DNA of 64,000 nt from Paraescarpia echinospica (lineage: Eukaryota > Annelida > Polychaeta > Sabellida > Siboglinidae), in the NCBI GenBank assembly GCA_020002185.1, contig JAHLWY010000254.1, forward strand, positions 1-64,000, in the 5' to 3' direction. Shown piece after piece: positions 1 through 64,000 of this stretch (positions are counted from its first letter, which is position 1; the number at the start of each line of letters is the position of its first letter). The notes under the pieces were generated by a model. It was not told where the DNA came from, ran no database searches, and was given only the letters and a program-made list of their open reading frames with translations. Position numbers and translations under genes: made by a program.

Positions 1-406
1 TAAGTTTGATTATATATTCGACATATACAACAATTATTATTACTGTACGTGCATGGTTGAACCTCTTGTATTAATAAGGAGGGCTCATACATACGCATGT
101 GCAAACAATTAAGACCGGCATACCATTAAACTGTTGTTAATTTATCTTAGCTATTTTTTCTGTTCTATTCTGTTCCTGAGTAATATGTCGTCAACATAAA
201 CTGGATTACGATAAACTATACTTCATTAGATTGTCTAAAACTTCATCGCACAGGTACAATAAATATCGAATATAACGAACTCGCTTATAACTCGCCAATA
301 ACAAATAAACAAACCTGTCCCAAGTTTTTGTTATTGGATGTCTGATGAATTTCTGCACAAATAACGAATTTTAATAATGAACTTTCGAACATAACGAACC
401 ATTTTA
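1..406. other. AT-rich non-coding stretch
   Basis: No gene is seen. The stretch contains several short CGTTAT/TTCGA-like words, and the 62-codon minus-strand frame at 285-473 runs into the adjacent hairpin, so I treat it as chance. Copies lie at 40,753-41,158 and 57,900-58,305. Confidence 0.6.
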
Positions 407-505
407 TTCTAAATAACAATTTCAACCTTACATAAACATTTGAATACATAGAGTGATAATCAATGGTATTCAACGTTTATGTAAGCTTGAAATTGTTATT
501 TAGAA
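407..505. repeat. Long hairpin (inverted repeat, copy 1)
   Basis: Arms 407-447 and 466-505 are about 40 bases each, complementary apart from two or three differences, with an 18-base loop. The arms begin TTCTAAATAACAATTTCAA and end in GAATAC/GTATTC. The form suits a fold-back or MITE-like element beside the CATT minisatellite. I see no clear target-site duplication. Confidence 0.85.
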
Positions 506-507
506 TA

Positions 508-1013
508 CGCTGTTCAATGGTTTGTTGAATTGTTTTCAACAATATGCTTCAGTGGTATACCATTCGATGTAATCCAGTGGTATTCTGAATGGTTTACCAA
601 TGGTATACCATAGAACGGTATAATAAATTATACTGGCAAATACCATTGAAAACCATTTAAAATACAATTCAATGATATTTTGAATATTTGATTCAATACC
701 ATTGGTTTGAAGACCATTCAGAATACAATTGAATGATATTTTGAATGAGATTATGAATGACCCTCAGTGGTAAACCATTCGATGATATACCACAGAGGAC
801 CATTTAATACGATTGGATTAAATACCATTCAAATACTCTTGGCCTTAATACCCCCTAATATCCTTGAAATCCATTCAGAATACAATTGAACAGTACAAAA
901 AGGGTTAATTACAAGGACCATTCAAAATACCATTGAAGACCATTCAAATACCATTGGCCATAATACACCCTAATACCATCCAATGATATTTGAGTGGTAT
1001 TTTTGTAAGGGAT
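508..1013. repeat. CATT-type quasi-palindromic minisatellite (copy 1)
   Basis: A degenerate run built from short words such as ACCATTCAATGGTAT, ATACCATTGA and AATGGTATTTGAA. Many are small palindromes, so either strand reads alike. The right edge ends in the word TTTTTGTAAGGGAT. The same edge word, inverted, starts the array at 49,284, so the two belong to one family. No coding potential is seen. Confidence 0.85.
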
Positions 1014-1073
1014 TGATGAGCCTGCGTGTTGTAACTTAAAATCGCCGTATCGCTGGGTGTCCGATCGTAAATA

Positions 1074-2047
1074 ATGTTGAAAAATACTACTATTTTCGCA
1101 ATGGATGTCTACGAATTTAACAACGCAAAACCTACCATTATAAGTGCGGTGATCGTCTTAATCATCATCATGAATGCTCTCGTCATCGCTGTCACCGCCC
1201 AGGTATCATGCACTGCGCGAGGACCGCACTGGACTATTCAAGTTTTCGCTGTGCGTCGCCGACTTGGTAGGTGGTTGCACGGCCATGCCGATCAGCCACC
1301 TTGTGATCAGATGCCACCCCAAGCATACGCCGCACGACCGAATATCTGCCCGAAACACAAATGTTCTGCTACTGGTGGTTCGGATTCATCTTACTCTACA
1401 GCCTCAGCTGCGTGGCCCTGTCGAAGATGATCGCCATATTGAAACCGTTCCGCTATGAGCAACTCCTCACCCGCAATCGTTGCTACGGTATCATCGTCTT
1501 CACGTGGGTAATCGGCGCCGCGCAGGCTGCGGCGAAGTACTCGATAAACGCCACGTGGAACATGTCGATGTATACATACGGGGTACCAAAAAAATTTAAA
1601 CAAGTGTCAACACTGATTCTCTTCACATATATTCTAGCTGTCAACATTCCCGTCATTCCTCTGACCTTTGCCACCATCAGAATCCTGGTCGTCGTTGTGC
1701 GGACACATGCAGAGACAGATAGCAGACAAGGTACTGTCGTTAGGCAATAGGGTCAGACGTGACGCTGGAAACACTGGCTTGGTGACAGATTCGATCGGCT
1801 AAAAATATACTCATTATCTGTTTCGTTTCTCTGGCGCTAAATGTTCCCCTTTTGACATTTGCTGTGTTACGTCATGCCATCCACGACGAGAGAATCACTA
1901 ACGTGTTTCGCTTCATGCAGCACTATGTGGATTTACAGTTGCAATTCCCTCATGAACAGTTTCTTGTATCTCGTTTTGTACCATTCAGTGAGAAAGAAGA
2001 TCATATATATTGTTACGGACATGAGAGATGTACTCCGTAGAGATTAG
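1074..2047 (+). pseudogene. Rhodopsin-class GPCR pseudogene (copy 1)
   Basis: An intronless seven-transmembrane receptor relic spread over several frames. TM1 is in the frame opening at 1,074 (about residues 15-40). TM2 is in the frame of 1,174, with the words LFKFSLCVADLVGG. TM3 to TM5 are in the frame of 1,361, with AILKPFRY after TM3 and a second hydrophobic pair to about 1,700. TM6 is near 1,805-1,870 in the frame of 1,852. TM7 and helix 8 are in the frame of 1,859, with NSLMNSFLYLV in place of NPxxY. The D-R-Y position after TM3 reads S-K-M. There are at least four frame changes and a stop at 1,750, so no receptor can be made. All three copies share the breaks, so inactivation came before duplication. 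Ligand class cannot be told. Confidence 0.8.
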
Positions 2048-2106
2048 CCAGACACGAGATTGATGAATATTGCAAAAGTGGCTAACATTGCATTATGAGA
2101 TCTTTC

Positions 2107-2296
2107 TAGGAAATAATTAACACTCCCGCTTACTACTTACAGATCTACAATAGACGCTCCCCGTAACCGGAAGCCTCCGGGCCGCGATTGACTGTATTCC
2201 ACCACACCAGTAACAGCTTGTTTGATTATTGTATCATTAGACCGGATTGACTATTAAATACGTGATTAAATGCAAGAGAACTTCGTTCTTCTTTAT
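2107..2296 (+). repeat. 5' LTR, copy 1
   Basis: Matches 7,489-7,678 over 190 bases with few differences. The clearest is TTAACACTCCC here against TGAACACTCCC in the 3' LTR. It holds two ATTAAA words near the 3' end, possible polyadenylation signals, and the hairpin AGAACTTCGTTCT close to the end. The ends, TAGG...TTAT, are set by the flanking TTTC duplication; they are not the usual TG...CA. Confidence 0.88.
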
Positions 2297-2380
2297 AATC
2301 AAACACTGCTGAGACGGCGCAGATAAGTACGGGACGGCTATTCGATGGAGAAACTGGTAAATAGACAAATTTACTGAATA

Positions 2381-2490
2381 CCGTCGGCAGCCATCAGCAG
2401 CCGTCTGCAGCCGCTAGAATCCGTCGGCAGCCGTCGGCAGCCGTCGACAGCCGTCGGAAATCGTCGGAAACCGTCGGAAACTGTTGGCAG
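2381..2490 (+). repeat. Decamer array in retrotransposon leader, copy 1
   Basis: Eleven tandem 10-mers related to CCGTCGGCAG run in exact register from 2,381 to 2,490 and pass into the open gag frame. Variants include CCATCAGCAG, CCGTCTGCAG and CCGTCGGAAA. Copy 2 also has eleven units; copy 3 has ten. Ten is not a multiple of three, so unit number changes the frame upstream of gag. Confidence 0.88.
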
Positions 2491-2576
2491 CGACAGCAAG
2501 CTGCGCAACTATTGATAACATTGAAGCCCTACGGACTCTGCCATTCAACTGTCTAGAGCCAGATAACACTGCAAAC

Positions 2577-4646
2577 ATGGTGATTGAGGTTGCGTGTCCA
2601 TTCCCAGGATGTGACCACGTATCACGGAACGACGACGCTGCAATAATAGTCGAGCTCCTAAAGATTCATGGGTTGACACACTCGATTCATGCCGCGGCGA
2701 CACCTGGTGGGAAAATGGAAAAGCTCAAACGCCCTACCGTATCGTTAGCTGGTACGTCAGAAACCTGGGCATACTTTGAAACCAGGTGGGGCGAATATCG
2801 AGACGGCACACGCCTCCGGGGAGACGACATCGTTGTTCAGCTATTGGAGTGTTGTGATGACGAACTGAGACGGGACCTCACTCGTTCAAACGGAGGTTCC
2901 ATGGTCGGAGGCACCGAGGTAAACGTGTTAGCGGCGATGAAGGCACTCGCGGTACGCAGTGAGAACATCATGGTGGCACGGTACGCATTACATGACATGC
3001 GCCAGGGACGCGAGGAACAAATTCGATCATTCTACGCCCGAATCAAGGGTCAAGCTGACACCTGTGATTACCGAATCAAGTGCACCAAAGCAGAGTGCGA
3101 CGAGATGGTCGACTTCGCCGGCAAGATATTGCGCGACGTACTCGCTCGCGGTATAGTGGACGACGAGATTCAGTTGGATTTGATAAGCGACCAGAACCAA
3201 AAGATGAAGATCGAGGAGATGATTAAGTTCGTCGAGGCGCGTGAGTCAGGCAAGCGATCGGCATCGCGCCTGCTGGATACCCCGAGTGTTAACGCGGCGA
3301 GTAGTACATACCGCCGCAATAAGCAACATAAAGTGCGAACCAGGGGCGCGGCGACAACTAAGCCGATACCTGATCCGAAGCCCGAACATACGTTCGACCC
3401 CACGGCATTGTGTTGGTTCTGCGCGGAGAAGGGCCACGGTAAGAACCCGCCGTGGAGCATAAGGAGAAGCCAATGCCCAGCGTACGACAAGCGATGTGGT
3501 AAATGCAAGAACGTGAACCACATAGAACGCGCTTGCCTCGTCAAGGCGTACGCCCGCCGGCCGACTGAGACCGCCGAGACAAGTGACGAACAGTCCGCGG
3601 CCTTCGAACCGTGCACGATGGTAAACGGACCGGTTGCCGACGTCAAGGCAATCGCACTAGACCACCATCTGTACGATAACCTTTGTGACAGGTGGAATAA
3701 ACGCGCATCCGACCCGCAGCCGTACGTCCGGGTCTACGTCGGAGCATTCGAGGAGGATTACCGTGCCCTCGGTTTCGCGCTCAGGAAGCGAGTAAGCGCC
3801 GCCGAACTCCCCGCGATGGCAGATACCGGATGCCAGAGCTGCCTAATGGGCATACAAGTGGCCGAGAGGATGGGGCTCAATGCAGACGACCTCATACCGG
3901 TCACCATGACGATGAGAGCGGCGAACGAGGGAGGGATACCTATCCTCGGAGCGATGGTGGTGCGATTCTCGGGTACCGACAGCCGGGCCATAACGCATGA
4001 GACACGACAAATCGCCTGCATCACCAACACATCAGATCGTATCTTCCTGTCACTGGCCGCGTGCATCGACCTGGGGATGATTAGCGAGACATTCCCTACC
4101 ATTGGCGAGGTCATTGCATCAGATGACGCAGCCACTCCAACCCCATGCCCATGCACACCGCGCACAGCACCGCCGCCACTCCCCAAGGGCCTACCGATGC
4201 CCGCGACCGAGGAGAACCGAGCAGCGATCGAGTCGTGGCTGAAGAGGCGGTACGCGGCGAGCACATTCAACACATGTACCCACCAAACACTGCCCATGAT
4301 GTCGGGCCCACCCTTGCGACTGATGATAGACAAGGATGCGACACCTGTCGCACGACACAGTCCAATACCGGTGGCCGTGCACTGGCAGGACGAGGTCAAG
4401 GCCGGCTTGGACGAGGATGTACGTCTCGGTGTGCTCGAGAAGGTACCAGTCGGCGATCGGGTCACATGGTGCCACCGTATGGTGATTTGTGCCAAAAAGA
4501 ATGGCAAGCCAAGACGCACGGTGGACTTTCAGGCATTAAATGTACATGCGGCACGTGAAACCCACCAAACCCCATCCCCGTTCCATCAGGCGCGAGGTGT
4601 CCCCGAGAACAAGCGCAAGACGGTATTCGACGCTTGGAATGGGTAA
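2577..4646 (+). CDS. Gag-protease-RT(N-terminal) polyprotein, copy 1
   Basis: The start is the first in-frame ATG. The frame is open further upstream, through the decamer array, so a non-AUG or upstream start is possible. Order: an acidic/basic Gag region; zinc knuckles, one expanded (CWFC, then H, then a distant C) and one regular (CGKCKNVNHIERAC, CX2CX4HX4C) at roughly residues 280-325; an aspartic protease with the DTG triad at about residue 425; then the start of reverse transcriptase, with the word RRTVDFQALN. The frame ends at a TAA after F-D-A-W-N-G, inside the conserved RT core, so this is a nonsense mutation and not a natural C-terminus. Pol continues in the same frame just after it. 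The third copy has TAT there, which supports loss of a tyrosine. Confidence 0.85.
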   Translation: MVIEVACPFPGCDHVSRNDDAAIIVELLKIHGLTHSIHAAATPGGKMEKLKRPTVSLAGTSETWAYFETRWGEYRDGTRLRGDDIVVQLLECCDDELRRDLTRSNGGSMVGGTEVNVLAAMKALAVRSENIMVARYALHDMRQGREEQIRSFYARIKGQADTCDYRIKCTKAECDEMVDFAGKILRDVLARGIVDDEIQLDLISDQNQKMKIEEMIKFVEARESGKRSASRLLDTPSVNAASSTYRRNKQHKVRTRGAATTKPIPDPKPEHTFDPTALCWFCAEKGHGKNPPWSIRRSQCPAYDKRCGKCKNVNHIERACLVKAYARRPTETAETSDEQSAAFEPCTMVNGPVADVKAIALDHHLYDNLCDRWNKRASDPQPYVRVYVGAFEEDYRALGFALRKRVSAAELPAMADTGCQSCLMGIQVAERMGLNADDLIPVTMTMRAANEGGIPILGAMVVRFSGTDSRAITHETRQIACITNTSDRIFLSLAACIDLGMISETFPTIGEVIASDDAATPTPCPCTPRTAPPPLPKGLPMPATEENRAAIESWLKRRYAASTFNTCTHQTLPMMSGPPLRLMIDKDATPVARHSPIPVAVHWQDEVKAGLDEDVRLGVLEKVPVGDRVTWCHRMVICAKKNGKPRRTVDFQALNVHAARETHQTPSPFHQARGVPENKRKTVFDAWNG

Positions 4647-4652
4647 CACAGC

Positions 4653-5882
4653 GTGCGTCTGCACGAGGACGATAAACACCTGACGACGTTCATCACGCCG
4701 TGGGGACGTTACCGCTACTGTGTCGCTCCACAGGGGTATCGCGCGTCGGGCGACGGCTACACTCGCCGATACGACGAGATTGTCTCGGGGATAGACGACC
4801 ACACGAAATGCATCGACGACGCCCTGCTCTGGTCGGATAGTATCGCCGACAGCTTCCACCAGGCCGTGCAATGGCTTGACGTGTGCGGTCGGAATGGCAT
4901 AACCCTGAACCCGGGGAAATTCGTCTTTAGCAGCCCCGTCGTGGATTTTGCGGGATTCACCATCACAATGGACAGCGTACTACCCAGCCCGAAATATTCT
5001 GATGCAATCCTGAACTTCCCCGTGCCACGTAACATTCACGACATCCGCTCATGGTTCGGTCTCGTGAACCAGGTCTCATACGCCTTCAGCATGGCGGAAC
5101 GAATGCTACCGTTCCGCGCACTCCTGAAGGCGGGCCAACAATTTCGATGGGACACGGAGCTTCAGGAGATATTCGATGAGTCGAAGGAACACATCGTCCA
5201 GGAAATCGAGACCGGCGTCAGGATATTCGACAAGAGCAAGCCGACCTGCATCGCCACCGACTGGTCGAAAACCGGAATCGGCTTCTGGCTACTGCAGAAG
5301 CACTGTGGTTGCACGCCGGTGAAACCGTTCTGCTGCAACGGCGGCTGGAAAGTGACCCTGGTCGGTAGCCGATTTACACACGCGGCGGAATCGCGCTACG
5401 CCCCGATTGAAGGCGAGGCACTGGCAGTCGCCGACGCACTGGATAAAGCACGCTACTTCGTGCTTGGTTGCGAGGATCTCATCATCGCGGTCGATCACAA
5501 GCCACTCTTGAAGATCTTCGGCGATCGCTCCCTGGAGGATATACCGAACTCGCGACTACGTAACTTGAAAGAGAAAACACTGCGATACCGCTTCCGTGTT
5601 ACTCACGTGCCGGGTATGAAAAACAAAGCAGCCGACGCAATGTCACGCCGCCCTACGGGGCGCCCGGTGAAGACGGACCTCCCGGACGATCACGCATCAC
5701 TATCGGATATCCTATGGGGTCACACTCACCCCGACGCACTGCTTTTGGTCAGAACACACGAACCAGACGACGCTGATTCGGAACTACTGACACACCGTGA
5801 CGCCACCGGGATACTGGGGTCGGTGACATGGGATCGCGTGAGAGGCCACCGCGAGCAACCCCGACATGCACTTACTCACTGA
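4653..5882 (+). CDS. RT core and RNase H fragment of pol, copy 1
   Basis: Same frame as the gag-protease ORF, resuming after its TAA; there is no start codon of its own. The RT core shows FITPWGRYRY, APQGY and the catalytic box C-I-D-D with C in place of the usual Y or F. RNase H follows, with ATDWSKTGIG, a later E-x-x-A-L-A-V stretch, VDHKPL and the end motif NKAADAMSRR. The frame runs off at 5,882, because two bases (GA) are missing near 5,840-5,845 compared with the copies at 33,768-36,506 and near 63,410. The last residues are therefore out-of-frame sequence. It is not expected to make a working enzyme. Confidence 0.85.
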   Translation: MRLHEDDKHLTTFITPWGRYRYCVAPQGYRASGDGYTRRYDEIVSGIDDHTKCIDDALLWSDSIADSFHQAVQWLDVCGRNGITLNPGKFVFSSPVVDFAGFTITMDSVLPSPKYSDAILNFPVPRNIHDIRSWFGLVNQVSYAFSMAERMLPFRALLKAGQQFRWDTELQEIFDESKEHIVQEIETGVRIFDKSKPTCIATDWSKTGIGFWLLQKHCGCTPVKPFCCNGGWKVTLVGSRFTHAAESRYAPIEGEALAVADALDKARYFVLGCEDLIIAVDHKPLLKIFGDRSLEDIPNSRLRNLKEKTLRYRFRVTHVPGMKNKAADAMSRRPTGRPVKTDLPDDHASLSDILWGHTHPDALLLVRTHEPDDADSELLTHRDATGILGSVTWDRVRGHREQPRHALTH

Positions 5883-7389
5883 ACTGATCGAGGACGGCAT
5901 GCCGAAGACTCGGAGCGAGATGCCAGTGTCCATCCGACAGTTTCACCTGTACCGACACGAGCTGTCGACGACCGACGGCGTAGCCATCTATAAGGATCGT
6001 ATCATCATCCCACTCGCGCTACGACACGCCGTGCTGGCCGCCCTCCACGCAGCACACCAGGGCGTGTCTATGATGACGGCAAGAGCGGAAACATCGATAT
6101 TCTGGCCCGGTATGACAGAGGACATCGCCAAGGTCCGCAACGAATGCGAGCACTGCCATCGCATGGCCCCGTCCCAGCCAGCCGCGCCGCCCACCCGGCC
6201 CATATTGCCCGTCTACCCGTTCCAGGCGATATGCTCCGACTTCTTCTCGTACAAGGGCGTGCACTACGTAGTAGTTGTCGATCGCTACTCGAATTGGCCC
6301 ATCATCGCGAAGGCATCGGCGGGCGGGGCTGGCCTGGTTAACATTCTGAGACAGACTTTCGTGACCTACGGGACACCGGAGGAGCTTGCATCGGACGGCG
6401 GTCCAGAATACACATCGACCGACACCCGCCAGTTCTTACGCACATGGGGCGTGAAACATAGGCTGTCCTCAGTCGCCTTCCCCCATAGCAATTGCCGCGC
6501 GGAGGTCGCTGTTAAGACAATGAAGCGCTTGATAACGGACAACACCGGCGGGAAGGGCGATCTGGACACAGATGCAGTACAGCGAGCGGTCTTACAATAC
6601 CGCAACACGCCAGACCCAGACACTAAGATATCACCAGCAATGTGTGTATTTGGTCGCATGATACGTGACTTCATCCCGGTGATCCCCGGCAAGTATCTCC
6701 CCCACGACACCTGGCGCGACACACTACGTGCCCGCGAAGACGCACTCCGCAAAAGGCACATCAAGACGCACGAGTACTGGAGCGAACACACCAGGCGCCT
6801 GCCCGCACTGGCAGTGGGTGACTATGTCCGCATCCAGAACCAAACTGGACAACACCCGAACAAATGGGACCGCACCGGCACGGTCGTGGAAGTCAAACAG
6901 CATGACCAATACCAGGTCAAAGTCGATGGATCCGGTCGCGTGACGCTCCGCAACCGTCGTTTCCTACGGAAGTTCACACCGATCACTTCCCCGGAACCGC
7001 CTCGGCCAATCGATGTAGACCTCGGCACGAGACTAGCCCCGACCCCGCCGCCCCCACGTACGATCCCACCGATGTTGCCATCGCCGCCCGACGTGGCCCC
7101 CACCACACCTGCTGGCCCGGCTCCGGCCCCAGACGTGACTCACCGCTCACCGTCTCACGGCTCACCATCTCCCGTGGCCCCTACGGCTGTCACTACGCCG
7201 TCACACCACCCTACACTGGCCATCGCTACCCCGAGCCGCCCGATAATGCCGAGCTCGATACCACCAGCTAGACGTATCATACCGCTGACGTCACCGTTGC
7301 CACCCAAGGCACCTCCAGAACCTGCTGTGAGACGCTCCAACCGTGAACCCAAGGCACCGGGTTGGCACACTGATAACGAGATGAAATGA
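5866..7389 (+). CDS. Integrase and C-terminal tail of pol, copy 1
   Basis: Separated from the RT-RNase H part by a 2-base deletion; in the inverted copy the two are one frame. An H2C2 zinc-binding domain has two histidines near residues 53 and 64 and the pair CEHC near 98. The DDE core has its first D in ICSDFF, the second in ASDGGPEY and the E in CRAEVAVK. A GPY/F-like module follows (WDRTGTVVEV, then VTLRNRRFLRKF). The last 120 or so residues are proline-, serine- and threonine-rich and end in charged residues. The integrase part is intact as a domain, but it has no upstream polyprotein to be cut from. Confidence 0.85.
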   Translation: MHLLTELIEDGMPKTRSEMPVSIRQFHLYRHELSTTDGVAIYKDRIIIPLALRHAVLAALHAAHQGVSMMTARAETSIFWPGMTEDIAKVRNECEHCHRMAPSQPAAPPTRPILPVYPFQAICSDFFSYKGVHYVVVVDRYSNWPIIAKASAGGAGLVNILRQTFVTYGTPEELASDGGPEYTSTDTRQFLRTWGVKHRLSSVAFPHSNCRAEVAVKTMKRLITDNTGGKGDLDTDAVQRAVLQYRNTPDPDTKISPAMCVFGRMIRDFIPVIPGKYLPHDTWRDTLRAREDALRKRHIKTHEYWSEHTRRLPALAVGDYVRIQNQTGQHPNKWDRTGTVVEVKQHDQYQVKVDGSGRVTLRNRRFLRKFTPITSPEPPRPIDVDLGTRLAPTPPPPRTIPPMLPSPPDVAPTTPAGPAPAPDVTHRSPSHGSPSPVAPTAVTTPSHHPTLAIATPSRPIMPSSIPPARRIIPLTSPLPPKAPPEPAVRRSNREPKAPGWHTDNEMK

Positions 7390-7488
7390 ACTTTCAGTAA
7401 GACTTATAGCATTAAAATGTTTAATCACGCCATTCTAAATGTTCTCAGCTTATTACTCAGACACTCTTCGTAAAAGCTTAGAGGGAGA

Positions 7489-7678
7489 TAGGAAATAATG
7501 AACACTCCCGCTTACTACTTACATATCTACAATAGACGCTCCCCGTAACCGGAAGCCTCCGGGCCGCGATTGACTGTATTCCACCACACCAGTAACAGCT
7601 TGTTTGATTATTGTATCATTAGACCGGATTGACTATTAAATACGTGATTAAATGCAAGAGAACTTCGTTCTTCTTTAT
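7489..7678 (+). repeat. 3' LTR, copy 1
   Basis: 190 bases matching the 5' LTR. It follows the purine tract AGAGGGAGA at 7,480-7,488 and is followed at once by TTTC, the same four bases that precede the 5' LTR. Confidence 0.88.
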
Positions 7679-7682
7679 TTTC

Positions 7683-8043
7683 ATATTTCAAATACAAATT
7701 ACCAGTGAATCTACAGGCCCCATAAACTGTATATCACTTTCTCAACTCGATATAAACTTGTTTTACATAATATGAAATTTTAAGATAAACTTGCGTAAAA
7801 GACGAACAATTAAACTCGCGTGTCATACATTTATTGTTCCGCTTGTCGGACATAGCGACCGTAATTTTGTAAAAACATAATTTATTGAATAAAATAAAAT
7901 CTCACAGTGATATATATATATATATATATATACGGTAGCAAGTACGACCAAAATGAATTATTATTAATAAGTAAATGTTGCTCACGTTGAACATATTCAG
8001 AATGCACCTTTATACGCCAACTTGCCTGTTGCGTTACCCGGAA
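7683..8043. other. AT-rich DNA with a short (TA)n
   Basis: No gene is seen. A (TA)n run near 7,911-7,932 is longer than its partner near 33,232-33,247, one of the few differences between the arms here. Confidence 0.6.
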
Positions 8044-8286
8044 TCATAAACCTTTATTAAGGAGTAAGTAATCATCAATAGGAAGTTCGATGAATGAGCT
8101 GTACAGCGTCCCTGTGGTAGTCTTGATTGCGGAAACAGTACGGTCGCGCACAAATCCGAGGAATTGTTGGTTTGCGTCTTCCTCGCAAGCCAGGGCTGTT
8201 TGCCATGCAAAATTAGTCCTGGCAGATCTCATACGCGAAGTGCGGAAGTTAGCTGAGTCCATTCTCGAGCGCCAGGGGTCGCTCAT
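8044..8286 (-). CDS. Unrecognised 80-codon ORF (copy 1)
   Basis: Opens with ATG and encodes an unrecognised polar protein: an arginine-rich start, then the word QFLGFVRDRTVSAIKTTTG and the ending DDYLLLNKGL. It has no signal peptide, membrane segment or motif I can name. It is more GC-rich than its surroundings and is unbroken in both arms (partner 32,877-33,119, plus strand). Those two facts are the only support for it being a gene or exon. It could equally be a fragment of an unknown mobile element. Confidence 0.25.
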   Translation of the reverse strand: MSDPWRSRMDSANFRTSRMRSARTNFAWQTALACEEDANQQFLGFVRDRTVSAIKTTTGTLYSSFIELPIDDYLLLNKGL

Positions 8287-8550
8287 GCTGATTACTTCAG
8301 TGCCAGCCAGCAGTACCCCATGGCTGATTGCTTTGCGAAACTCTGAATTTAAGCTCAGCCTATGAAATCGCTCACTACAACAGTGAATGTCGGCAGGTCA
8401 GGTTGTCATAATAAAAACTAATTTCAACCACCCTTGGCTCGTGTTACATGCAATGTTTAAGAAGTAGAAGCAATTATTCGAATACACAATACCGCTCAGC
8501 TGCTCCTGCTAATGGGCGAACGGGTCGTTATATATTGGGATTCCGAGAAA
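8287..8550. other. Non-coding stretch
   Basis: I see nothing beyond ordinary AT-rich sequence between the small ORF and dispersed repeat R1. Confidence 0.5.
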
Positions 8551-9072
8551 TCCATCTTGAGACTTGAACAATTCTGAACTAACCACGTGATTATTGATAT
8601 TATGATGTTGAAGCTTCATTACACTAACTACCGAAACCAGAAACTATATCAATTCGCGCGATCTTTAACTTTCTGTCTTACGTTATAAAAAATGTACACA
8701 CACATGTCGATAAAGAGCAAAATTCACAAAACAAACTAAACTAAAATTCGACATCTCTGGCGGTGGCAACCTGTAGTTTTCATATATTATTCAAAATATG
8801 TATCTAGGCTATAAGTAATATACTGCCTATACTTATGCAATAGTAAGTGTACACTATATTTAATATGTGGAGAAGTTTGGTGGCTATCCTATATTATACT
8901 ATAATTTTATAGATAATAGTATACTGTAGACAGTGTAGTCTATAGCCTAGCCTAGGGCTAGGTGGTCGTTATCATAGTAGAACTTAGTCTTAGGTCACAA
9001 AGTAAACTCGCCTCGCCTACATTCTTAATATTAGAATCAAAAGACGAGAGTCTGATAATTAACAAAACAATT
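8551..9072 (-). repeat. Dispersed repeat R1, left-arm copy
   Basis: On the minus strand this reads from TTGTTTTGTTAATTATCAG through CGACCACCTAG, a TATAGTATAATATAGG section, GCCACCGCCAGAGATGTCG and CACGTGGTTAGTTCAG. Parts of the same sequence recur in S1 at 18,445-18,622, 19,767-19,938, 20,491-20,585 and 20,881-21,105. The GCCACCGCCAGAGATGTCG part is one terminal repeat of the MITEs at 20,016 and 20,651; the other end has been lost here. Confidence 0.8.
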
Positions 9073-11528
9073 GACTGATTTCACTAGAATCCCCCCTCTT
9101 AAAATGGGAAAAACAAATTCTGAGTAAACCACAGGCGTGATATCGTTGATTGTAGCTGTAACTGGTTAAAGGTCCTCAACCAATTCGTTTGCCCATCGCC
9201 AATCCGGTTCTTTTAGGTCCAGATGTGTAATGTGTGAATAGTTTAACTAGGGCGCACAGTCAGTTTAATAAAAAAAGTGCGTATTTGTTTTTTAATCGTC
9301 TAAAAGAACATATTTGTCGTTACACCGGGTATAGCTGACGAAAGCCAATTGCGCTGTCGACCTCCTGCGCCATTTCGGTCACGTGCTTTACGCGAGATCG
9401 GCATCCCACGCATTCGAAAACAATAACAACATACACGTGCTTTGGTGTATCAACATGAAGATTCCAAAGTGGTTGTACGAAGGTACGTATTACACTATCG
9501 CAGTTAACAACAAGAACGCGTAGCCGTGTATTTATTCAACAATAATTGCAACTTGCGAACGTCTACACTCGACACGAGGCTGACTAAGTCTAAGACTAAG
9601 TATTTAAGCCTAAGGGTAAGCCAGTCACCAGGTCCATGACGATATCTGTCAGAGATTCAGTCAGAGCCAGAGGTTGTGACAACGAGTATAATATTTGATA
9701 TGCATTGTATTTGGTTACGTAGGATCTTGTTAATAAACTATGTTATTACGACAATACATATAGAGAATAGATGACGTGAGGGTGCGAAATGACAAGTAAC
9801 ATTGGTTTGGCAGTAGGCCCCTTTTGATATTGCAAGTAACTTATACTTACTCAGGGAGCATCCGTAATTTCGTGCAACAGAACGTCAAACACGGGAGTAT
9901 TATACTGGTGATCATAATTATTAAAACAGTGTTTTGTGACTCAAATTTTGATATTATTACTGCAGAATGTTGTTGATTTGCATTGTAGTTTATGCAAAAT
10001 AATTGAGATTTTTATATGACAACCATGTCCATGATGGTGATAATGATTTTATTCAATATAAAAATGTAAACGTGTAAATACATAAAATTTAAATACAGCT
10101 AGAATACACCATATATAAGGATTACACAAGATTATGCTCGAACTTTTTTCCGTTGTGGTCCTTGGTGCCTGGCTATAGTTTATGTAAAATGTTGGTATCC
10201 TGTGATACCTTTCAACTGAAATATGCCAGCTATTCTTGTGTATTTACCAATATGTATATATATTCTCACCACAGCAATATATGAATGCATAATATGTAAC
10301 TTGAATTATGATTTTGGTAGAGGCCACACTGCAACCCAAGAATGGGAATGAGAGGAGGCAAAAGAGGAGCTAAGGCGGTCACCTTGGTCAGACAGACACA
10401 GGGAGGATACATAGTCTGCGGGCGGCCGACATTCGATCAATCCAGGTAATTTCAAATTAATAACAATCAACCACATACAAGTTGTCAACAAATAGTAATG
10501 TGCACATTTACATATATATTTGTTTTCATACACATTTTAATAATAGCATCTTGGACATGGAAAACTAAGTTGACTTCTGCACTTATATTATACCCACATA
10601 CATATTAATACACCTTTAAAAGTATTAACCATATGGCGCTGACTCAGAAATAAGTTTATAAAATAAATTATTATTTTTTTAAGAAGGTAAACATACATGT
10701 TATGAACCTTTGAATACTTGGCTAGGAAAATATACTGTTAGCATCACAATAACACCTCATTTTGTCATTTCCAACATTCACCTTGACCATTCAACCTCAG
10801 GCAGAACGTTAAAATTTCAAACATGAATATGTGTAGTAGTTACACATGGCAGACACTGATATGAATTTGTATACTGAAAACAAAACAACAAATATCAATG
10901 CGCTGTACTGATTAGCAAAATTCAAATCAGTCTATAATATTGACAAAGAACAGGCATCACTGTAATGAAATTGAAATTTTTTTAAGTCACGTAATGCCAA
11001 TGAACACCTTGTAAAAAAAAATAGTTAAAATTTTAACCGTTTTGAAAAAGAGCATATTCTGCTAATGTCTGCATGCTGTATCAACCCGCCCCCTCCCTCC
11101 TCCGGAACAACCCCGGTAAACACTGACTATTCCTAAGATATAAACATGTATAGATGCAGCTGTAGTAGCACATTTCTTGCTGCCGTTTTTTGTGTGAAAT
11201 GCTGCAGATCACACATGAAACATTATTTTATATTTACTGATTATGAGAATGAACATTCCATAATTATTTACTCCCAACACTACAATGATACCTATTTTTG
11301 TTTACTGAAAATATGCCTTATTCCCCTTCTCCTCCTGCTCGTCCTTCGCAGTATTTTCCAGTCGTGCTTCCGGTTGTTTCGTCTCCGCCCGTCTTGTCTC
11401 ATTATCCACCTGTCCCTGTTGGCGTCTGTATCACAAGTATGACTTTCATCATCGTAGACATTGAGCAGTGTCTTCAATGACGAAAATTGCACTTGTGATA
11501 CATATCTCCACTACTGTGTATTGGGTGT
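9073..11528. other. Non-coding DNA with an exon-like start
   Basis: No convincing ORF. At 9,455-9,482 an ATG is followed by nine codons (M-K-I-P-K-W-L-Y-E) and then AAG|GTACGT, a good 5' splice site, with a CACGTG E-box near 9,379. This could be a first coding exon, but I found no downstream exon. Short frames at 10,306-10,533 and 11,146-11,442 resemble nothing I know. Confidence 0.4.
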
Positions 11529-12125
11529 GGTTTGTGTGTGTGTGTATCTGTGTGTGTGTGTGTGTGTGTGCGCGCGCGCGCTTGTGTGTGTGTGTGTGTG
11601 TGTGTGTGTCTGCGTACATGTGTATGTGTGTGCATGCGCGTGATTGTGTGTGTACATATGTGTGTGTGTGTGAATGTGTATGCGTGTGATAGTGTGTGTG
11701 CGCGTGCGCGCATGTGCGAGAGGTGGATGGGTGGGCGCGTGGCTGGGTGGTGTTTGTGTGCGTGTGCGCGCATTATTGTGTGCGCATGTGTGAGAATGTA
11801 TTTGTTTGTGTGTGTGTATGTGCGTATGAGTGTGTGTGTATATACATATATATACGTGTGTGCATATGTGCCTGCGTGCGTGTGTGTTTGTTCGCTTGTT
11901 TGTTTGTGTGTATGCTTATATGTGTGTGTGCGCATGTATGTGTGTGTGTATGCATGTGTGTGTATGTATGTATGTATGTATGTGTGTGGGTATGTATGTA
12001 TGTATGTATGTATGTATGTACGTATGTATGTAGCATGTATCTATGTGTTTATGTACGTACGTACGTGTGTATGTCTTTGTTTGTTTGTTTGTTTCGTTGT
12101 TTGTTTGTTTGTAAATATGTATGTA
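11529..12125. repeat. Compound (TG)n/(TATG)n microsatellite (copy 1)
   Basis: About 600 bases of TG, TGCG, TATG and TTTG repeats. All long frames here encode only Cys/Val/Tyr or His/Thr runs and are not genes. Alternating purine-pyrimidine runs of this kind can adopt Z-DNA. The partner is near 29,040-29,636. Confidence 0.95.
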
Positions 12126-12149
12126 TGTCGTAACGTCACCTATATTTCT

Positions 12150-12413
12150 CCCATGCAGCGACCCTAGCGACATCTTAACATAAAACGTAACTTCAGTGAA
12201 TTGTGGGTGTAACGCTGACAGGCAGAACACTTTGGCAATCGAGATAACCGAACTGATTGTAACAAAGGGAAGTAACAAGGACACATACCGATTCCATAGA
12301 AATGTGCTAACAACGGCAGGTATCATCACGATTATCACCACAATTGATATCACGACAGTCAGTATTTTTATCAATCCTCTTGACTGATCTGAAAGTTGCG
12401 CGAAGAATGTCAC
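12150..12413 (-). pseudogene. Possible GPCR TM6-TM7 fragment (copy 1)
   Basis: A minus-strand frame encodes two strongly hydrophobic helices, ILTVVISIVVIIVMIPAVV and LLLPFVTISSVISIAKVF, followed by LSALHPQF. The proline in the first helix and the H-P-Q-F after the second recall the TM6-TM7-helix 8 end of rhodopsin-type receptors. A TTTCAG acceptor-like word precedes the first helix. The frame then runs into the microsatellite. NPxxY is not present. It may be an exon or relic, or another membrane protein. Confidence 0.35.
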
Positions 12414-12897
12414 TTAGAATAATTACAAATCAAAACTGGCTGACACATTAAATCACACCCGTCTTCTCAATAATGTATGTTTTTGACGGCAGCTCAAATA
12501 TGTGACATCTGGAAATTCCATATTAATCAATACAACATTATCATGGGAGTATAAATAGAATGTCCATTTTTATACAAATTTCTTTCTTGCGATATCCCCT
12601 CATTATTTCTCAACTATGAATGCTAAACTACCATGCAAACAAATCAACGAAAATTATCGACATTTATAGTTCGCTACGGAAGGCTGACTTTCTCGACAAT
12701 AGCCACCCGTAATTCCCTTCATACACCTGTCTGTGTTACCACAAATATGAATCAAAACTTAATGTAACAATTTTAACTTTTTGATATCACATTAAAGGGA
12801 ACCTCCTGACAAGCATCACTCATCAAGTGATTTCACTTGTGTCTCATTCTAGTCTACATGAAGCAAACACGGCTTGTGCTATTTGACTTTGAACTCA
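12414..12897. other. Non-coding stretch
   Basis: I see no gene, RNA or repeat in this AT-rich interval. Confidence 0.5.
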
Positions 12898-13405
12898 GAA
12901 CTCACCACACCACACACGACACACGACACATCACACACCACACTACACTACATCACATGTAACACCACACCGCATACCACACCACACACCGCACAAACCA
13001 CACTGCACTACACCATACCACACCACACATATCACACCACACTACACTACACCACACGCAACACAACACCACACACCGCACAAACTGCACTACACCACAC
13101 CACACGCAACACCACACAACACACTACACAACACCACACGCAACACCATACCACACACCACACAAACCACACTGCACCTCACCACACCACACGCAACACC
13201 ACACACACACCACACAAGAGTACACCACATGCAACACCACACCAAATACCACAAACCGCACAAACAACACTCAACTACTTCACACCACATGCAACACCAC
13301 ACACACCATACACACCTCGCCACACTACACCACACCACACGCAATGCTACACCACATCACACCACGTCACACACCGCATCACACCACACACCACATCACA
13401 CAGGA
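12898..13405. repeat. CACAC-rich minisatellite (copy 1)
   Basis: About 500 bases made of CACCACAC, GCAACACCACAC and CACACCGCAC words without a fixed period. The 184-codon frame here encodes only His/Thr-rich low-complexity sequence. The length differs between arms, which accounts for the shift of the mirror sum from 41,166 to 41,149. Confidence 0.93.
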
Positions 13406-13703
13406 CACAATCGCTACAGGAAGATTGATGGATAGCCACCAATCCTGATAACGGTAAATAACAAGAATAGTGGTAATTGAAAATAGCGCGCCAATGTAAT
13501 AACTTTAGTTACTACATGATAAATTGTATTATTTTGATGATAATAATTATAATAATAGTAATAATAATGTCAGTAGTGTTAATGTAAAATCAACAAATCA
13601 GTCTACACACATATATAAACAATAATAATGCTAATAACTGCAATAGTACAGTTTTGTAAGACAGTACATTAACCTGAATGTCTATTGTAATACGTAGTCA
13701 GAT
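13220..13703. repeat. Segmental duplication, unit 1
   Basis: The end of the CACAC array and the next 300 bases, from ACACAATCGCTACAGGAAG to AATACGTAGTCA, are repeated at 14,517-15,004 with a few percent difference. A further pair of related stretches lies between them, at about 13,940-14,090 and 14,275-14,400. Confidence 0.85.
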
Positions 13704-14516
13704 CTGTGCCGTTTATTTGTCATACTCTCGTTATATACATCCTAGCACTTCTCCGTCAAGTTCGCGAACACTTGACTGAACTTCATCAGACGCGCTAACA
13801 CGCGCAGTAGGGTGGTTCCATATTGTTGTACCCGGAAGACCCGGTGAGGTATTTTCTCGGGCGCAAGCTCTGGCTGTGGCTGATCGCACCAGGAGCGGAC
13901 TGCCAGCTTTGCATTATATATTAACATTGTACCTTCACATTATAACAGTAACATTGTGACTTGTCATAGGCATCGAATTATATAATATATTTGATCTAGA
14001 TATGGTTTTAATTATTGGAGTAGATCCTTTAAAGTTATATGATGTAATATCTCCGAATAATTTATTTGATGACAATGGTTGAATTTCACAACACTGAATA
14101 CATAGCTATGACAGGATTATTATATATTCATTTTTGAGTATTGAATGTATTAAATTGCCATGCAACGGTTTAACGTTAATCTCAAAATGTTTTAATTGTA
14201 TGATGTAGCACATATTACATATTATTCCGATAACACATTTACATTTCGAGCCTAAATAAATGCAGCTTGATATTACATAGTAGCATTATGGGCATCGCAT
14301 ATAGTCTATTTAATCTAGATGTGACTTTCATAATCGGAGTAGGTCCCTCTAATGTTATATGATGTAAAATCTCCAAATAATGTATTTGATGAAAACAATT
14401 ATGTCATGCGTGCAATATACAATATATATGCATTTGCGTATGCATATTTTCATGTATGATTGTAGAAGGTGTCGACTTTAAAATGGTGGATTTCTAGATG
14501 ATTTGAATAAGCTGAA
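13704..14516. other. Interval between duplicated units
   Basis: Contains the two diverged stretches noted above (shared words such as TTATATGATGTAA and TTTGATGA). A 61-codon minus-strand frame at 13,742-13,927 has an unrecognised product. No gene is supported. Confidence 0.45.
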
Positions 14517-15004
14517 GGACACCACACGCAACACCACATCAAATACCACACACCATACACCGCACAAACCACGCTCAACTACACAACACCACATGCAACA
14601 CCACACACACCATACACACCATACACACCTCGCCACACTACACCACACCACACGCAATACCACACCACATACCACCACGTCACACACCACACCACACACC
14701 GCATCACACAGGACACAATCGCTACAGGAAGATTGATGCATAGCCACCAATCCTGATAACGGTAAATAACAAGAATAGTGGTAATAATTGAAAATAGCGC
14801 GCCAATGTAATAACTTCAGTTACTACATAATAAATTGTATTAGTTTGATGATAATAATTATAATAATAGTAATAATAATGTCAGTAGTGTTAATGTAAAA
14901 TCAATAAATCAGTCTACACACACATTTAAACAATAATAATGCTAATAACTGCAATAGTACAGTTTTGTAAGACATTAACCTGAATGTCTATTGAAATACG
15001 TAGT
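14517..15004. repeat. Segmental duplication, unit 2
   Basis: Second copy of 13,220-13,703, again starting in CACAC-rich DNA and ending at AATACGTAGTCA, followed by a (TA)n run. Confidence 0.85.
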
Positions 15005-15175
15005 CATATATATATATATATATATATATCGTATAGCGACCTTTTCTTACAGTGGTCGACTATGTTCTACAAGGCATGAAGCCAAATACAAATAGCTAAT
15101 TCTCAAAGATGGAAACATTTAAGATTTTGGCAAATATCACCTCTACATTGTTGTGTAAAACTATTTGGATTGGGA

Positions 15176-15318
15176 TAGTATAGTGACAACAGTATTACCA
15201 ATATAGTATAGTGACAACAGTATTACTAATATATTATAGTGACAACAGTATTACCAATATAGTATAGTGCCAACAGTATTACCAATATAGTATAGTGACA
15301 TTAGCATAACCAATATAG
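15176..15318. repeat. 28-bp tandem repeat
   Basis: Five or so units of AGTATAGTGACAACAGTATT plus ACCAATAT, head to tail. A shorter run of three units is at 16,638-16,722, next to the same flanking words (GACCTTTTAAAACTCGTTC). Partners lie near 25,830-25,970 and 24,424-24,505. Confidence 0.9.
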
Positions 15319-15380
15319 TATAGTGACCTTTTAAAACTCGTTCTTACAGTGGTCGACTAAGTTCTACAAAGCATAAAACC

Positions 15381-15512
15381 AAATACAAATAGCTAATTCT
15401 TCAAAATGTAAACAAATACAAATAGCTAATTCTCCAAAATGTAAACAAATACAAATAGCTAATTCTCCAAAATGTAAACAAATACAAATAGCTAATTCTT
15501 CAAAATGGAAAC
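15381..15512. repeat. 33-bp tandem repeat
   Basis: Four units of AAATACAAATAGCTAATTCT followed by CCAAAATGTAAAC. The flanks of this array repeat those at 15,040-15,175 (GTGGTCGACTA, AACTATTTGGATTGGGATA), so a larger unit was duplicated first. Confidence 0.9.
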
Positions 15513-17318
15513 ATTTAGGATTTTTGCATATATCACTTCTACATTTTTATGTAAAACTATTTGGATTGGGATAATAAAAATGGTTTTATCCTGGCAAGTC
15601 TCACTGAGAGCTTTCTTGCGCACTTTAATCTGTTATTGAATGTACGATTTTTTGTTTTGTCATTTGCATTTCATCATTGCATTTAGATTTGGCATCTATA
15701 CACGTGCCAATTATCTAGTGAAATCTGGGACACGTCCGGATTTTGGGTGTATCTCCCGGTCTCCCGGAACAGAGGCAGTCCTCCCGGATTTTCTCTGAAA
15801 ATCACCCCTGAGACAGGGCGACACCACGGGATATGTATTCAGACGTACTGAAACGCTGAATTTCCAGCAAACAATCTCTAACAACAACCCCCTCCCCGCC
15901 TCTTTGGGATGACTCATTCCACATTATTATCGTTTCATTTCCTTTGCACAATCTGTCATTTCGTTGTTTATACGTGCATATGACCAATGGTGGGTCGTGT
16001 GTACTCTTTATTTGTGTGAATTGGACAGGTGTAATATTGCAAGGAAAATCACTACAATTTGTGTTGTCCATGCTGTGTAAAGCAGAGACTGACACTATGG
16101 GAAGGAGTTTTAAATGGTCACTACTCTATTGAAAATACTGCTGCTAACTGTGTCTTGTTCTATGGGTGGGTGTAACGTAGAACAATAAATATATACAGCT
16201 TTTGTCATTGTGTTCCCTAAATTCCCATCATACCTGGTCATCTTGCTTAACAGAATAACTAGAAATGTGCGAACCACCCCTACATGTATCCGAACAACCA
16301 CATCCCTGCTAAAATGTACTACAGTTTATTATGGTAAACCATGATACATCCAAAGAAAATCATGGTGAATTATAGTAAACCATAATATATTGCAAATGTT
16401 TCGACACCAAATTAACAAAAAACATTTTGTGGACGCCCCATAAAAATATATTGTGGGGCCTCTGTGTATGTGTGTGTGCGTGAGAGTATCACCTATACGG
16501 ATGTTTGTATATTTGTGATTATTCACATTTAGCTTGGGGCAAAGTGGGATGGGAAATTTGGGAGTTGACAATGACAAAAGCTGTAGCTGCATCCGTTTTT
16601 ATTGAATCCGTTACATCCGCCCTCGGAACAACCAACAGTTGGCAACAGTATTACCAATATAGTACAGTGACAACAGTATTACCAATATAGTATAGTGACA
16701 ACAGTATTACCAATATAGCATAGTGACCTTTTAAAACTCGTTCTTATAGTGGTCAACTATGTTCTACAAAGCTTGAAGTCAAATACAACACACATTCAAC
16801 ACAGGAATTCAGAAGTGCAGCTTAGTCAAACAAAGGATACGACCACCTTTCGTCATACACATGGTCGGATTCAGAACTCAAGCCAGTCACTGAGTGGATA
16901 TCACATCATTATAGTTCTAACTCGTCCCTCTCTTCTACACTAGGGACTTAGGGCAAAATACGAATATTGTACATTTAGACCACTAGTTTGCATCATACTG
17001 AAGCACTCAAGTTACGCCTAAAAACGTTTCGACATCAAAGAAACTACCCAAGAAGCGTTTCGTGGACGCACCCATAAAAGTTATATTGTGGTGTTCCTGG
17101 GCGATTGCCGCGACTGCCACGCCTTACATGCTGCCCTGGTCATATACACAAGAATAAACAATGACTTGACAAACTGTGCAATCCAACAGAAACAATGATA
17201 CTCCGTAGTGAGTCAGATGATAGCCACACAGTTTAGTAAAGGTCAATTTGGTCGTGAAAAGTTGGTAACAGACATTTCGGTACTAGGACATTTCTATCAT
17301 GGGATGTTTTTTTGTAAT
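15513..17318. other. Inner end of left arm, repeats only
   Basis: No gene is seen. A diverged pair of about 62 bases occurs at 16,397-16,458 and 17,024-17,086 (TTTCGACA...GTGGACGC...CCATAAAA). Small frames at 15,711-16,095 are preserved in both arms but match nothing I recognise. Confidence 0.5.
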
Positions 17319-17320
17319 CA

Positions 17321-17490
17321 GTTACAGCACCAAAGTCCAGTATGGACATGCCAACAATATAATGTCATACATTGCACTACGTGGATGTATCCTTTTTAGT
17401 AGTTACAGCTCCAAAGTCCAGTGTGGACATGCCAACAATATAATGTCATACATTGCACTACGTGGATGTATCCTTTTTAGTAGTTACAGC
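17321..17490. repeat. 81-bp tandem repeat at arm/spacer edge
   Basis: Two full units (17,321-17,401 and 17,402-17,482) and the start of a third, each opening GTTACAGC and holding GGACATGCCAACAATATAAT. The array begins two or three bases inside the spacer, directly at the end of the left arm. Confidence 0.93.
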
Positions 17491-18444
17491 AGCAAAGCAA
17501 ATTCGACGCAAATTAGAGTAACATTCTCCATTTGACCACCGGGAAGAGTAGACGTTCGTAACGTCAGGTTGTCTATCACAATGGCGCTACCCGTGGAATT
17601 TAAACTATGTGTCTGAAACAAGGTTATTATAGTAAACTGCTGACTTTAACATCTTGATTGTAAACATTTGCTAATGGTTAGTTTTTATTAACTTTCAGAT
17701 GCGTAGGCCCAGAAAGATGCCAAGTGTCCCCCATTACGTCTCCATAAATATAGTAACCTAATTGTAGGTAACTGTATCGGGAATGCAAATATTTAAGACT
17801 TATTACCGTTATTCCCCCGTCCCCATTCCCACCATCGACACTGAGGAAATGCAATACTTCTTAGATATTGTTCATTTGAAGCTTACACACACAAATACTT
17901 TGATGAAAAACAAAGGTCTTCAGTAGCGACTTACTCTGACCACTCTCACTACAGAAGGTACTATAAGTTCCTGACAGCGTTTTTCGACACAGTGTATTCG
18001 TCCACGATGAAATCTCTCCATTCTATCCACGTGTGCACGTATCTACACATGAGTATGTTGGCATACAATAATAACACGCGCGTCTTCTGCGACTGAGTCA
18101 GTGACGTGCGACCACGATAACAATCGCATAATGGAGGCACTTGTGTTATCCGAGTTTCATTAGTGGCTACAAGGTGGCAGCACATTATCATTCGACAACA
18201 ACGCGGAAGTCTCATTGCTGGTTTGTCACTACCCTTTCTGATCGCTAACTAAAAGTAAGCCGGTATATTTTTGATTATGTTGCCTGGTGCCGTAGATGTG
18301 GTTGGATAAATTTAACGTACGATAGTTTCTTCCTTGACCGAGTTTCGTTGCTACCGGATTACCCAGCCACATGTGGGCGATAATGAAGAATATTTTGCAA
18401 TAACACTTCAGAATAACAGGACGAAATCGTCTGATCGCAGGATC
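17491..18444. other. Non-coding S1 DNA
   Basis: I see no gene. Short frames at 17,961-18,215 and 18,229-18,447 (minus strand) have no recognisable product. Confidence 0.45.
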
Positions 18445-18622
18445 CAATTGTTTTGTTAATTATCAGACTCTCGTCTTTAGATTCTAATATTAAAAATGTA
18501 GGCGATTTTACTTTGTGACCTAAGACTAAGTTCTACCATGATAACGACCACCTAGGCTATAGACTACAGTATACTATAATCTATAAAATTATAGTATAAT
18601 ATAGGCTAGCCACCAAACTTAA
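18445..18622 (+). repeat. R1 fragment in S1 (first)
   Basis: Matches the R1 copy at 32,091-32,290 in the same orientation, from CAATTGTTTTGTTAATTATC to TATAGGCTAGCCACCAAAC. Confidence 0.85.
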
Positions 18623-18897
18623 TACGGTAAAAGGATGTCACATGCTGTATAAACGGCACAAGTCAGCATTTGTTTGCAGTGTAACTTTATTAACGTATGG
18701 TGCAATGAAAGGTGCAATACACACATAGACCCATACCAACGGTTTGAAATATCTCACATAGCTAAATGGTACGCAGAGTAAGTATACCACCGCAAATACT
18801 CAGGCGTATCACTTAGCGCTTTGGGGATGCATGCCCCAAAAGCGCCCCACCGCCTCTCCCCAAAGCGCACCTCCTGTGTCAAAATGGATATGAAAAA

Positions 18898-19254
18898 ATG
18901 AAAGTTTTTGATCTGAAAAAGAACTATCCTGAAGAATGTTCAGTAATTATAAAAGATATGTTGTGTCCCTTCCTATCCAGAGCATCGAGCATTGTAACTC
19001 TGTCTCTTTTCATCTCAATCGTTCCGGTTGCTTCATATTATTCTCTTTCTCGTCATATGGCCAACGTATTCTGCATGTTGTTTCATGGTTTTAAACATAA
19101 CCTTCCTTTGAATATTTACTGGTCTATATTCCGTTTAGCAATGGCTCAACTACTTTTCCATCCTTTATCTGTACATTATTTGCATTTCCTGGAAGGCAGT
19201 AATGTCGTAATGTTACGAGATTATGCAAAGTATTGCAATATGCTAATAACTTAG
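18898..19254 (+). CDS. Unrecognised 118-codon ORF
   Basis: Starts with ATG and has two hydrophobic stretches (IVTLSLFISIVPVASYY near residue 37, and a weaker one near 80). It matches no family I know. It is single copy, lies in the palindrome spacer and has no detectable promoter or splice context. It may be chance. Confidence 0.18.
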   Translation: MKVFDLKKNYPEECSVIIKDMLCPFLSRASSIVTLSLFISIVPVASYYSLSRHMANVFCMLFHGFKHNLPLNIYWSIFRLAMAQLLFHPLSVHYLHFLEGSNVVMLRDYAKYCNMLIT

Positions 19255-19613
19255 ATGATGGGGAAGGGATTATAGTATGGACACCCACAAGGAGCAATAT
19301 CAATATATACATTACACACTTATGGTAAAGATAACGATTATGATCGCGTGGGATTATGATTACTCTGTATTTTAACAACTCTAGTGACTACGAGTGAATA
19401 CAAAAATAAAGTTCATGATCAATAGATGATTTGTGTGGTCTGTCAGGCAAGGTATACTAGTCTTATTGCTGTTTTAAACTTGGCTTGTACAGAAGTAACA
19501 CTTAAGATCTTCTCAGTAACCATCGACTCAGCTCTCTTTATTCATGTACATGAGTAATATCCAATTTTAAATTGGACGCAGGTCACGCATGTACAATCAA
19601 CATCGTGCTCTGA

Positions 19614-19759
19614 GGCCGAATTCTACCAAGCGAGGTGGATGGGCCGAATTCACCAGGCTGAATTCACCGTGGGCCGAATTCACCAGAGTTATGGGCCGAA
19701 TTCACCAAGCGATGTGGGCCGAATTCACCGGGCCGAATTCACCGTGGGCCGAATTCACC
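19614..19759. repeat. GAATTCACC minisatellite
   Basis: Eight irregularly spaced copies of GGGCCGAATTCACC, 14-28 bases apart, each containing an EcoRI site. The linkers are CAAGCGATGT, AGAGTTAT, GTG and similar. It lies between two R1 fragments and is present once in the window. Confidence 0.93.
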
Positions 19760-19766
19760 TGTATCC

Positions 19767-19938
19767 ATAACGACCACCTAGGCTAGGCTATAGACTACAG
19801 TATACTATAATCTATAAAATTATAGTATAATATAGGCTAGCCACCAAACTTCTTCTTCATATTAAATATAGTATACTTTTCGTAAAATTACTATTGCATA
19901 AGTATAGACAGTATAGTCTTTATAGCCTAGATACATAT
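19767..19938 (+). repeat. R1 fragment in S1 (second)
   Basis: Starts ATAACGACCACCTAGGCTAG and runs through the TATAGTATAATATAGG section to GCCTAGATACATAT, as in the right-arm copy at 32,190-32,370. It directly follows the GAATTC minisatellite. Confidence 0.85.
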
Positions 19939-20015
19939 GAACACTACGTTATCAAACAATTACTTTTACATTTCTGTGACATTCAAGTCACACCAAGTCT
20001 AATTTAATTAAACAA

Positions 20016-20325
20016 GCTTAAGCTCGACATCTCCGTTGGTTGTTCCTGGCTACCACGTCAGGGCATTGCGCATGCACATGCACGGCATTTGTAATTATAA
20101 ATTTACCTGTTTGTATACATACACACATATAAATATACCTACGTGCACATATAAACACCTATAATAAACAAGTATTATATATATGCTCACACACATAAAA
20201 TTACGAGTCTTCGGTTATAGTAATGACACAGAACATTATTTGTACTGCGACACCTCGAAACAATATTGATTTTACCGTAGCTGCAGAGTTACAGGTTGCC
20301 ACCGCCAGAGATGTCGAGTTTTAGT
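20016..20325. mobile_element. MITE, copy a
   Basis: A short non-coding element with terminal inverted repeats related to ACTAAAACTCGACATCTCC: the left end lies near 20,016-20,040 and the right end at 20,296-20,325 (TTGCCACCGCCAGAGATGTC). The interior shares ACGAGTCTTCGGTTATAGTA with copy b. There is no transposase. The flanks of copies a and b also match, so the pair arose by a roughly 480-bp tandem duplication (19,870-20,350 and 20,497-20,945) and not by two insertions. Confidence 0.7.
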
Positions 20326-20650
20326 TTAGTTTGTTTTGTGAATTTTGACCACATAGTCCAATGTCCTCTTGGTGTATTCATAAAATATATATACAAACTT
20401 GAGTGCTGTACATTGGCTAGAACTTGTAAAATCCTCAATATATCCAGATAGCATCTATAGGTGCAGCCACATAGGCGCAGACCAATAATCTATTATACTA
20501 TTCGTAAAATTACCATTGTATAAGTATAGACAGTAAAGTCTTTGTAGCATAGATACATATTTTGCATAATATATGAAAACTACATTATCAAAAAATTATA
20601 TTTACATTCCTGTAAAAATCAAGTCACACAAAATCTAATTTAATTAAAAA

Positions 20651-20910
20651 ACTAAAACTCGACATTTCCGGTGGCATACACACCTATAATTATCAATATG
20701 CCTACGTGCACATATAAACATATATATAATTAAAATTATTATACATATATACATGCTCAGACACATAAAATTACGAGTCTTCGGTTATAGTAATGACACT
20801 GGACACAGTTTCTATGAACGTTATTTGTATTGCGACACCTCAAAACAATATTGATTTTATGGTAGCTGCGGAGCTACGGGTTGCCACCGCCAGAGATGTC
20901 GAATTTTAGT
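20651..20910. mobile_element. MITE, copy b
   Basis: 260-bp copy with ends at 20,651-20,676 (ACTAAAACTCGACATTTCCG...) and 20,881-20,910. Its right end runs into the R1 sequence found in both arms. The arms keep only that end, so the arm copies lost the left half by an internal deletion. Confidence 0.72.
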
Positions 20911-21105
20911 TTAGTTTGTTTTGTGAATTTTGCTCTTTATCGACATGTGTGTGTACATTTTTGATAACGTACGACAGAAAGTTAAAGATCGCCCGAATTG
21001 ATATAGTTTCTGGTTTCGGTAGTTAGTGTAATGTAGCTTCAACATCATAATATCAATAATCACGTGGTTAGTTCAGAATTTTTCAAGTCTCAAGATGGAT
21101 TTTTA
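20881..21105 (+). repeat. R1 fragment in S1 (third)
   Basis: Matches 32,395-32,612 in the same orientation, from GCCACCGCCAGAGATGTCG to CAAGTCTCAAGATGGATTT, with about 3% difference. Confidence 0.85.
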
Positions 21106-21540
21106 AACAAAATTATCAATCTAGCTTGTATTACTGATTCAGTTAGAATATTCCTTTGTTCAGGCACTCGAAGAGGGAATGCGTTTTCATAGATTTAATT
21201 TTGCTTTTTGCATAAGTAATGTAAGACTCTTTTCCTGATTTTAGTGACACATCCTTCCATTTCAGGGTGTCTAGTGTGGATTCATCATCATACATCAATA
21301 ATATTTTCTGGCATCATTTTACTGATTTCTGTCGTGTCTCCTTTTAGCCTTCGTTATACTAATGTGCGACTTTCTATGTAGTCATAGTTTACAAAACGAT
21401 ATATAGAATGTATATAATTTGTTACAATAGAAATCATAAAATTTTCTGCAATTTACCTGTCTGTTAGTATTTCTAATGTTACCTACATCTACAGTGCTGA
21501 CATATCTTGTTTCAGTCGACTGTGGTGCTATCAAAGGCTG
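21106..21540. other. Non-coding stretch upstream of zinc-finger region
   Basis: I see no gene or clear promoter element. Confidence 0.45.
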
Positions 21541-22060
21541 CATGTGTCAGAAGTGGCTACAATGACCTGATCAAGTTGCACAAACACATTCGCATTGATA
21601 ACAACAACTGATGAGTTGTCAGCTCCAAAACAGCATAGGACATTGAGCCAAGTCACTGAATGTCCACATGTTTGCCAACAGCATCAAGAGAAAACGTGAC
21701 AGTGTCTCCCGTGGAACAATACTTACATGTAAGCAGACACCAACTCCCTCTTGGTGAAGGCATCCATTCAAGTGTGACCGTTATGGAGTGAACATTTAAC
21801 GACTCATCTTGACTTGTGGAAAAAAGTGAAATTGTGGCAAATCGTCTTCTCAGAGTAAAACTTTGAAACTGCACATATATGGACATTCATACTGTGGAGA
21901 AACCTGTAAATGTTACACCTCTGCATACTTTCTTGTAGTGTGTGACTAAACTAACAGCTATTCGTGTGCACCCGACTGAAGAAAACCCTTCAAATATCAG
22001 CATTGTAACATACATGTGCACCAGCACTTTTGATCAGAATGTTTACATTCTGTAATAATA
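21541..22060 (+). pseudogene. Degenerate C2H2 zinc-finger remnants
   Basis: Pieces of broken fingers in changing frames: RSGYNDLIKLHKHIRID near 21,555; PFKCDRYG near 21,765; KTLKLHIYGH followed by a TGEKP-like CGETCKC near 21,860-21,920; and RVHPTEENP near 21,965. Stops and frame changes separate them. They are what remains of an older, longer finger array upstream of the open one, or of a neighbouring paralogue. Confidence 0.65.
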
Positions 22061-22132
22061 TTACTAATTTCTGGTGAAACGTTACACGCGGGATGTATAT
22101 GAAAACATGATAGAACAGGAACTATTATCAAC

Positions 22133-23353
22133 ATGTTTGCGAATTTGCACACTCGAATCATTCAGAAGAGATTTGTATGTGACATTTGTGGAAAACATTT
22201 TGTAAACAACAGTAGCTTAACGGTACATGTGCGCAGTCACACTGGGGAGAAACCATTCACATGTGATACATGTGGTGCACAATTCTCACGATATAGTACT
22301 TTGAAGAAACATGTCGGTATCCACCCTGGGGAGAAACCCTACAAATGTGATACATGTGGTGCACAATTCTCACAATATAGTACTTTGAAGAAACATGTCT
22401 GTATCCACAATGGGGAGAAACCCTACAAATGTGATATATGTGGTGCACAATTCTCACGATATAGTACTTTGAAGAAACATGTCCGTATCCACACTGGGGA
22501 GAAACCCTACAAATGTGATACATGTGGTGCACAATTCTCACAAAATAGTACTTTGAAGAAACATATCCGTATCCACACTGGGGAGAAACCCTACAAATGT
22601 GATACATGTGGTGCACAATTCTCAAAGAATAGTCACTTGAAGGCACATATCCGTATCCACACTGGGGAGAAACCCTACAAATGTGATACATGTGGTGCAC
22701 AATTCTCACAAAATAGTACGTTGAAGAAACATATCCGTATCCACACTGGGGAGAAACCCTACAAATGTGATACATGTGGTGCACAATTCTCAGAGAATAG
22801 TCACTTGAAGGCACATATTCGTATCCACACTGGGGAGAAACCCTACAAATGTGATACATGTGGTGCACAATTCTCAGAGAATAGTACTTTGAAGAAACAT
22901 ATCCGTATCCACACTGGGGAGAAACCCTACAAATGTGATATATGTGGTGCACAATTCTCACACAATAGTACTTTGAAGAAACATATCCGTATCCACACTG
23001 GGGAGAAACCCTACAAATGTGATATATGTGGAGCACAATTCTCAGAGAATAGTTACTTGAAGGCACATATCCGTATCCACACTGGGGAGAAACCCTACAA
23101 ATGTGATACATGTGGCGCACTATTCTCACAAAATAGTACTTTGAAGATACATATCCGTATCCACATTGGGGACAAACCATACAAATGTAATACATGTGGT
23201 GCACAATTCTCACAGAATAGTCATTTGAAGAAACATATCCGTGTCCACACTAGGAAGAAACCCTACAAGTGTGATATATGTGGTGCACAATTCTCACAAA
23301 ATAGTAGTTTGAAGAAACATATCCGTATTTATATTGAAACCTTACAAATGTGA
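22133..23353 (+). CDS. C2H2 poly-zinc-finger protein
   Basis: A 406-residue ORF that is almost entirely tandem C2H2 fingers. After 15 leading residues, fingers start at residue 16 and every 28 residues, giving 14 (last at residue 380). Linkers are mainly TGEKPYK. Fingers 1-13 keep both Cys and both His; in the fourteenth the last His is Tyr. The fingers are nearly identical (CDTCGAQFS...HIRIH) and vary mostly at helix positions -1, 3 and 6, the DNA-contacting sites. Fingers 5-6 and 7-8 are a duplicated pair (STLKKH then SHLKAH). Expected role: nuclear sequence-specific DNA binding. No KRAB, SET or BTB domain is seen. ATG at 22,133 is the first in frame; upstream exons are possible. Neighbouring broken fingers on both sides suggest an ageing locus. 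Confidence 0.85.
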
Positions 23354-23430
23354 TAGCTGTGGGGCACAGTTTTCCAGGAGTGGTTCGCTAAAGACACGTG
23401 TAAAGCGCATTCACACCGGCAACCTCCTTC
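23337..23430 (+). pseudogene. Frameshifted fifteenth zinc finger
   Basis: Just after the ORF's end another frame reads [20 protein letters not shown] and later RIHTG. About five bases are missing in the preceding linker compared with the other fingers, which shifts the frame and ends the ORF early. The array therefore once ran on. Confidence 0.8.
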
Positions 23431-23829
23431 AGATGTGACATCCGTGGCCCACTGTTTAAAAACTAGTAGTTATAATAGTGATACTTTATACACACATAGA
23501 ATGTTAAGAAAGGAATAACGGAAGTTATAAAAACTATCGTAAGACAAATAACTATTTGGCAATTAAAAATATCTGTGCGACGCATGACAGAGATTCTGAG
23601 AGCTGTGTCAAGTCCAGTCTGAATGTTGCCTTGTCAACCACAGCCACAGCAGGAATATAACATTGATATAAATGTAGACTTTATATGAGACTCACTGCAG
23701 AGTATCATTGTTTCTGTTGCACTGCACAAATTGTGAAGTCATTGCTTATACTTGTATACGACCAGTGCAGGATTTGTTGGTTTTATCAAAGTGTCTTATT
23801 ACTGAATAGTCCTAGTATAAAATTGTCCT
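23431..23829. other. Right edge of S1
   Basis: No gene. A stretch of about 86 bases at 23,689-23,774 (GACTCACTGCAGAGTATCATT...) recurs, diverged, at 23,933-24,017 inside the right arm. Degenerate copies of GTCCTAGTAC every 16-33 bases (about 23,790-23,880) cross the arm boundary. Confidence 0.7.
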
Positions 23830-23830
23830 A

Positions 23831-26800
23831 TTACAAAAAACATCCCATGATAGAAATGTCCTAGTACCGAAATGTCTGTTACCAACTTTTCACGACCAAA
23901 TTGACCTTTACTAAACTGTGTGGCTATCATCTGACTCACTACGGAGTATCATTGTTTCTGTTGGATTGCACAGTTTGTCAAGTCATTGTTTATTCTTGTG
24001 TATATGACCAGGGCAGCATGTAAGGCGTGGCAGTCGCGGCAATCGCCCAGGAACACCACAATATAACTTTTATGGGTGCGTCCACGAAACGCTTCTTGGG
24101 TAGTTTCTTTGATGTCGAAACGTTTTTAGGCGTAACTTGAGTGCTTCAGTATGATGCAAACTAGTGGTCTAAATGTACAATATTCGTATTTTGCCCTAAG
24201 TCCCTAGTGTAGAAGAGAGGGACGAGTTAGAACTATAATGATGTGATATCCACTCAGTGACTGGCTTGAGTTCTGAATCCGACCATGTGTATGACGAAAG
24301 GTGGTCGTATCCTTTGTTTGACTAAGCTGCACTTCTGAATTCCTGTGTTGAATGTGTGTTGTATTTGACTTCAAGCTTTGTAGAACATAGTTGACCACTA
24401 TAAGAACGAGTTTTAAAAGGTCACTATGCTATATTGGTAATACTGTTGTCACTATACTATATTGTAATACTGTTGTCACTGTACTATATTGGTAATACTG
24501 TTGCCAACTGTTGGTTGTTCCGAGGGCGGATGTAACGGATTCAATAAAAACGGATGCAGCTACAGCTTTTGTCATTGTCAACTCCCAAATTTCCCATCCC
24601 ACTTTGCCCCAAGCTAAATGTGAATAATCACAAATATACAAACATCCGTATAGGTGATACTCTCACGCACACACACATACACAGAGGCCCCACAATATAT
24701 TTTTATGGGGCGTCCACAAAATGTTTTTTGTTAATTTGGTGTCGAAACATTTGCAATATATTATGGTTTACTATAATTCACCATGATTTTCTTTGGATGT
24801 ATCATGGTTTACCATAATAAACTGTAGTACATTTTAGCAGGGATGTGGTTGTTCGGATACATGTAGGGGTGGTTCGCACATTTCTAGTTATTCTGTTAAG
24901 CAAGATGACCAGGTATGATGGGAATTTAGGGAACACAATGACAAAAGCTGTATATATTTATTGTTCTACGTTACACCCACCCATAGAACAAGACACAGTT
25001 AACAGCAGTATTTTCAATAGAGTAGTGACCATTTAAAACTCCTTCCCATAGTGTCAGTCTCTGCTTTACACAGCATGGACAACACAAATTGTAGTGATTT
25101 TCCTTGCAATATTACACCTGTCCAATTCACACAAATAAAGAGTACACACGACCCACCATTGGTCATATGCACGTATAAACAACGAAATGACAGATTGTGC
25201 AAAGGAAATGAAACGATAATAATGTGGAATGAGTCATCCCAAAGAGGCGGGGAGGGGGTTGTTGTTAGAGATTGTTTGCTGGAAATTCAGCGTTTCAGTA
25301 CGTCTGAATACATATCCCGTGGTGTCGCCCTGTCTCAGGGGTGATTTTCAGAGAAAATCCGGGAGGACTGCCTCTGTTCCGGGAGACCGGGAGATACACC
25401 CAAAATCCGGACGTGTCCCAGATTTCACTAGATAATTGGCACGTGTATAGATGCCAAATCTAAATGCAATGATGAAATGCAAATGACAAAACAAAAAATC
25501 GTACATTCAATAACAGATTAAAGTGCGCAAGAAAGCTCTCAGTGAGACTTGCCAGGATAAAACCATTTTTATTATCCCAATCCAAATAGTTTTACATAAA
25601 AATGTAGAAGTGATATATGCAAAAATCCTAAATGTTTCCATTTTGAAGAATTAGCTATTTGTATTTGTTTACATTTTGGAGAATTAGCTATTTGTATTTG
25701 TTTACATTTTGGAGAATTAGCTATTTGTATTTGTTTACATTTTGAAGAATTAGCTATTTGTATTTGGTTTTATGCTTTGTAGAACTTAGTTGACCACTGT
25801 AAGAACGAGTTTTAAAAGGTCACTATACTATATTGGTTATGCTAATGTCACTATACTATATTGGTAATACTGTTGGCACTATACTATATTGGTAATACTG
25901 TTGTCACTATAATATATTAGTAATACTGTTGTCACTATACTATATTGGTAATACTGTTGTCACTATACTATCCCAATCCAAATAGTTTTACACAACAATG
26001 TAGAGGTGATATTTGCCAAAATCTTAAATGTTTCCATCTTTGAGAATTAGCTATTTGTATTTGGCTTCATGCCTTGTAGAACATAGTCGACCACTGTAAG
26101 AAAAGGTCGCTATACGATATATATATATATATATATATGGCTACGTATTTCAATAGACATTCAGGTTAATGTCTTACAAAACTGTACTATTGCAGTTATT
26201 AGCATTATTATTGTTTAAATGTGTGTGTAGACTGATTTATTGATTTTACATTAACACTACTGACATTATTATTACTATTATTATAATTATTATCATCAAA
26301 CTAATACAATTTATTATGTAGTAACTGAAGTTATTACATTGGCGCGCTATTTTCAATTATTACCACTATTCTTGTTATTTACCGTTATCAGGATTGGTGG
26401 CTATGCATCAATCTTCCTGTAGCGATTGTGTCCTGTGTGATGCGGTGTGTGGTGTGGTGTGTGACGTGGTGGTATGTGGTGTGGTATTGCGTGTGGTGTG
26501 GTGTAGTGTGGCGAGGTGTGTATGGTGTGTATGGTGTGTGTGGTGTTGCATGTGGTGTTGTGTAGTTGAGCGTGGTTTGTGCGGTGTATGGTGTGTGGTA
26601 TTTGATGTGGTGTTGCGTGTGGTGTCCTTCAGCTTATTCAAATCATCTAGAAATCCACCATTTTAAAGTCGACACCTTCTACAATCATACATGAAAATAT
26701 GCATACGCAAATGCATATATATTGTATATTGCACGCATGACATAATTGTTTTCATCAAATACATTATTTGGAGATTTTACATCATATAACATTAGAGGGA

Positions 26801-29039
26801 CCTACTCCGATTATGAAAGTCACATCTAGATTAAATAGACTATATGCGATGCCCATAATGCTACTATGTAATATCAAGCTGCATTTATTTAGGCTCGAAA
26901 TGTAAATGTGTTATCGGAATAATTTGTAATATGTGCTACATCATACAATTAAAACATTTTGAGATTAACGTTAAACCGTTGCATGGCAATTTAATACATT
27001 CAATACTCAAAAATGAATATATAATAATCCTGTCATAGCTATGTATTCAGTGTTGTGAACTTCAACCATTGTCATCAAATAAATTATTCGGAGATATTAC
27101 ATCATATAACTTTAAAGGATCTACTCCAATAATTAAAACCATATCTAGATCAAATATATTATATAATTCGATGCCTATGACAAGTCACAATGTTACTGTT
27201 ATAATGTGAAGGTACAATGTTAATATATAATGCAAAGCTGGCAGTCCGCTCCTGGTGCGATCAGCCACAGCCAGAGCTTGCGCCCGAGAAAATACCTCAC
27301 CGGGTCTTCCGGGTACAACAATATGGAACCACCCTACTGCGCGTGTTAGCGCGTCTGATGAAGTTCAGTCAAGTGTTCGCGAACTTGACGGAGAAGTGCT
27401 CGGATGTATATAACGAGAGTATGACAAATAAACGGCACAGATCTGACTACGTATTACAATAGACATTCAGGTTAATGTACTGTCTTACAAAACTGTACTA
27501 TTGCAGTTATTAGCATTATTATTGTTTATATATGTGTGTAGACTGATTTGTTGATTTTACATTAACACTACTGACATTATTATTACTATTATTATAATTA
27601 TTATCATCAAAATAATACAATTTATCATGTAGTAACTAAAGTTATTACATTGGCGCGCTATTTTCAATTACCACTATTCTTGTTATTTACCGTTATCAGG
27701 ATTGGTGGCTATCCATCAATCTTCCTGTAGCGATTGTGTCCTGTGTGATGTGGTGTGTGGTGTGGTGTGATGCGGTGTGTGACGTGGTGTGATGTGGTGT
27801 AGCATTGCGTGTGGTGTGGTGTAGTGTGGCGAGGTGTGTATGGTGTGTGTGGTGTTGCATGTGGTGTGAAGTAGTTGAGTGTTGTTTGTGCGGTTTGTGG
27901 TATTTGGTGTGGTGTTGCATGTGGTGTACTCTTGTGTGGTGTGTGTGTGGTGTTGCGTGTGGTGTGGTGAGGTGCAGTGTGGTTTGTGTGGTGTGTGGTA
28001 TGGTGTTGCGTGTGGTGTTGTGTAGTGTGTTGTGTGGTGTTGCGTGTGGTGTGGTGTAGTGCAGTTTGTGCGGTGTGTGGTGTTGTGTTGCGTGTGGTGT
28101 AGTGTAGTGTGGTGTGATATGTGTGGTGTGGTATGGTGTAGTGCAGTGTGGTTTGTGCGGTGTGTGGTGTGGTATGCGGTGTGGTGTTACATGTGATGTA
28201 GTGTAGTGTGGTGTGTGATGTGTATGGTGTGTGATGTGTCGTGTGTCGTGTGTGGTGTGGTGAGTTCTGAGTTCAAAGTCAAATAGCACAAGCCGTGTTT
28301 GCTTCATGTAGACTAGAATGAGACACAAGTGAAATCACTTGATGAGTGATGCTTGTCAGGAGGTTCCCTTTAATGTGATATCAAAAAGTTAAAATTGTTA
28401 CATTAAGTTTTGATTCATATTTGTGGTAACACAGACAGGTGTATGAAGGGAATTACGGGTGGCTATTGTCGAGAAAGTCAGCCTTCCGTAGCGAACTATA
28501 AATGTCGATAATTTTCGTTGATTTGTTTGCATGGTAGTTTAGCATTCATAGTTGAGAAATAATGAGGGGTATATCGCAAGAAAGAAATTTGTATAAAAAT
28601 GGACATTCTATTTATACTCCCATGATAATGTTGTATTGATTAATATGGAATTTCCAGATGTCACATATTTGAGCTGCCGTCAAAAACATACATTATTGAG
28701 AAGACGGGTGTGATTTAATGTGTCAGCCAGTTTTGATTTGTAATTATTCTAAGTGACATTCTTCGCGCATCTTTCAGATCAGTCAAGAGGATTGACAAAA
28801 ATACTGACTGTCGTGATATCAATTGTGGTGATAATCGTGATGATACCTGCCGTTGTTAGCACATTTCTATGGAATCGGTATGTGTCCTTGTTACTTCCCT
28901 TTGTTACAATCAGTTCGGTTATCTCGATTGCCAAAGTGTTCTGCCTGTCAGCGTTACACCCACAATTCACTGAAGTTACGTTTTATGTTAAGATGTCGCT
29001 AGGGTCGCTGCATGGGAGAAATATAGGTGACGTTACGAC
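23831..29039. other. Right arm: mirror of 12,126-17,318
   Basis: Reverse-complement copy of the repeat-rich inner arm. The 28-bp array is at 24,424-24,505 and 25,830-25,970, the 33-bp array near 25,630-25,765, the segmental duplication units at about 26,140-26,630 and 27,441-27,930, and the CACAC minisatellite at about 27,744-28,265. The minus-strand frame at 27,696-28,328 is low-complexity His/Thr sequence. No gene is supported apart from the membrane fragment listed next. Confidence 0.8.
28753..29016 (+). pseudogene. Possible GPCR TM6-TM7 fragment (copy 2)
   Basis: Mirror of 12,150-12,413 with the same two hydrophobic helices and HPQF ending. It differs at two residues near the start (AHLSD and GLTKI here, AQLSD and GLIKI there), so the frame is kept in both arms. 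Confidence 0.35.
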
Positions 29040-29636
29040 ATACATACATATTTACAAACAAACAAACAACGAAACAAACAAACAAACAAAGACATACACA
29101 CGTACGTACGTACATAAACACATATATACATACTACATACATACGTACATACATACATACATACATACATACATACCCACACACATACATACATACATAC
29201 ATACACACACATGCATACACACACACTTACATGCGCACACACACATATAAGCATACACACAAACAAACAAGCGAACAAACACACACGCACGCAGGCACAT
29301 ATGCACACACGTATATATATGTATATACACACACACTCATACGCACATACACACACACAAACAAATACATTCTCACACATGCGCACACAATAATGCGCGC
29401 ACACGCACACAAACACCACCCAGCCACGCGCCCACCCATCCACCTCTCGCACATGCGCGCACGCGCACACACACTATCACACGCATACACATTCACACAC
29501 ACACATATGTACACACACAATCACGCGCATGCACACACATACACATGTACGCAGACACACACACACACACACACACACACAAGCGCGCGCGCGCACACAC
29601 ACACACACACACACAGATACACACACACACAAACCA
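29040..29636. repeat. (CA)n/(CATA)n microsatellite (copy 2)
   Basis: Mirror of 11,529-12,125, with small interruptions that differ from the left arm (for example CTTACATGCGC near 29,226). It is not coding despite long open frames. Confidence 0.95.
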
Positions 29637-32090
29637 CACCCAATACACAGTAGTGGAGATATGTATCACAAGTGCAATTTTCGTCATTGAAGACACTGCT
29701 CAATGTCTACGATGATGAAAGTCATACTTGTGATACAGACGCCAACAGGGACAGGTGGATAATGAGACAAGACGGGCGGAGACGAAACAACCGGAAGCAC
29801 GACTGGAAAATACTGCGAAGGACGAGCAGGAGGAGAAGGGGAATAAGGCATATTTTCAGTAAACAAAAATAGGTATCATTGTAGTGTTGGGAGTAAATAA
29901 TTATGGAATGTTCATTCTCATAATCAGTAAATATAAAATAATGTTTCATGTGTGATCTGCAGCATTTCACACAAAAAACGGCAGCAAGAAATGTGCTACT
30001 ACAGCTGCATCTATACATGTTTATATCTTAGGAATAGTCAGTGTTTACCGGGGTTGTTCCGGAGGAGGGAGGGGGCGGGTTGATACAGCATGCAGACATT
30101 AGCAGAATATGCTCTTTTTCAAAACGGTTAAAATTTTAACTATTTTTTTTTACAAGGTGTTCATTGGCATTACGTGACTTAAAAAAATTTCAATTTCATT
30201 ACAGTGATGCCTGTTCTTTGTCAATATTATAGACTGATTTGAATTTTGCTAATCAGTACAGCGCATTGATATTTGTTGTTTTGTTTTCAGTATACAAATT
30301 CATATCAGTGTCTGCCATGTGTAACTACTACACATATTCATGTTTGAAATTTTAACGTTCTGCCTGAGGTTGAATGGTCAAGGTGAATGTTGGAAATGAC
30401 AAAATGAGGTGTTATTGTGATGCTAACAGTATATTTTCCTAGCCAAGTATTCAAAGGTTCATAACATGTATGTTTACCTTCTTAAAAAAATAATAATTTA
30501 TTTTATAAACTTATTTCTGAGTCAGCGCCATATGGTTAATACTTTTAAAGGTGTATTAATATGTATGTGGGTATAATATAAGTGCAGAAGTCAACTTAGT
30601 TTTCCATGTCCAAGATGCTATTATTAAAATGTGTATGAAAACAAATATATATGTAAATGTGCACATTACTATTTGTTGACAACTTGTATGTGGTTGATTG
30701 TTATTAATTTGAAATTACCTGGATTGATCGAATGTCGGCCGCCCGCAGACTATGTATCCTCCCTGTGTCTGTCTGACCAAGGTGACCGCCTTAGCTCCTC
30801 TTTTGCCTCCTCTCATTCCCATTCTTGGGTTGCAGTGTGGCCTCTACCAAAATCATAATTCAAGTTACATATTATGCATTCATATATTGCTGTGGTGAGA
30901 ATATATATACATATTGGTAAATACACAAGAATAGCTGGCATATTTCAGTTGAAAGGTATCACAGGATACCAACATTTTACATAAACTATAGCCAGGCACC
31001 AAGGACCACAACGGAAAAAAGTTCGAGCATAATCTTGTGTAATCCTTATATATGGTGTATTCTAGCTGTATTTAAATTTTATGTATTTACACGTTTACAT
31101 TTTTATATTGAATAAAATCATTATCACCATCATGGACATGGTTGTCATATAAAAATCTCAATTATTTTGCATAAACTACAATGCAAATCAACAACATTCT
31201 GCAGTAATAATATCAAAATTTGAGTCACAAAACACTGTTTTAATAATTATGATCACCAGTATAATACTCCCGTGTTTGACGTTCTGTTGCACGAAATTAC
31301 GGATGCTCCCTGAGTAAGTATAAGTTACTTGCAATATCAAAAGGGGCCTACTGCCAAACCAATGTTACTTGTCATTTCGCACCCTCACGTCATCTATTCT
31401 CTATATGTATTGTCGTAATAACATAGTTTATTAACAAGATCCTACGTAACCAAATACAATGCATATCAAATATTATACTCGTTGTCACAACCTCTGGCTC
31501 TGACTGAATCTCTGACAGATATCGTCATGGACCTGGTGACTGGCTTACCCTTAGGCTTAAATACTTAGTCTTAGACTTAGTCAGCCTCGTGTCGAGTGTA
31601 GACGTTCGCAAGTTGCAATTATTGTTGAATAAATACACGGCTACGCGTTCTTGTTGTTAACTGCGATAGTGTAATACGTACCTTCGTACAACCACTTTGG
31701 AATCTTCATGTTGATACACCAAAGCACGTGTATGTTGTTATTGTTTTCGAATGCGTGGGATGCCGATCTCGCGTAAAGCACGTGACCGAAATGGCGCAGG
31801 AGGTCGACAGCGCAATTGGCTTTCGTCAGCTATACCCGGTGTAACGACAAATATGTTCTTTTAGACGATTAAAAAACAAATACGCACTTTTTTTATTAAA
31901 CTGACTGTGCGCCCTAGTTAAACTATTCACACATTACACATCTGGACCTAAAAGAACCGGATTGGCGATGGGCAAACGAATTGGTTGAGGACCTTTAACC
32001 AGTTACAGCTACAATCAACGATATCACGCCTGTGGTTTACTCAGAATTTGTTTTTCCCATTTTAAGAGGGGGGATTCTAGTGAAATCAGT
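29637..32090. other. Right arm: mirror of 9,073-11,528
   Basis: Non-coding by the same criteria as the left arm. The exon-like start (ATG plus nine codons and AAG|GTACGT) lies on the minus strand at about 31,682-31,709, unchanged. Confidence 0.45.
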
Positions 32091-32612
32091 CAATTGTTTT
32101 GTTAATTATCAGACTCTCGTCTTTTGATTCTAATATTAAGAATGTAGGCGAGGCGAGTTTACTTTGTGACCTAAGACTAAGTTCTACTATGATAACGACC
32201 ACCTAGCCCTAGGCTAGGCTATAGACTACACTGTCTACAGTATACTATAATCTATAAAATTATAGTATAATATAGGATAGCCACCAAACTTCTCCACATA
32301 TTAAATATAGTGTACACTTACTATTGCATAAGTATAGGCAGTATATTACTTATAGCCTAGATACATATTTTGAATAATATATGAAAACTACAGGTTGCCA
32401 CCGCCAGAGATGTCGAATTTTAGTTTAGTTTGTTTTGTGAATTTTGCTCTTTATCGACATGTGTGTGTACATTTTTTATAACGTAAGACAGAAAGTTAAA
32501 GATCGCGCGAATTGATATAGTTTCTGGTTTCGGTAGTTAGTGTAATGAAGCTTCAACATCATAATATCAATAATCACGTGGTTAGTTCAGAATTGTTCAA
32601 GTCTCAAGATGG
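32091..32612 (+). repeat. Dispersed repeat R1, right-arm copy
   Basis: Mirror of 8,551-9,072. Reads CAATTGTTTTGTTAATTATC at the start and CAAGTCTCAAGATGGA at the end, in the same orientation as the S1 fragments. Confidence 0.85.
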
Positions 32613-32876
32613 ATTTCTCGGAATCCCAATATATAACGACCCGTTCGCCCATTAGCAGGAGCAGCTGAGCGGTATTGTGTATTCGAATAATTGCTTCTAC
32701 TTCTTAAACATTGCATGTAACACGAGCCAAGGGTGGTTGAAATTAGTTTTATTATGACAACCTGACCTGCCGACATTCACTGTTGTAGTGAGCGATTTCA
32801 TAGGCTGAGCTTAAATTCAGAGTTTCGCAAAGCAATCAGCCATGGGGTACTGCTGGCTGGCACTGAAGTAATCAGC

Positions 32877-33119
32877 ATGAGCGACCCCTGGCGCTCGAGA
32901 ATGGACTCAGCTAACTTCCGCACTTCGCGTATGAGATCTGCCAGGACTAATTTTGCATGGCAAACAGCCCTGGCTTGCGAGGAAGACGCAAACCAACAAT
33001 TCCTCGGATTTGTGCGCGACCGTACTGTTTCCGCAATCAAGACTACCACAGGGACGCTGTACAGCTCATTCATCGAACTTCCTATTGATGATTACTTACT
33101 CCTTAATAAAGGTTTATGA
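32877..33119 (+). CDS. Unrecognised 80-codon ORF (copy 2)
   Basis: Mirror of 8,044-8,286 with the same translation. Conservation between arms this similar is weak evidence of function. Confidence 0.25.
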   Translation: MSDPWRSRMDSANFRTSRMRSARTNFAWQTALACEEDANQQFLGFVRDRTVSAIKTTTGTLYSSFIELPIDDYLLLNKGL

Positions 33120-33478
33120 TTCCGGGTAACGCAACAGGCAAGTTGGCGTATAAAGGTGCATTCTGAATATGTTCAACGTGAGCAACATTTACTTATTAAT
33201 AATAATTCATTTTGGTCGTACTTGCTACCGTATATATATATATATATCACTGTGAGATTTTATTTTATTCAATAAATTATGTTTTTACAAAATTACGGTC
33301 GCTATGTCCGACAAGCGGAACAATAAATGTATGACACGCGAGTTTAATTGTTCGTCTTTTACGCAAGTTTATCTTAAAATTTCATATTATGTAAAACAAG
33401 TTTATATCGAGTTGAGAAAGTGATATACAGTTTATGGGGCCTGTAGATTCACTGGTAATTTGTATTTGAAATATGAAA

Positions 33479-33668
33479 ATAAAGAAGAACGAAGTTCTCT
33501 TGCATTTCATCACGTATTTAATAGTCAATCCGGTCTAATGATACAATAATCAAACAAGCTGTTACTGGTGTGGTGGAATACAGTCAATCGCGGCCCGGAG
33601 GCTTCCGGTTACGGGGAGCGTCTATTGTAGATATGTAAGTAGTAAGCGGGAGTGTTCATTATTTCCTA
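33479..33668 (-). repeat. 3' LTR, copy 2
   Basis: 190-bp LTR next to GAAA. Carries one substitution (GCATTTCATCACG on the plus strand) against the other LTRs (GCATTTAATCACG). Confidence 0.87.
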
Positions 33669-33767
33669 TCTCCCTCTAAGCTTTTACGAAGAGTGTCTGA
33701 GTAATAAGCTGAGAACATTTAGAATGGCGTGATTAAACATTTTAATGCTATAAGTCTTACTGAAAGT

Positions 33768-36506
33768 TCATTTCATCTCGTTATCAGTGTGCCAACCCGG
33801 TGCCTTGGGTTCACGGTTGGAGCGTCTCACAGCAGGTTCTGGAGGTGCCTTGGGTGGCAACGGTGACGTCAGCGGTATGATACGTCTAGCTGGTGGTATC
33901 GAGCTCGGCATTATCGGGCGGCTCGGGGTAGCGATGGCCAGTGTAGGGTGGTGTGACGGCGTAGTGACAGCCGTAGGGGCCACGGGAGATGGTGAGCCGT
34001 GAGACGGTGAGCGGTGAGTCACGTCTGGGGCCGGAGCCGGGCCAGCAGGTGTGGTGGGGGCCACGTCGGGCGGCGATGGCAACATCGGTGGGATCGTACG
34101 TGGGGGCGGCGGGGTCGGGGCTAGTCTCGTGCCGAGGTCTACATCGATTGGCCGAGGCGGTTCCGGGGAAGTGATCGGTGTGAACTTCCGTAGGAAACGA
34201 CGGTTGCGGAGCGTCACGCGACCGGATCCATCGACTTTGACCTGGTATTGGTCATGCTGTTTGACTTCCACGACCGTGCCGGTGCGGTCCCATTTGTTCG
34301 GGTGTTGTCCAGTTTGGTTCTGGATGCGGACATAGTCACCCACTGCCAGTGCGGGCAGGCGCCTGGTGTGTTCGCTCCAGTACTCGTGCGTCTTGATGTG
34401 CCTTTTGCGGAGTGCGTCTTCGCGGGCACGTAGTGTGTCGCGCCAGGTGTCGTGGGGGAGATACTTGCCGGGGATCACCGGGATGAAGTCACGTATCATG
34501 CGACCAAATACACACATTGCTGGTGATATCTTAGTGTCTGGGTCTGGCGTGTTGCGGTATTGTAAGACCGCTCGCTGTACTGCATCTGTGTCCAGATCGC
34601 CCTTCCCGCCGGTGTTGTCCGTTATCAAGCGCTTCATTGTCTTAACAGCGACCTCCGCGCGGCAATTGCTATGGGGGAAGGCGACTGAGGACAGCCTATG
34701 TTTCACGCCCCATGTGCGTAAGAACTGGCGGGTGTCGGTCGATGTGTATTCTGGACCGCCGTCCGATGCAAGCTCCTCCGGTGTCCCGTAGGTCACGAAA
34801 GTCTGTCTCAGAATGTTAACCAGGCCAGCCCCGCCCGCCGATGCCTTCGCGATGATGGGCCAATTCGAGTAGCGATCGACAACTACTACGTAGTGCACGC
34901 CCTTGTACGAGAAGAAGTCGGAGCATATCGCCTGGAACGGGTAGACGGGCAATATGGGCCGGGTGGGCGGCGCGGCTGGCTGGGACGGGGCCATGCGATG
35001 GCAGTGCTCGCATTCGTTGCGGACCTTGGCGATGTCCTCTGTCATACCGGGCCAGAATATCGATGTTTCCGCTCTTGCCGTCATCATAGACACGCCCTGG
35101 TGTGCTGCGTGGAGGGCGGCCAGCACGGCGTGTCGTAGCGCGAGTGGGATGATGATACGATCCTTATAGATGGCTACGCCGTCGGTCGTCGACAGCTCGT
35201 GTCGGTACAGGTGAAACTGTCGGATGGACACTGGCATCTCGCTCCGAGTCTTCGGCATGCCGTCCTCGATCAGTTCAGTGAGTAAGTGCATGTCGGGGTT
35301 GCTCGCGGTGGCCTCTCTCACGCGATCCCATGTCACCGACCCCAGTATCCCGGTGGCGTCACGGTGTGTCAGTAGTTCCGAATCAGCGTCGTCTGGTTCG
35401 TGTGTTCTGACCAAAAGCAGTGCGTCGGGGTGAGTGTGACCCCATAGGATATCCGATAGTGATGCGTGATCGTCCGGGAGGTCCGTCTTCACCGGGCGCC
35501 CCGTAGGGCGGCGTGACATTGCGTCGGCTGCTTTGTTTTTCATACCCGGCACGTGAGTAACACGGAAGCGGTATCGCAGTGTTTTCTCTTTCAAGTTACG
35601 TAGTCGCGAGTTCGGTATATCCTCCAGGGAGCGATCGCCGAAGATCTTCAAGAGTGGCTTGTGATCGACCGCGATGATGAGATCCTCGCAACCAAGCACG
35701 AAGTAGCGTGCTTTATCCAGTGCGTCGGCGACTGCCAGTGCCTCGCCTTCAATCGGGGCGTAGCGCGATTCCGCCGCGTGTGTAAATCGGCTACCGACCA
35801 GGGTCACTTTCCAGCCGCCGTTGCAGCAGTACGGTTTCACCGGCGTGCAACCACAGTGCTTCTGCAGTAGCCAGAAGCCGATTCCGGTTTTCGACCAGTC
35901 GGTGGCGATGCAGGTCGGCTTGCTCTTGTCGAATATCCTGACGCCGGTCTCGATTTCCTGGACGATGTGTTCCTTCGACTCATCGAATATCTCCTGAAGC
36001 TCCGTGTCCCATCGAAATTGTTGGCCCGCCTTCAGGAGTGCGCGGAACGGTAGCATTCGTTCCGCCATGCTGAAGGCGTATGAGACCTGGTTCACGAGAC
36101 CGAACCATGAGCGGATGTCGTGAATGTTACGTGGCACGGGGAAGTTCAGGATTGCATCAGAATATTTCGGGCTGGGTAGTACGCTGTCCATTGTGATGGT
36201 GAATCCCGCAAAATCCACGACGGGGCTGCTAAAGACGAATTTCCCCGGGTTCAGGGTTATGCCATTCCGACCGCACACGTCAAGCCATTGCACGGCCTGG
36301 TGGAAGCTGTCGGCGATACTATCCGACCAGAGCAGGGCGTCGTCGATGCATTTCGTGTGGTCGTCTATCCCCGAGACAATCTCGTCGTATCGGCGAGTGT
36401 AGCCGTCGCCCGACGCGCGATACCCCTGTGGAGCGACACAGTAGCGGTAACGTCCCCACGGCGTGATGAACGTCGTCAGGTGTTTATCGTCCTCGTGCAG
36501 ACGCAC
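33768..36506 (-). CDS. RT-RNase H-integrase ORF, copy 2
   Basis: A single 912-codon frame covering what is split in copy 1. RT core with APQGY and the C-I-D-D catalytic box (near residue 53), RNase H with VDHKPL and NKAADAMSRR (to about residue 335), the integrase zinc domain, the DDE core with ASDGGPEY and RAEVAVK, a GPY/F-like module and a proline-rich tail. It is in frame with the gag-protease ORF upstream and parted from it only by one stop, so the polyprotein was about 1,600 residues. One residue in RNase H differs from copy 1 (KPYCC against KPFCC). Confidence 0.9.
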   Translation of the reverse strand: MRLHEDDKHLTTFITPWGRYRYCVAPQGYRASGDGYTRRYDEIVSGIDDHTKCIDDALLWSDSIADSFHQAVQWLDVCGRNGITLNPGKFVFSSPVVDFAGFTITMDSVLPSPKYSDAILNFPVPRNIHDIRSWFGLVNQVSYAFSMAERMLPFRALLKAGQQFRWDTELQEIFDESKEHIVQEIETGVRIFDKSKPTCIATDWSKTGIGFWLLQKHCGCTPVKPYCCNGGWKVTLVGSRFTHAAESRYAPIEGEALAVADALDKARYFVLGCEDLIIAVDHKPLLKIFGDRSLEDIPNSRLRNLKEKTLRYRFRVTHVPGMKNKAADAMSRRPTGRPVKTDLPDDHASLSDILWGHTHPDALLLVRTHEPDDADSELLTHRDATGILGSVTWDRVREATASNPDMHLLTELIEDGMPKTRSEMPVSIRQFHLYRHELSTTDGVAIYKDRIIIPLALRHAVLAALHAAHQGVSMMTARAETSIFWPGMTEDIAKVRNECEHCHRMAPSQPAAPPTRPILPVYPFQAICSDFFSYKGVHYVVVVDRYSNWPIIAKASAGGAGLVNILRQTFVTYGTPEELASDGGPEYTSTDTRQFLRTWGVKHRLSSVAFPHSNCRAEVAVKTMKRLITDNTGGKGDLDTDAVQRAVLQYRNTPDPDTKISPAMCVFGRMIRDFIPVIPGKYLPHDTWRDTLRAREDALRKRHIKTHEYWSEHTRRLPALAVGDYVRIQNQTGQHPNKWDRTGTVVEVKQHDQYQVKVDGSGRVTLRNRRFLRKFTPITSPEPPRPIDVDLGTRLAPTPPPPRTIPPMLPSPPDVAPTTPAGPAPAPDVTHRSPSHGSPSPVAPTAVTTPSHHPTLAIATPSRPIMPSSIPPARRIIPLTSPLPPKAPPEPAVRRSNREPKAPGWHTDNEMK

Positions 36507-36512
36507 GCTGTG

Positions 36513-38582
36513 TTACCCATTCCAAGCGTCGAATACCGTCTTACGCTTGTTCTCGGGGACACCTCGCGCCTGATGGAACGGGGATGGGGTTTGGTGGGTT
36601 TCACGTGCCGCATGTACATTTAATGCCTGAAAGTCCACCGTGCGTCTTGGCTTGCCATTCTTTTTGGCACAAATCACCATACGGTGGCACCATGTGACCC
36701 GATCGCCGACTGGTACCTTCTCGAGCACACCGAGACGTACATCCTCGTCCAAGCCGGCCTTGACCTCGTCCTGCCAGTGCACGGCCACCGGTATTGGACT
36801 GTGTCGTGCGACAGGTGTCGCATCCTTGTCTATCATCAGTCGCAAGGGTGGGCCCGACATCATGGGCAGTGTTTGGTGGGTACATGTGTTGAATGTGCTC
36901 GCCGCGTACCGCCTCTTCAGCCACGACTCGATCGCTGCTCGGTTCTCCTCGGTCGCGGGCATCGGTAGGCCCTTGGGGAGTGGCGGCGGTGCTGTGCGCG
37001 GTGTGCATGGGCATGGGGTTGGAGTGGCTGCGTCATCTGATGCAATGACCTCGCCAATGGTAGGGAATGTCTCGCTAATCATCCCCAGGTCGATGCACGC
37101 GGCCAGTGACAGGAAGATACGATCTGATGTGTTGGTGATGCAGGCGATTTGTCGTGTCTCATGCGTTATGGCCCGGCTGTCGGTACCCGAGAATCGCACC
37201 ACCATCGCTCCGAGGATAGGTATCCCTCCCTCGTTCGCCGCTCTCATCGTCATGGTGACCGGTATGAGGTCGTCTGCATTGAGCCCCATCCTCTCGGCCA
37301 CTTGTATGCCCATTAGGCAGCTCTGGCATCCGGTATCTGTCATCGCGGGGAGTTCGGCGGCGCTTACTCGCTTCCTGAGCGCGAAACCGAGGGCACGGTA
37401 ATCCTCCTCGAATGCTCCGACGTAGACCCGGACGTACGGCTGCGGGTCGGATGCGCGTTTATTCCACCTGTCACAAAGGTTATCGTACAGATGGTGGTCT
37501 AGTGCGATTGCCTTGACGTCGGCAACCGGTCCGTTTACCATCGTGCACGGTTCGAAGGCCGCGGACTGTTCGTCACTTGTCTCGGCGGTCTCAGTCGGCC
37601 GGCGGGCGTACGCCTTGCCGAGGCAAGCGCGTTCTATGTGGTTCACGTTCTTGCATTTACCACATCGCTTGTCGTACGCTGGGCATTGGCTTCTCCTTAT
37701 GCTCCACGGCGGGTTCTTACCGTGGCCCTTCTCCGCGCAGAACCAACACAATGCCGTGGGGTCGAACGTATGTTCGGGCTTCGGATCAGGTATCGGCTTA
37801 GTTGTCGCCGCGCCCCTGGTTCGCACTTTATGTTGCTTATTGCGGCGGTATGTACTACTCGCCGCGTTAACACTCGGGGTATCCAGCAGGCGCGATGCCG
37901 ATCGCTTGCCTGACTCACGCGCCTCGACGAACTTAATCATCTCCTCGATCTTCATCTTTTGGTTCTGGTCGCTTATCAAATCCAACTGAATCTCGTCGTC
38001 CACTATACCGCGAGCGAGTACGTCGCGCAATATCTTGCCGGCGAAGTCGACCATCTCGTCGCACTCTGCTTTGGTGCACTTGATTCGGTAATCACAGGTG
38101 TCAGCTTGACCCTTGATTCGGGCGTAGAATGATCGAATTTGTTCCTCGCGTCCCTGGCGCATGTCATGTAATGCGTACCGTGCCACCATGATGTTCTCAC
38201 TGCGTACCGCGAGTGCCTTCATCGCCGCTAACACGTTTACCTCGGTGCCTCCGACCATGAAACCTCCGTTTGAACGAGTGAGGTCCCGTCTCAGTTCGTC
38301 ATCACAACACTCCAATAGCTGAACAACGATGTCGTCTCCCCGGAGGCGTGTGCCGTCTCGATATTCGCCCCACCTGGTTTCAAAGTATGCCCAGGTTTCT
38401 GACGTACCAGCTAACGATACGGTAGGGCGTTTGAGCTTTTCCATTTTCCCACCAGGTGTCGCCGCGGCATGAATCGAGTGTGTCAACCCATGAATCTTTA
38501 GGAGCTCGACTATTATTGCAGCGTCGTCGTTCCGTGATACGTGGTCACATCCTGGGAATGGACACGCAACCTCAATCACCAT
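36513..38582 (-). CDS. Gag-protease-RT(N-terminal) ORF, copy 2
   Basis: Start chosen at the first in-frame ATG; the frame is open upstream through the decamers. Same knuckles, DTG protease and RT start as copy 1. Residues unlike copies 1 and 3: V for D just before the ATG region, F for S in GGFMVGG, G for V in LGKAYARR, and T for A in PAMTDTG beside the protease active site. From there inward it agrees with copy 1 almost completely, including the stop. Confidence 0.87.
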   Translation of the reverse strand: MVIEVACPFPGCDHVSRNDDAAIIVELLKIHGLTHSIHAAATPGGKMEKLKRPTVSLAGTSETWAYFETRWGEYRDGTRLRGDDIVVQLLECCDDELRRDLTRSNGGFMVGGTEVNVLAAMKALAVRSENIMVARYALHDMRQGREEQIRSFYARIKGQADTCDYRIKCTKAECDEMVDFAGKILRDVLARGIVDDEIQLDLISDQNQKMKIEEMIKFVEARESGKRSASRLLDTPSVNAASSTYRRNKQHKVRTRGAATTKPIPDPKPEHTFDPTALCWFCAEKGHGKNPPWSIRRSQCPAYDKRCGKCKNVNHIERACLGKAYARRPTETAETSDEQSAAFEPCTMVNGPVADVKAIALDHHLYDNLCDRWNKRASDPQPYVRVYVGAFEEDYRALGFALRKRVSAAELPAMTDTGCQSCLMGIQVAERMGLNADDLIPVTMTMRAANEGGIPILGAMVVRFSGTDSRAITHETRQIACITNTSDRIFLSLAACIDLGMISETFPTIGEVIASDDAATPTPCPCTPRTAPPPLPKGLPMPATEENRAAIESWLKRRYAASTFNTCTHQTLPMMSGPPLRLMIDKDATPVARHSPIPVAVHWQDEVKAGLDEDVRLGVLEKVPVGDRVTWCHRMVICAKKNGKPRRTVDFQALNVHAARETHQTPSPFHQARGVPENKRKTVFDAWNG

Positions 38583-38668
38583 GTTTGCAGTGTTAACTGG
38601 CTCTAGACAGTTGAATGGCAGAGTCCGCAGGGCTTCAATGTTATCAATAGTTGCGCAGCTTGCTGTCG

Positions 38669-38778
38669 CTGCCAACAGTTTCCGACGGTTTCCGACGATT
38701 TCCGACGGCTGTCGACGGCTGCCGACGGCTGCCGACGGATTCTAGCGGCTGCAGACGGCTGCTGATGGCTGCCGACGG
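38669..38778 (-). repeat. Decamer leader array, copy 2
   Basis: Eleven 10-mers, mirror of 2,381-2,490. Confidence 0.87.
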
Positions 38779-38862
38779 TATTCAGTAAATTTGTCTATTT
38801 ACCAGTTTCTCCATCGAATAGCCGTCCCGTACTTATCTGCGCCGTCTCAGCAGTGTTTGATT

Positions 38863-39052
38863 ATAAAGAAGAACGAAGTTCTCTTGCATTTAATCACGTA
38901 TTTAATAGTCAATCCGGTCTAATGATACAATAATCAAACAAGCTGTTACTGGTGTGGTGGAATACAGTCAATCGCGGCCCGGAGGCTTCCGGTTACGGGG
39001 AGCGTCTATTGTAGATCTGTAAGTAGTAAGCGGGAGTGTTCATTATTTCCTA
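38863..39052 (-). repeat. 5' LTR, copy 2
   Basis: 190-bp LTR ending at GAAA. It keeps TGAACACTCCC where copies 1 and 3 have TTAACACTCCC. Confidence 0.88.
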
Positions 39053-39111
39053 GAAAGATCTCATAATGCAATGTTAGCCACTTTTGCAATATTCATCAAT
39101 CTCGTGTCTGG

Positions 39112-40085
39112 CTAATCTCTACGGAGTACATCTCTCATGTCCGTAACAATATATATGATCTTCTTTCTCACTGAATGGTACAAAACGAGATACAAGAAAC
39201 TGTTCATGAGGGAAATGCAACTGTAAATCCACATAGTGCTGCATGAAGCGAAACACGTTAGTGATTCTCTCATCGTGGATGGCATGACGTAACACAGCAA
39301 ATGTCAAAAGGGGAACATTTAGCGCCAGAGAAACGAAACAGATAATGAGTATATTTTTAGCCGATCGAATCTGTCACCAAGCCAGTGTTTCCAGCGTCAC
39401 GTCTGACCCTATTGCCTAACGACAGTACCTTGTCTGCTATCTGTCTCTGCATGTGTCAGCACAACGACGACCAGGATTCTGATGGTGGCAAAGGTCAGAG
39501 GAATGACGGGAATGATGACAGTTAGAACATATGTGAAGAGAATCAGTGTTGACACTTGTTTGCATTTTTTTGGTACCCCGTATGTATACATCGACATGTT
39601 CCACGTGGCGTTTATCGAGTACTTCGCCGCAGCCTGCGCGGCGCCGATTACCCACGTGAAGACGATGATACCGTAGCAACGATTGCGGGTGAGGAGTTGC
39701 TCATAGCGGAACGGTTTCAATATGGCGATCATCTTCGACAGGGCCACGCAGCTGAGGCTGTAGAGTGAGATGAATCCGAACCACCAGTAGCAGAACATTT
39801 GTGTTTCTGGCAGATATTCGGTCGTGCGGCGTATGCTTGGGGTGGCATCTGATCACAAGGTGGCTGATCGGCATGGCCGTGCAACCACCTACCAAGTCGG
39901 CGACGCACAGCGAAAACTTGAATAGTCCAGTGCGGTCCTCGCGCAGTGCGTGATACCTGGGCGGTGACAGCGATGACGAGAGCATTCATGATGATGATTA
40001 AGACGATCACCGCACTTATAATGGTAGGTTTTGCGTTGTTAAATTCGTAGACATCCATTGCGAAAATAGTATTATTTTTCAACAT
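39112..40085 (-). pseudogene. Rhodopsin-class GPCR pseudogene (copy 2)
   Basis: Mirror of 1,074-2,047 with the same frame breaks. It differs from copies 1 and 3 at about a dozen bases: for example FISLYS for FILLYS, VPKKCKQ for VPKKFKQ and YVLTVIIP for YILAVNIP. Copies 1 and 3 translate identically. The same S-K-M replaces D-R-Y. Confidence 0.8.
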
Positions 40086-40142
40086 TATTTACGATCGGAC
40101 ACCCAGCGATACGGCGATTTTAAGTTACAACACGCAGGCTCA

Positions 40143-40651
40143 TCAATCCCTTACAAAAATACCACTCAAATATCATTGGATGGTATTAGGGTGTATTATG
40201 GCCAATGGTATTTGAATGGTCTTCAATGGTATTTTGAATGGTCCTTGTAATTAACCCTTTTTGTACTGTTCAATTGTATTCTGAATGGATTTCAAGGATA
40301 TTAGGGGGTATTATGGCCAAGAGTATTTGAATGGTATTTAATCCAATCGTATTAAATGGTCCTCTGTGGTATATCATCGAATGGTTTATCACTGAGGGTC
40401 ATTCATAATCTCATTCAAAATATCATTCAATTGTATTCTGAATGGTCTTCAAACCAATGGTATTGAATCAAATATTCAAAATATCATTGAATTGTATTTT
40501 AAATGGTTTTCAATGGTATTTGCCAGTATAATTTATTATACCGTTCTATGGTATACCATTGGTAAACCATTCAGAATACCACTGGATTACATCGAATGGT
40601 ATACCACTGAAGCATATTGTTGAAAACAATTCAACAAACCATTGAACAGCG
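40143..40651. repeat. CATT-type minisatellite (copy 2)
   Basis: Mirror of 508-1,013, beginning AATCCCTTACAAAAATACC. Confidence 0.85.
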
Positions 40652-40653
40652 TA

Positions 40654-40752
40654 TTCTAAATAACAATTTCAAGCTTACATAAACGTTGAATTCCATTGAT
40701 TATCACTCAATGTATTCAAATGTTTATGTAAGGTTGAAATTGTTATTTAGAA
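40654..40752. repeat. Long hairpin (copy 2)
   Basis: Mirror of 407-505. Two bases in the loop and its edge differ from copies 1 and 3 (TCAATG for TCTATG, and TTCCATT for TACCATT). Confidence 0.85.
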
Positions 40753-41158
40753 TAAAATGGTTCGTTATGTTCGAAAGTTCATTATTAAAATTCGTTATTT
40801 GTGCAGAAATTCATCAGACATCCAATAACAAAAACTTGGGACAGGTTTGTTTATTTGTTATTGGCGAGTTATAAGCGAGTTCGTTATATTCGATATTTAT
40901 TGTACCTGTGCGATGAAGTTTTAGACAATCTAATGAAGTATAGTTTATCGTAATCCAGTTTATGTTGACGACATATTACTCAGGAACAGAATAGAACAGA
41001 AAAAATAGCTAAGATAAATTAACAACAGTTTAATGGTATGCCGGTCTTAATTGTTTGCACATGCGTATGTATGAGCCCTCCTTATTAATACAAGAGGTTC
41101 AACCATGCACGTACAGTAATAATAATTGTTGTATATGTCGAATATATAATCAAACTTA

Positions 41159-41924
41159 TGATATAGAAGATGTCTGGGAAAAGACGAGTAGTCAGAATAA
41201 TAAACTTTAATAACAATGAGGAAAGAATTGCATTTGTACGCGTGCCACAAACGTGAATCAAATTCTGCTAAAACCCTAGAACAAGTGATTAACAGCGAAC
41301 ACAATGTTCCCACCATCATTACCAACTAAATGCAATTCACATGAAAGCTACGTACCAGACAGGTTTCATACAAATCTTGTTCTTACCGCATTATATAAAA
41401 AAGATGGGTTGTCTAATGTCGCCCAACACGGATTAACGAGGCAAAATAGAAAGTTATAGCCAACAGGAAATACAGCCTTACATTTAAGTTACAACTACAA
41501 CTCACAGGGCATGATGATCGACGTGGACACATACAAAGATGATACATCTTACCAACCTTAGGGTGTCCCAGTACAACTAACTACTGAAGGTGTGATCCAT
41601 GTTCACTCCTTCCGTGACTGTTTTGTTTTAAATTTATTTATGACCTACCTTTTTAATAATCCATGTTTTCATAACAAAACATGCAGTTTGATTAAATACA
41701 TTTTCCCCCTCAAATTTCTGCATTTGGAAATGGGATATCTCTGGAAATAATTATGCTATATACAAATATTGTTTTCAGCGTTCCATTCAGCAGACACAAC
41801 TGTTTGAAATGATCAGACAATTTTAAATAGTTTAAAAGAGATAAGCACATTTGTTGCAATAAACAAGGTTTTTTTGTCCTTTACCAAAAACGTTATTTAA
41901 AAAATAAAACGTACGCCAAAATAA
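41159..41924. other. B segment, non-coding start
   Basis: No gene is seen; AT-rich. Mirrors 57,134-57,899. Confidence 0.5.
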
Positions 41925-41950
41925 TGTGTGTGTGTGTGTGTGTGTGTGTG
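41925..41950. repeat. (TG)13 microsatellite
   Basis: Thirteen TG units; the mirror at 57,104-57,133 has about fifteen CA units, one of the differences between the B arms. Confidence 0.95.
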
Positions 41951-43562
41951 CTCCAAACAGAATGGCAGTGTTTCAAAACGTGCCAATGTTGGCTCAAAAT
42001 GGTGGCCATTTTCTTTGTTACCATGGAAACAGTGGATTGGCCTGAAAAAAGAGTTCAATATATTTTACCCAGTATGGTCCATTACATACTTTGGGCAGAC
42101 AAAATTGCACAATTTCCACAACTAACAAAATAATTCTATCTACCTGTTGTGTCTAGCCTTATCATCTGGCATATGAATACAAATTGTAAAGATGGTCAAT
42201 TTTAAGGGGAAGTGAGAAAGCAGATGGTTGTCCAAAAACAAGTTTTACTGTAAACAAAACAGTTTGGCTCTTGATATTAATCATCATAATTTTGTATTAT
42301 TAAGACATTTCAATATTATATCAAAGTTTTTATTCACACTATAACGACGAAGCGTATAATTGAGTTTTGATATATCGCGCTTTGCCCTGAAATCTTACAT
42401 ATGTACAGTATACATTATATAATACAACGATATTCAATAATTCAGAATACACAAAAACTATACGACTGTTATTGATTTAATTGTTGTGCAGCCTGGAGAA
42501 AGCTTGCTTTTGTCCATCATGCAGCGATGACACCAAGCTGAAATACATGGAAAAGAACACAATAAAATACAATGTGTGTGGCTAATATAATATTATACTT
42601 GTACTTGTCAAAAAAGTTAAGATCTCAATCTGGGATATTCCGTCCTTCCGAATAGTGATCACAGTCATTATTGTCTATTCTATCAATATATTCTATTAGT
42701 GTATATTTTCTAACTGTTTTGTTCAACTGACAGCGTAATGGACAAGGCCTCTTTTTATACCTGCATTTAAGCAGGAATAATGAAAAACGCAAGACATTCG
42801 ATCTGTCAAACGCAAAGCATGCATAAGTTAGATTGAGAAATTGTCTGCAGTTGGTATCCATGTTATACCACAACTGACGTGCTGCCGGTGCTGGTAATGC
42901 ATTTCCAAGTTGAAAATGTATATATAAGTTGCGTCATTATCTGCTTTTGTCTAATTAATTAAACTGTACGTTTCTACACCACATAGCAGGAAAGAAACAT
43001 TGAATTTGAAAATGTCAGTTTGAATTTGGATGGATGGATTGGATGTCACACACTGGTTTGCCATTTGTGAACTTACCCATATATGTTGCAGCAACTTCGT
43101 CTAGTATACGTGACCGCGATGTTCCTTTATATAAAATTATTACTATTAGGCTTAATAGTCGTTAAACGTTGCGCACGTAACTGCACGTTGTGCGATAATT
43201 GAAACATTGACCGATCGAGAGCACAGAACTAAAATTATTTCGTAACCAGCCGTTAAGTATTATTACTGTTGGTCAAAATGTTATAAAACAACACACAACA
43301 TTACTACCTTTTGTTTCGTGGCATAAATACGAACGCTGGCCTGATTTGTTCGTTATGATGTTTCTTTCTTTGACCACGACACAAAATCAAATCAGTTCAA
43401 AAGTTGGCGCGCATCGAAATGACTCACTGGTAATCCGTAGAGTTATATAAAAACATCGTAACTTAGACATGCATATAATTATTATAATCTTTATTCTGAC
43501 TCAAACATTCACCACATGACACACAATACATACGTTTCAAAAACATCTACATATACCGTTTA
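41951..43562. other. B segment, non-coding
   Basis: No gene is supported. An 82-codon minus-strand frame at 42,625-42,873 has no recognisable product, though it is open in both B arms with one residue changed. At about 43,438 this arm lacks 47 bases found in the other (55,573-55,619). Confidence 0.45.
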
Positions 43563-44020
43563 TGGTACCACTGAGTTGAAAGTATCATTCAGTTTACCAC
43601 TGAACGTTCAATGGTTTCTAGGCAAGGGGTACGTTGTCGACGTTCAGAATAATGAATTATGTTTTCAAATATGAATAAGACTCGCCAGTTTACTACTGAG
43701 GCTCGACTGTATCCATGCAGTACACGTGGTTTGTTGTGTAACCTTTCAAAGGTATTGGATGGTACTTTTCAAATACCATACCACTGGCACCAACCTGATT
43801 GATCACTGAATGGTGCAGTGCTACTGAATGATAAGTTCAAATACCATTGAGAGTACCACTGAGACACACTGAACACTGATTTATCATTGAATGGTATTGA
43901 ATGATATGTTCAAATATCATTATGAGTACCACCGAAACATGATTAATTGTATCATTGAATGGTTCAGTGGTACTGAATGGTAGGTGTGTTCAAATACAAT
44001 TGAGAGTACCATTGAGACGC
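43563..44020. repeat. CATT-type minisatellite, B arm, upstream of LINE
   Basis: Tandem degenerate units of about 60-70 bases with AATGGTATTTGAACATACC and CCATTCAATGATAAATCAG words. The LINE follows directly. The other half of the array, beyond the LINE, is seen only at 49,284-49,825. Confidence 0.85.
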
Positions 44021-44286
44021 TGAGATGTGTGCAGGGTAACTATCCGGGCCTAAGAAAGGTTAGGTGAGTTAACTACGCAAAAGAAGAATGACATTTCGTG
44101 GTATTTGCCAGATATTTAATGGTGCAATCTGAAACGGGTCAATTATCGTCCACTCCATAAATGCTTCCCTAGGACTACGTCGCTCTTGACCAGACAAAAC
44201 AACCGACCAAGGTTACGTAACAACTACCGAGGCCCAACAACAATCGCTACACCTGTGATTACACAACATCCACCACAGTGCCGAAC

Positions 44287-44964
44287 ATGCCACCAAAGAC
44301 ACGACGAAACAGTTCGGACGATCCGGAGGCCCTCGCATTACGTCTAATCGAGTTACTGAGTGACGATGCCGTATTGGCGAAACTCAAAAGTGCGTTGTAT
44401 CCGCGTGACATTGCGGAACAACTCGATACTCTAAACGGTCGCATCGAACATTTGACAACAGAAATACGAGCGAAGGACTCGCGAATTGCCGAGCTGGAAA
44501 CGAAGGTCGACACGCTTGAGCAAACAGCTGACAAACTTGAACAATATACTCGTCGCTCAAACTTAACTTTCCACGGCATCGCGGAAAGAAGCGAGGGTGA
44601 GGACACAGACACCATAGTCCTCGAGATCATCAATGACAAGATGAAAACTACGCCGCCACTAACTAGAGAGGACTTAGAGCGAAGCCATCGCCTTGGCGCT
44701 AAACGAGCCACGGGGTGCCGCCCAATCATTGTGCGCTTTAAGACAGAGCGAAAGCGTGATAACGTTTTCCGCAGTCGCTTTAACCTGAAAGACTACAACA
44801 GAAGAAATAGTAATGCACGGGTCTTCGTTAACGAAGATTTAACAAGTCGTAGGTCAATGTTGGCTTATGAATGCAGAAAACTGAAAAACCAAAAAAAGAT
44901 CAACGACTGCTGGACTGCCAACGCCAAAATTATGGTCAAAGATCTCAGCAATAAAATAAAATAA
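44287..44964 (+). CDS. LINE ORF1 protein
   Basis: 225 residues from the first ATG (a GTG nine bases upstream is in frame but unlikely to be used). Order: a short basic start; an amphipathic coiled coil at about residues 40-95, rich in L/E/T heptads; the word LEQYTRRSNLTFHGI; an RRM-like part with DLERSHRLG and RPIIVRFKT; and a basic C-terminus. This is the layout of LINE ORF1 proteins, which coat the element's RNA as trimers and act as nucleic-acid chaperones. The frame is intact. C replaces S in TGCRPIIV against the other copy. Confidence 0.85.
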   Translation: MPPKTRRNSSDDPEALALRLIELLSDDAVLAKLKSALYPRDIAEQLDTLNGRIEHLTTEIRAKDSRIAELETKVDTLEQTADKLEQYTRRSNLTFHGIAERSEGEDTDTIVLEIINDKMKTTPPLTREDLERSHRLGAKRATGCRPIIVRFKTERKRDNVFRSRFNLKDYNRRNSNARVFVNEDLTSRRSMLAYECRKLKNQKKINDCWTANAKIMVKDLSNKIK

Positions 44965-45761
44965 ATCACATGTGTAAATGATTTCCAGTTGTACATATGT
45001 GAGTAATCACCAGTTGTACATCTGTAAATGATCTCCAGTTGTACGTTATTGTCATTGAAAGCATTGATAACTTGATAATCTGTAATACATTCAAGATTAT
45101 TGTGTGATTCTACTTTTTATGTGATTCTATTTTTTATGTATTTCAATTATTATGTATTACTGTTCTTCTGTCGGTTAAAATTATTATCAACATGCTAATT
45201 CATATTTTGAAAAATAATAATTACATAATCTACTTATGCTGTATGACCAACTGCAATTAACAGTTTACAGTATTGTTGATATATCTGATGATATATGGGC
45301 TATTCATGCCCTTTTGTTTTCTTTTGTTGTATGAATGACATTTAAATAACTAGTATTATAACTAATCGTTTCTCTCCTCATAACATCAGTAATGCTTAAT
45401 TACTTCTGATATCTTGATACTGGATTAATCAAGACATTATATCTCTTTTATTATTATTTTTAGATTGACAACTGTTAATTTATATGCAGCCACTGTTGAT
45501 AACATTGCTCACCCCTTTCTCTGGCGTTACGCCTTATATTCATGACCCAACACCCAATCTGTCATGTTTTTTTTCTTATCTTTTATATTTATTTTATTCT
45601 AAGTCTAGTCTTGACTACTTTGATATATGCCCTGTCACACACGGAGTACTTCCTAACATTCACATATGCACAGGAAATAAATACAAGTTCACTCTTTTGT
45701 AAAATACCTAACATACGTACAAAGGCTGGCTATATTATTGTTTTATGTCCGAACCTAAGCA
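44965..45761. other. LINE inter-ORF region
   Basis: About 800 AT-rich bases between ORF1 and ORF2. A repeated word, CCAGTTGTACAT, occurs three times just after ORF1. Small frames at 45,484-45,772 are not recognisable. Confidence 0.55.
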
Positions 45762-47256
45762 ATGACTTCTGATGTGACATTTCTCTCCCACTTGGGAGGT
45801 ATCCGAAACTGTTCTTTAATAAATCTTCTAGATATAAACGAAAATAGTACTGAACAAAATGAACCTCAGTTGATCCATTGTTCTTCATACTATGACATCG
45901 ATGTGTTTCATAAGTTAGCACACAAAAATACTGATAATTTTAGTATCCTAAGCTTAAATATTCAATCCATTAATGCTAAATTTGATGAACTTAAACTTTT
46001 TGTAGAGCTTCTAAATACTAAACAATTTAAATGTACCATTATATGTTTGCAAGAAACATGGAAGTCAAATCATGATAATTTATCTCAATTCAGTTTACAC
46101 GGATATGATCTAATTTGCTCAGGGGAAACATTATAGTGTCAAAGGGGGTTTAATAATTTACGTAGATAATAAATATAAATATAAAGTACTTAAGAATATC
46201 AACATGTATGAACATTGGGAGGGGTTAGTAATTCAAGTAACTGGAGGCAGCTTATCAAAAACACTTACTATTGGAAACATATACAGACCACCTAGGTCAT
46301 TAAATCAAAATATTATAGATTTCATAGTTGAATTTTCAACAACAATGGCTACTCTAGAAAGTTGTAATAATCTAATAATTTCAGGCGATTTCAATATCAA
46401 TCTACTGAAAATAAACGAGAACAAAATATATAGTGAATTTTTTGATACTATAATTGCATACAGTCTCTATCCACAAATTACCTTTCCAACTCGCTTTACC
46501 AGAACTAACGGAACACTGATAGACAACTTTTTCAGTAAATTAAATAAATCAATATTAGATAGCACTGCAGGAATCTTCACTAATACCCTTTCTGATCATC
46601 AACCTTACTTCCTAATCATGAGTATCAACGTAAAATCCAAACCTCCTCCAAAATTTGTACGAGTAAATCTACAAAATAAGGTAGCTATGCATAATGTTAA
46701 ACTAGAGATAAATTCGGATGCAATGTATAACAAACTAAACAAATCTCCTACGGCTGACCCCAATTTAAATTATAACATAATACACGAAGAAATTATGCTT
46801 CTAACTAACCTAAAAACATATAACTCAATATTAAAGAAAAATATTCGTACTCTCAAACAAATGTACTTTGAGTCACGCTTTAACCGATATAAAGATGACA
46901 TTAGAAATACATGGAAAACCATAAATGAATTTATCTCCAAAAACAATTCAAACAACACTGTTTTGTTTAAAAGTAACGGTATAACTATAACAGATAAAAC
47001 TGTTATTGCAAACCAATTTAACAACTTTTTTACAAGTATAGGTCAGTCGACAGCACAATACATTCATTACAATGGACATAAGGATTATAATTACTACTTA
47101 AATGATAATGTCCATTCCGTTTTCAGTCTATTAAATGTTGATGAAGAAATAGTCAAGAAAACCATTGAAAGCCTTCCCAATAAAAGCAGTAGTGGCTATG
47201 ACGGTATTTCCTGTAAACTTTTGAAAATAATTGAACCCTCCATCAAGAAAATATAG
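45762..47256 (+). pseudogene. LINE ORF2 (endonuclease, RT start), broken
   Basis: The first part, 45,762-46,136, has the endonuclease start (LSLNIQSINAKFDEL, LQETW). A TAG after GETL and a frame change near 46,140-46,150 break it. The second part, from 46,204, holds SGDFNINLL, LIDNFF and SDHQPYF of the endonuclease, then the RT N-terminal segment SSSGYDGISCKLLK. RT ends at the palindrome boundary, and the last few residues come from foreign DNA. The TAG and frame change are shared with the other copy; the two other breaks of that copy are absent here. Confidence 0.87.
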
Positions 47257-47288
47257 ATATTATTTGAATATAATATCTATATTCAAAT
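47250..47288. repeat. Overlapping AT-rich hairpins at breakpoint
   Basis: AATATAGATATTAT (47,250-47,263) pairs perfectly with ATAATATCTATATT (47,270-47,283). ATTTGAATATA (47,262-47,272) also pairs perfectly with TATATTCAAAT (47,278-47,288). The two hairpins are mutually exclusive and start five bases after the palindrome 2 left arm ends. Confidence 0.92.
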
Positions 47289-47572
47289 CTACACATATAA
47301 ATGTTTCTAGTAATAATTCATTCGGGTTAATAATATTCTTATTATTATATTATTGTGTTTGGTATTTTTATTCATAAAATTGGGTACAGATTATGCTTAA
47401 TCAGCAACAAAACGGAACAAATTTTCACAGACCACATCTATGAATCTCACTTCCCCACCTCCCGAAACAGCCTCGCTAATGGCCTGCTGGTGATGCTAAT
47501 GTGGTGTCTGAATATAAAATGAAACCAATCGGTCCACGAATCTCACACCCCACTCTATTGTCCTTTCAGTTA
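47289..47572. other. Non-coding S2 DNA
   Basis: I see no gene or repeat with clear structure. Confidence 0.45.
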
Positions 47573-47638
47573 GAAACCCGACCCACTGCATTATGGGGGT
47601 GAACTTCAGCGTGAACATGTGGCGCCCTCTGCAGTGTC
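47573..47638. repeat. 65-bp direct repeat, left
   Basis: GAAACCCGACCCACTGCATT through GTGGCGCCCTCTGCAGTGTC; repeated with three or four differences at 47,923-47,987. Confidence 0.9.
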
Positions 47639-47922
47639 AAAGGCTTTCTTTAGGTCAATAAAAACTCCAATAGCATACTTGTTGTTTTCCTGTGAGTTTG
47701 TAATTTCTTCTACCAAATCTAAAAGAGCCTCAGTTGTTGACATGTTAGACCTAAAACCATACTGACTTGGACTGAGTATATCATATTTTTATAGGAATAA
47801 GTCCATTCTGTTATTATATAGTTTCTCCAGAATTTTTGAGAATTGTGGTAATAATGATATTGGCCTGTAATTTGTAAACACATTCTTTTCACCCGACTTA
47901 AATAGTGGAACAATTTTCATCC
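47630..47922 (-). pseudogene. Fragment of a second LINE's reverse transcriptase
   Basis: On the minus strand this reads KIVPLFKSGEKNVF, NYRPISLLPQFSKILEKL, a stop, then PSQYGFRSNMSTTEALLDLV and FIDLKKAFDTA. These are the RT fingers and palm up to motif A, with its catalytic D. Everything before and after is missing. It is similar to, but clearly not the same family as, the LINE in the B arms. The end with motif A overlaps the last bases of the left 65-bp repeat. Confidence 0.85.
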
Positions 47923-47987
47923 GAAACCCGACCCACTGCATTATGGGGTGAACTTCAGCGTGAACATGTGGCGCCCTCTGCATTGTG
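47923..47987. repeat. 65-bp direct repeat, right
   Basis: Second copy of 47,573-47,638, ending GTGGCGCCCTCTGCATTGTG. Confidence 0.9.
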
Positions 47988-49283
47988 AAAAATATAACCC
48001 TACACGAGCGTATAGAGTCTGTACTTGGTGCTTTTATCCAGTCTGTTTCACATCTCATGAGAAAATTGTATAAACTATGTTGGTTCTGTGTTGTTGAAAA
48101 TATTGGACCCACCCAAAATAATTGCCTAATCCGATCAAAGAGTGGAATTTTATTTCCAAGGATGCTGCAAAACAGGTGTTTTGTGTGGTCTTTTCCATAT
48201 TCCAACATTAGTTTAGTAAAAACTACATAATATTAGGGTGAGATATAACGAACCCACCCGATGTATTTGCTGAATCCGATCAAAAATTGAAATCTTATTC
48301 TAAAGAAACAACAAACAAGTGGTGATTGTATCAGACCTTCCCCATAAAGTGACTATAGACTCTTTGACAATATGGTGGACACTATTTACGGTTAATATCT
48401 CACTGCTTTGCTTTGTGGTTGCCCAGGCTCCCAGTTGTTGTTGTTAGGAATCGCCGTTGTCAGAAGGTTTCAAGAGGCCGCATTCGGTGCTCTCTGGCAG
48501 CAACCGGATTACTACTTATGAGACGCCGTGTACAGACTCAGCTAAGACAACTGTTATTCTAAATTACACCAAGGAAAAGGACGGCTCTTCGACATTTTAG
48601 GTGATTTTGTCAATTACGCAATAAAGAACATCGCTTGCAAATATTGCAGATCAGATTATGCAACGCTATTGCCTGTGTGTGTGTGTGTGTGCCAGAATAT
48701 GTATTTACTTCGGTGACGTGATTGAGGACAGCCGCAGAACTTAATTTTGGCACCAAGAGTTCGAATCATTTCAAAGAACACTTCCAACTGTTTATGAAAC
48801 AATTATTTTCCTTGTAGGGTTAGGCGAGCCAATGTTTGTTTTGGAATCTTAGACTAGCCTATGATTGTTATTTTAGCACCTATGTCGACGCCAACCCTTG
48901 ATCGGTGCTGGCCGTTGACCAACTATACAAAGTGTTTCTACAGGCAATCAGTTGATTCAGCAACTAGCGCGACTTACACAGCGATGATATTGTTTCACGT
49001 GAAAGGTTGCCAAAATGCTGCGAGTGTTGATAATTACAACATGGCTTTGGCTGTTGATTACCTATAATGCTAATCGTCACCCAGAGTTGTACTTTCAGTC
49101 AGCAAATGACGGCTCGTATCGGCGTTAATAACGAGAAGTGAAGCAATGTTCATCACACTAATTGTTTGATAACAAGGCCGAACCCAAGAACACCTATAAG
49201 AATCGCCCACACGATCGCCAGGATACGAATATGCATGGAAACTTGTTCGTGTTCTCGTGTATTCGTTAGCTCTGGAGATTCTA
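47988..49283. other. Non-coding S2 DNA
   Basis: No gene is supported. A weak pair of related stretches occurs near 48,105-48,185 and 48,250-48,330 (ACCCACCC, then TGAATCCGATCAAA or TAATCCGATCAAA). A (TG)n of eight units is near 48,676-48,691. Confidence 0.45.
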
Positions 49284-49825
49284 CATCCCTTACAAAAAGA
49301 GTCAATGGTATACCATTGAATACCATTCGGTACCGTTGGACCCTTTAATGGTAAATCAGTAGGATTCAGTGGTACTTTCAATGGTATTTGAAAATACCAT
49401 TCAATACCATTGAACCATTCGATAATAAATCAGTGTATCAATTGCACTCTCAATGGTATTTGAACATACCATTCAATACCATTCAATGATAAATCAGTGT
49501 CTCAAAGTTACTCTCGATGGTATTTGAACATATCATTCAATACCATTCAACGATAAATCAGTAAGTCTCAGTAATACTTTCAATGACATTTGCACATACC
49601 ATTCAGTACCACTGGACCACCAAATGATAAATTAGGTTTCGGTGGTACTCGCAATGGTATTTGAAATACCATTCAATGAAAAACCTGTGTGTCCCAGTGG
49701 TACTCTCAATGATATTTGAACATACCATTCAGTACCACTGCACCATTCAATGATAAATCATGTTTCAGTGGTACTGTACTCGCAATGGCATTTGAACATA
49801 CCATTCAATACCATTCAATGAACAA
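49284..49825. repeat. CATT-type minisatellite, downstream of LINE
   Basis: About seven units of 60-70 bases, each with AATGGTATTTGAACATACC, CCATTCAATGATAAATCAG and GTGGTACTC words. The left edge is ATCCCTTACAAAAA, the inverse of the right edge of the array at 508-1,013. This is the part of the array on the 3' side of the LINE insertion. Confidence 0.9.
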
Positions 49826-50280
49826 TCAAGAACAAGAACAAGAAAGAACAAGAAAGTTTCATTTAGACCCCAATTACAATATGTGTATAATATGAAATTA
49901 ACGTAACATGAACAGGCATATATATATACAAATGCAGTGTAATTTCAAATTAGATGGGGTCTGTGACTCCTATTAAGACAATAACAGTCGCTCTCATAGG
50001 AGCCACAGTAATAATTTGTTTCAATTCAATTTTACCGAAGGAAGTGCAAATGTAAATGTAAAAGTAAAAGTGCAGGAAAAGAAAAGAAACCGAGATTACT
50101 TGATTACATATATGCATGTACTGGAGTATTAAAGGTATGTTAAAATAAACAAATACTAGTTGTCATTAGTACACTTCAATATACTTGATATGTATGTGTA
50201 TATGCACAATTATAATATCCATATGCTGATTTATATACATACAATACATATCCATACATATCACATGCATTAATACAGTT

Positions 50281-53245
50281 TTAATGACTTTGATAGCATG
50301 TATAGCAGTTTAATATTGTCCACGTATCTACGTATTTTTCTAATAAATTGTTTTTTGCGTAATTACCAAAACTTCTGAAGCTATGTGTTCCAATCTTCTC
50401 TGTGACTAACTTTGAGGTATTGTTAATGACATGTGGCAAACTGTATCTAAGACATCTTTTGGCAAATTCATGTTTTGTTCTGAATGGGTGTAACTCTGTT
50501 TTTTCCTTGTGTTGTAATTGTGTACGTAAGCATTTGTAATTATTTTCCAATTTAATAGATAAGCAGGGAGGTCATGATGTACATATTTATAATAAAACTT
50601 AAGTTCATGTAATTTTAACATGTCATCAATTTTTAAGATTTTCAATTTTTTGAAAAGTGGCTCAGACTGTGAATTATATTTACTTATAGATAACATTCTC
50701 ATAGCTTTCTTTTGTATTTTCAACATTCGACTACCTTGGTATCCCCACACCATAATACAATAATTGATATGTGTTAAAAATAACGTATTATATAAGATAA
50801 TTTTAGTTTCTATGGAAAAGACATATTTTAGTCTGGTTAAGATGCCGACTGTTTTGGAACACTTGTTTGATACTTTTTCAATGTGTTTATTCCAATTTAA
50901 ATTTGTATCTAAAATAAGTCCTAAAAATTAAATTCATCTACTCTTTAAATGTTTGTACCATTTATATTGAGCGTAAAGTTATCGACAGCTTTATTTTGCA
51001 TGTGAAAAATCATATATTTGGAAATGTTTCTGTTTAATTATAATTTATTAATGTTTAACCATTCAATTATTTTAAGGAGTTCATCATTTATTGCCGATTC
51101 TATATTTCTATTTGGGGAGTTACCTTGAAATTAATTGATGGTGCTAAATAAGGTGGTATCGTCGGCATACATAATAAAGTTAAACATTTCGCTAGCTTTA
51201 GGAAAATCATTAATGTATATTATGAATAATTTAAGACCAAGAATAGATCCTTGTCGTACACCAATTGTGATAGGTAGGATATCAGAACTTTCATTTTGAA
51301 ATTCGGTGTATTGTCTTCTATTGCTTAAGTAGCTATTAAATAGATTCAGGGTAGGACCCTGTAATCCATAATATCTTAGTTTAGTTAGTAATATCGAGTG
51401 ATCAATTGTATCGAAGGCCTTAGAGAGGTCAAGAAAAATACTGAAAGGAACATAATTTTTATCAATTTGTGTAATTATTCTATCTATTAGTTCAACTGAT
51501 ACATGCTCGGTAGTGTTTTTTTCTAAAACCATATTGATTTTTAACAAATAGATCAGAATAATTAAAGTATGCTGTTAGTTGACTAGATATTATTTTCTCT
51601 ATCACTTTTGAAATTGTTGGAAGAAGAGATATGGGTCTATAATTTTTAAAATCAGATGGGTCATCTTTCTTAAAAATAGGAATTACTTTAGCGAGTTTAA
51701 GTGTATCGGGAAATATACCAGTATTTATTACTTGATTTATTACTAGGGTTAATGGTTTGATGATGGAGGGTTCAATTATTTTCAAAAGTTTACAGGAAAT
51801 ACCGTCATAGCCACTACTGCTTTTATTGGGAAGGCTTTCAATGGTTTTCTTGACTATTTCTTCATCAACATTTAATAGACTGAAAACGGAATGGACATTA
51901 TCATTTAAGTAGTAATTATAATCCTTATGTCCATTGTAATGAATGTATTGTGCTGTCGACTGACCTATACTTGTAAAAAAAGTTGTTAAATTGGTTTGCA
52001 ATAACAGTTTTATCTGTCATAGTTATACCGTTACTTTTAAACAAAACAGTGTTGTTTGAATTGTTTTTGGAGATAAATTCATTTATGGTTTTTCATGTAT
52101 TTCTAATGTCATCTTTATATCGGTTAAAGCGTGACTCAAAGTACATTTGTTTGAGAGTACGAATATTTTTCTTTAATATTGAGTTATATGTTTTTAGGTT
52201 AGTTAGAAGCATAATTTCTTCGTGTATTATGTTATAATTTAAATTGGGGTCAGCCGTAGGAGATTTGTTTAGTTTGTTATACATTGCATCCGAATTTATC
52301 TCTAGTTTAACATTATGCATAGCTACCTTGTTTTGTAGATTTACTCGTACAAATTTTGGAGGAGGTTTGGATTTTACGTTGATACTCATGATTAGGAAGT
52401 AAGGTTGATGATCAGAAAGGGTATTAGTGAAGATTCCTGCAGTGCTATCTAATATTGATTTATTTAATTTACTGGAAAAGTTGTCTATCAGTGTTCCGTT
52501 AGTTCTGGTAAAGCGAGTTGGAAAGGTAATTTGTGGATAGAGACTGTATGCAATTATAGTATCAAAAAATTCACTATATATTTTGTTCTCGTTTATTTTC
52601 AGTAGATTGATATTGAAATCGCCTGAAATTATTAGATTATTACAACTTTCTAGAGTAGCCATTGTTGTTGAAAATTCAACTATGAAATCTATAATATTTT
52701 GATTTAATGACCTAGGTGGTCTGTATATGTTTCCAATAGTAGGTGTTTTTGATAAGCTGCCTCCATTTACTTGAATTACTAACCCCTCCCAATGTTCATA
52801 CATGTTGATATTCTTAAGTACTTTATATTTATATTTATTATCTACGTAAATTATTAAACCCCCTTTGACACTATAATGTTTCCCCTGAGCAAATTAGATC
52901 ATATCCGTGTAAACTGAATTGAGATAAATTATCATGATTTGACTTCCATGTTTCTTGCAAACATATAATGGTACATTTAAATTGTTTAGTATTTAGAAGC
53001 TCTACAAAAAGTTTAAGTTCATCAAATTTAGCATTAATGGATTGAATATTTAAGCTTAGGATACTAAAATTATCAGTATTTTTGTGTGCTAACTTATGAA
53101 ACACATCGATGTCATAGTATGAAGAACAATGGATCAACTGAGGTTCATTTTGTTCAGTACTATTTTCGTTTATATCTAGAAGATTTATTAAAGAACAGTT
53201 TCGGATACCTCCCAAGTGGGAGAGAAATGTCACATCAGAAGTCAT
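50281..53245 (-). pseudogene. LINE ORF2 (endonuclease-RT), broken
   Basis: Pieces in order: endonuclease start 53,245-52,871; endonuclease with SGDFNINLL and SDHQPYF 52,803-52,093; RT with KVIPIFKKDDPSDF and NYRPISLLP 52,001-51,492; RT core with FLDLSKAFDTIDH, GVRQGSILG and YADDT 51,547-51,131; then C-terminal pieces 50,753-50,406 and 50,550-50,281 with GYQGSRMLKIQKKA and LFKKLKILKIDD. Breaks shared with the truncated copy are the early TAG and frame change. Breaks found only here are W to TGA in RNTWK and one extra T after NQFNN. The layout suits the CR1/L2/Jockey-like group. Confidence 0.87.
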
Positions 53246-54042
53246 TGCTTAGGTTCGGACATAAAACAATAATATAGCCAGCCTTTGTACGTATGTTAGG
53301 TATTTTACAAAAGAGTGAACTTGTATTTATTTCCTGTGCATATGTGAATGTTAGGAAGTACTCCGTGTGTGACAGGGCATATATCAAAGTAGTCAAGACT
53401 AGACTTAGAATAAAATAAATATAAAAGATAAGAAAAAAAACATGACAGATTGGGTGTTGGGTCATGAATATAAGGCGTAACGCCAGAGAAAGGGGTGAGC
53501 AATGTTATCAACAGTGGCTGCATATAAATTAACAGTTGTCAATCTAAAAATAATAATAAAAGAGATATAATGTCTTGATTAATCCAGTATCAAGATATCA
53601 GAAGTAATTAAGCATTACTGATGTTATGAGGAGAGAAACGATTAGTTATAATACTAGTTATTTAAATGTCATTCATACAACAAAAGAAAACAAAAGGGCA
53701 TGAATAGCCCATATATCATCAGATATATCAACAATACTGTAAACTGTTAATTGCAGTTGGTCATACAGCATAAGTAGATTATGTAATTATTATTTTTCAA
53801 AATATGAATTAGCATGTTGATAATAATTTTAACCGACAGAAGAACAGCAATACATAATAATTGAAATACATAAAAAATAGAATCACATAAAAAGTAGAAT
53901 CACACAATAATCTTGAATGTATTACAGATTATCAAGTTATCAATGCTTTCAATGACAATAACGTACAACTGGAGATCATTTACAGATGTACAACTGGTGA
54001 TTACTCACATATGTACAACTGGAAATCATTTACACATGTGAT

Positions 54043-54720
54043 TTATTTTATTTTATTGCTGAGATCTTTGACCATAATTTTGGCGTTGGCAGTCCAGCAG
54101 TCGTTGATCTTTTTTTGGTTTTTCAGTTTTCTGCATTCATAAGCCAACATTGACCTACGACTTGTTAAATCTTCGTTAACGAAGACCCGTGCATTACTAT
54201 TTCTTCTGTTGTAGTCTTTCAGGTTAAAGCGACTGCGGAAAACGTTATCACGCTTTCGCTCTGTCTTAAAGCGCACAATGATTGGGCGGGACCCCGTGGC
54301 TCGTTTAGCGCCAAGGCGATGGCTTCGCTCTAAGTCCTCTCTAGTTAGTGGCGGCGTAGTTTTCATCTTGTCATTGATGATCTCGAGGACTATGGTGTCT
54401 GTGTCCTCACCCTCGCTTCTTTCCGCGATGCCGTGGAAAGTTAAGTTTGAGCGACGAGTATATTGTTCAAGTTTGTCAGCTGTTTGCTCAAGCGTGTCGA
54501 CCTTCGTTTCCAGCTCGGCAATTCGCGAGTCCTTCGCTCGTATTTCTGTTGTCAAATGTTCGATGCGACCGTTTAGAGTATCGAGTTGTTCCGCAATGTC
54601 ACGCGGATACAACGCACTTTTGAGTTTCGCCAATACGGCATCGTCACTCAGTAACTCGATTAGACGTAATGCGAGGGCCTCCGGATCGTCCGAACTGTTT
54701 CGTCGTGTCTTTGGTGGCAT
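54043..54720 (-). CDS. LINE ORF1 protein, second copy
   Basis: 225 residues, mirror of 44,287-44,964 and intact. One residue differs (S for C in TGSRPIIV). Coiled coil, RRM-like part and basic tail as in the other copy. An open ORF1 beside a badly broken ORF2 means the element cannot move on its own. Confidence 0.85.
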   Translation of the reverse strand: MPPKTRRNSSDDPEALALRLIELLSDDAVLAKLKSALYPRDIAEQLDTLNGRIEHLTTEIRAKDSRIAELETKVDTLEQTADKLEQYTRRSNLTFHGIAERSEGEDTDTIVLEIINDKMKTTPPLTREDLERSHRLGAKRATGSRPIIVRFKTERKRDNVFRSRFNLKDYNRRNSNARVFVNEDLTSRRSMLAYECRKLKNQKKINDCWTANAKIMVKDLSNKIK

Positions 54721-54986
54721 GTTCGGCACTGTGGTGGATGTTGTGTAATCACAGGTGTAGCGATTGTTGTTGGGCCTCGGTAGTTGTTACGTAACCTTGG
54801 TCGGTTGTTTTGTCTGGTCAAGAGCGACGTAGTCCTAGGGAAGCATTTATGGAGTGGACGATAATTGACCCGTTTCAGATTGCACCATTAAATATCTGGC
54901 AAATACCACGAAATGTCATTCTTCTTTTGCGTAGTTAACTCACCTAACCTTTCTTAGGCCCGGATAGTTACCCTGCACACATCTCA

Positions 54987-55444
54987 GCGTCTCAATGGTA
55001 CTCTCAATTGTATTTGAACACACCTACCATTCAGTACCACTGAACCATTCAATGATACAATTAATCATGTTTCGGTGGTACTCATAATGATATTTGAACA
55101 TATCATTCAATACCATTCAATGATAAATCAGTGTTCAGTGTGTCTCAGTGGTACTCTCAATGGTATTTGAACTTATCATTCAGTAGCACTGCACCATTCA
55201 GTGATCAATCAGGTTGGTGCCAGTGGTATGGTATTTGAAAAGTACCATCCAATACCTTTGAAAGGTTACACAACAAACCACGTGTACTGCATGGATACAG
55301 TCGAGCCTCAGTAGTAAACTGGCGAGTCTTATTCATATTTGAAAACATAATTCATTATTCTGAACGTCGACAACGTACCCCTTGCCTAGAAACCATTGAA
55401 CGTTCAGTGGTAAACTGAATGGTACTTTCAACTCAGTGGTACCA
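54987..55444. repeat. CATT-type minisatellite, B' arm, upstream of LINE
   Basis: Mirror of 43,563-44,020. Confidence 0.85.
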
Positions 55445-57101
55445 TAAACGGTATATGTAGATGTTTTTGAAACGTATGTATTGTGTGTCATGTGGTGAAT
55501 GTTTGAGTCAGAATAAAGATTATAATAATTATATGCATGTCTAAGTTACGATGTTTTTATATAACTCTACGGAATAAACCCGCGAATAAACACAATCCGC
55601 GCCGCTCCACACATTTGAAATTACCCGTGAGTCATTTCGATGCGCGCCAACTTTTGAACTGATTTGATTTTGTGTCGTGGTCAAAGAAAGAAACATCATA
55701 ACGAACAAATCAGGCCAGCGTTCGTATTTATGCCACGAAACAAAAGGTAGTAATGTTGTGTGTTGTTTTATAACATTTTGACCAACAGTAATAATACTTA
55801 ACGGCTGGTTACGAAATAATTTTAGTTCTGTGCTCTCGATCGGTCAATGTTTCAATTATCGCACAACGTGCAGTTACGTGCGCAACGTTTAACGACTATT
55901 AAGCCTAATAGTAATAATTTTATATAAAGGAACATCGCGGTCACGTATACTAGACGAAGTTGCTGCAACATATATGGGTAAGTTCACAAATGGCAAACCA
56001 GTGTGTGACATCCAATCCATCCATCCAAATTCAAACTGACATTTTCAAATTCAATGTTTCTTTCCTGCTATGTGGTGTAGAAACGTACAGTTTAATTAAT
56101 TAGACAAAAGCAGATAATGACGCAACTTATATATACATTTTCAACTTGGAAATGCATTACCAGCACCGGCAGCACGTCAGTTGTGGTATAACATGGATAC
56201 CAACTGCAGACAATTTCTCAATCTAACTTATGCATGCTTTGCGTTTGACAGATCGAATGTCTTGCGTTTTTCATTATTCCTGCTTAAATGCAGGTATAAA
56301 AAGAGGCCTTGTCCATTACGCTGTCAGTTGAACAAAAAAGTTAGAAAATATACACTAATAGAATATATTGATAGAATAGACAATAATGACTGTGATCACT
56401 ATTCGGAAGGACGGAATATCCCAGATTGAGATCTTAACTTTTTTGACAAGTACAAGTATAATATTATATTAGCCACACACATTGTATTTTATTGTGTTCT
56501 TTTCCATGTATTTCAGCTTGGTGTCATCGCTGCATGATGGACAAAAGCAAGCTTTCTCCAGGCTGCACAACAATTAAATCAATAACAGTCGTATAGTTTT
56601 TGTGTATTCTGAATTATTGAATATCGTTGTATTATATAATGTATACTGTACATATGTAAGATTTCAGGGCAAAGCGCGATATATCAAAACTCAATTATAC
56701 GCTTCGTCGTTATAGTGTGAATAAAAACTTTGATATAATATTGAAATGTCTTAATAATACAAAATTATGATGATTAATATCAAGAGCCAAACTGTTTTGT
56801 TTACAGTAAAACTTGTTTTTGGACAACCATCTGCTTTCTCACTTCCCCTTAAAATTGACCATCTTTACAATTTGTATTCATATGCCAGATGATAAGGCTA
56901 GACACAACAGGTAGATAGAATTATTTTGTTAGTTGTGGAAATTGTGCAATTTTGTCTGCCCAAAGTATGTAATGGACCATACTGGGTAAAATATATTGAA
57001 CTCTTTTTTCAGGCCAATCCACTGTTTCCATGGTAACAAAGAAAATGGCCACCATTTTGAGCCAACATTGGCACGTTTTGAAACACTGCCATTCTGTTTG
57101 G

Positions 57102-57103
<2 letters not shown>
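55445..57103. other. B' segment, non-coding, with 47-bp extra sequence
   Basis: Mirror of 41,951-43,562. The extra 47 bases at 55,573-55,619 contain two AATAAAC words and a GC-rich centre (CCGCGCCGC). They are missing from the B arm, and the rest aligns closely. The 82-codon frame is at 56,181-56,429 on the plus strand; nothing is recognised. Confidence 0.6.

Positions 57104-57133
<30 letters not shown>
57104..57133. repeat. (CA)15 microsatellite
   Basis: Mirror of 41,925-41,950, two units longer. Confidence 0.95.
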
Positions 57134-57134
<1 letters not shown>

Positions 57135-57899
57135 TATTTTGGCGTACGTTTTATTTTTTAAATAACGTTTTTGGTAAAGGACAAAAAAACCTTGTTTATT
57201 GCAACAAATGTGCTTATCTCTTTTAAACTATTTAAAATTGTCTGATCATTTCAAACAGTTGTGTCTGCTGAATGGAACGCTGAAAACAATATTTGTATAT
57301 AGCATAATTATTTCCAGAGATATCCCATTTCCAAATGCAGAAATTTGAGGGGGAAAATGTATTTAATCAAACTGCATGTTTTGTTATGAAAACATGGATT
57401 ATTAAAAAGGTAGGTCATAAATAAATTTAAAACAAAACAGTCACGGAAGGAGTGAACATGGATCACACCTTCAGTAGTTAGTTGTACTGGGACACCCTAA
57501 GGTTGGTAAGATGTATCATCTTTGTATGTGTCCACGTCGATCATCATGCCCTGTGAGTTGTAGTTGTAACTTAAATGTAAGGCTGTATTTCCTGTTGGCT
57601 ATAACTTTCTATTTTGCCTCGTTAATCCGTGTTGGGCGACATTAGACAACCCATCTTTTTTATATAATGCGGTAAGAACAAGATTTGTATGAAACCTGTC
57701 TGGTACGTAGCTTTCATGTGAATTGCATTTAGTTGGTAATGATGGTGGGAACATTGTGTTCGCTGTTAATCACTTGTTCTAGGGTTTTAGCAGAATTTGA
57801 TTCACGTTTGTGGCACGCGTACAAATGCAATTCTTTCCTCATTGTTATTAAAGTTTATTATTCTGACTACTCGTCTTTTCCCAGACATCTTCTATATCA
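57134..57899. other. B' segment outer part, non-coding
   Basis: Mirror of 41,159-41,924. It joins segment A at 57,900 without any visible break, as B joins A' at 41,158. Confidence 0.5.
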
Positions 57900-58305
57900 T
57901 AAGTTTGATTATATATTCGACATATACAACAATTATTATTACTGTACGTGCATGGTTGAACCTCTTGTATTAATAAGGAGGGCTCATACATACGCATGTG
58001 CAAACAATTAAGACCGGCATACCATTAAACTGTTGTTAATTTATCTTAGCTATTTTTTCTGTTCTATTCTGTTCCTGAGTAATATGTCGTCAACATAAAC
58101 TGGATTACGATAAACTATACTTCATTAGATTGTCTAAAACTTCATCGCACAGGTACAATAAATATCGAATATAACGAACTCGCTTATAACTCGCCAATAA
58201 CAAATAAACAAACCTGTCCCAAGTTTTTGTTATTGGATGTCTGATGAATTTCTGCACAAATAACGAATTTTAATAATGAACTTTCGAACATAACGAACCA
58301 TTTTA

Positions 58306-58404
58306 TTCTAAATAACAATTTCAACCTTACATAAACATTTGAATACATAGAGTGATAATCAATGGTATTCAACGTTTATGTAAGCTTGAAATTGTTATTT
58401 AGAA
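58306..58404. repeat. Long hairpin (copy 3)
   Basis: Same as 407-505. Confidence 0.85.
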
Positions 58405-58406
58405 TA

Positions 58407-58912
58407 CGCTGTTCAATGGTTTGTTGAATTGTTTTCAACAATATGCTTCAGTGGTATACCATTCGATGTAATCCAGTGGTATTCTGAATGGTTTACCAAT
58501 GGTATACCATAGAACGGTATAATAAATTATACTGGCAAATACCATTGAAAACCATTTAAAATACAATTCAATGATATTTTGAATATTTGATTCAATACCA
58601 TTGGTTTGAAGACCATTCAGAATACAATTGAATGATATTTTGAATGAGATTATGAATGACCCTCAGTGGTAAACCATTCGATGATATACCACAGAGGACC
58701 ATTTAATACGATTGGATTAAATACCATTCAAATACTCTTGGCCTTAATACCCCCTAATATCCTTGAAATCCATTCAGAATACAATTGAACAGTACAAAAA
58801 GGGTTAATTACAAGGACCATTCAAAATACCATTGAAGACCATTCAAATACCATTGGCCATAATACACCCTAATACCATCCAATGATATTTGAGTGGTATT
58901 TTTGTAAGGGAT
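58407..58912. repeat. CATT-type minisatellite (copy 3)
   Basis: Same as 508-1,013; I see no difference from copy 1. Confidence 0.85.
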
Positions 58913-58972
58913 TGATGAGCCTGCGTGTTGTAACTTAAAATCGCCGTATCGCTGGGTGTCCGATCGTAAATA

Positions 58973-59946
58973 ATGTTGAAAAATACTACTATTTTCGCAA
59001 TGGATGTCTACGAATTTAACAACGCAAAACCTACCATTATAAGTGCGGTGATCGTCTTAATCATCATCATGAATGCTCTCGTCATCGCTGTCACCGCCCA
59101 GGTATCATGCACTGCGCGAGGACCGCACTGGACTATTCAAGTTTTCGCTGTGCGTCGCCGACTTGGTAGGTGGTTGCACGGCCATGCCGATCAGCCACCT
59201 TGTGATCAGATGCCACCCCAAGCATACGCCGCACGACCGAATATCTGCCCGAAACACAAATGTTCTGCTACTGGTGGTTCGGATTCATCTTACTCTACAG
59301 CCTCAGCTGCGTGGCCCTGTCGAAGATGATCGCCATATTGAAACCGTTCCGCTATGAGCAACTCCTCACCCGCAATCGTTGCTACGGTATCATCGTCTTC
59401 ACGTGGGTAATCGGCGCCGCGCAGGCTGCGGCGAAGTACTCGATAAACGCCACGTGGAACATGTCGATGTATACATACGGGGTACCAAAAAAATTTAAAC
59501 AAGTGTCAACACTGATTCTCTTCACATATATTCTAGCTGTCAACATTCCCGTCATTCCTCTGACCTTTGCCACCATCAGAATCCTGGTCGTCGTTGTGCG
59601 GACACATGCAGAGACAGATAGCAGACAAGGTACTGTCGTTAGGCAATAGGGTCAGACGTGACGCTGGAAACACTGGCTTGGTGACAGATTCGATCGGCTA
59701 AAAATATACTCATTATCTGTTTCGTTTCTCTGGCGCTAAATGTTCCCCTTTTGACATTTGCTGTGTTACGTCATGCCATCCACGACGAGAGAATCACTAA
59801 CGTGTTTCGCTTCATGCAGCACTATGTGGATTTACAGTTGCAATTCCCTCATGAACAGTTTCTTGTATCTCGTTTTGTACCATTCAGTGAGAAAGAAGAT
59901 CATATATATTGTTACGGACATGAGAGATGTACTCCGTAGAGATTAG
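58973..59946 (+). pseudogene. Rhodopsin-class GPCR pseudogene (copy 3)
   Basis: Translates identically to copy 1 in all frames, with the same breaks and the same S-K-M in place of D-R-Y. It therefore groups with copy 1 and not with copy 2. Confidence 0.8.
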
Positions 59947-60005
59947 CCAGACACGAGATTGATGAATATTGCAAAAGTGGCTAACATTGCATTATGAGAT
60001 CTTTC

Positions 60006-60195
60006 TAGGAAATAATTAACACTCCCGCTTACTACTTACAGATCTACAATAGACGCTCCCCGTAACCGGAAGCCTCCGGGCCGCGATTGACTGTATTCCA
60101 CCACACCAGTAACAGCTTGTTTGATTATTGTATCATTAGACCGGATTGACTATTAAATACGTGATTAAATGCAAGAGAACTTCGTTCTTCTTTAT
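60006..60195 (+). repeat. 5' LTR, copy 3
   Basis: 190 bases identical in form to the copy 1 LTR, with the derived TTAACAC. Confidence 0.88.
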
Positions 60196-60279
60196 AATCA
60201 AACACTGCTGAGACGACGCAGATAAGTACGGGACGGCTATTCGATGGAGAAACTGGTAAATAGACAAATTTACTGAATA

Positions 60280-60379
60280 CCGTCGGCAGCCATCAGCAGC
60301 CGTCTGCAGCCGCTAGAATCCGTCGGCAGCCGTCGGCAGCCGTCGACAGCCGTCGGAAATCGTCGGAAACTGTTGGCAG
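60280..60379 (+). repeat. Decamer leader array, copy 3
   Basis: Ten 10-mers; one CCGTCGGAAA unit fewer than copies 1 and 2. Confidence 0.88.
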
Positions 60380-60465
60380 CGACAGCAAGCTGCGCAACTA
60401 TTGATAACATTGAAGCCCTACGGACTCTGCCATTCAACTGTCTAGAGCCAGATAACACTGCAAAC

Positions 60466-62526
60466 ATGGTGATTGAGGTTGCGTGTCCATTCCCAGGATG
60501 TGACCACGTATCACGGAACGACGACGCTGCAATAATAGTCGAGCTCCTAAAGATTCATGGGTTGACACACTCGATTCATGCCGCGGCGACACCTGGTGGG
60601 AAAATGGAAAAGCTCAAACGCCCTACCGTATCGTTAGCTGGTACGTCAGAAACCTGGGCATACTTTGAAACCAGGTGGGGCGAATATCGAGACGGCACAC
60701 GCCTCCGGGGAGACGACATCGTTGTTCAGCTATTGGAGTGTTGTGATGACGAACTGAGACGGGACCTCACTCGTTCAAACGGAGGTTCCATGGTCGGAGG
60801 CACCGAGGTAAACGTGTTAGCGGCGATGAAGGCACTCGCGGTACGCAGTGAGAACATCATGGTGGCACGGTACGCATTACATGACATGCGCCAGGGACGC
60901 GAGGAACAAATTCGATCATTCTACGCCCGAATCAAGGGTCAAGCTGACACCTGTGATTACCGAATCAAGTGCACCAAAGCAGAGTGCGACGAGATGGTCG
61001 ACTTCGCCGGCAAGATATTGCGCGACGTACTCGCTCGCGGTATAGTGGACGACGAGATTCAGTTGGATTTGATAAGCGACCAGAACCAAAAGATGAAGAT
61101 CGAGGAGATGATTAAGTTCGTCGAGGCGCGTGAGTCAGGCAAGCGATCGGCATCGCGCCTGCTGGATACCCCGAGTGTTAACGCGGCGAGTAGTACATAC
61201 CGCCGCAATAAGCAACATAAAGTGCGAACCAGGGGCGCGGCGACAACTAAGCCGATACCTGATCCGAAGCCCGAACATACGTTCGACCCCACGGCATTGT
61301 GTTGGTTCTGCGCGGAGAAGGGCCACGGTAAGAACCCGCCGTGGAGCATAAGGAGAAGCCAATGCCCAGCGTACGACAAGCGATGTGGTAAATGCAAGAA
61401 CGTGAACCACATAGAACGCGCTTGCCTCGTCAAGGCGTACGCCCGCCGGCCGACTGAGACCGCCGAGACAAGTGACGAACAGTCCGCGGCCTTCGAACCG
61501 TGCACGATGGTAAACGGACCGGTTGCCGACGTCAAGGCAATCGCACTAGACCACCATCTGTACGATAACCTTTGTGACAGGTGGAATAAACGCGCATCCG
61601 ACCCGCAGCCGTACGTCCGGGTCTACGTCGGAGCATTCGAGGAGGATTACCGTGCCCTCGGTTTCGCGCTCAGGAAGCGAGTAAGCGCCGCCGAACTCCC
61701 CGCGATGGCAGATACCGGATGCCAGAGCTGCCTAATGGGCATACAAGTGGCCGAGAGGATGGGGCTCAATGCAGACGACCTCATACCGGTCACCATGACG
61801 ATGAGAGCGGCGAACGAGGGAGGGATACCTATCCTCGGAGCGATGGTGGTGCGATTCTCGGGTACCGACAGCCGGGCCATAACGCACGAGACACGACAAA
61901 TCGCCTACATCACCAACACATCAGATCGTATCTTCCTGTCACGGGCCGCGTGCATCGACCTGGGGATGATTAGCGAGACATTCCCTACCATTGGCGAGGT
62001 CATTGCATCAGATGACGCAGCCACTCCAACCCCATGCCCATGCACACCGCGCACAGCACCGCCGCCACTCCCCGAGGGCCTACCGATGCCCGCGACCGAG
62101 GAGAACCGAGCAGCGATCGAGTCGTGGCTGAAGAGGCGGTACGCGGCGAGCACATTCAACACATGTACCCACCAAACACTGCCCATGATGTCGGGCCCAC
62201 CCTTGCGACTGATGATAGACAAGGATGCGACACCTGTCGCACGACACAGTCCAATACCGGTGGCCGTGCACTGGCAGGACGAGGTCAAGGCCGGCTTGGA
62301 CGATGATGTACGTCTCGGTGTGCTCGAGAAGGTACCAGTCGGCGATCGGGTCACATGGTGCCACCGTATGGTGATTTGTGCCAAAAAGAATGGCAAGCCA
62401 AGACGCACGGTGGACTTTCAGGCATTAAATGTACATGCGGCACGTGAAACCCACCACACCCCATCCCCGTTCAATCAGGCGCGAGGTGTCCCCGAGAACA
62501 AGCGTAAGACGGTATTCGACGCTTAG
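60466..62526 (+). CDS. Gag-protease-RT(N-terminal) ORF, copy 3
   Basis: Same layout as copy 1. Up to about residue 470 the translation equals copy 1. After that it carries changes found in neither other copy: IAYITNT for IACITNT, LSRAAC for LSLAAC, LPEGLP for LPKGLP, LDDDVRL for LDEDVRL. It ends at a TAG four codons before the place where copies 1 and 2 have their TAA. The tyrosine codon (TAT) at the TAA site is intact. Confidence 0.87.
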   Translation: MVIEVACPFPGCDHVSRNDDAAIIVELLKIHGLTHSIHAAATPGGKMEKLKRPTVSLAGTSETWAYFETRWGEYRDGTRLRGDDIVVQLLECCDDELRRDLTRSNGGSMVGGTEVNVLAAMKALAVRSENIMVARYALHDMRQGREEQIRSFYARIKGQADTCDYRIKCTKAECDEMVDFAGKILRDVLARGIVDDEIQLDLISDQNQKMKIEEMIKFVEARESGKRSASRLLDTPSVNAASSTYRRNKQHKVRTRGAATTKPIPDPKPEHTFDPTALCWFCAEKGHGKNPPWSIRRSQCPAYDKRCGKCKNVNHIERACLVKAYARRPTETAETSDEQSAAFEPCTMVNGPVADVKAIALDHHLYDNLCDRWNKRASDPQPYVRVYVGAFEEDYRALGFALRKRVSAAELPAMADTGCQSCLMGIQVAERMGLNADDLIPVTMTMRAANEGGIPILGAMVVRFSGTDSRAITHETRQIAYITNTSDRIFLSRAACIDLGMISETFPTIGEVIASDDAATPTPCPCTPRTAPPPLPEGLPMPATEENRAAIESWLKRRYAASTFNTCTHQTLPMMSGPPLRLMIDKDATPVARHSPIPVAVHWQDEVKAGLDDDVRLGVLEKVPVGDRVTWCHRMVICAKKNGKPRRTVDFQALNVHAARETHHTPSPFNQARGVPENKRKTVFDA

Positions 62527-64000
62527 AATGGGTATCACAGCGTGCGTCTGCACGAGGACGATAAACACCTGACGACGTTCATCACGCCATGGGGACGTTA
62601 CCGCTACTGTGTCGCTCCACAGGGGTATCGCGCGTCGGGCGACGGCTACACTCGCCGATACGACGAGATTGTCTCGTGGATAGACGACCACACGAAATGC
62701 ATCGACGACGCCCTGCTCTAGTCGGATAGTATCGCCGACAGCTTCCACCAGGCCGTGCAATGGCTTGACGTGTGCGGTCGGAATGGCATAACCCTGAACC
62801 CGGGGAAATTCGTCTTTAGCAGCCCCGTCGTGGATTTCGCGGGATTCACCATCACAATGGACAGCGTACTACCCAGCCCGAAATATTCTGATGCAATCCT
62901 GAACTTCCCCTTGCCACGTAACATTCACGACATCCGCTCATGGTTCGGTCTCGTGAACCAGGTCTCATACGCCTTCAGCATGGCGGAACGAATGCTACTC
63001 CTGAAGGCGGGCCAACAATTTCGATGGGACACGGAGCTTCAGGAGATATTCGATGAGTCGAAGGAACACATCGTCCAGGAAATCGAGACCGGCGTCAGAA
63101 TATTCGACAAGAGCAAGCCGACCTGCATCGCCAATTGAAAGAGAAAACACTGCGATACCGCTTCCGTGTTACTCACGTGCCGGGTATGAAAAACAAAGCA
63201 GCCGACGCAATGTCACGCCGCCCTACGGGGCGCCCGGTGAAGACGGACCTCCCGGACGATCACGCATCACTATCGGATATCCTATGGGGTCACACTCACC
63301 CCGACGCACTGCTTTTGGTCAGAACACACGAACCAGACGACGCTGATTCGGAACTACTGACACACCCTGACGCCACCGGGATACTGGGGTCGGTGACATG
63401 GGATCGCGTGAGAGAGGCCACCGCGAGCAACCCCGACATGCACTTACTCACTGAACTGATCGAGGACGGCATGCCGAAGACTCGGAGCGAGATGCCAGTG
63501 TCCATCCGACAGTTTCACCTGTACCGACACGAGCTGTCGACGACCGACGGCGTAGCCATCTATAAGGATCGTATCATCATCCCACTCGCGCTACGACACG
63601 CCGTGCTGGCCGCCCTCCACGCAGCACACCAGGGCGTGTCTATGATGACGGCAAGAGCGGAAACATCGATATTCTGGCCCGGTATGACAGAGGACATCGC
63701 CAAGGTCCGCAACGAATGCGAGCACTGCCATCGCATGGCCCCGTCCCAGCCAGCCGCGCCGCCCACCCGGCCCATATTGCCCGTCTACCCGTTCCAGGCG
63801 ATATGCTCCGACTTCTTCTCGTACAAGGGCGTGCACTACGTAGTAGTTGTCGATCGCTACTCGAATTGGCCCATCATCGCGAAGGCATCGGCGGGCGGGG
63901 CTGGCCTGGTTAACATTCTGAGACAGACTTTCGTGACCTACGGGAAACCGGAGGAGCTTGCATCGGACGGCGGTCCAGAATACACATCGACCGACACCCG
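62527..64000 (+). pseudogene. Broken pol (RT, RNase H remnant, integrase start), copy 3
   Basis: The RT core from PWGRYRY to the C-I-D-D box is followed two codons on by a TAG. The connection region is then open to 63,138, where a deletion of about 317 bases joins CATCGCCA to TTGAAAGAG and removes the first two-thirds of RNase H, including ATDWSKTG and VDHKPL. After it the GAGAGAGG site is intact, as in copy 2, and the integrase zinc domain and first DDE residue follow up to the window end. It cannot make a working enzyme. Confidence 0.87.

Follow-up and report, generated by a model that had tools for sequence, protein, structure and literature searches.

Inverted triplications have been documented mainly as new disease variants in humans and under selection in yeast, and the type of rearrangement discussed here is, with these records in human disease and yeast, not new. 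The architecture termed DUP-TRP/INV-DUP is matched in excerpts of two sources (PMC4352052; PMC10766186), while the derivatives of yeast ODIRA, according to passages of PMC4689423 and PMC10766186, carry spacers of 1.1–34.9 kb which arose by secondary rearrangement of original spacers of 40–80 bp. On the willow W, each of the four arms of two consecutive palindromes, as well as a pre-arm, contains the same 20-kb sequence, an arrangement that the excerpted text likens to P1 and P3 of the human Y (PMC7023750). The earlier note on the present DNA had considered a chain of palindromes with shared arms as unusual, a view with which these willow and human Y precedents, as described in that excerpt, do not agree.

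Organization of the contig and its relatives

The window, the whole stretch of 64,000 bp that was analysed, comprises bases 1–64,000 of an unplaced contig (C251), which ends at base 65,413, and contains no N bases within its length. The contig runs in the order F1–S1–R–S2–F2, that is, a unit U of 23,416 bp (23,830–47,245) stands in inverted orientation (R) and is bordered on each side, across a spacer (S1 and S2; Table 1), by a partial forward copy (F1 and F2), whereby U occurs three times and its middle copy is inverted; the absence of gaps is a property of the assembly, not of the reads. F1 with 17,318 bp and F2 with 12,240 bp in the window and 13,653 bp up to the contig end are both partial because the contig ends. 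Self-BLAST aligns 1–17,318 with 41,158–23,830 (99.57%, 37 mismatches, 10 gap openings), 43,434–47,245 with 55,573–51,761 (99.74%, 9 mismatches) and 35,903–43,434 with 63,133–55,620 (99.12%) as inverted pairs, and 1–5,256 with 57,900–63,133 (99.26%) and 5,565–6,428 with 63,135–64,000 (99.54%) as direct repeats. Repeats of such length and identity are far beyond what chance can explain. The two palindromes with one common arm, R, proposed in the earlier note are thereby borne out, with all breakpoints (17,318; 23,830; 41,158; 47,245; 51,761; 57,900) correctly placed and the direct repeat of 1–6,428 at 57,900 recovered as the two matches above. Its unique spacers of 6.5 and 4.5 kb measure 6,511 and 4,515 bp and are single-copy within the contig, yet with short dispersed repeats found in the arms too, and show no mutual match at E 1e-5; its block of "about 29 kb", on the other hand, has to be replaced by the real shared unit of 23,416 bp.

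Related copies are located in a segmental-duplication cluster with zinc fingers at 24.3–25.1 Mb of C14, a 57.8-Mb scaffold of the same assembly. The paralog-bearing contigs of this region are designated W, X, Y and Z, with contig W placed within the C14 scaffold. As for a further copy of U in C14:24,940,001–24,950,000, just an 846-bp match at 90% was found.

All three copies of U share an insertion of a 5.6-kb Ty3/gypsy element, which on these grounds is older than the arrangement. In F1, the element is bordered by a 4-bp target duplication, TTTC, at 2,103–2,106 and 7,679–7,682, and the empty insertion site is found at C14:24,850,371–24,850,374; in F2, a divergent patch extends over about 61.8–64.4 kb with a 307-bp gap versus F1 and R. 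The element has at least 33 further partial, near-identical matches in the assembly, and the named relatives of its product in a protein search are animals (an eel, mussels, a scallop, a sea urchin, corals and anemones). Searches for tRNAs and Rfam families gave no result. An organellar or plasmid-like quadripartite circle is not favoured, as the Ty3/gypsy, LINE and C2H2 frames and the chromosomal relatives point to nuclear DNA.

Table 1. Features of the window in order of position
Feature	Position	Strand	Remarks
F1, partial forward U; left arm, palindrome 1	1–17318	+	99.57% inverted match to 23,830–41,158; begins at contig base 1
Ty3/gypsy in F1	2107–7678	+	LTRs 2,107–2,296 and 7,489–7,678, 2 differences in 190
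Mosaic breakpoint of F1	3819–3998		Left: F1 = F2 against R, 22/23 sites; right: F1 = R against F2, 18/19, at last right site F1 alone
J1 (F1|S1), novel	17318–17319		Five other S1-left copies have another upstream flank in common; J1 also present in C14 contig W
S1, spacer of palindrome 1, 6,511 bp	17319–23829		Has C2H2 zinc-finger frame; paralogous copies on C14
81-bp tandem repeat, 2.2 copies	17320–17497	+	S1 edge adjoining J1; paralog X has more copies
C2H2 zinc-finger frame in S1	22103–23353	+	416 codons, 84-bp repeat x13
J2 (S1|R), ancestral-looking	23829–23830		Older paralogs Z and Y cross at 73–87%
R, full inverted U, 23,416 bp	23830–47245	−	Arm common to both palindromes; from self-BLAST
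Same Ty3/gypsy insertion in R	33483–39052	−	Limits approximate
LINE endonuclease frame in R	46114–47245	+	Truncated at J3
J3 (R|S2), novel	47245–47246		Seven other S2 copies have a common upstream flank, absent from C251
S2, spacer of palindrome 2, 4,515 bp	47246–51760		98% colinear with C14:24,837,397–24,842,402
AT hairpin, perfect, 14-bp arms, 6-nt loop	47250–47283		4 bp from J3; 1 of 2 perfect hairpins with arms ≥12 bp in 65,413 bp
LINE continuation (RVT_1) in S2, adjoining F2 only	51134–51758	−	RVT_1 3.2e-15 (51,134–51,574); 1.3e-6 (51,495–51,758), just below curated cut-off
J4 (S2|F2), ancestral-looking	51760–51761		Minus-strand LINE reverse-transcriptase frame crosses; C14 colinear at 98%
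F2, partial forward U; right arm, palindrome 2	51761–64000	+	Runs on to the contig end (65,413)
Same Ty3/gypsy insertion in F2	60006–64000	+	Extends beyond window

Junction polarity and lineages of the arms

Judged by the related C14 copies, S1|R and S2|F2 look ancestral and F1|S1 and R|S2 are new, which makes exactly two novel junctions (J1 and J3), as DUP-TRP/INV-DUP requires, besides the ancestral-looking J2 and J4. For J1, the flanks upstream of S1-left match in 10/10 pairs among the five other copies and the C251 arm matches none of them, save for a 165-bp stretch of 89% identity in Z and Y, while contig W is identical to C251 across the junction over 181 bp. The join is near-blunt or has a 1-bp insertion, with no clear microhomology and no hairpin of the size seen at J3; a piece similar to the end of U (U 15.5–16.3 kb, 81–90%) lies on the far side of S1 in older paralogs, with J1 outside that piece. 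As Z and Y are 99% copies of each other, the polarity of J2 is given by effectively one older paralog, and paralog X is devoid of the last ~560 bp of S1 at this place. For J3, the upstream flanks match in 21/21 pairs among seven other S2 copies, taken from the eight other S2-left matches listed, and in 0/7 with C251. With a query from the first base of S2, 0/8 other places that reach the left edge of S2 start at query base 1 among 40 scored of 2,647 candidates. The ancestral bases at J3 are hard to place in an AT tract that is too variable; an AT-rich inverted repeat is present at the equivalent C14 place, near 24,837,350–24,837,400, and 0.12% of the contig positions are in or within 5 bp of a hairpin such as the one beside J3, by thresholds that were set after the site was seen. 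What the earlier note had overlooked is that both spacers consist of the DNA that flanks U itself, and that in each of them one junction looks ancestral and the other is new.

R and F2 differ at 27 of 8,183 sites, and the base of the C14 copy, taken as outgroup, is found in R at 14 and in F2 at 13 of these, in line with the earlier argument from arm differences against fold-back. From the C14 copy, R and F2 differ at 139 and 140 of the 8,183 sites, about five times the number by which they differ from each other. R carries the C14 base at 8/16 left-flank sites (P 1.4e-14 under random error) and the arm differences are clustered (dispersion P 5e-5). By these site patterns, the arms are separate lineages of DNA that diverged after the C14 copy had split off. 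The polarised differences refute read fold-back for the arms taken as a whole. Two ordinary haplotypes joined end to end are disfavoured by the roughly fivefold closeness of the arms; the 99.0% identity of Z and Y is a mere guess at heterozygosity.

F1 is composed differently. Compared with F2, its first 3.8 kb show one substitution and one 10-bp gap, and beyond 3,998 there are 18 substitutions in the 6.1 kb compared, plus gaps of 307 and 12 bp. F1 switches its sister copy inside the gypsy element; this switch and the clustered arm differences agree with conversion between arms, but also with an assembly switch. In the comparison of R with the C14 copy, the left and right halves of U have 17.0 against 39.7 differences per kb, with the shift again at gypsy. 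That F1 is a mosaic broken within a retrotransposon had likewise escaped the earlier note and makes it less secure that the chain is continuous.

The ends of W and Z fall inside the 3′ part of gypsy, at 7,098 and 7,342 bases from the start of their U sequence, and both contigs overlap exactly with the right end of C251 (738/738 and 494/494 bases, respectively). W has 3 differences to F1 in 10,211 sites and repeats J1 and the first 1.5 kb of S1, from which it departs after about 2.4 kb. Z and Y form an inverted pair of 14.2 kb at 99.05% across a scaffold gap, and only across such gaps do long near-identical inverted pairs occur in the C14 stretch examined. The end of contig X is a repeat of the start of contig Y (4,152 bp at 99.93%), and if the left half of F2 is combined with the right half of Z, the product is a single relative of X with even divergence, at about 17 and 15 differences per kb.

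Candidate origins of the arrangement

Three copies of U, the middle one inverted, together with two novel junctions amount to the DUP-TRP/INV-DUP architecture, and the most likely origin, to which we give about an even chance, is a chromosomal inverted triplication of this type that would have arisen in the zinc-finger segmental-duplication cluster via two replication template switches. A fork which leaves U through S1 may have jumped about 6.5 kb back onto the opposite strand, where U was copied in inverted orientation; once the fork had passed U and S2, a second switch beside the AT hairpin, about 4.5 kb back, would have led to S2 and U being copied forward. The two switches predict U three times with an inverted middle copy, S1 twice and S2 twice, and later conversion or crossing-over between the gypsy copies could have created the F1/F2 mosaic. 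Order and orientation, the polarity of J1–J4, the repetition of J1 in W, the hairpin at J3, the distinct lineages, the greater closeness of the arms to each other than to the C14 copy, the clustered differences and the agreement with a known architecture speak for this reading. Against the triplication stand that J3 is known from C251 alone, that the link between palindromes 1 and 2 passes through the multi-copy gypsy of R, the element in which W and Z end, that the mosaic of F1 lies at gypsy and the halves of U are unequally diverged from the C14 copy, and that J1 is without clear microhomology. Moreover, the predicted second S1 and S2 beyond both ends are absent from the contig, which ends at 1 and 65,413, and W, overlapping the right end, shows J1 instead of the predicted ancestral end.

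An assembly join could have produced the chain, less readily either palindrome, given that the F1 mosaic is broken in gypsy, the element in which neighbouring contigs are broken as well. Such a join, by which palindromes that are real in whole or in part were linked from two or three paralogous loci or haplotypes via the multi-copy gypsy, appears less likely, but would account for the turn of F1 from F2-like to R-like within the element, the ends of W and Z in gypsy with exact overlap to C251, the evenly diverged relative of X composed of F2 left and Z right, the restriction of C14 inverted pairs such as Z/Y to scaffold gaps and the repeat shared by the end of X and the start of Y. It is at odds with the second occurrence of J1 in W and with J2 and J4 being consistent with the paralogs; the core junctions of both palindromes are outside gypsy, a random join would not favour a hairpin site at J3, and the arms, each closer to the other than to the C14 copy, do not have the look of two ordinary alleles. 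A longer chain, with F–S1–R–S2 as a 57.9-kb inverted dimer in a circle or tandem array and the contig as one turn plus 7.5 kb, is distinctly improbable. The near identity of F1 and F2 over 3.8 kb and the properties of W (exact 738-bp overlap, similarity to F1, J1 and the S1 start again) suggest it, and the ODIRA model as excerpted in PMC4689423 has an inverted dimeric circle as intermediate, but F2 differs from F1 beyond 3,998, W departs from S1, and W's place in the C14 scaffold makes it no evidence for a circle. That the repeats of F–S1–R–S2 would form a longer palindrome array derived from an inverted-dimer circle, homogenised by conversion via gypsy and with W as the next turn, is similarly a quite unlikely proposition. 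Breakage–fusion–bridge with two sister-fusion cycles and unequal ends, which also yields alternating orientation with a single-copy spacer that a new junction connects to one of the arms, is very improbable: its second palindrome should mirror all beyond U, S1 and F1 included, for which the contig is too short to see, and it expects a terminal deletion or a new chromosome end, whereas the relatives are inside a 57.8-Mb scaffold. Least credible is a read fold-back or whole-genome-amplification chimera, which the hairpin adjoining J3 might evoke and for which the chance is negligible, as one molecule read twice cannot split the C14 base 14 and 13 between R and F2.

Meaning and comparison with known systems

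If C251 represents one molecule, it would be a germline-retained inverted triplication beside an unrearranged relative, older paralogs and a gypsy time marker, from the sequence of which the order of events is readable, and would illustrate how a zinc-finger cluster may gain copies through inverted duplication. If the longer array were true, the cluster would grow by inverted dimers, not head-to-tail repeats, and an assembly join would be a warning that one 5.6-kb retrotransposon can chain paralogs falsely.

As in DUP-TRP/INV-DUP, in the account given in the excerpt of PMC4352052, one segment is present three times with the middle copy inverted, only two junctions are novel and flanking segments are found between the copies. 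In the excerpted cases, large inverted repeats that existed beforehand contain the first junction, and most second junctions show 1–4 bp microhomology (PMC4352052), while here J1 is near-blunt and J3 is beside an AT hairpin; in distinction to new patient variants, the arrangement is part of a reference contig and about 0.3% diverged. With yeast ODIRA, where junctions lie at short interrupted inverted repeats (excerpts of PMC4689423; PMC10766186), the locus shares the inverted triplication, but its spacers are of kilobase size and an inverted repeat, the hairpin at J3, is beside only one of the two new junctions. ODIRA would further call for a replication origin within the amplified segment. 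The willow W palindromes are comparable in being adjacent, with arms of one sequence at >99%, a partial extra arm, kilobase spacers and inserted LTR elements (PMC7023750, in the part available); they are located in a sex-determining region with conversion evidence from two species, according to the same text, whereas the arms described here reside in a zinc-finger duplication cluster. Finally, an inverted duplication that may have been primed from a hairpin relates the locus to yeast foldback inversions, where, in the excerpt of PMC7467729, loops reach thousands of nucleotides and stems go down to 4 bp. While those events rearranged chromosome arms under selection and secondarily captured a chromosome end (PMC7467729, same excerpt), the two events proposed here flank one interstitial segment.

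Two palindromes on one contig

The unplaced contig JAHLWY010000254.1 (C251; 65,413 bp, bases 1-64,000 of which form the window, from a 1.084-Gb assembly of 3,111 contigs) carries a 23,416-bp unit, U, as a complete inverted copy (R) and two partial forward copies (F1, F2), together with two spacers, S1 and S2, which on comparison have no resemblance to each other. The contig order F1-S1-R-S2-F2 constitutes palindrome 1 (F1-S1-R) and palindrome 2 (R-S2-F2), with R common to both. Self-comparison of the window reproduced the repeat map of the earlier note to the base and bore out its observation of two palindromes with a shared arm.

Features of C251 (coordinates in bp)
Feature	Position	Orientation	Description
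F1	1-17,318	forward	part of U, cut by contig end
S1	17,319-23,829		spacer of palindrome 1
R	23,830-47,245	inverted	complete U, 23,416 bp
S2	47,246-51,760		spacer of palindrome 2
F2	51,761 to contig end	forward	part of U, cut by contig end
Ty3/gypsy insertion in F1	2,103-7,682		190-bp LTRs with 2 differing sites; 4-bp target duplication

One Ty3/gypsy insertion (RT-RNase H, integrase) is present in F1, R and F2, while its empty site is found in a copy of U on C14, a 57.8-Mb scaffold of the same assembly with a related locus. The named relatives of its product in a protein search are from animals, and at least 33 further stretches of the assembly match parts of the element almost identically. 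U also contains a LINE with an endonuclease frame, and simple repeats; long, degenerate GT and ACACC stretches lie at 11,525-12,128, 12,903-13,401 and 14,519-14,710, mirrored in R. S1 includes a C2H2 zinc-finger frame, with thirteen 84-bp zinc-finger repeats, 91% alike, at 22,238-23,328; a number of the C14 paralogs have similar arrays, and zinc-finger genes may thus be multiplying within the cluster.

Old and new junctions

Comparison with other copies of the spacers divides the four junctions into new ones and ones that look ancestral. At J3 (R to S2), the 1-kb upstream flank of S2 is common to seven other copies (21/21 pairs match) and absent from C251 (0/7 pairs; seven of the 8 other listed copies compared); J3 is thus a new junction. 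At J1 (F1 to S1), five other copies of the left part of S1 have a common upstream flank (10/10 pairs match), from which the C251 arm differs: outside the edge of S1, which is matched over 137 bp in one copy, its sole match is a stretch of 165 bp, at 89%, in two of these copies. J1 is thus likewise new, and it is seen twice, as the same join occurs in contig W of C14 (identical over 181 bp, 99.92% over 1,300 bp). J4 (S2 to F2) looks ancestral: C14 is colinear with S2-F2 at 98%, and next to F2 the LINE frame that J3 interrupts runs on within S2, where it matches RVT_1. So does J2 (S1 to R), which is crossed at 73-87% in C14 copies Z and Y, counted as one witness as they are 99% alike; in copy X the final 560 bp of S1 are missing at this point. 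Each palindrome thus combines one old and one new junction, the old order being S2-U-S1 with S1 inverted.

A perfect AT hairpin (47,250-47,283; 14-bp arms, 6-nt loop) begins 4 bp from the join at J3, one of two in the 65,413 bp with arms of at least 12 bp and loops of at most 10 nt; such hairpins, with 5 bp added on either side, cover 0.12% of positions, by limits chosen after the J3 site was seen. The corresponding place in C14 is occupied by an AT-rich inverted repeat. The scan of the 65,413 bp found no hairpin of this kind (arms of at least 12 bp) at J1, where the join adjoins an 81-bp tandem repeat.

Separate arms and a mosaic at the gypsy insertion

R and F2 differ at 27/8,183 sites left of the gypsy insertion; from the C14 copy either one departs at 139-140/8,183, about five times as many. 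The base of C14, taken as old, is in R at 14 of the 27 and in F2 at 13; in the left flank of F1, R departs from F1 and F2 at 16 sites and has the C14 base at 8 of them, for which random error gives P 1.4e-14. Old bases split in this way rule out two readings of one molecule and point to two lineages of arms; the argument against read fold-back in the earlier note therefore holds.

An alignment of F1, R and F2 (6,099 columns) has 42 variable sites, 22 singling out R, 19 F2 and 1 F1, and they are ordered: the 22 R sites are all found to the left of 3,819, and 18/19 F2 sites to the right of 3,998 (Fisher P 9.4e-11). In a longer comparison the last F2-odd site is 6,781, and at 7,649 F1 and F2 again agree against R; contig W differs beyond at 3/10,211 sites from F1 and at 12/10,202 from R. 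Within the patch, F2 agrees with two other gypsy copies at 4/5 polarisable sites (18 further sites are not polarisable). Differences between F1 and R form clusters (dispersion P 5e-5), and the longest stretch free of them is 3,022 bp (P 0.03). The mosaic is compatible with conversion or crossing-over between copies of the gypsy element, and equally with an assembler switching between copies of this multi-copy element. There is a fair chance, though below even, that the joining of the two palindromes into one chain is itself an assembly effect; we regard the arrangement as mostly real DNA. Divergence from the C14 copy changes precisely where the element is inserted, from about 2% to 4-7%, as though it had brought two different paralogs together.

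Relatives on C14 and a proposed mechanism

Matches reaching the left edge of S2 occur in at least 8 other places (40 of 2,647 candidates scored), and all 8 listed lie within C14:24.34-24.84 Mb, on both strands. In C14:24,837,397-24,857,540, S2 leads into a U that lacks the gypsy element; identity is about 98% on the left side of the insertion site and 93% on its right side. Another set, C14:24,813,885-24,833,375, has diverged further. The S2 copies at 24,341,425-24,343,925 and 24,434,595-24,437,101, about 93 kb apart, are mutually inverted at 99.83% over 4,789 bp, and may form a further large palindrome or represent a haplotig in inverted orientation. The locus is thus a segmental-duplication cluster. 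Two inverted stretches of 14.2 kb, 99.0% alike (Z/Y; 24,886,984-24,901,165 and 24,919,783-24,905,620), stand on either side of a gap of 1,000 N, and the last 4,152 bp of contig X recur as the first of contig Y at 99.93%; this has the look of a haplotig put at the wrong position in the scaffold. The end of C251 (64,676-65,413) overlaps exactly, over 738 bp, with C14:24,804,380-24,803,643 reversed and, over 494 bp, with C14:24,863,966-24,864,459, both scaffolded contig ends, and C251 probably belongs in one of the gaps there.

Two template switches would convert S2-U-S1 into S2-U/S1-U'/S2-U-S1 (slashes, new junctions), a product with three copies of U, the middle one inverted, two each of S1 and S2, and two new junctions. 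Under this simple plan the ancestral end of U is expected beyond F2; contig W, if it is the next piece, has J1 there instead, and the array would then be longer or W would represent the other haplotype.

Palindrome chains with shared arms are already known (PMC7023750). The proposed product has the plan of DUP-TRP/INV-DUP as described at PLP1 (PMC4352052) and of the inverted triplication in the yeast ODIRA model, where secondary events widen the spacer to 1.1-34.9 kb (PMC10766186, PMC4689423); kilobase spacers can also arise by foldback inversions via large-loop hairpins (PMC7467729). Any one of these three, DUP-TRP/INV-DUP, ODIRA or foldback inversion, may have been the route taken.
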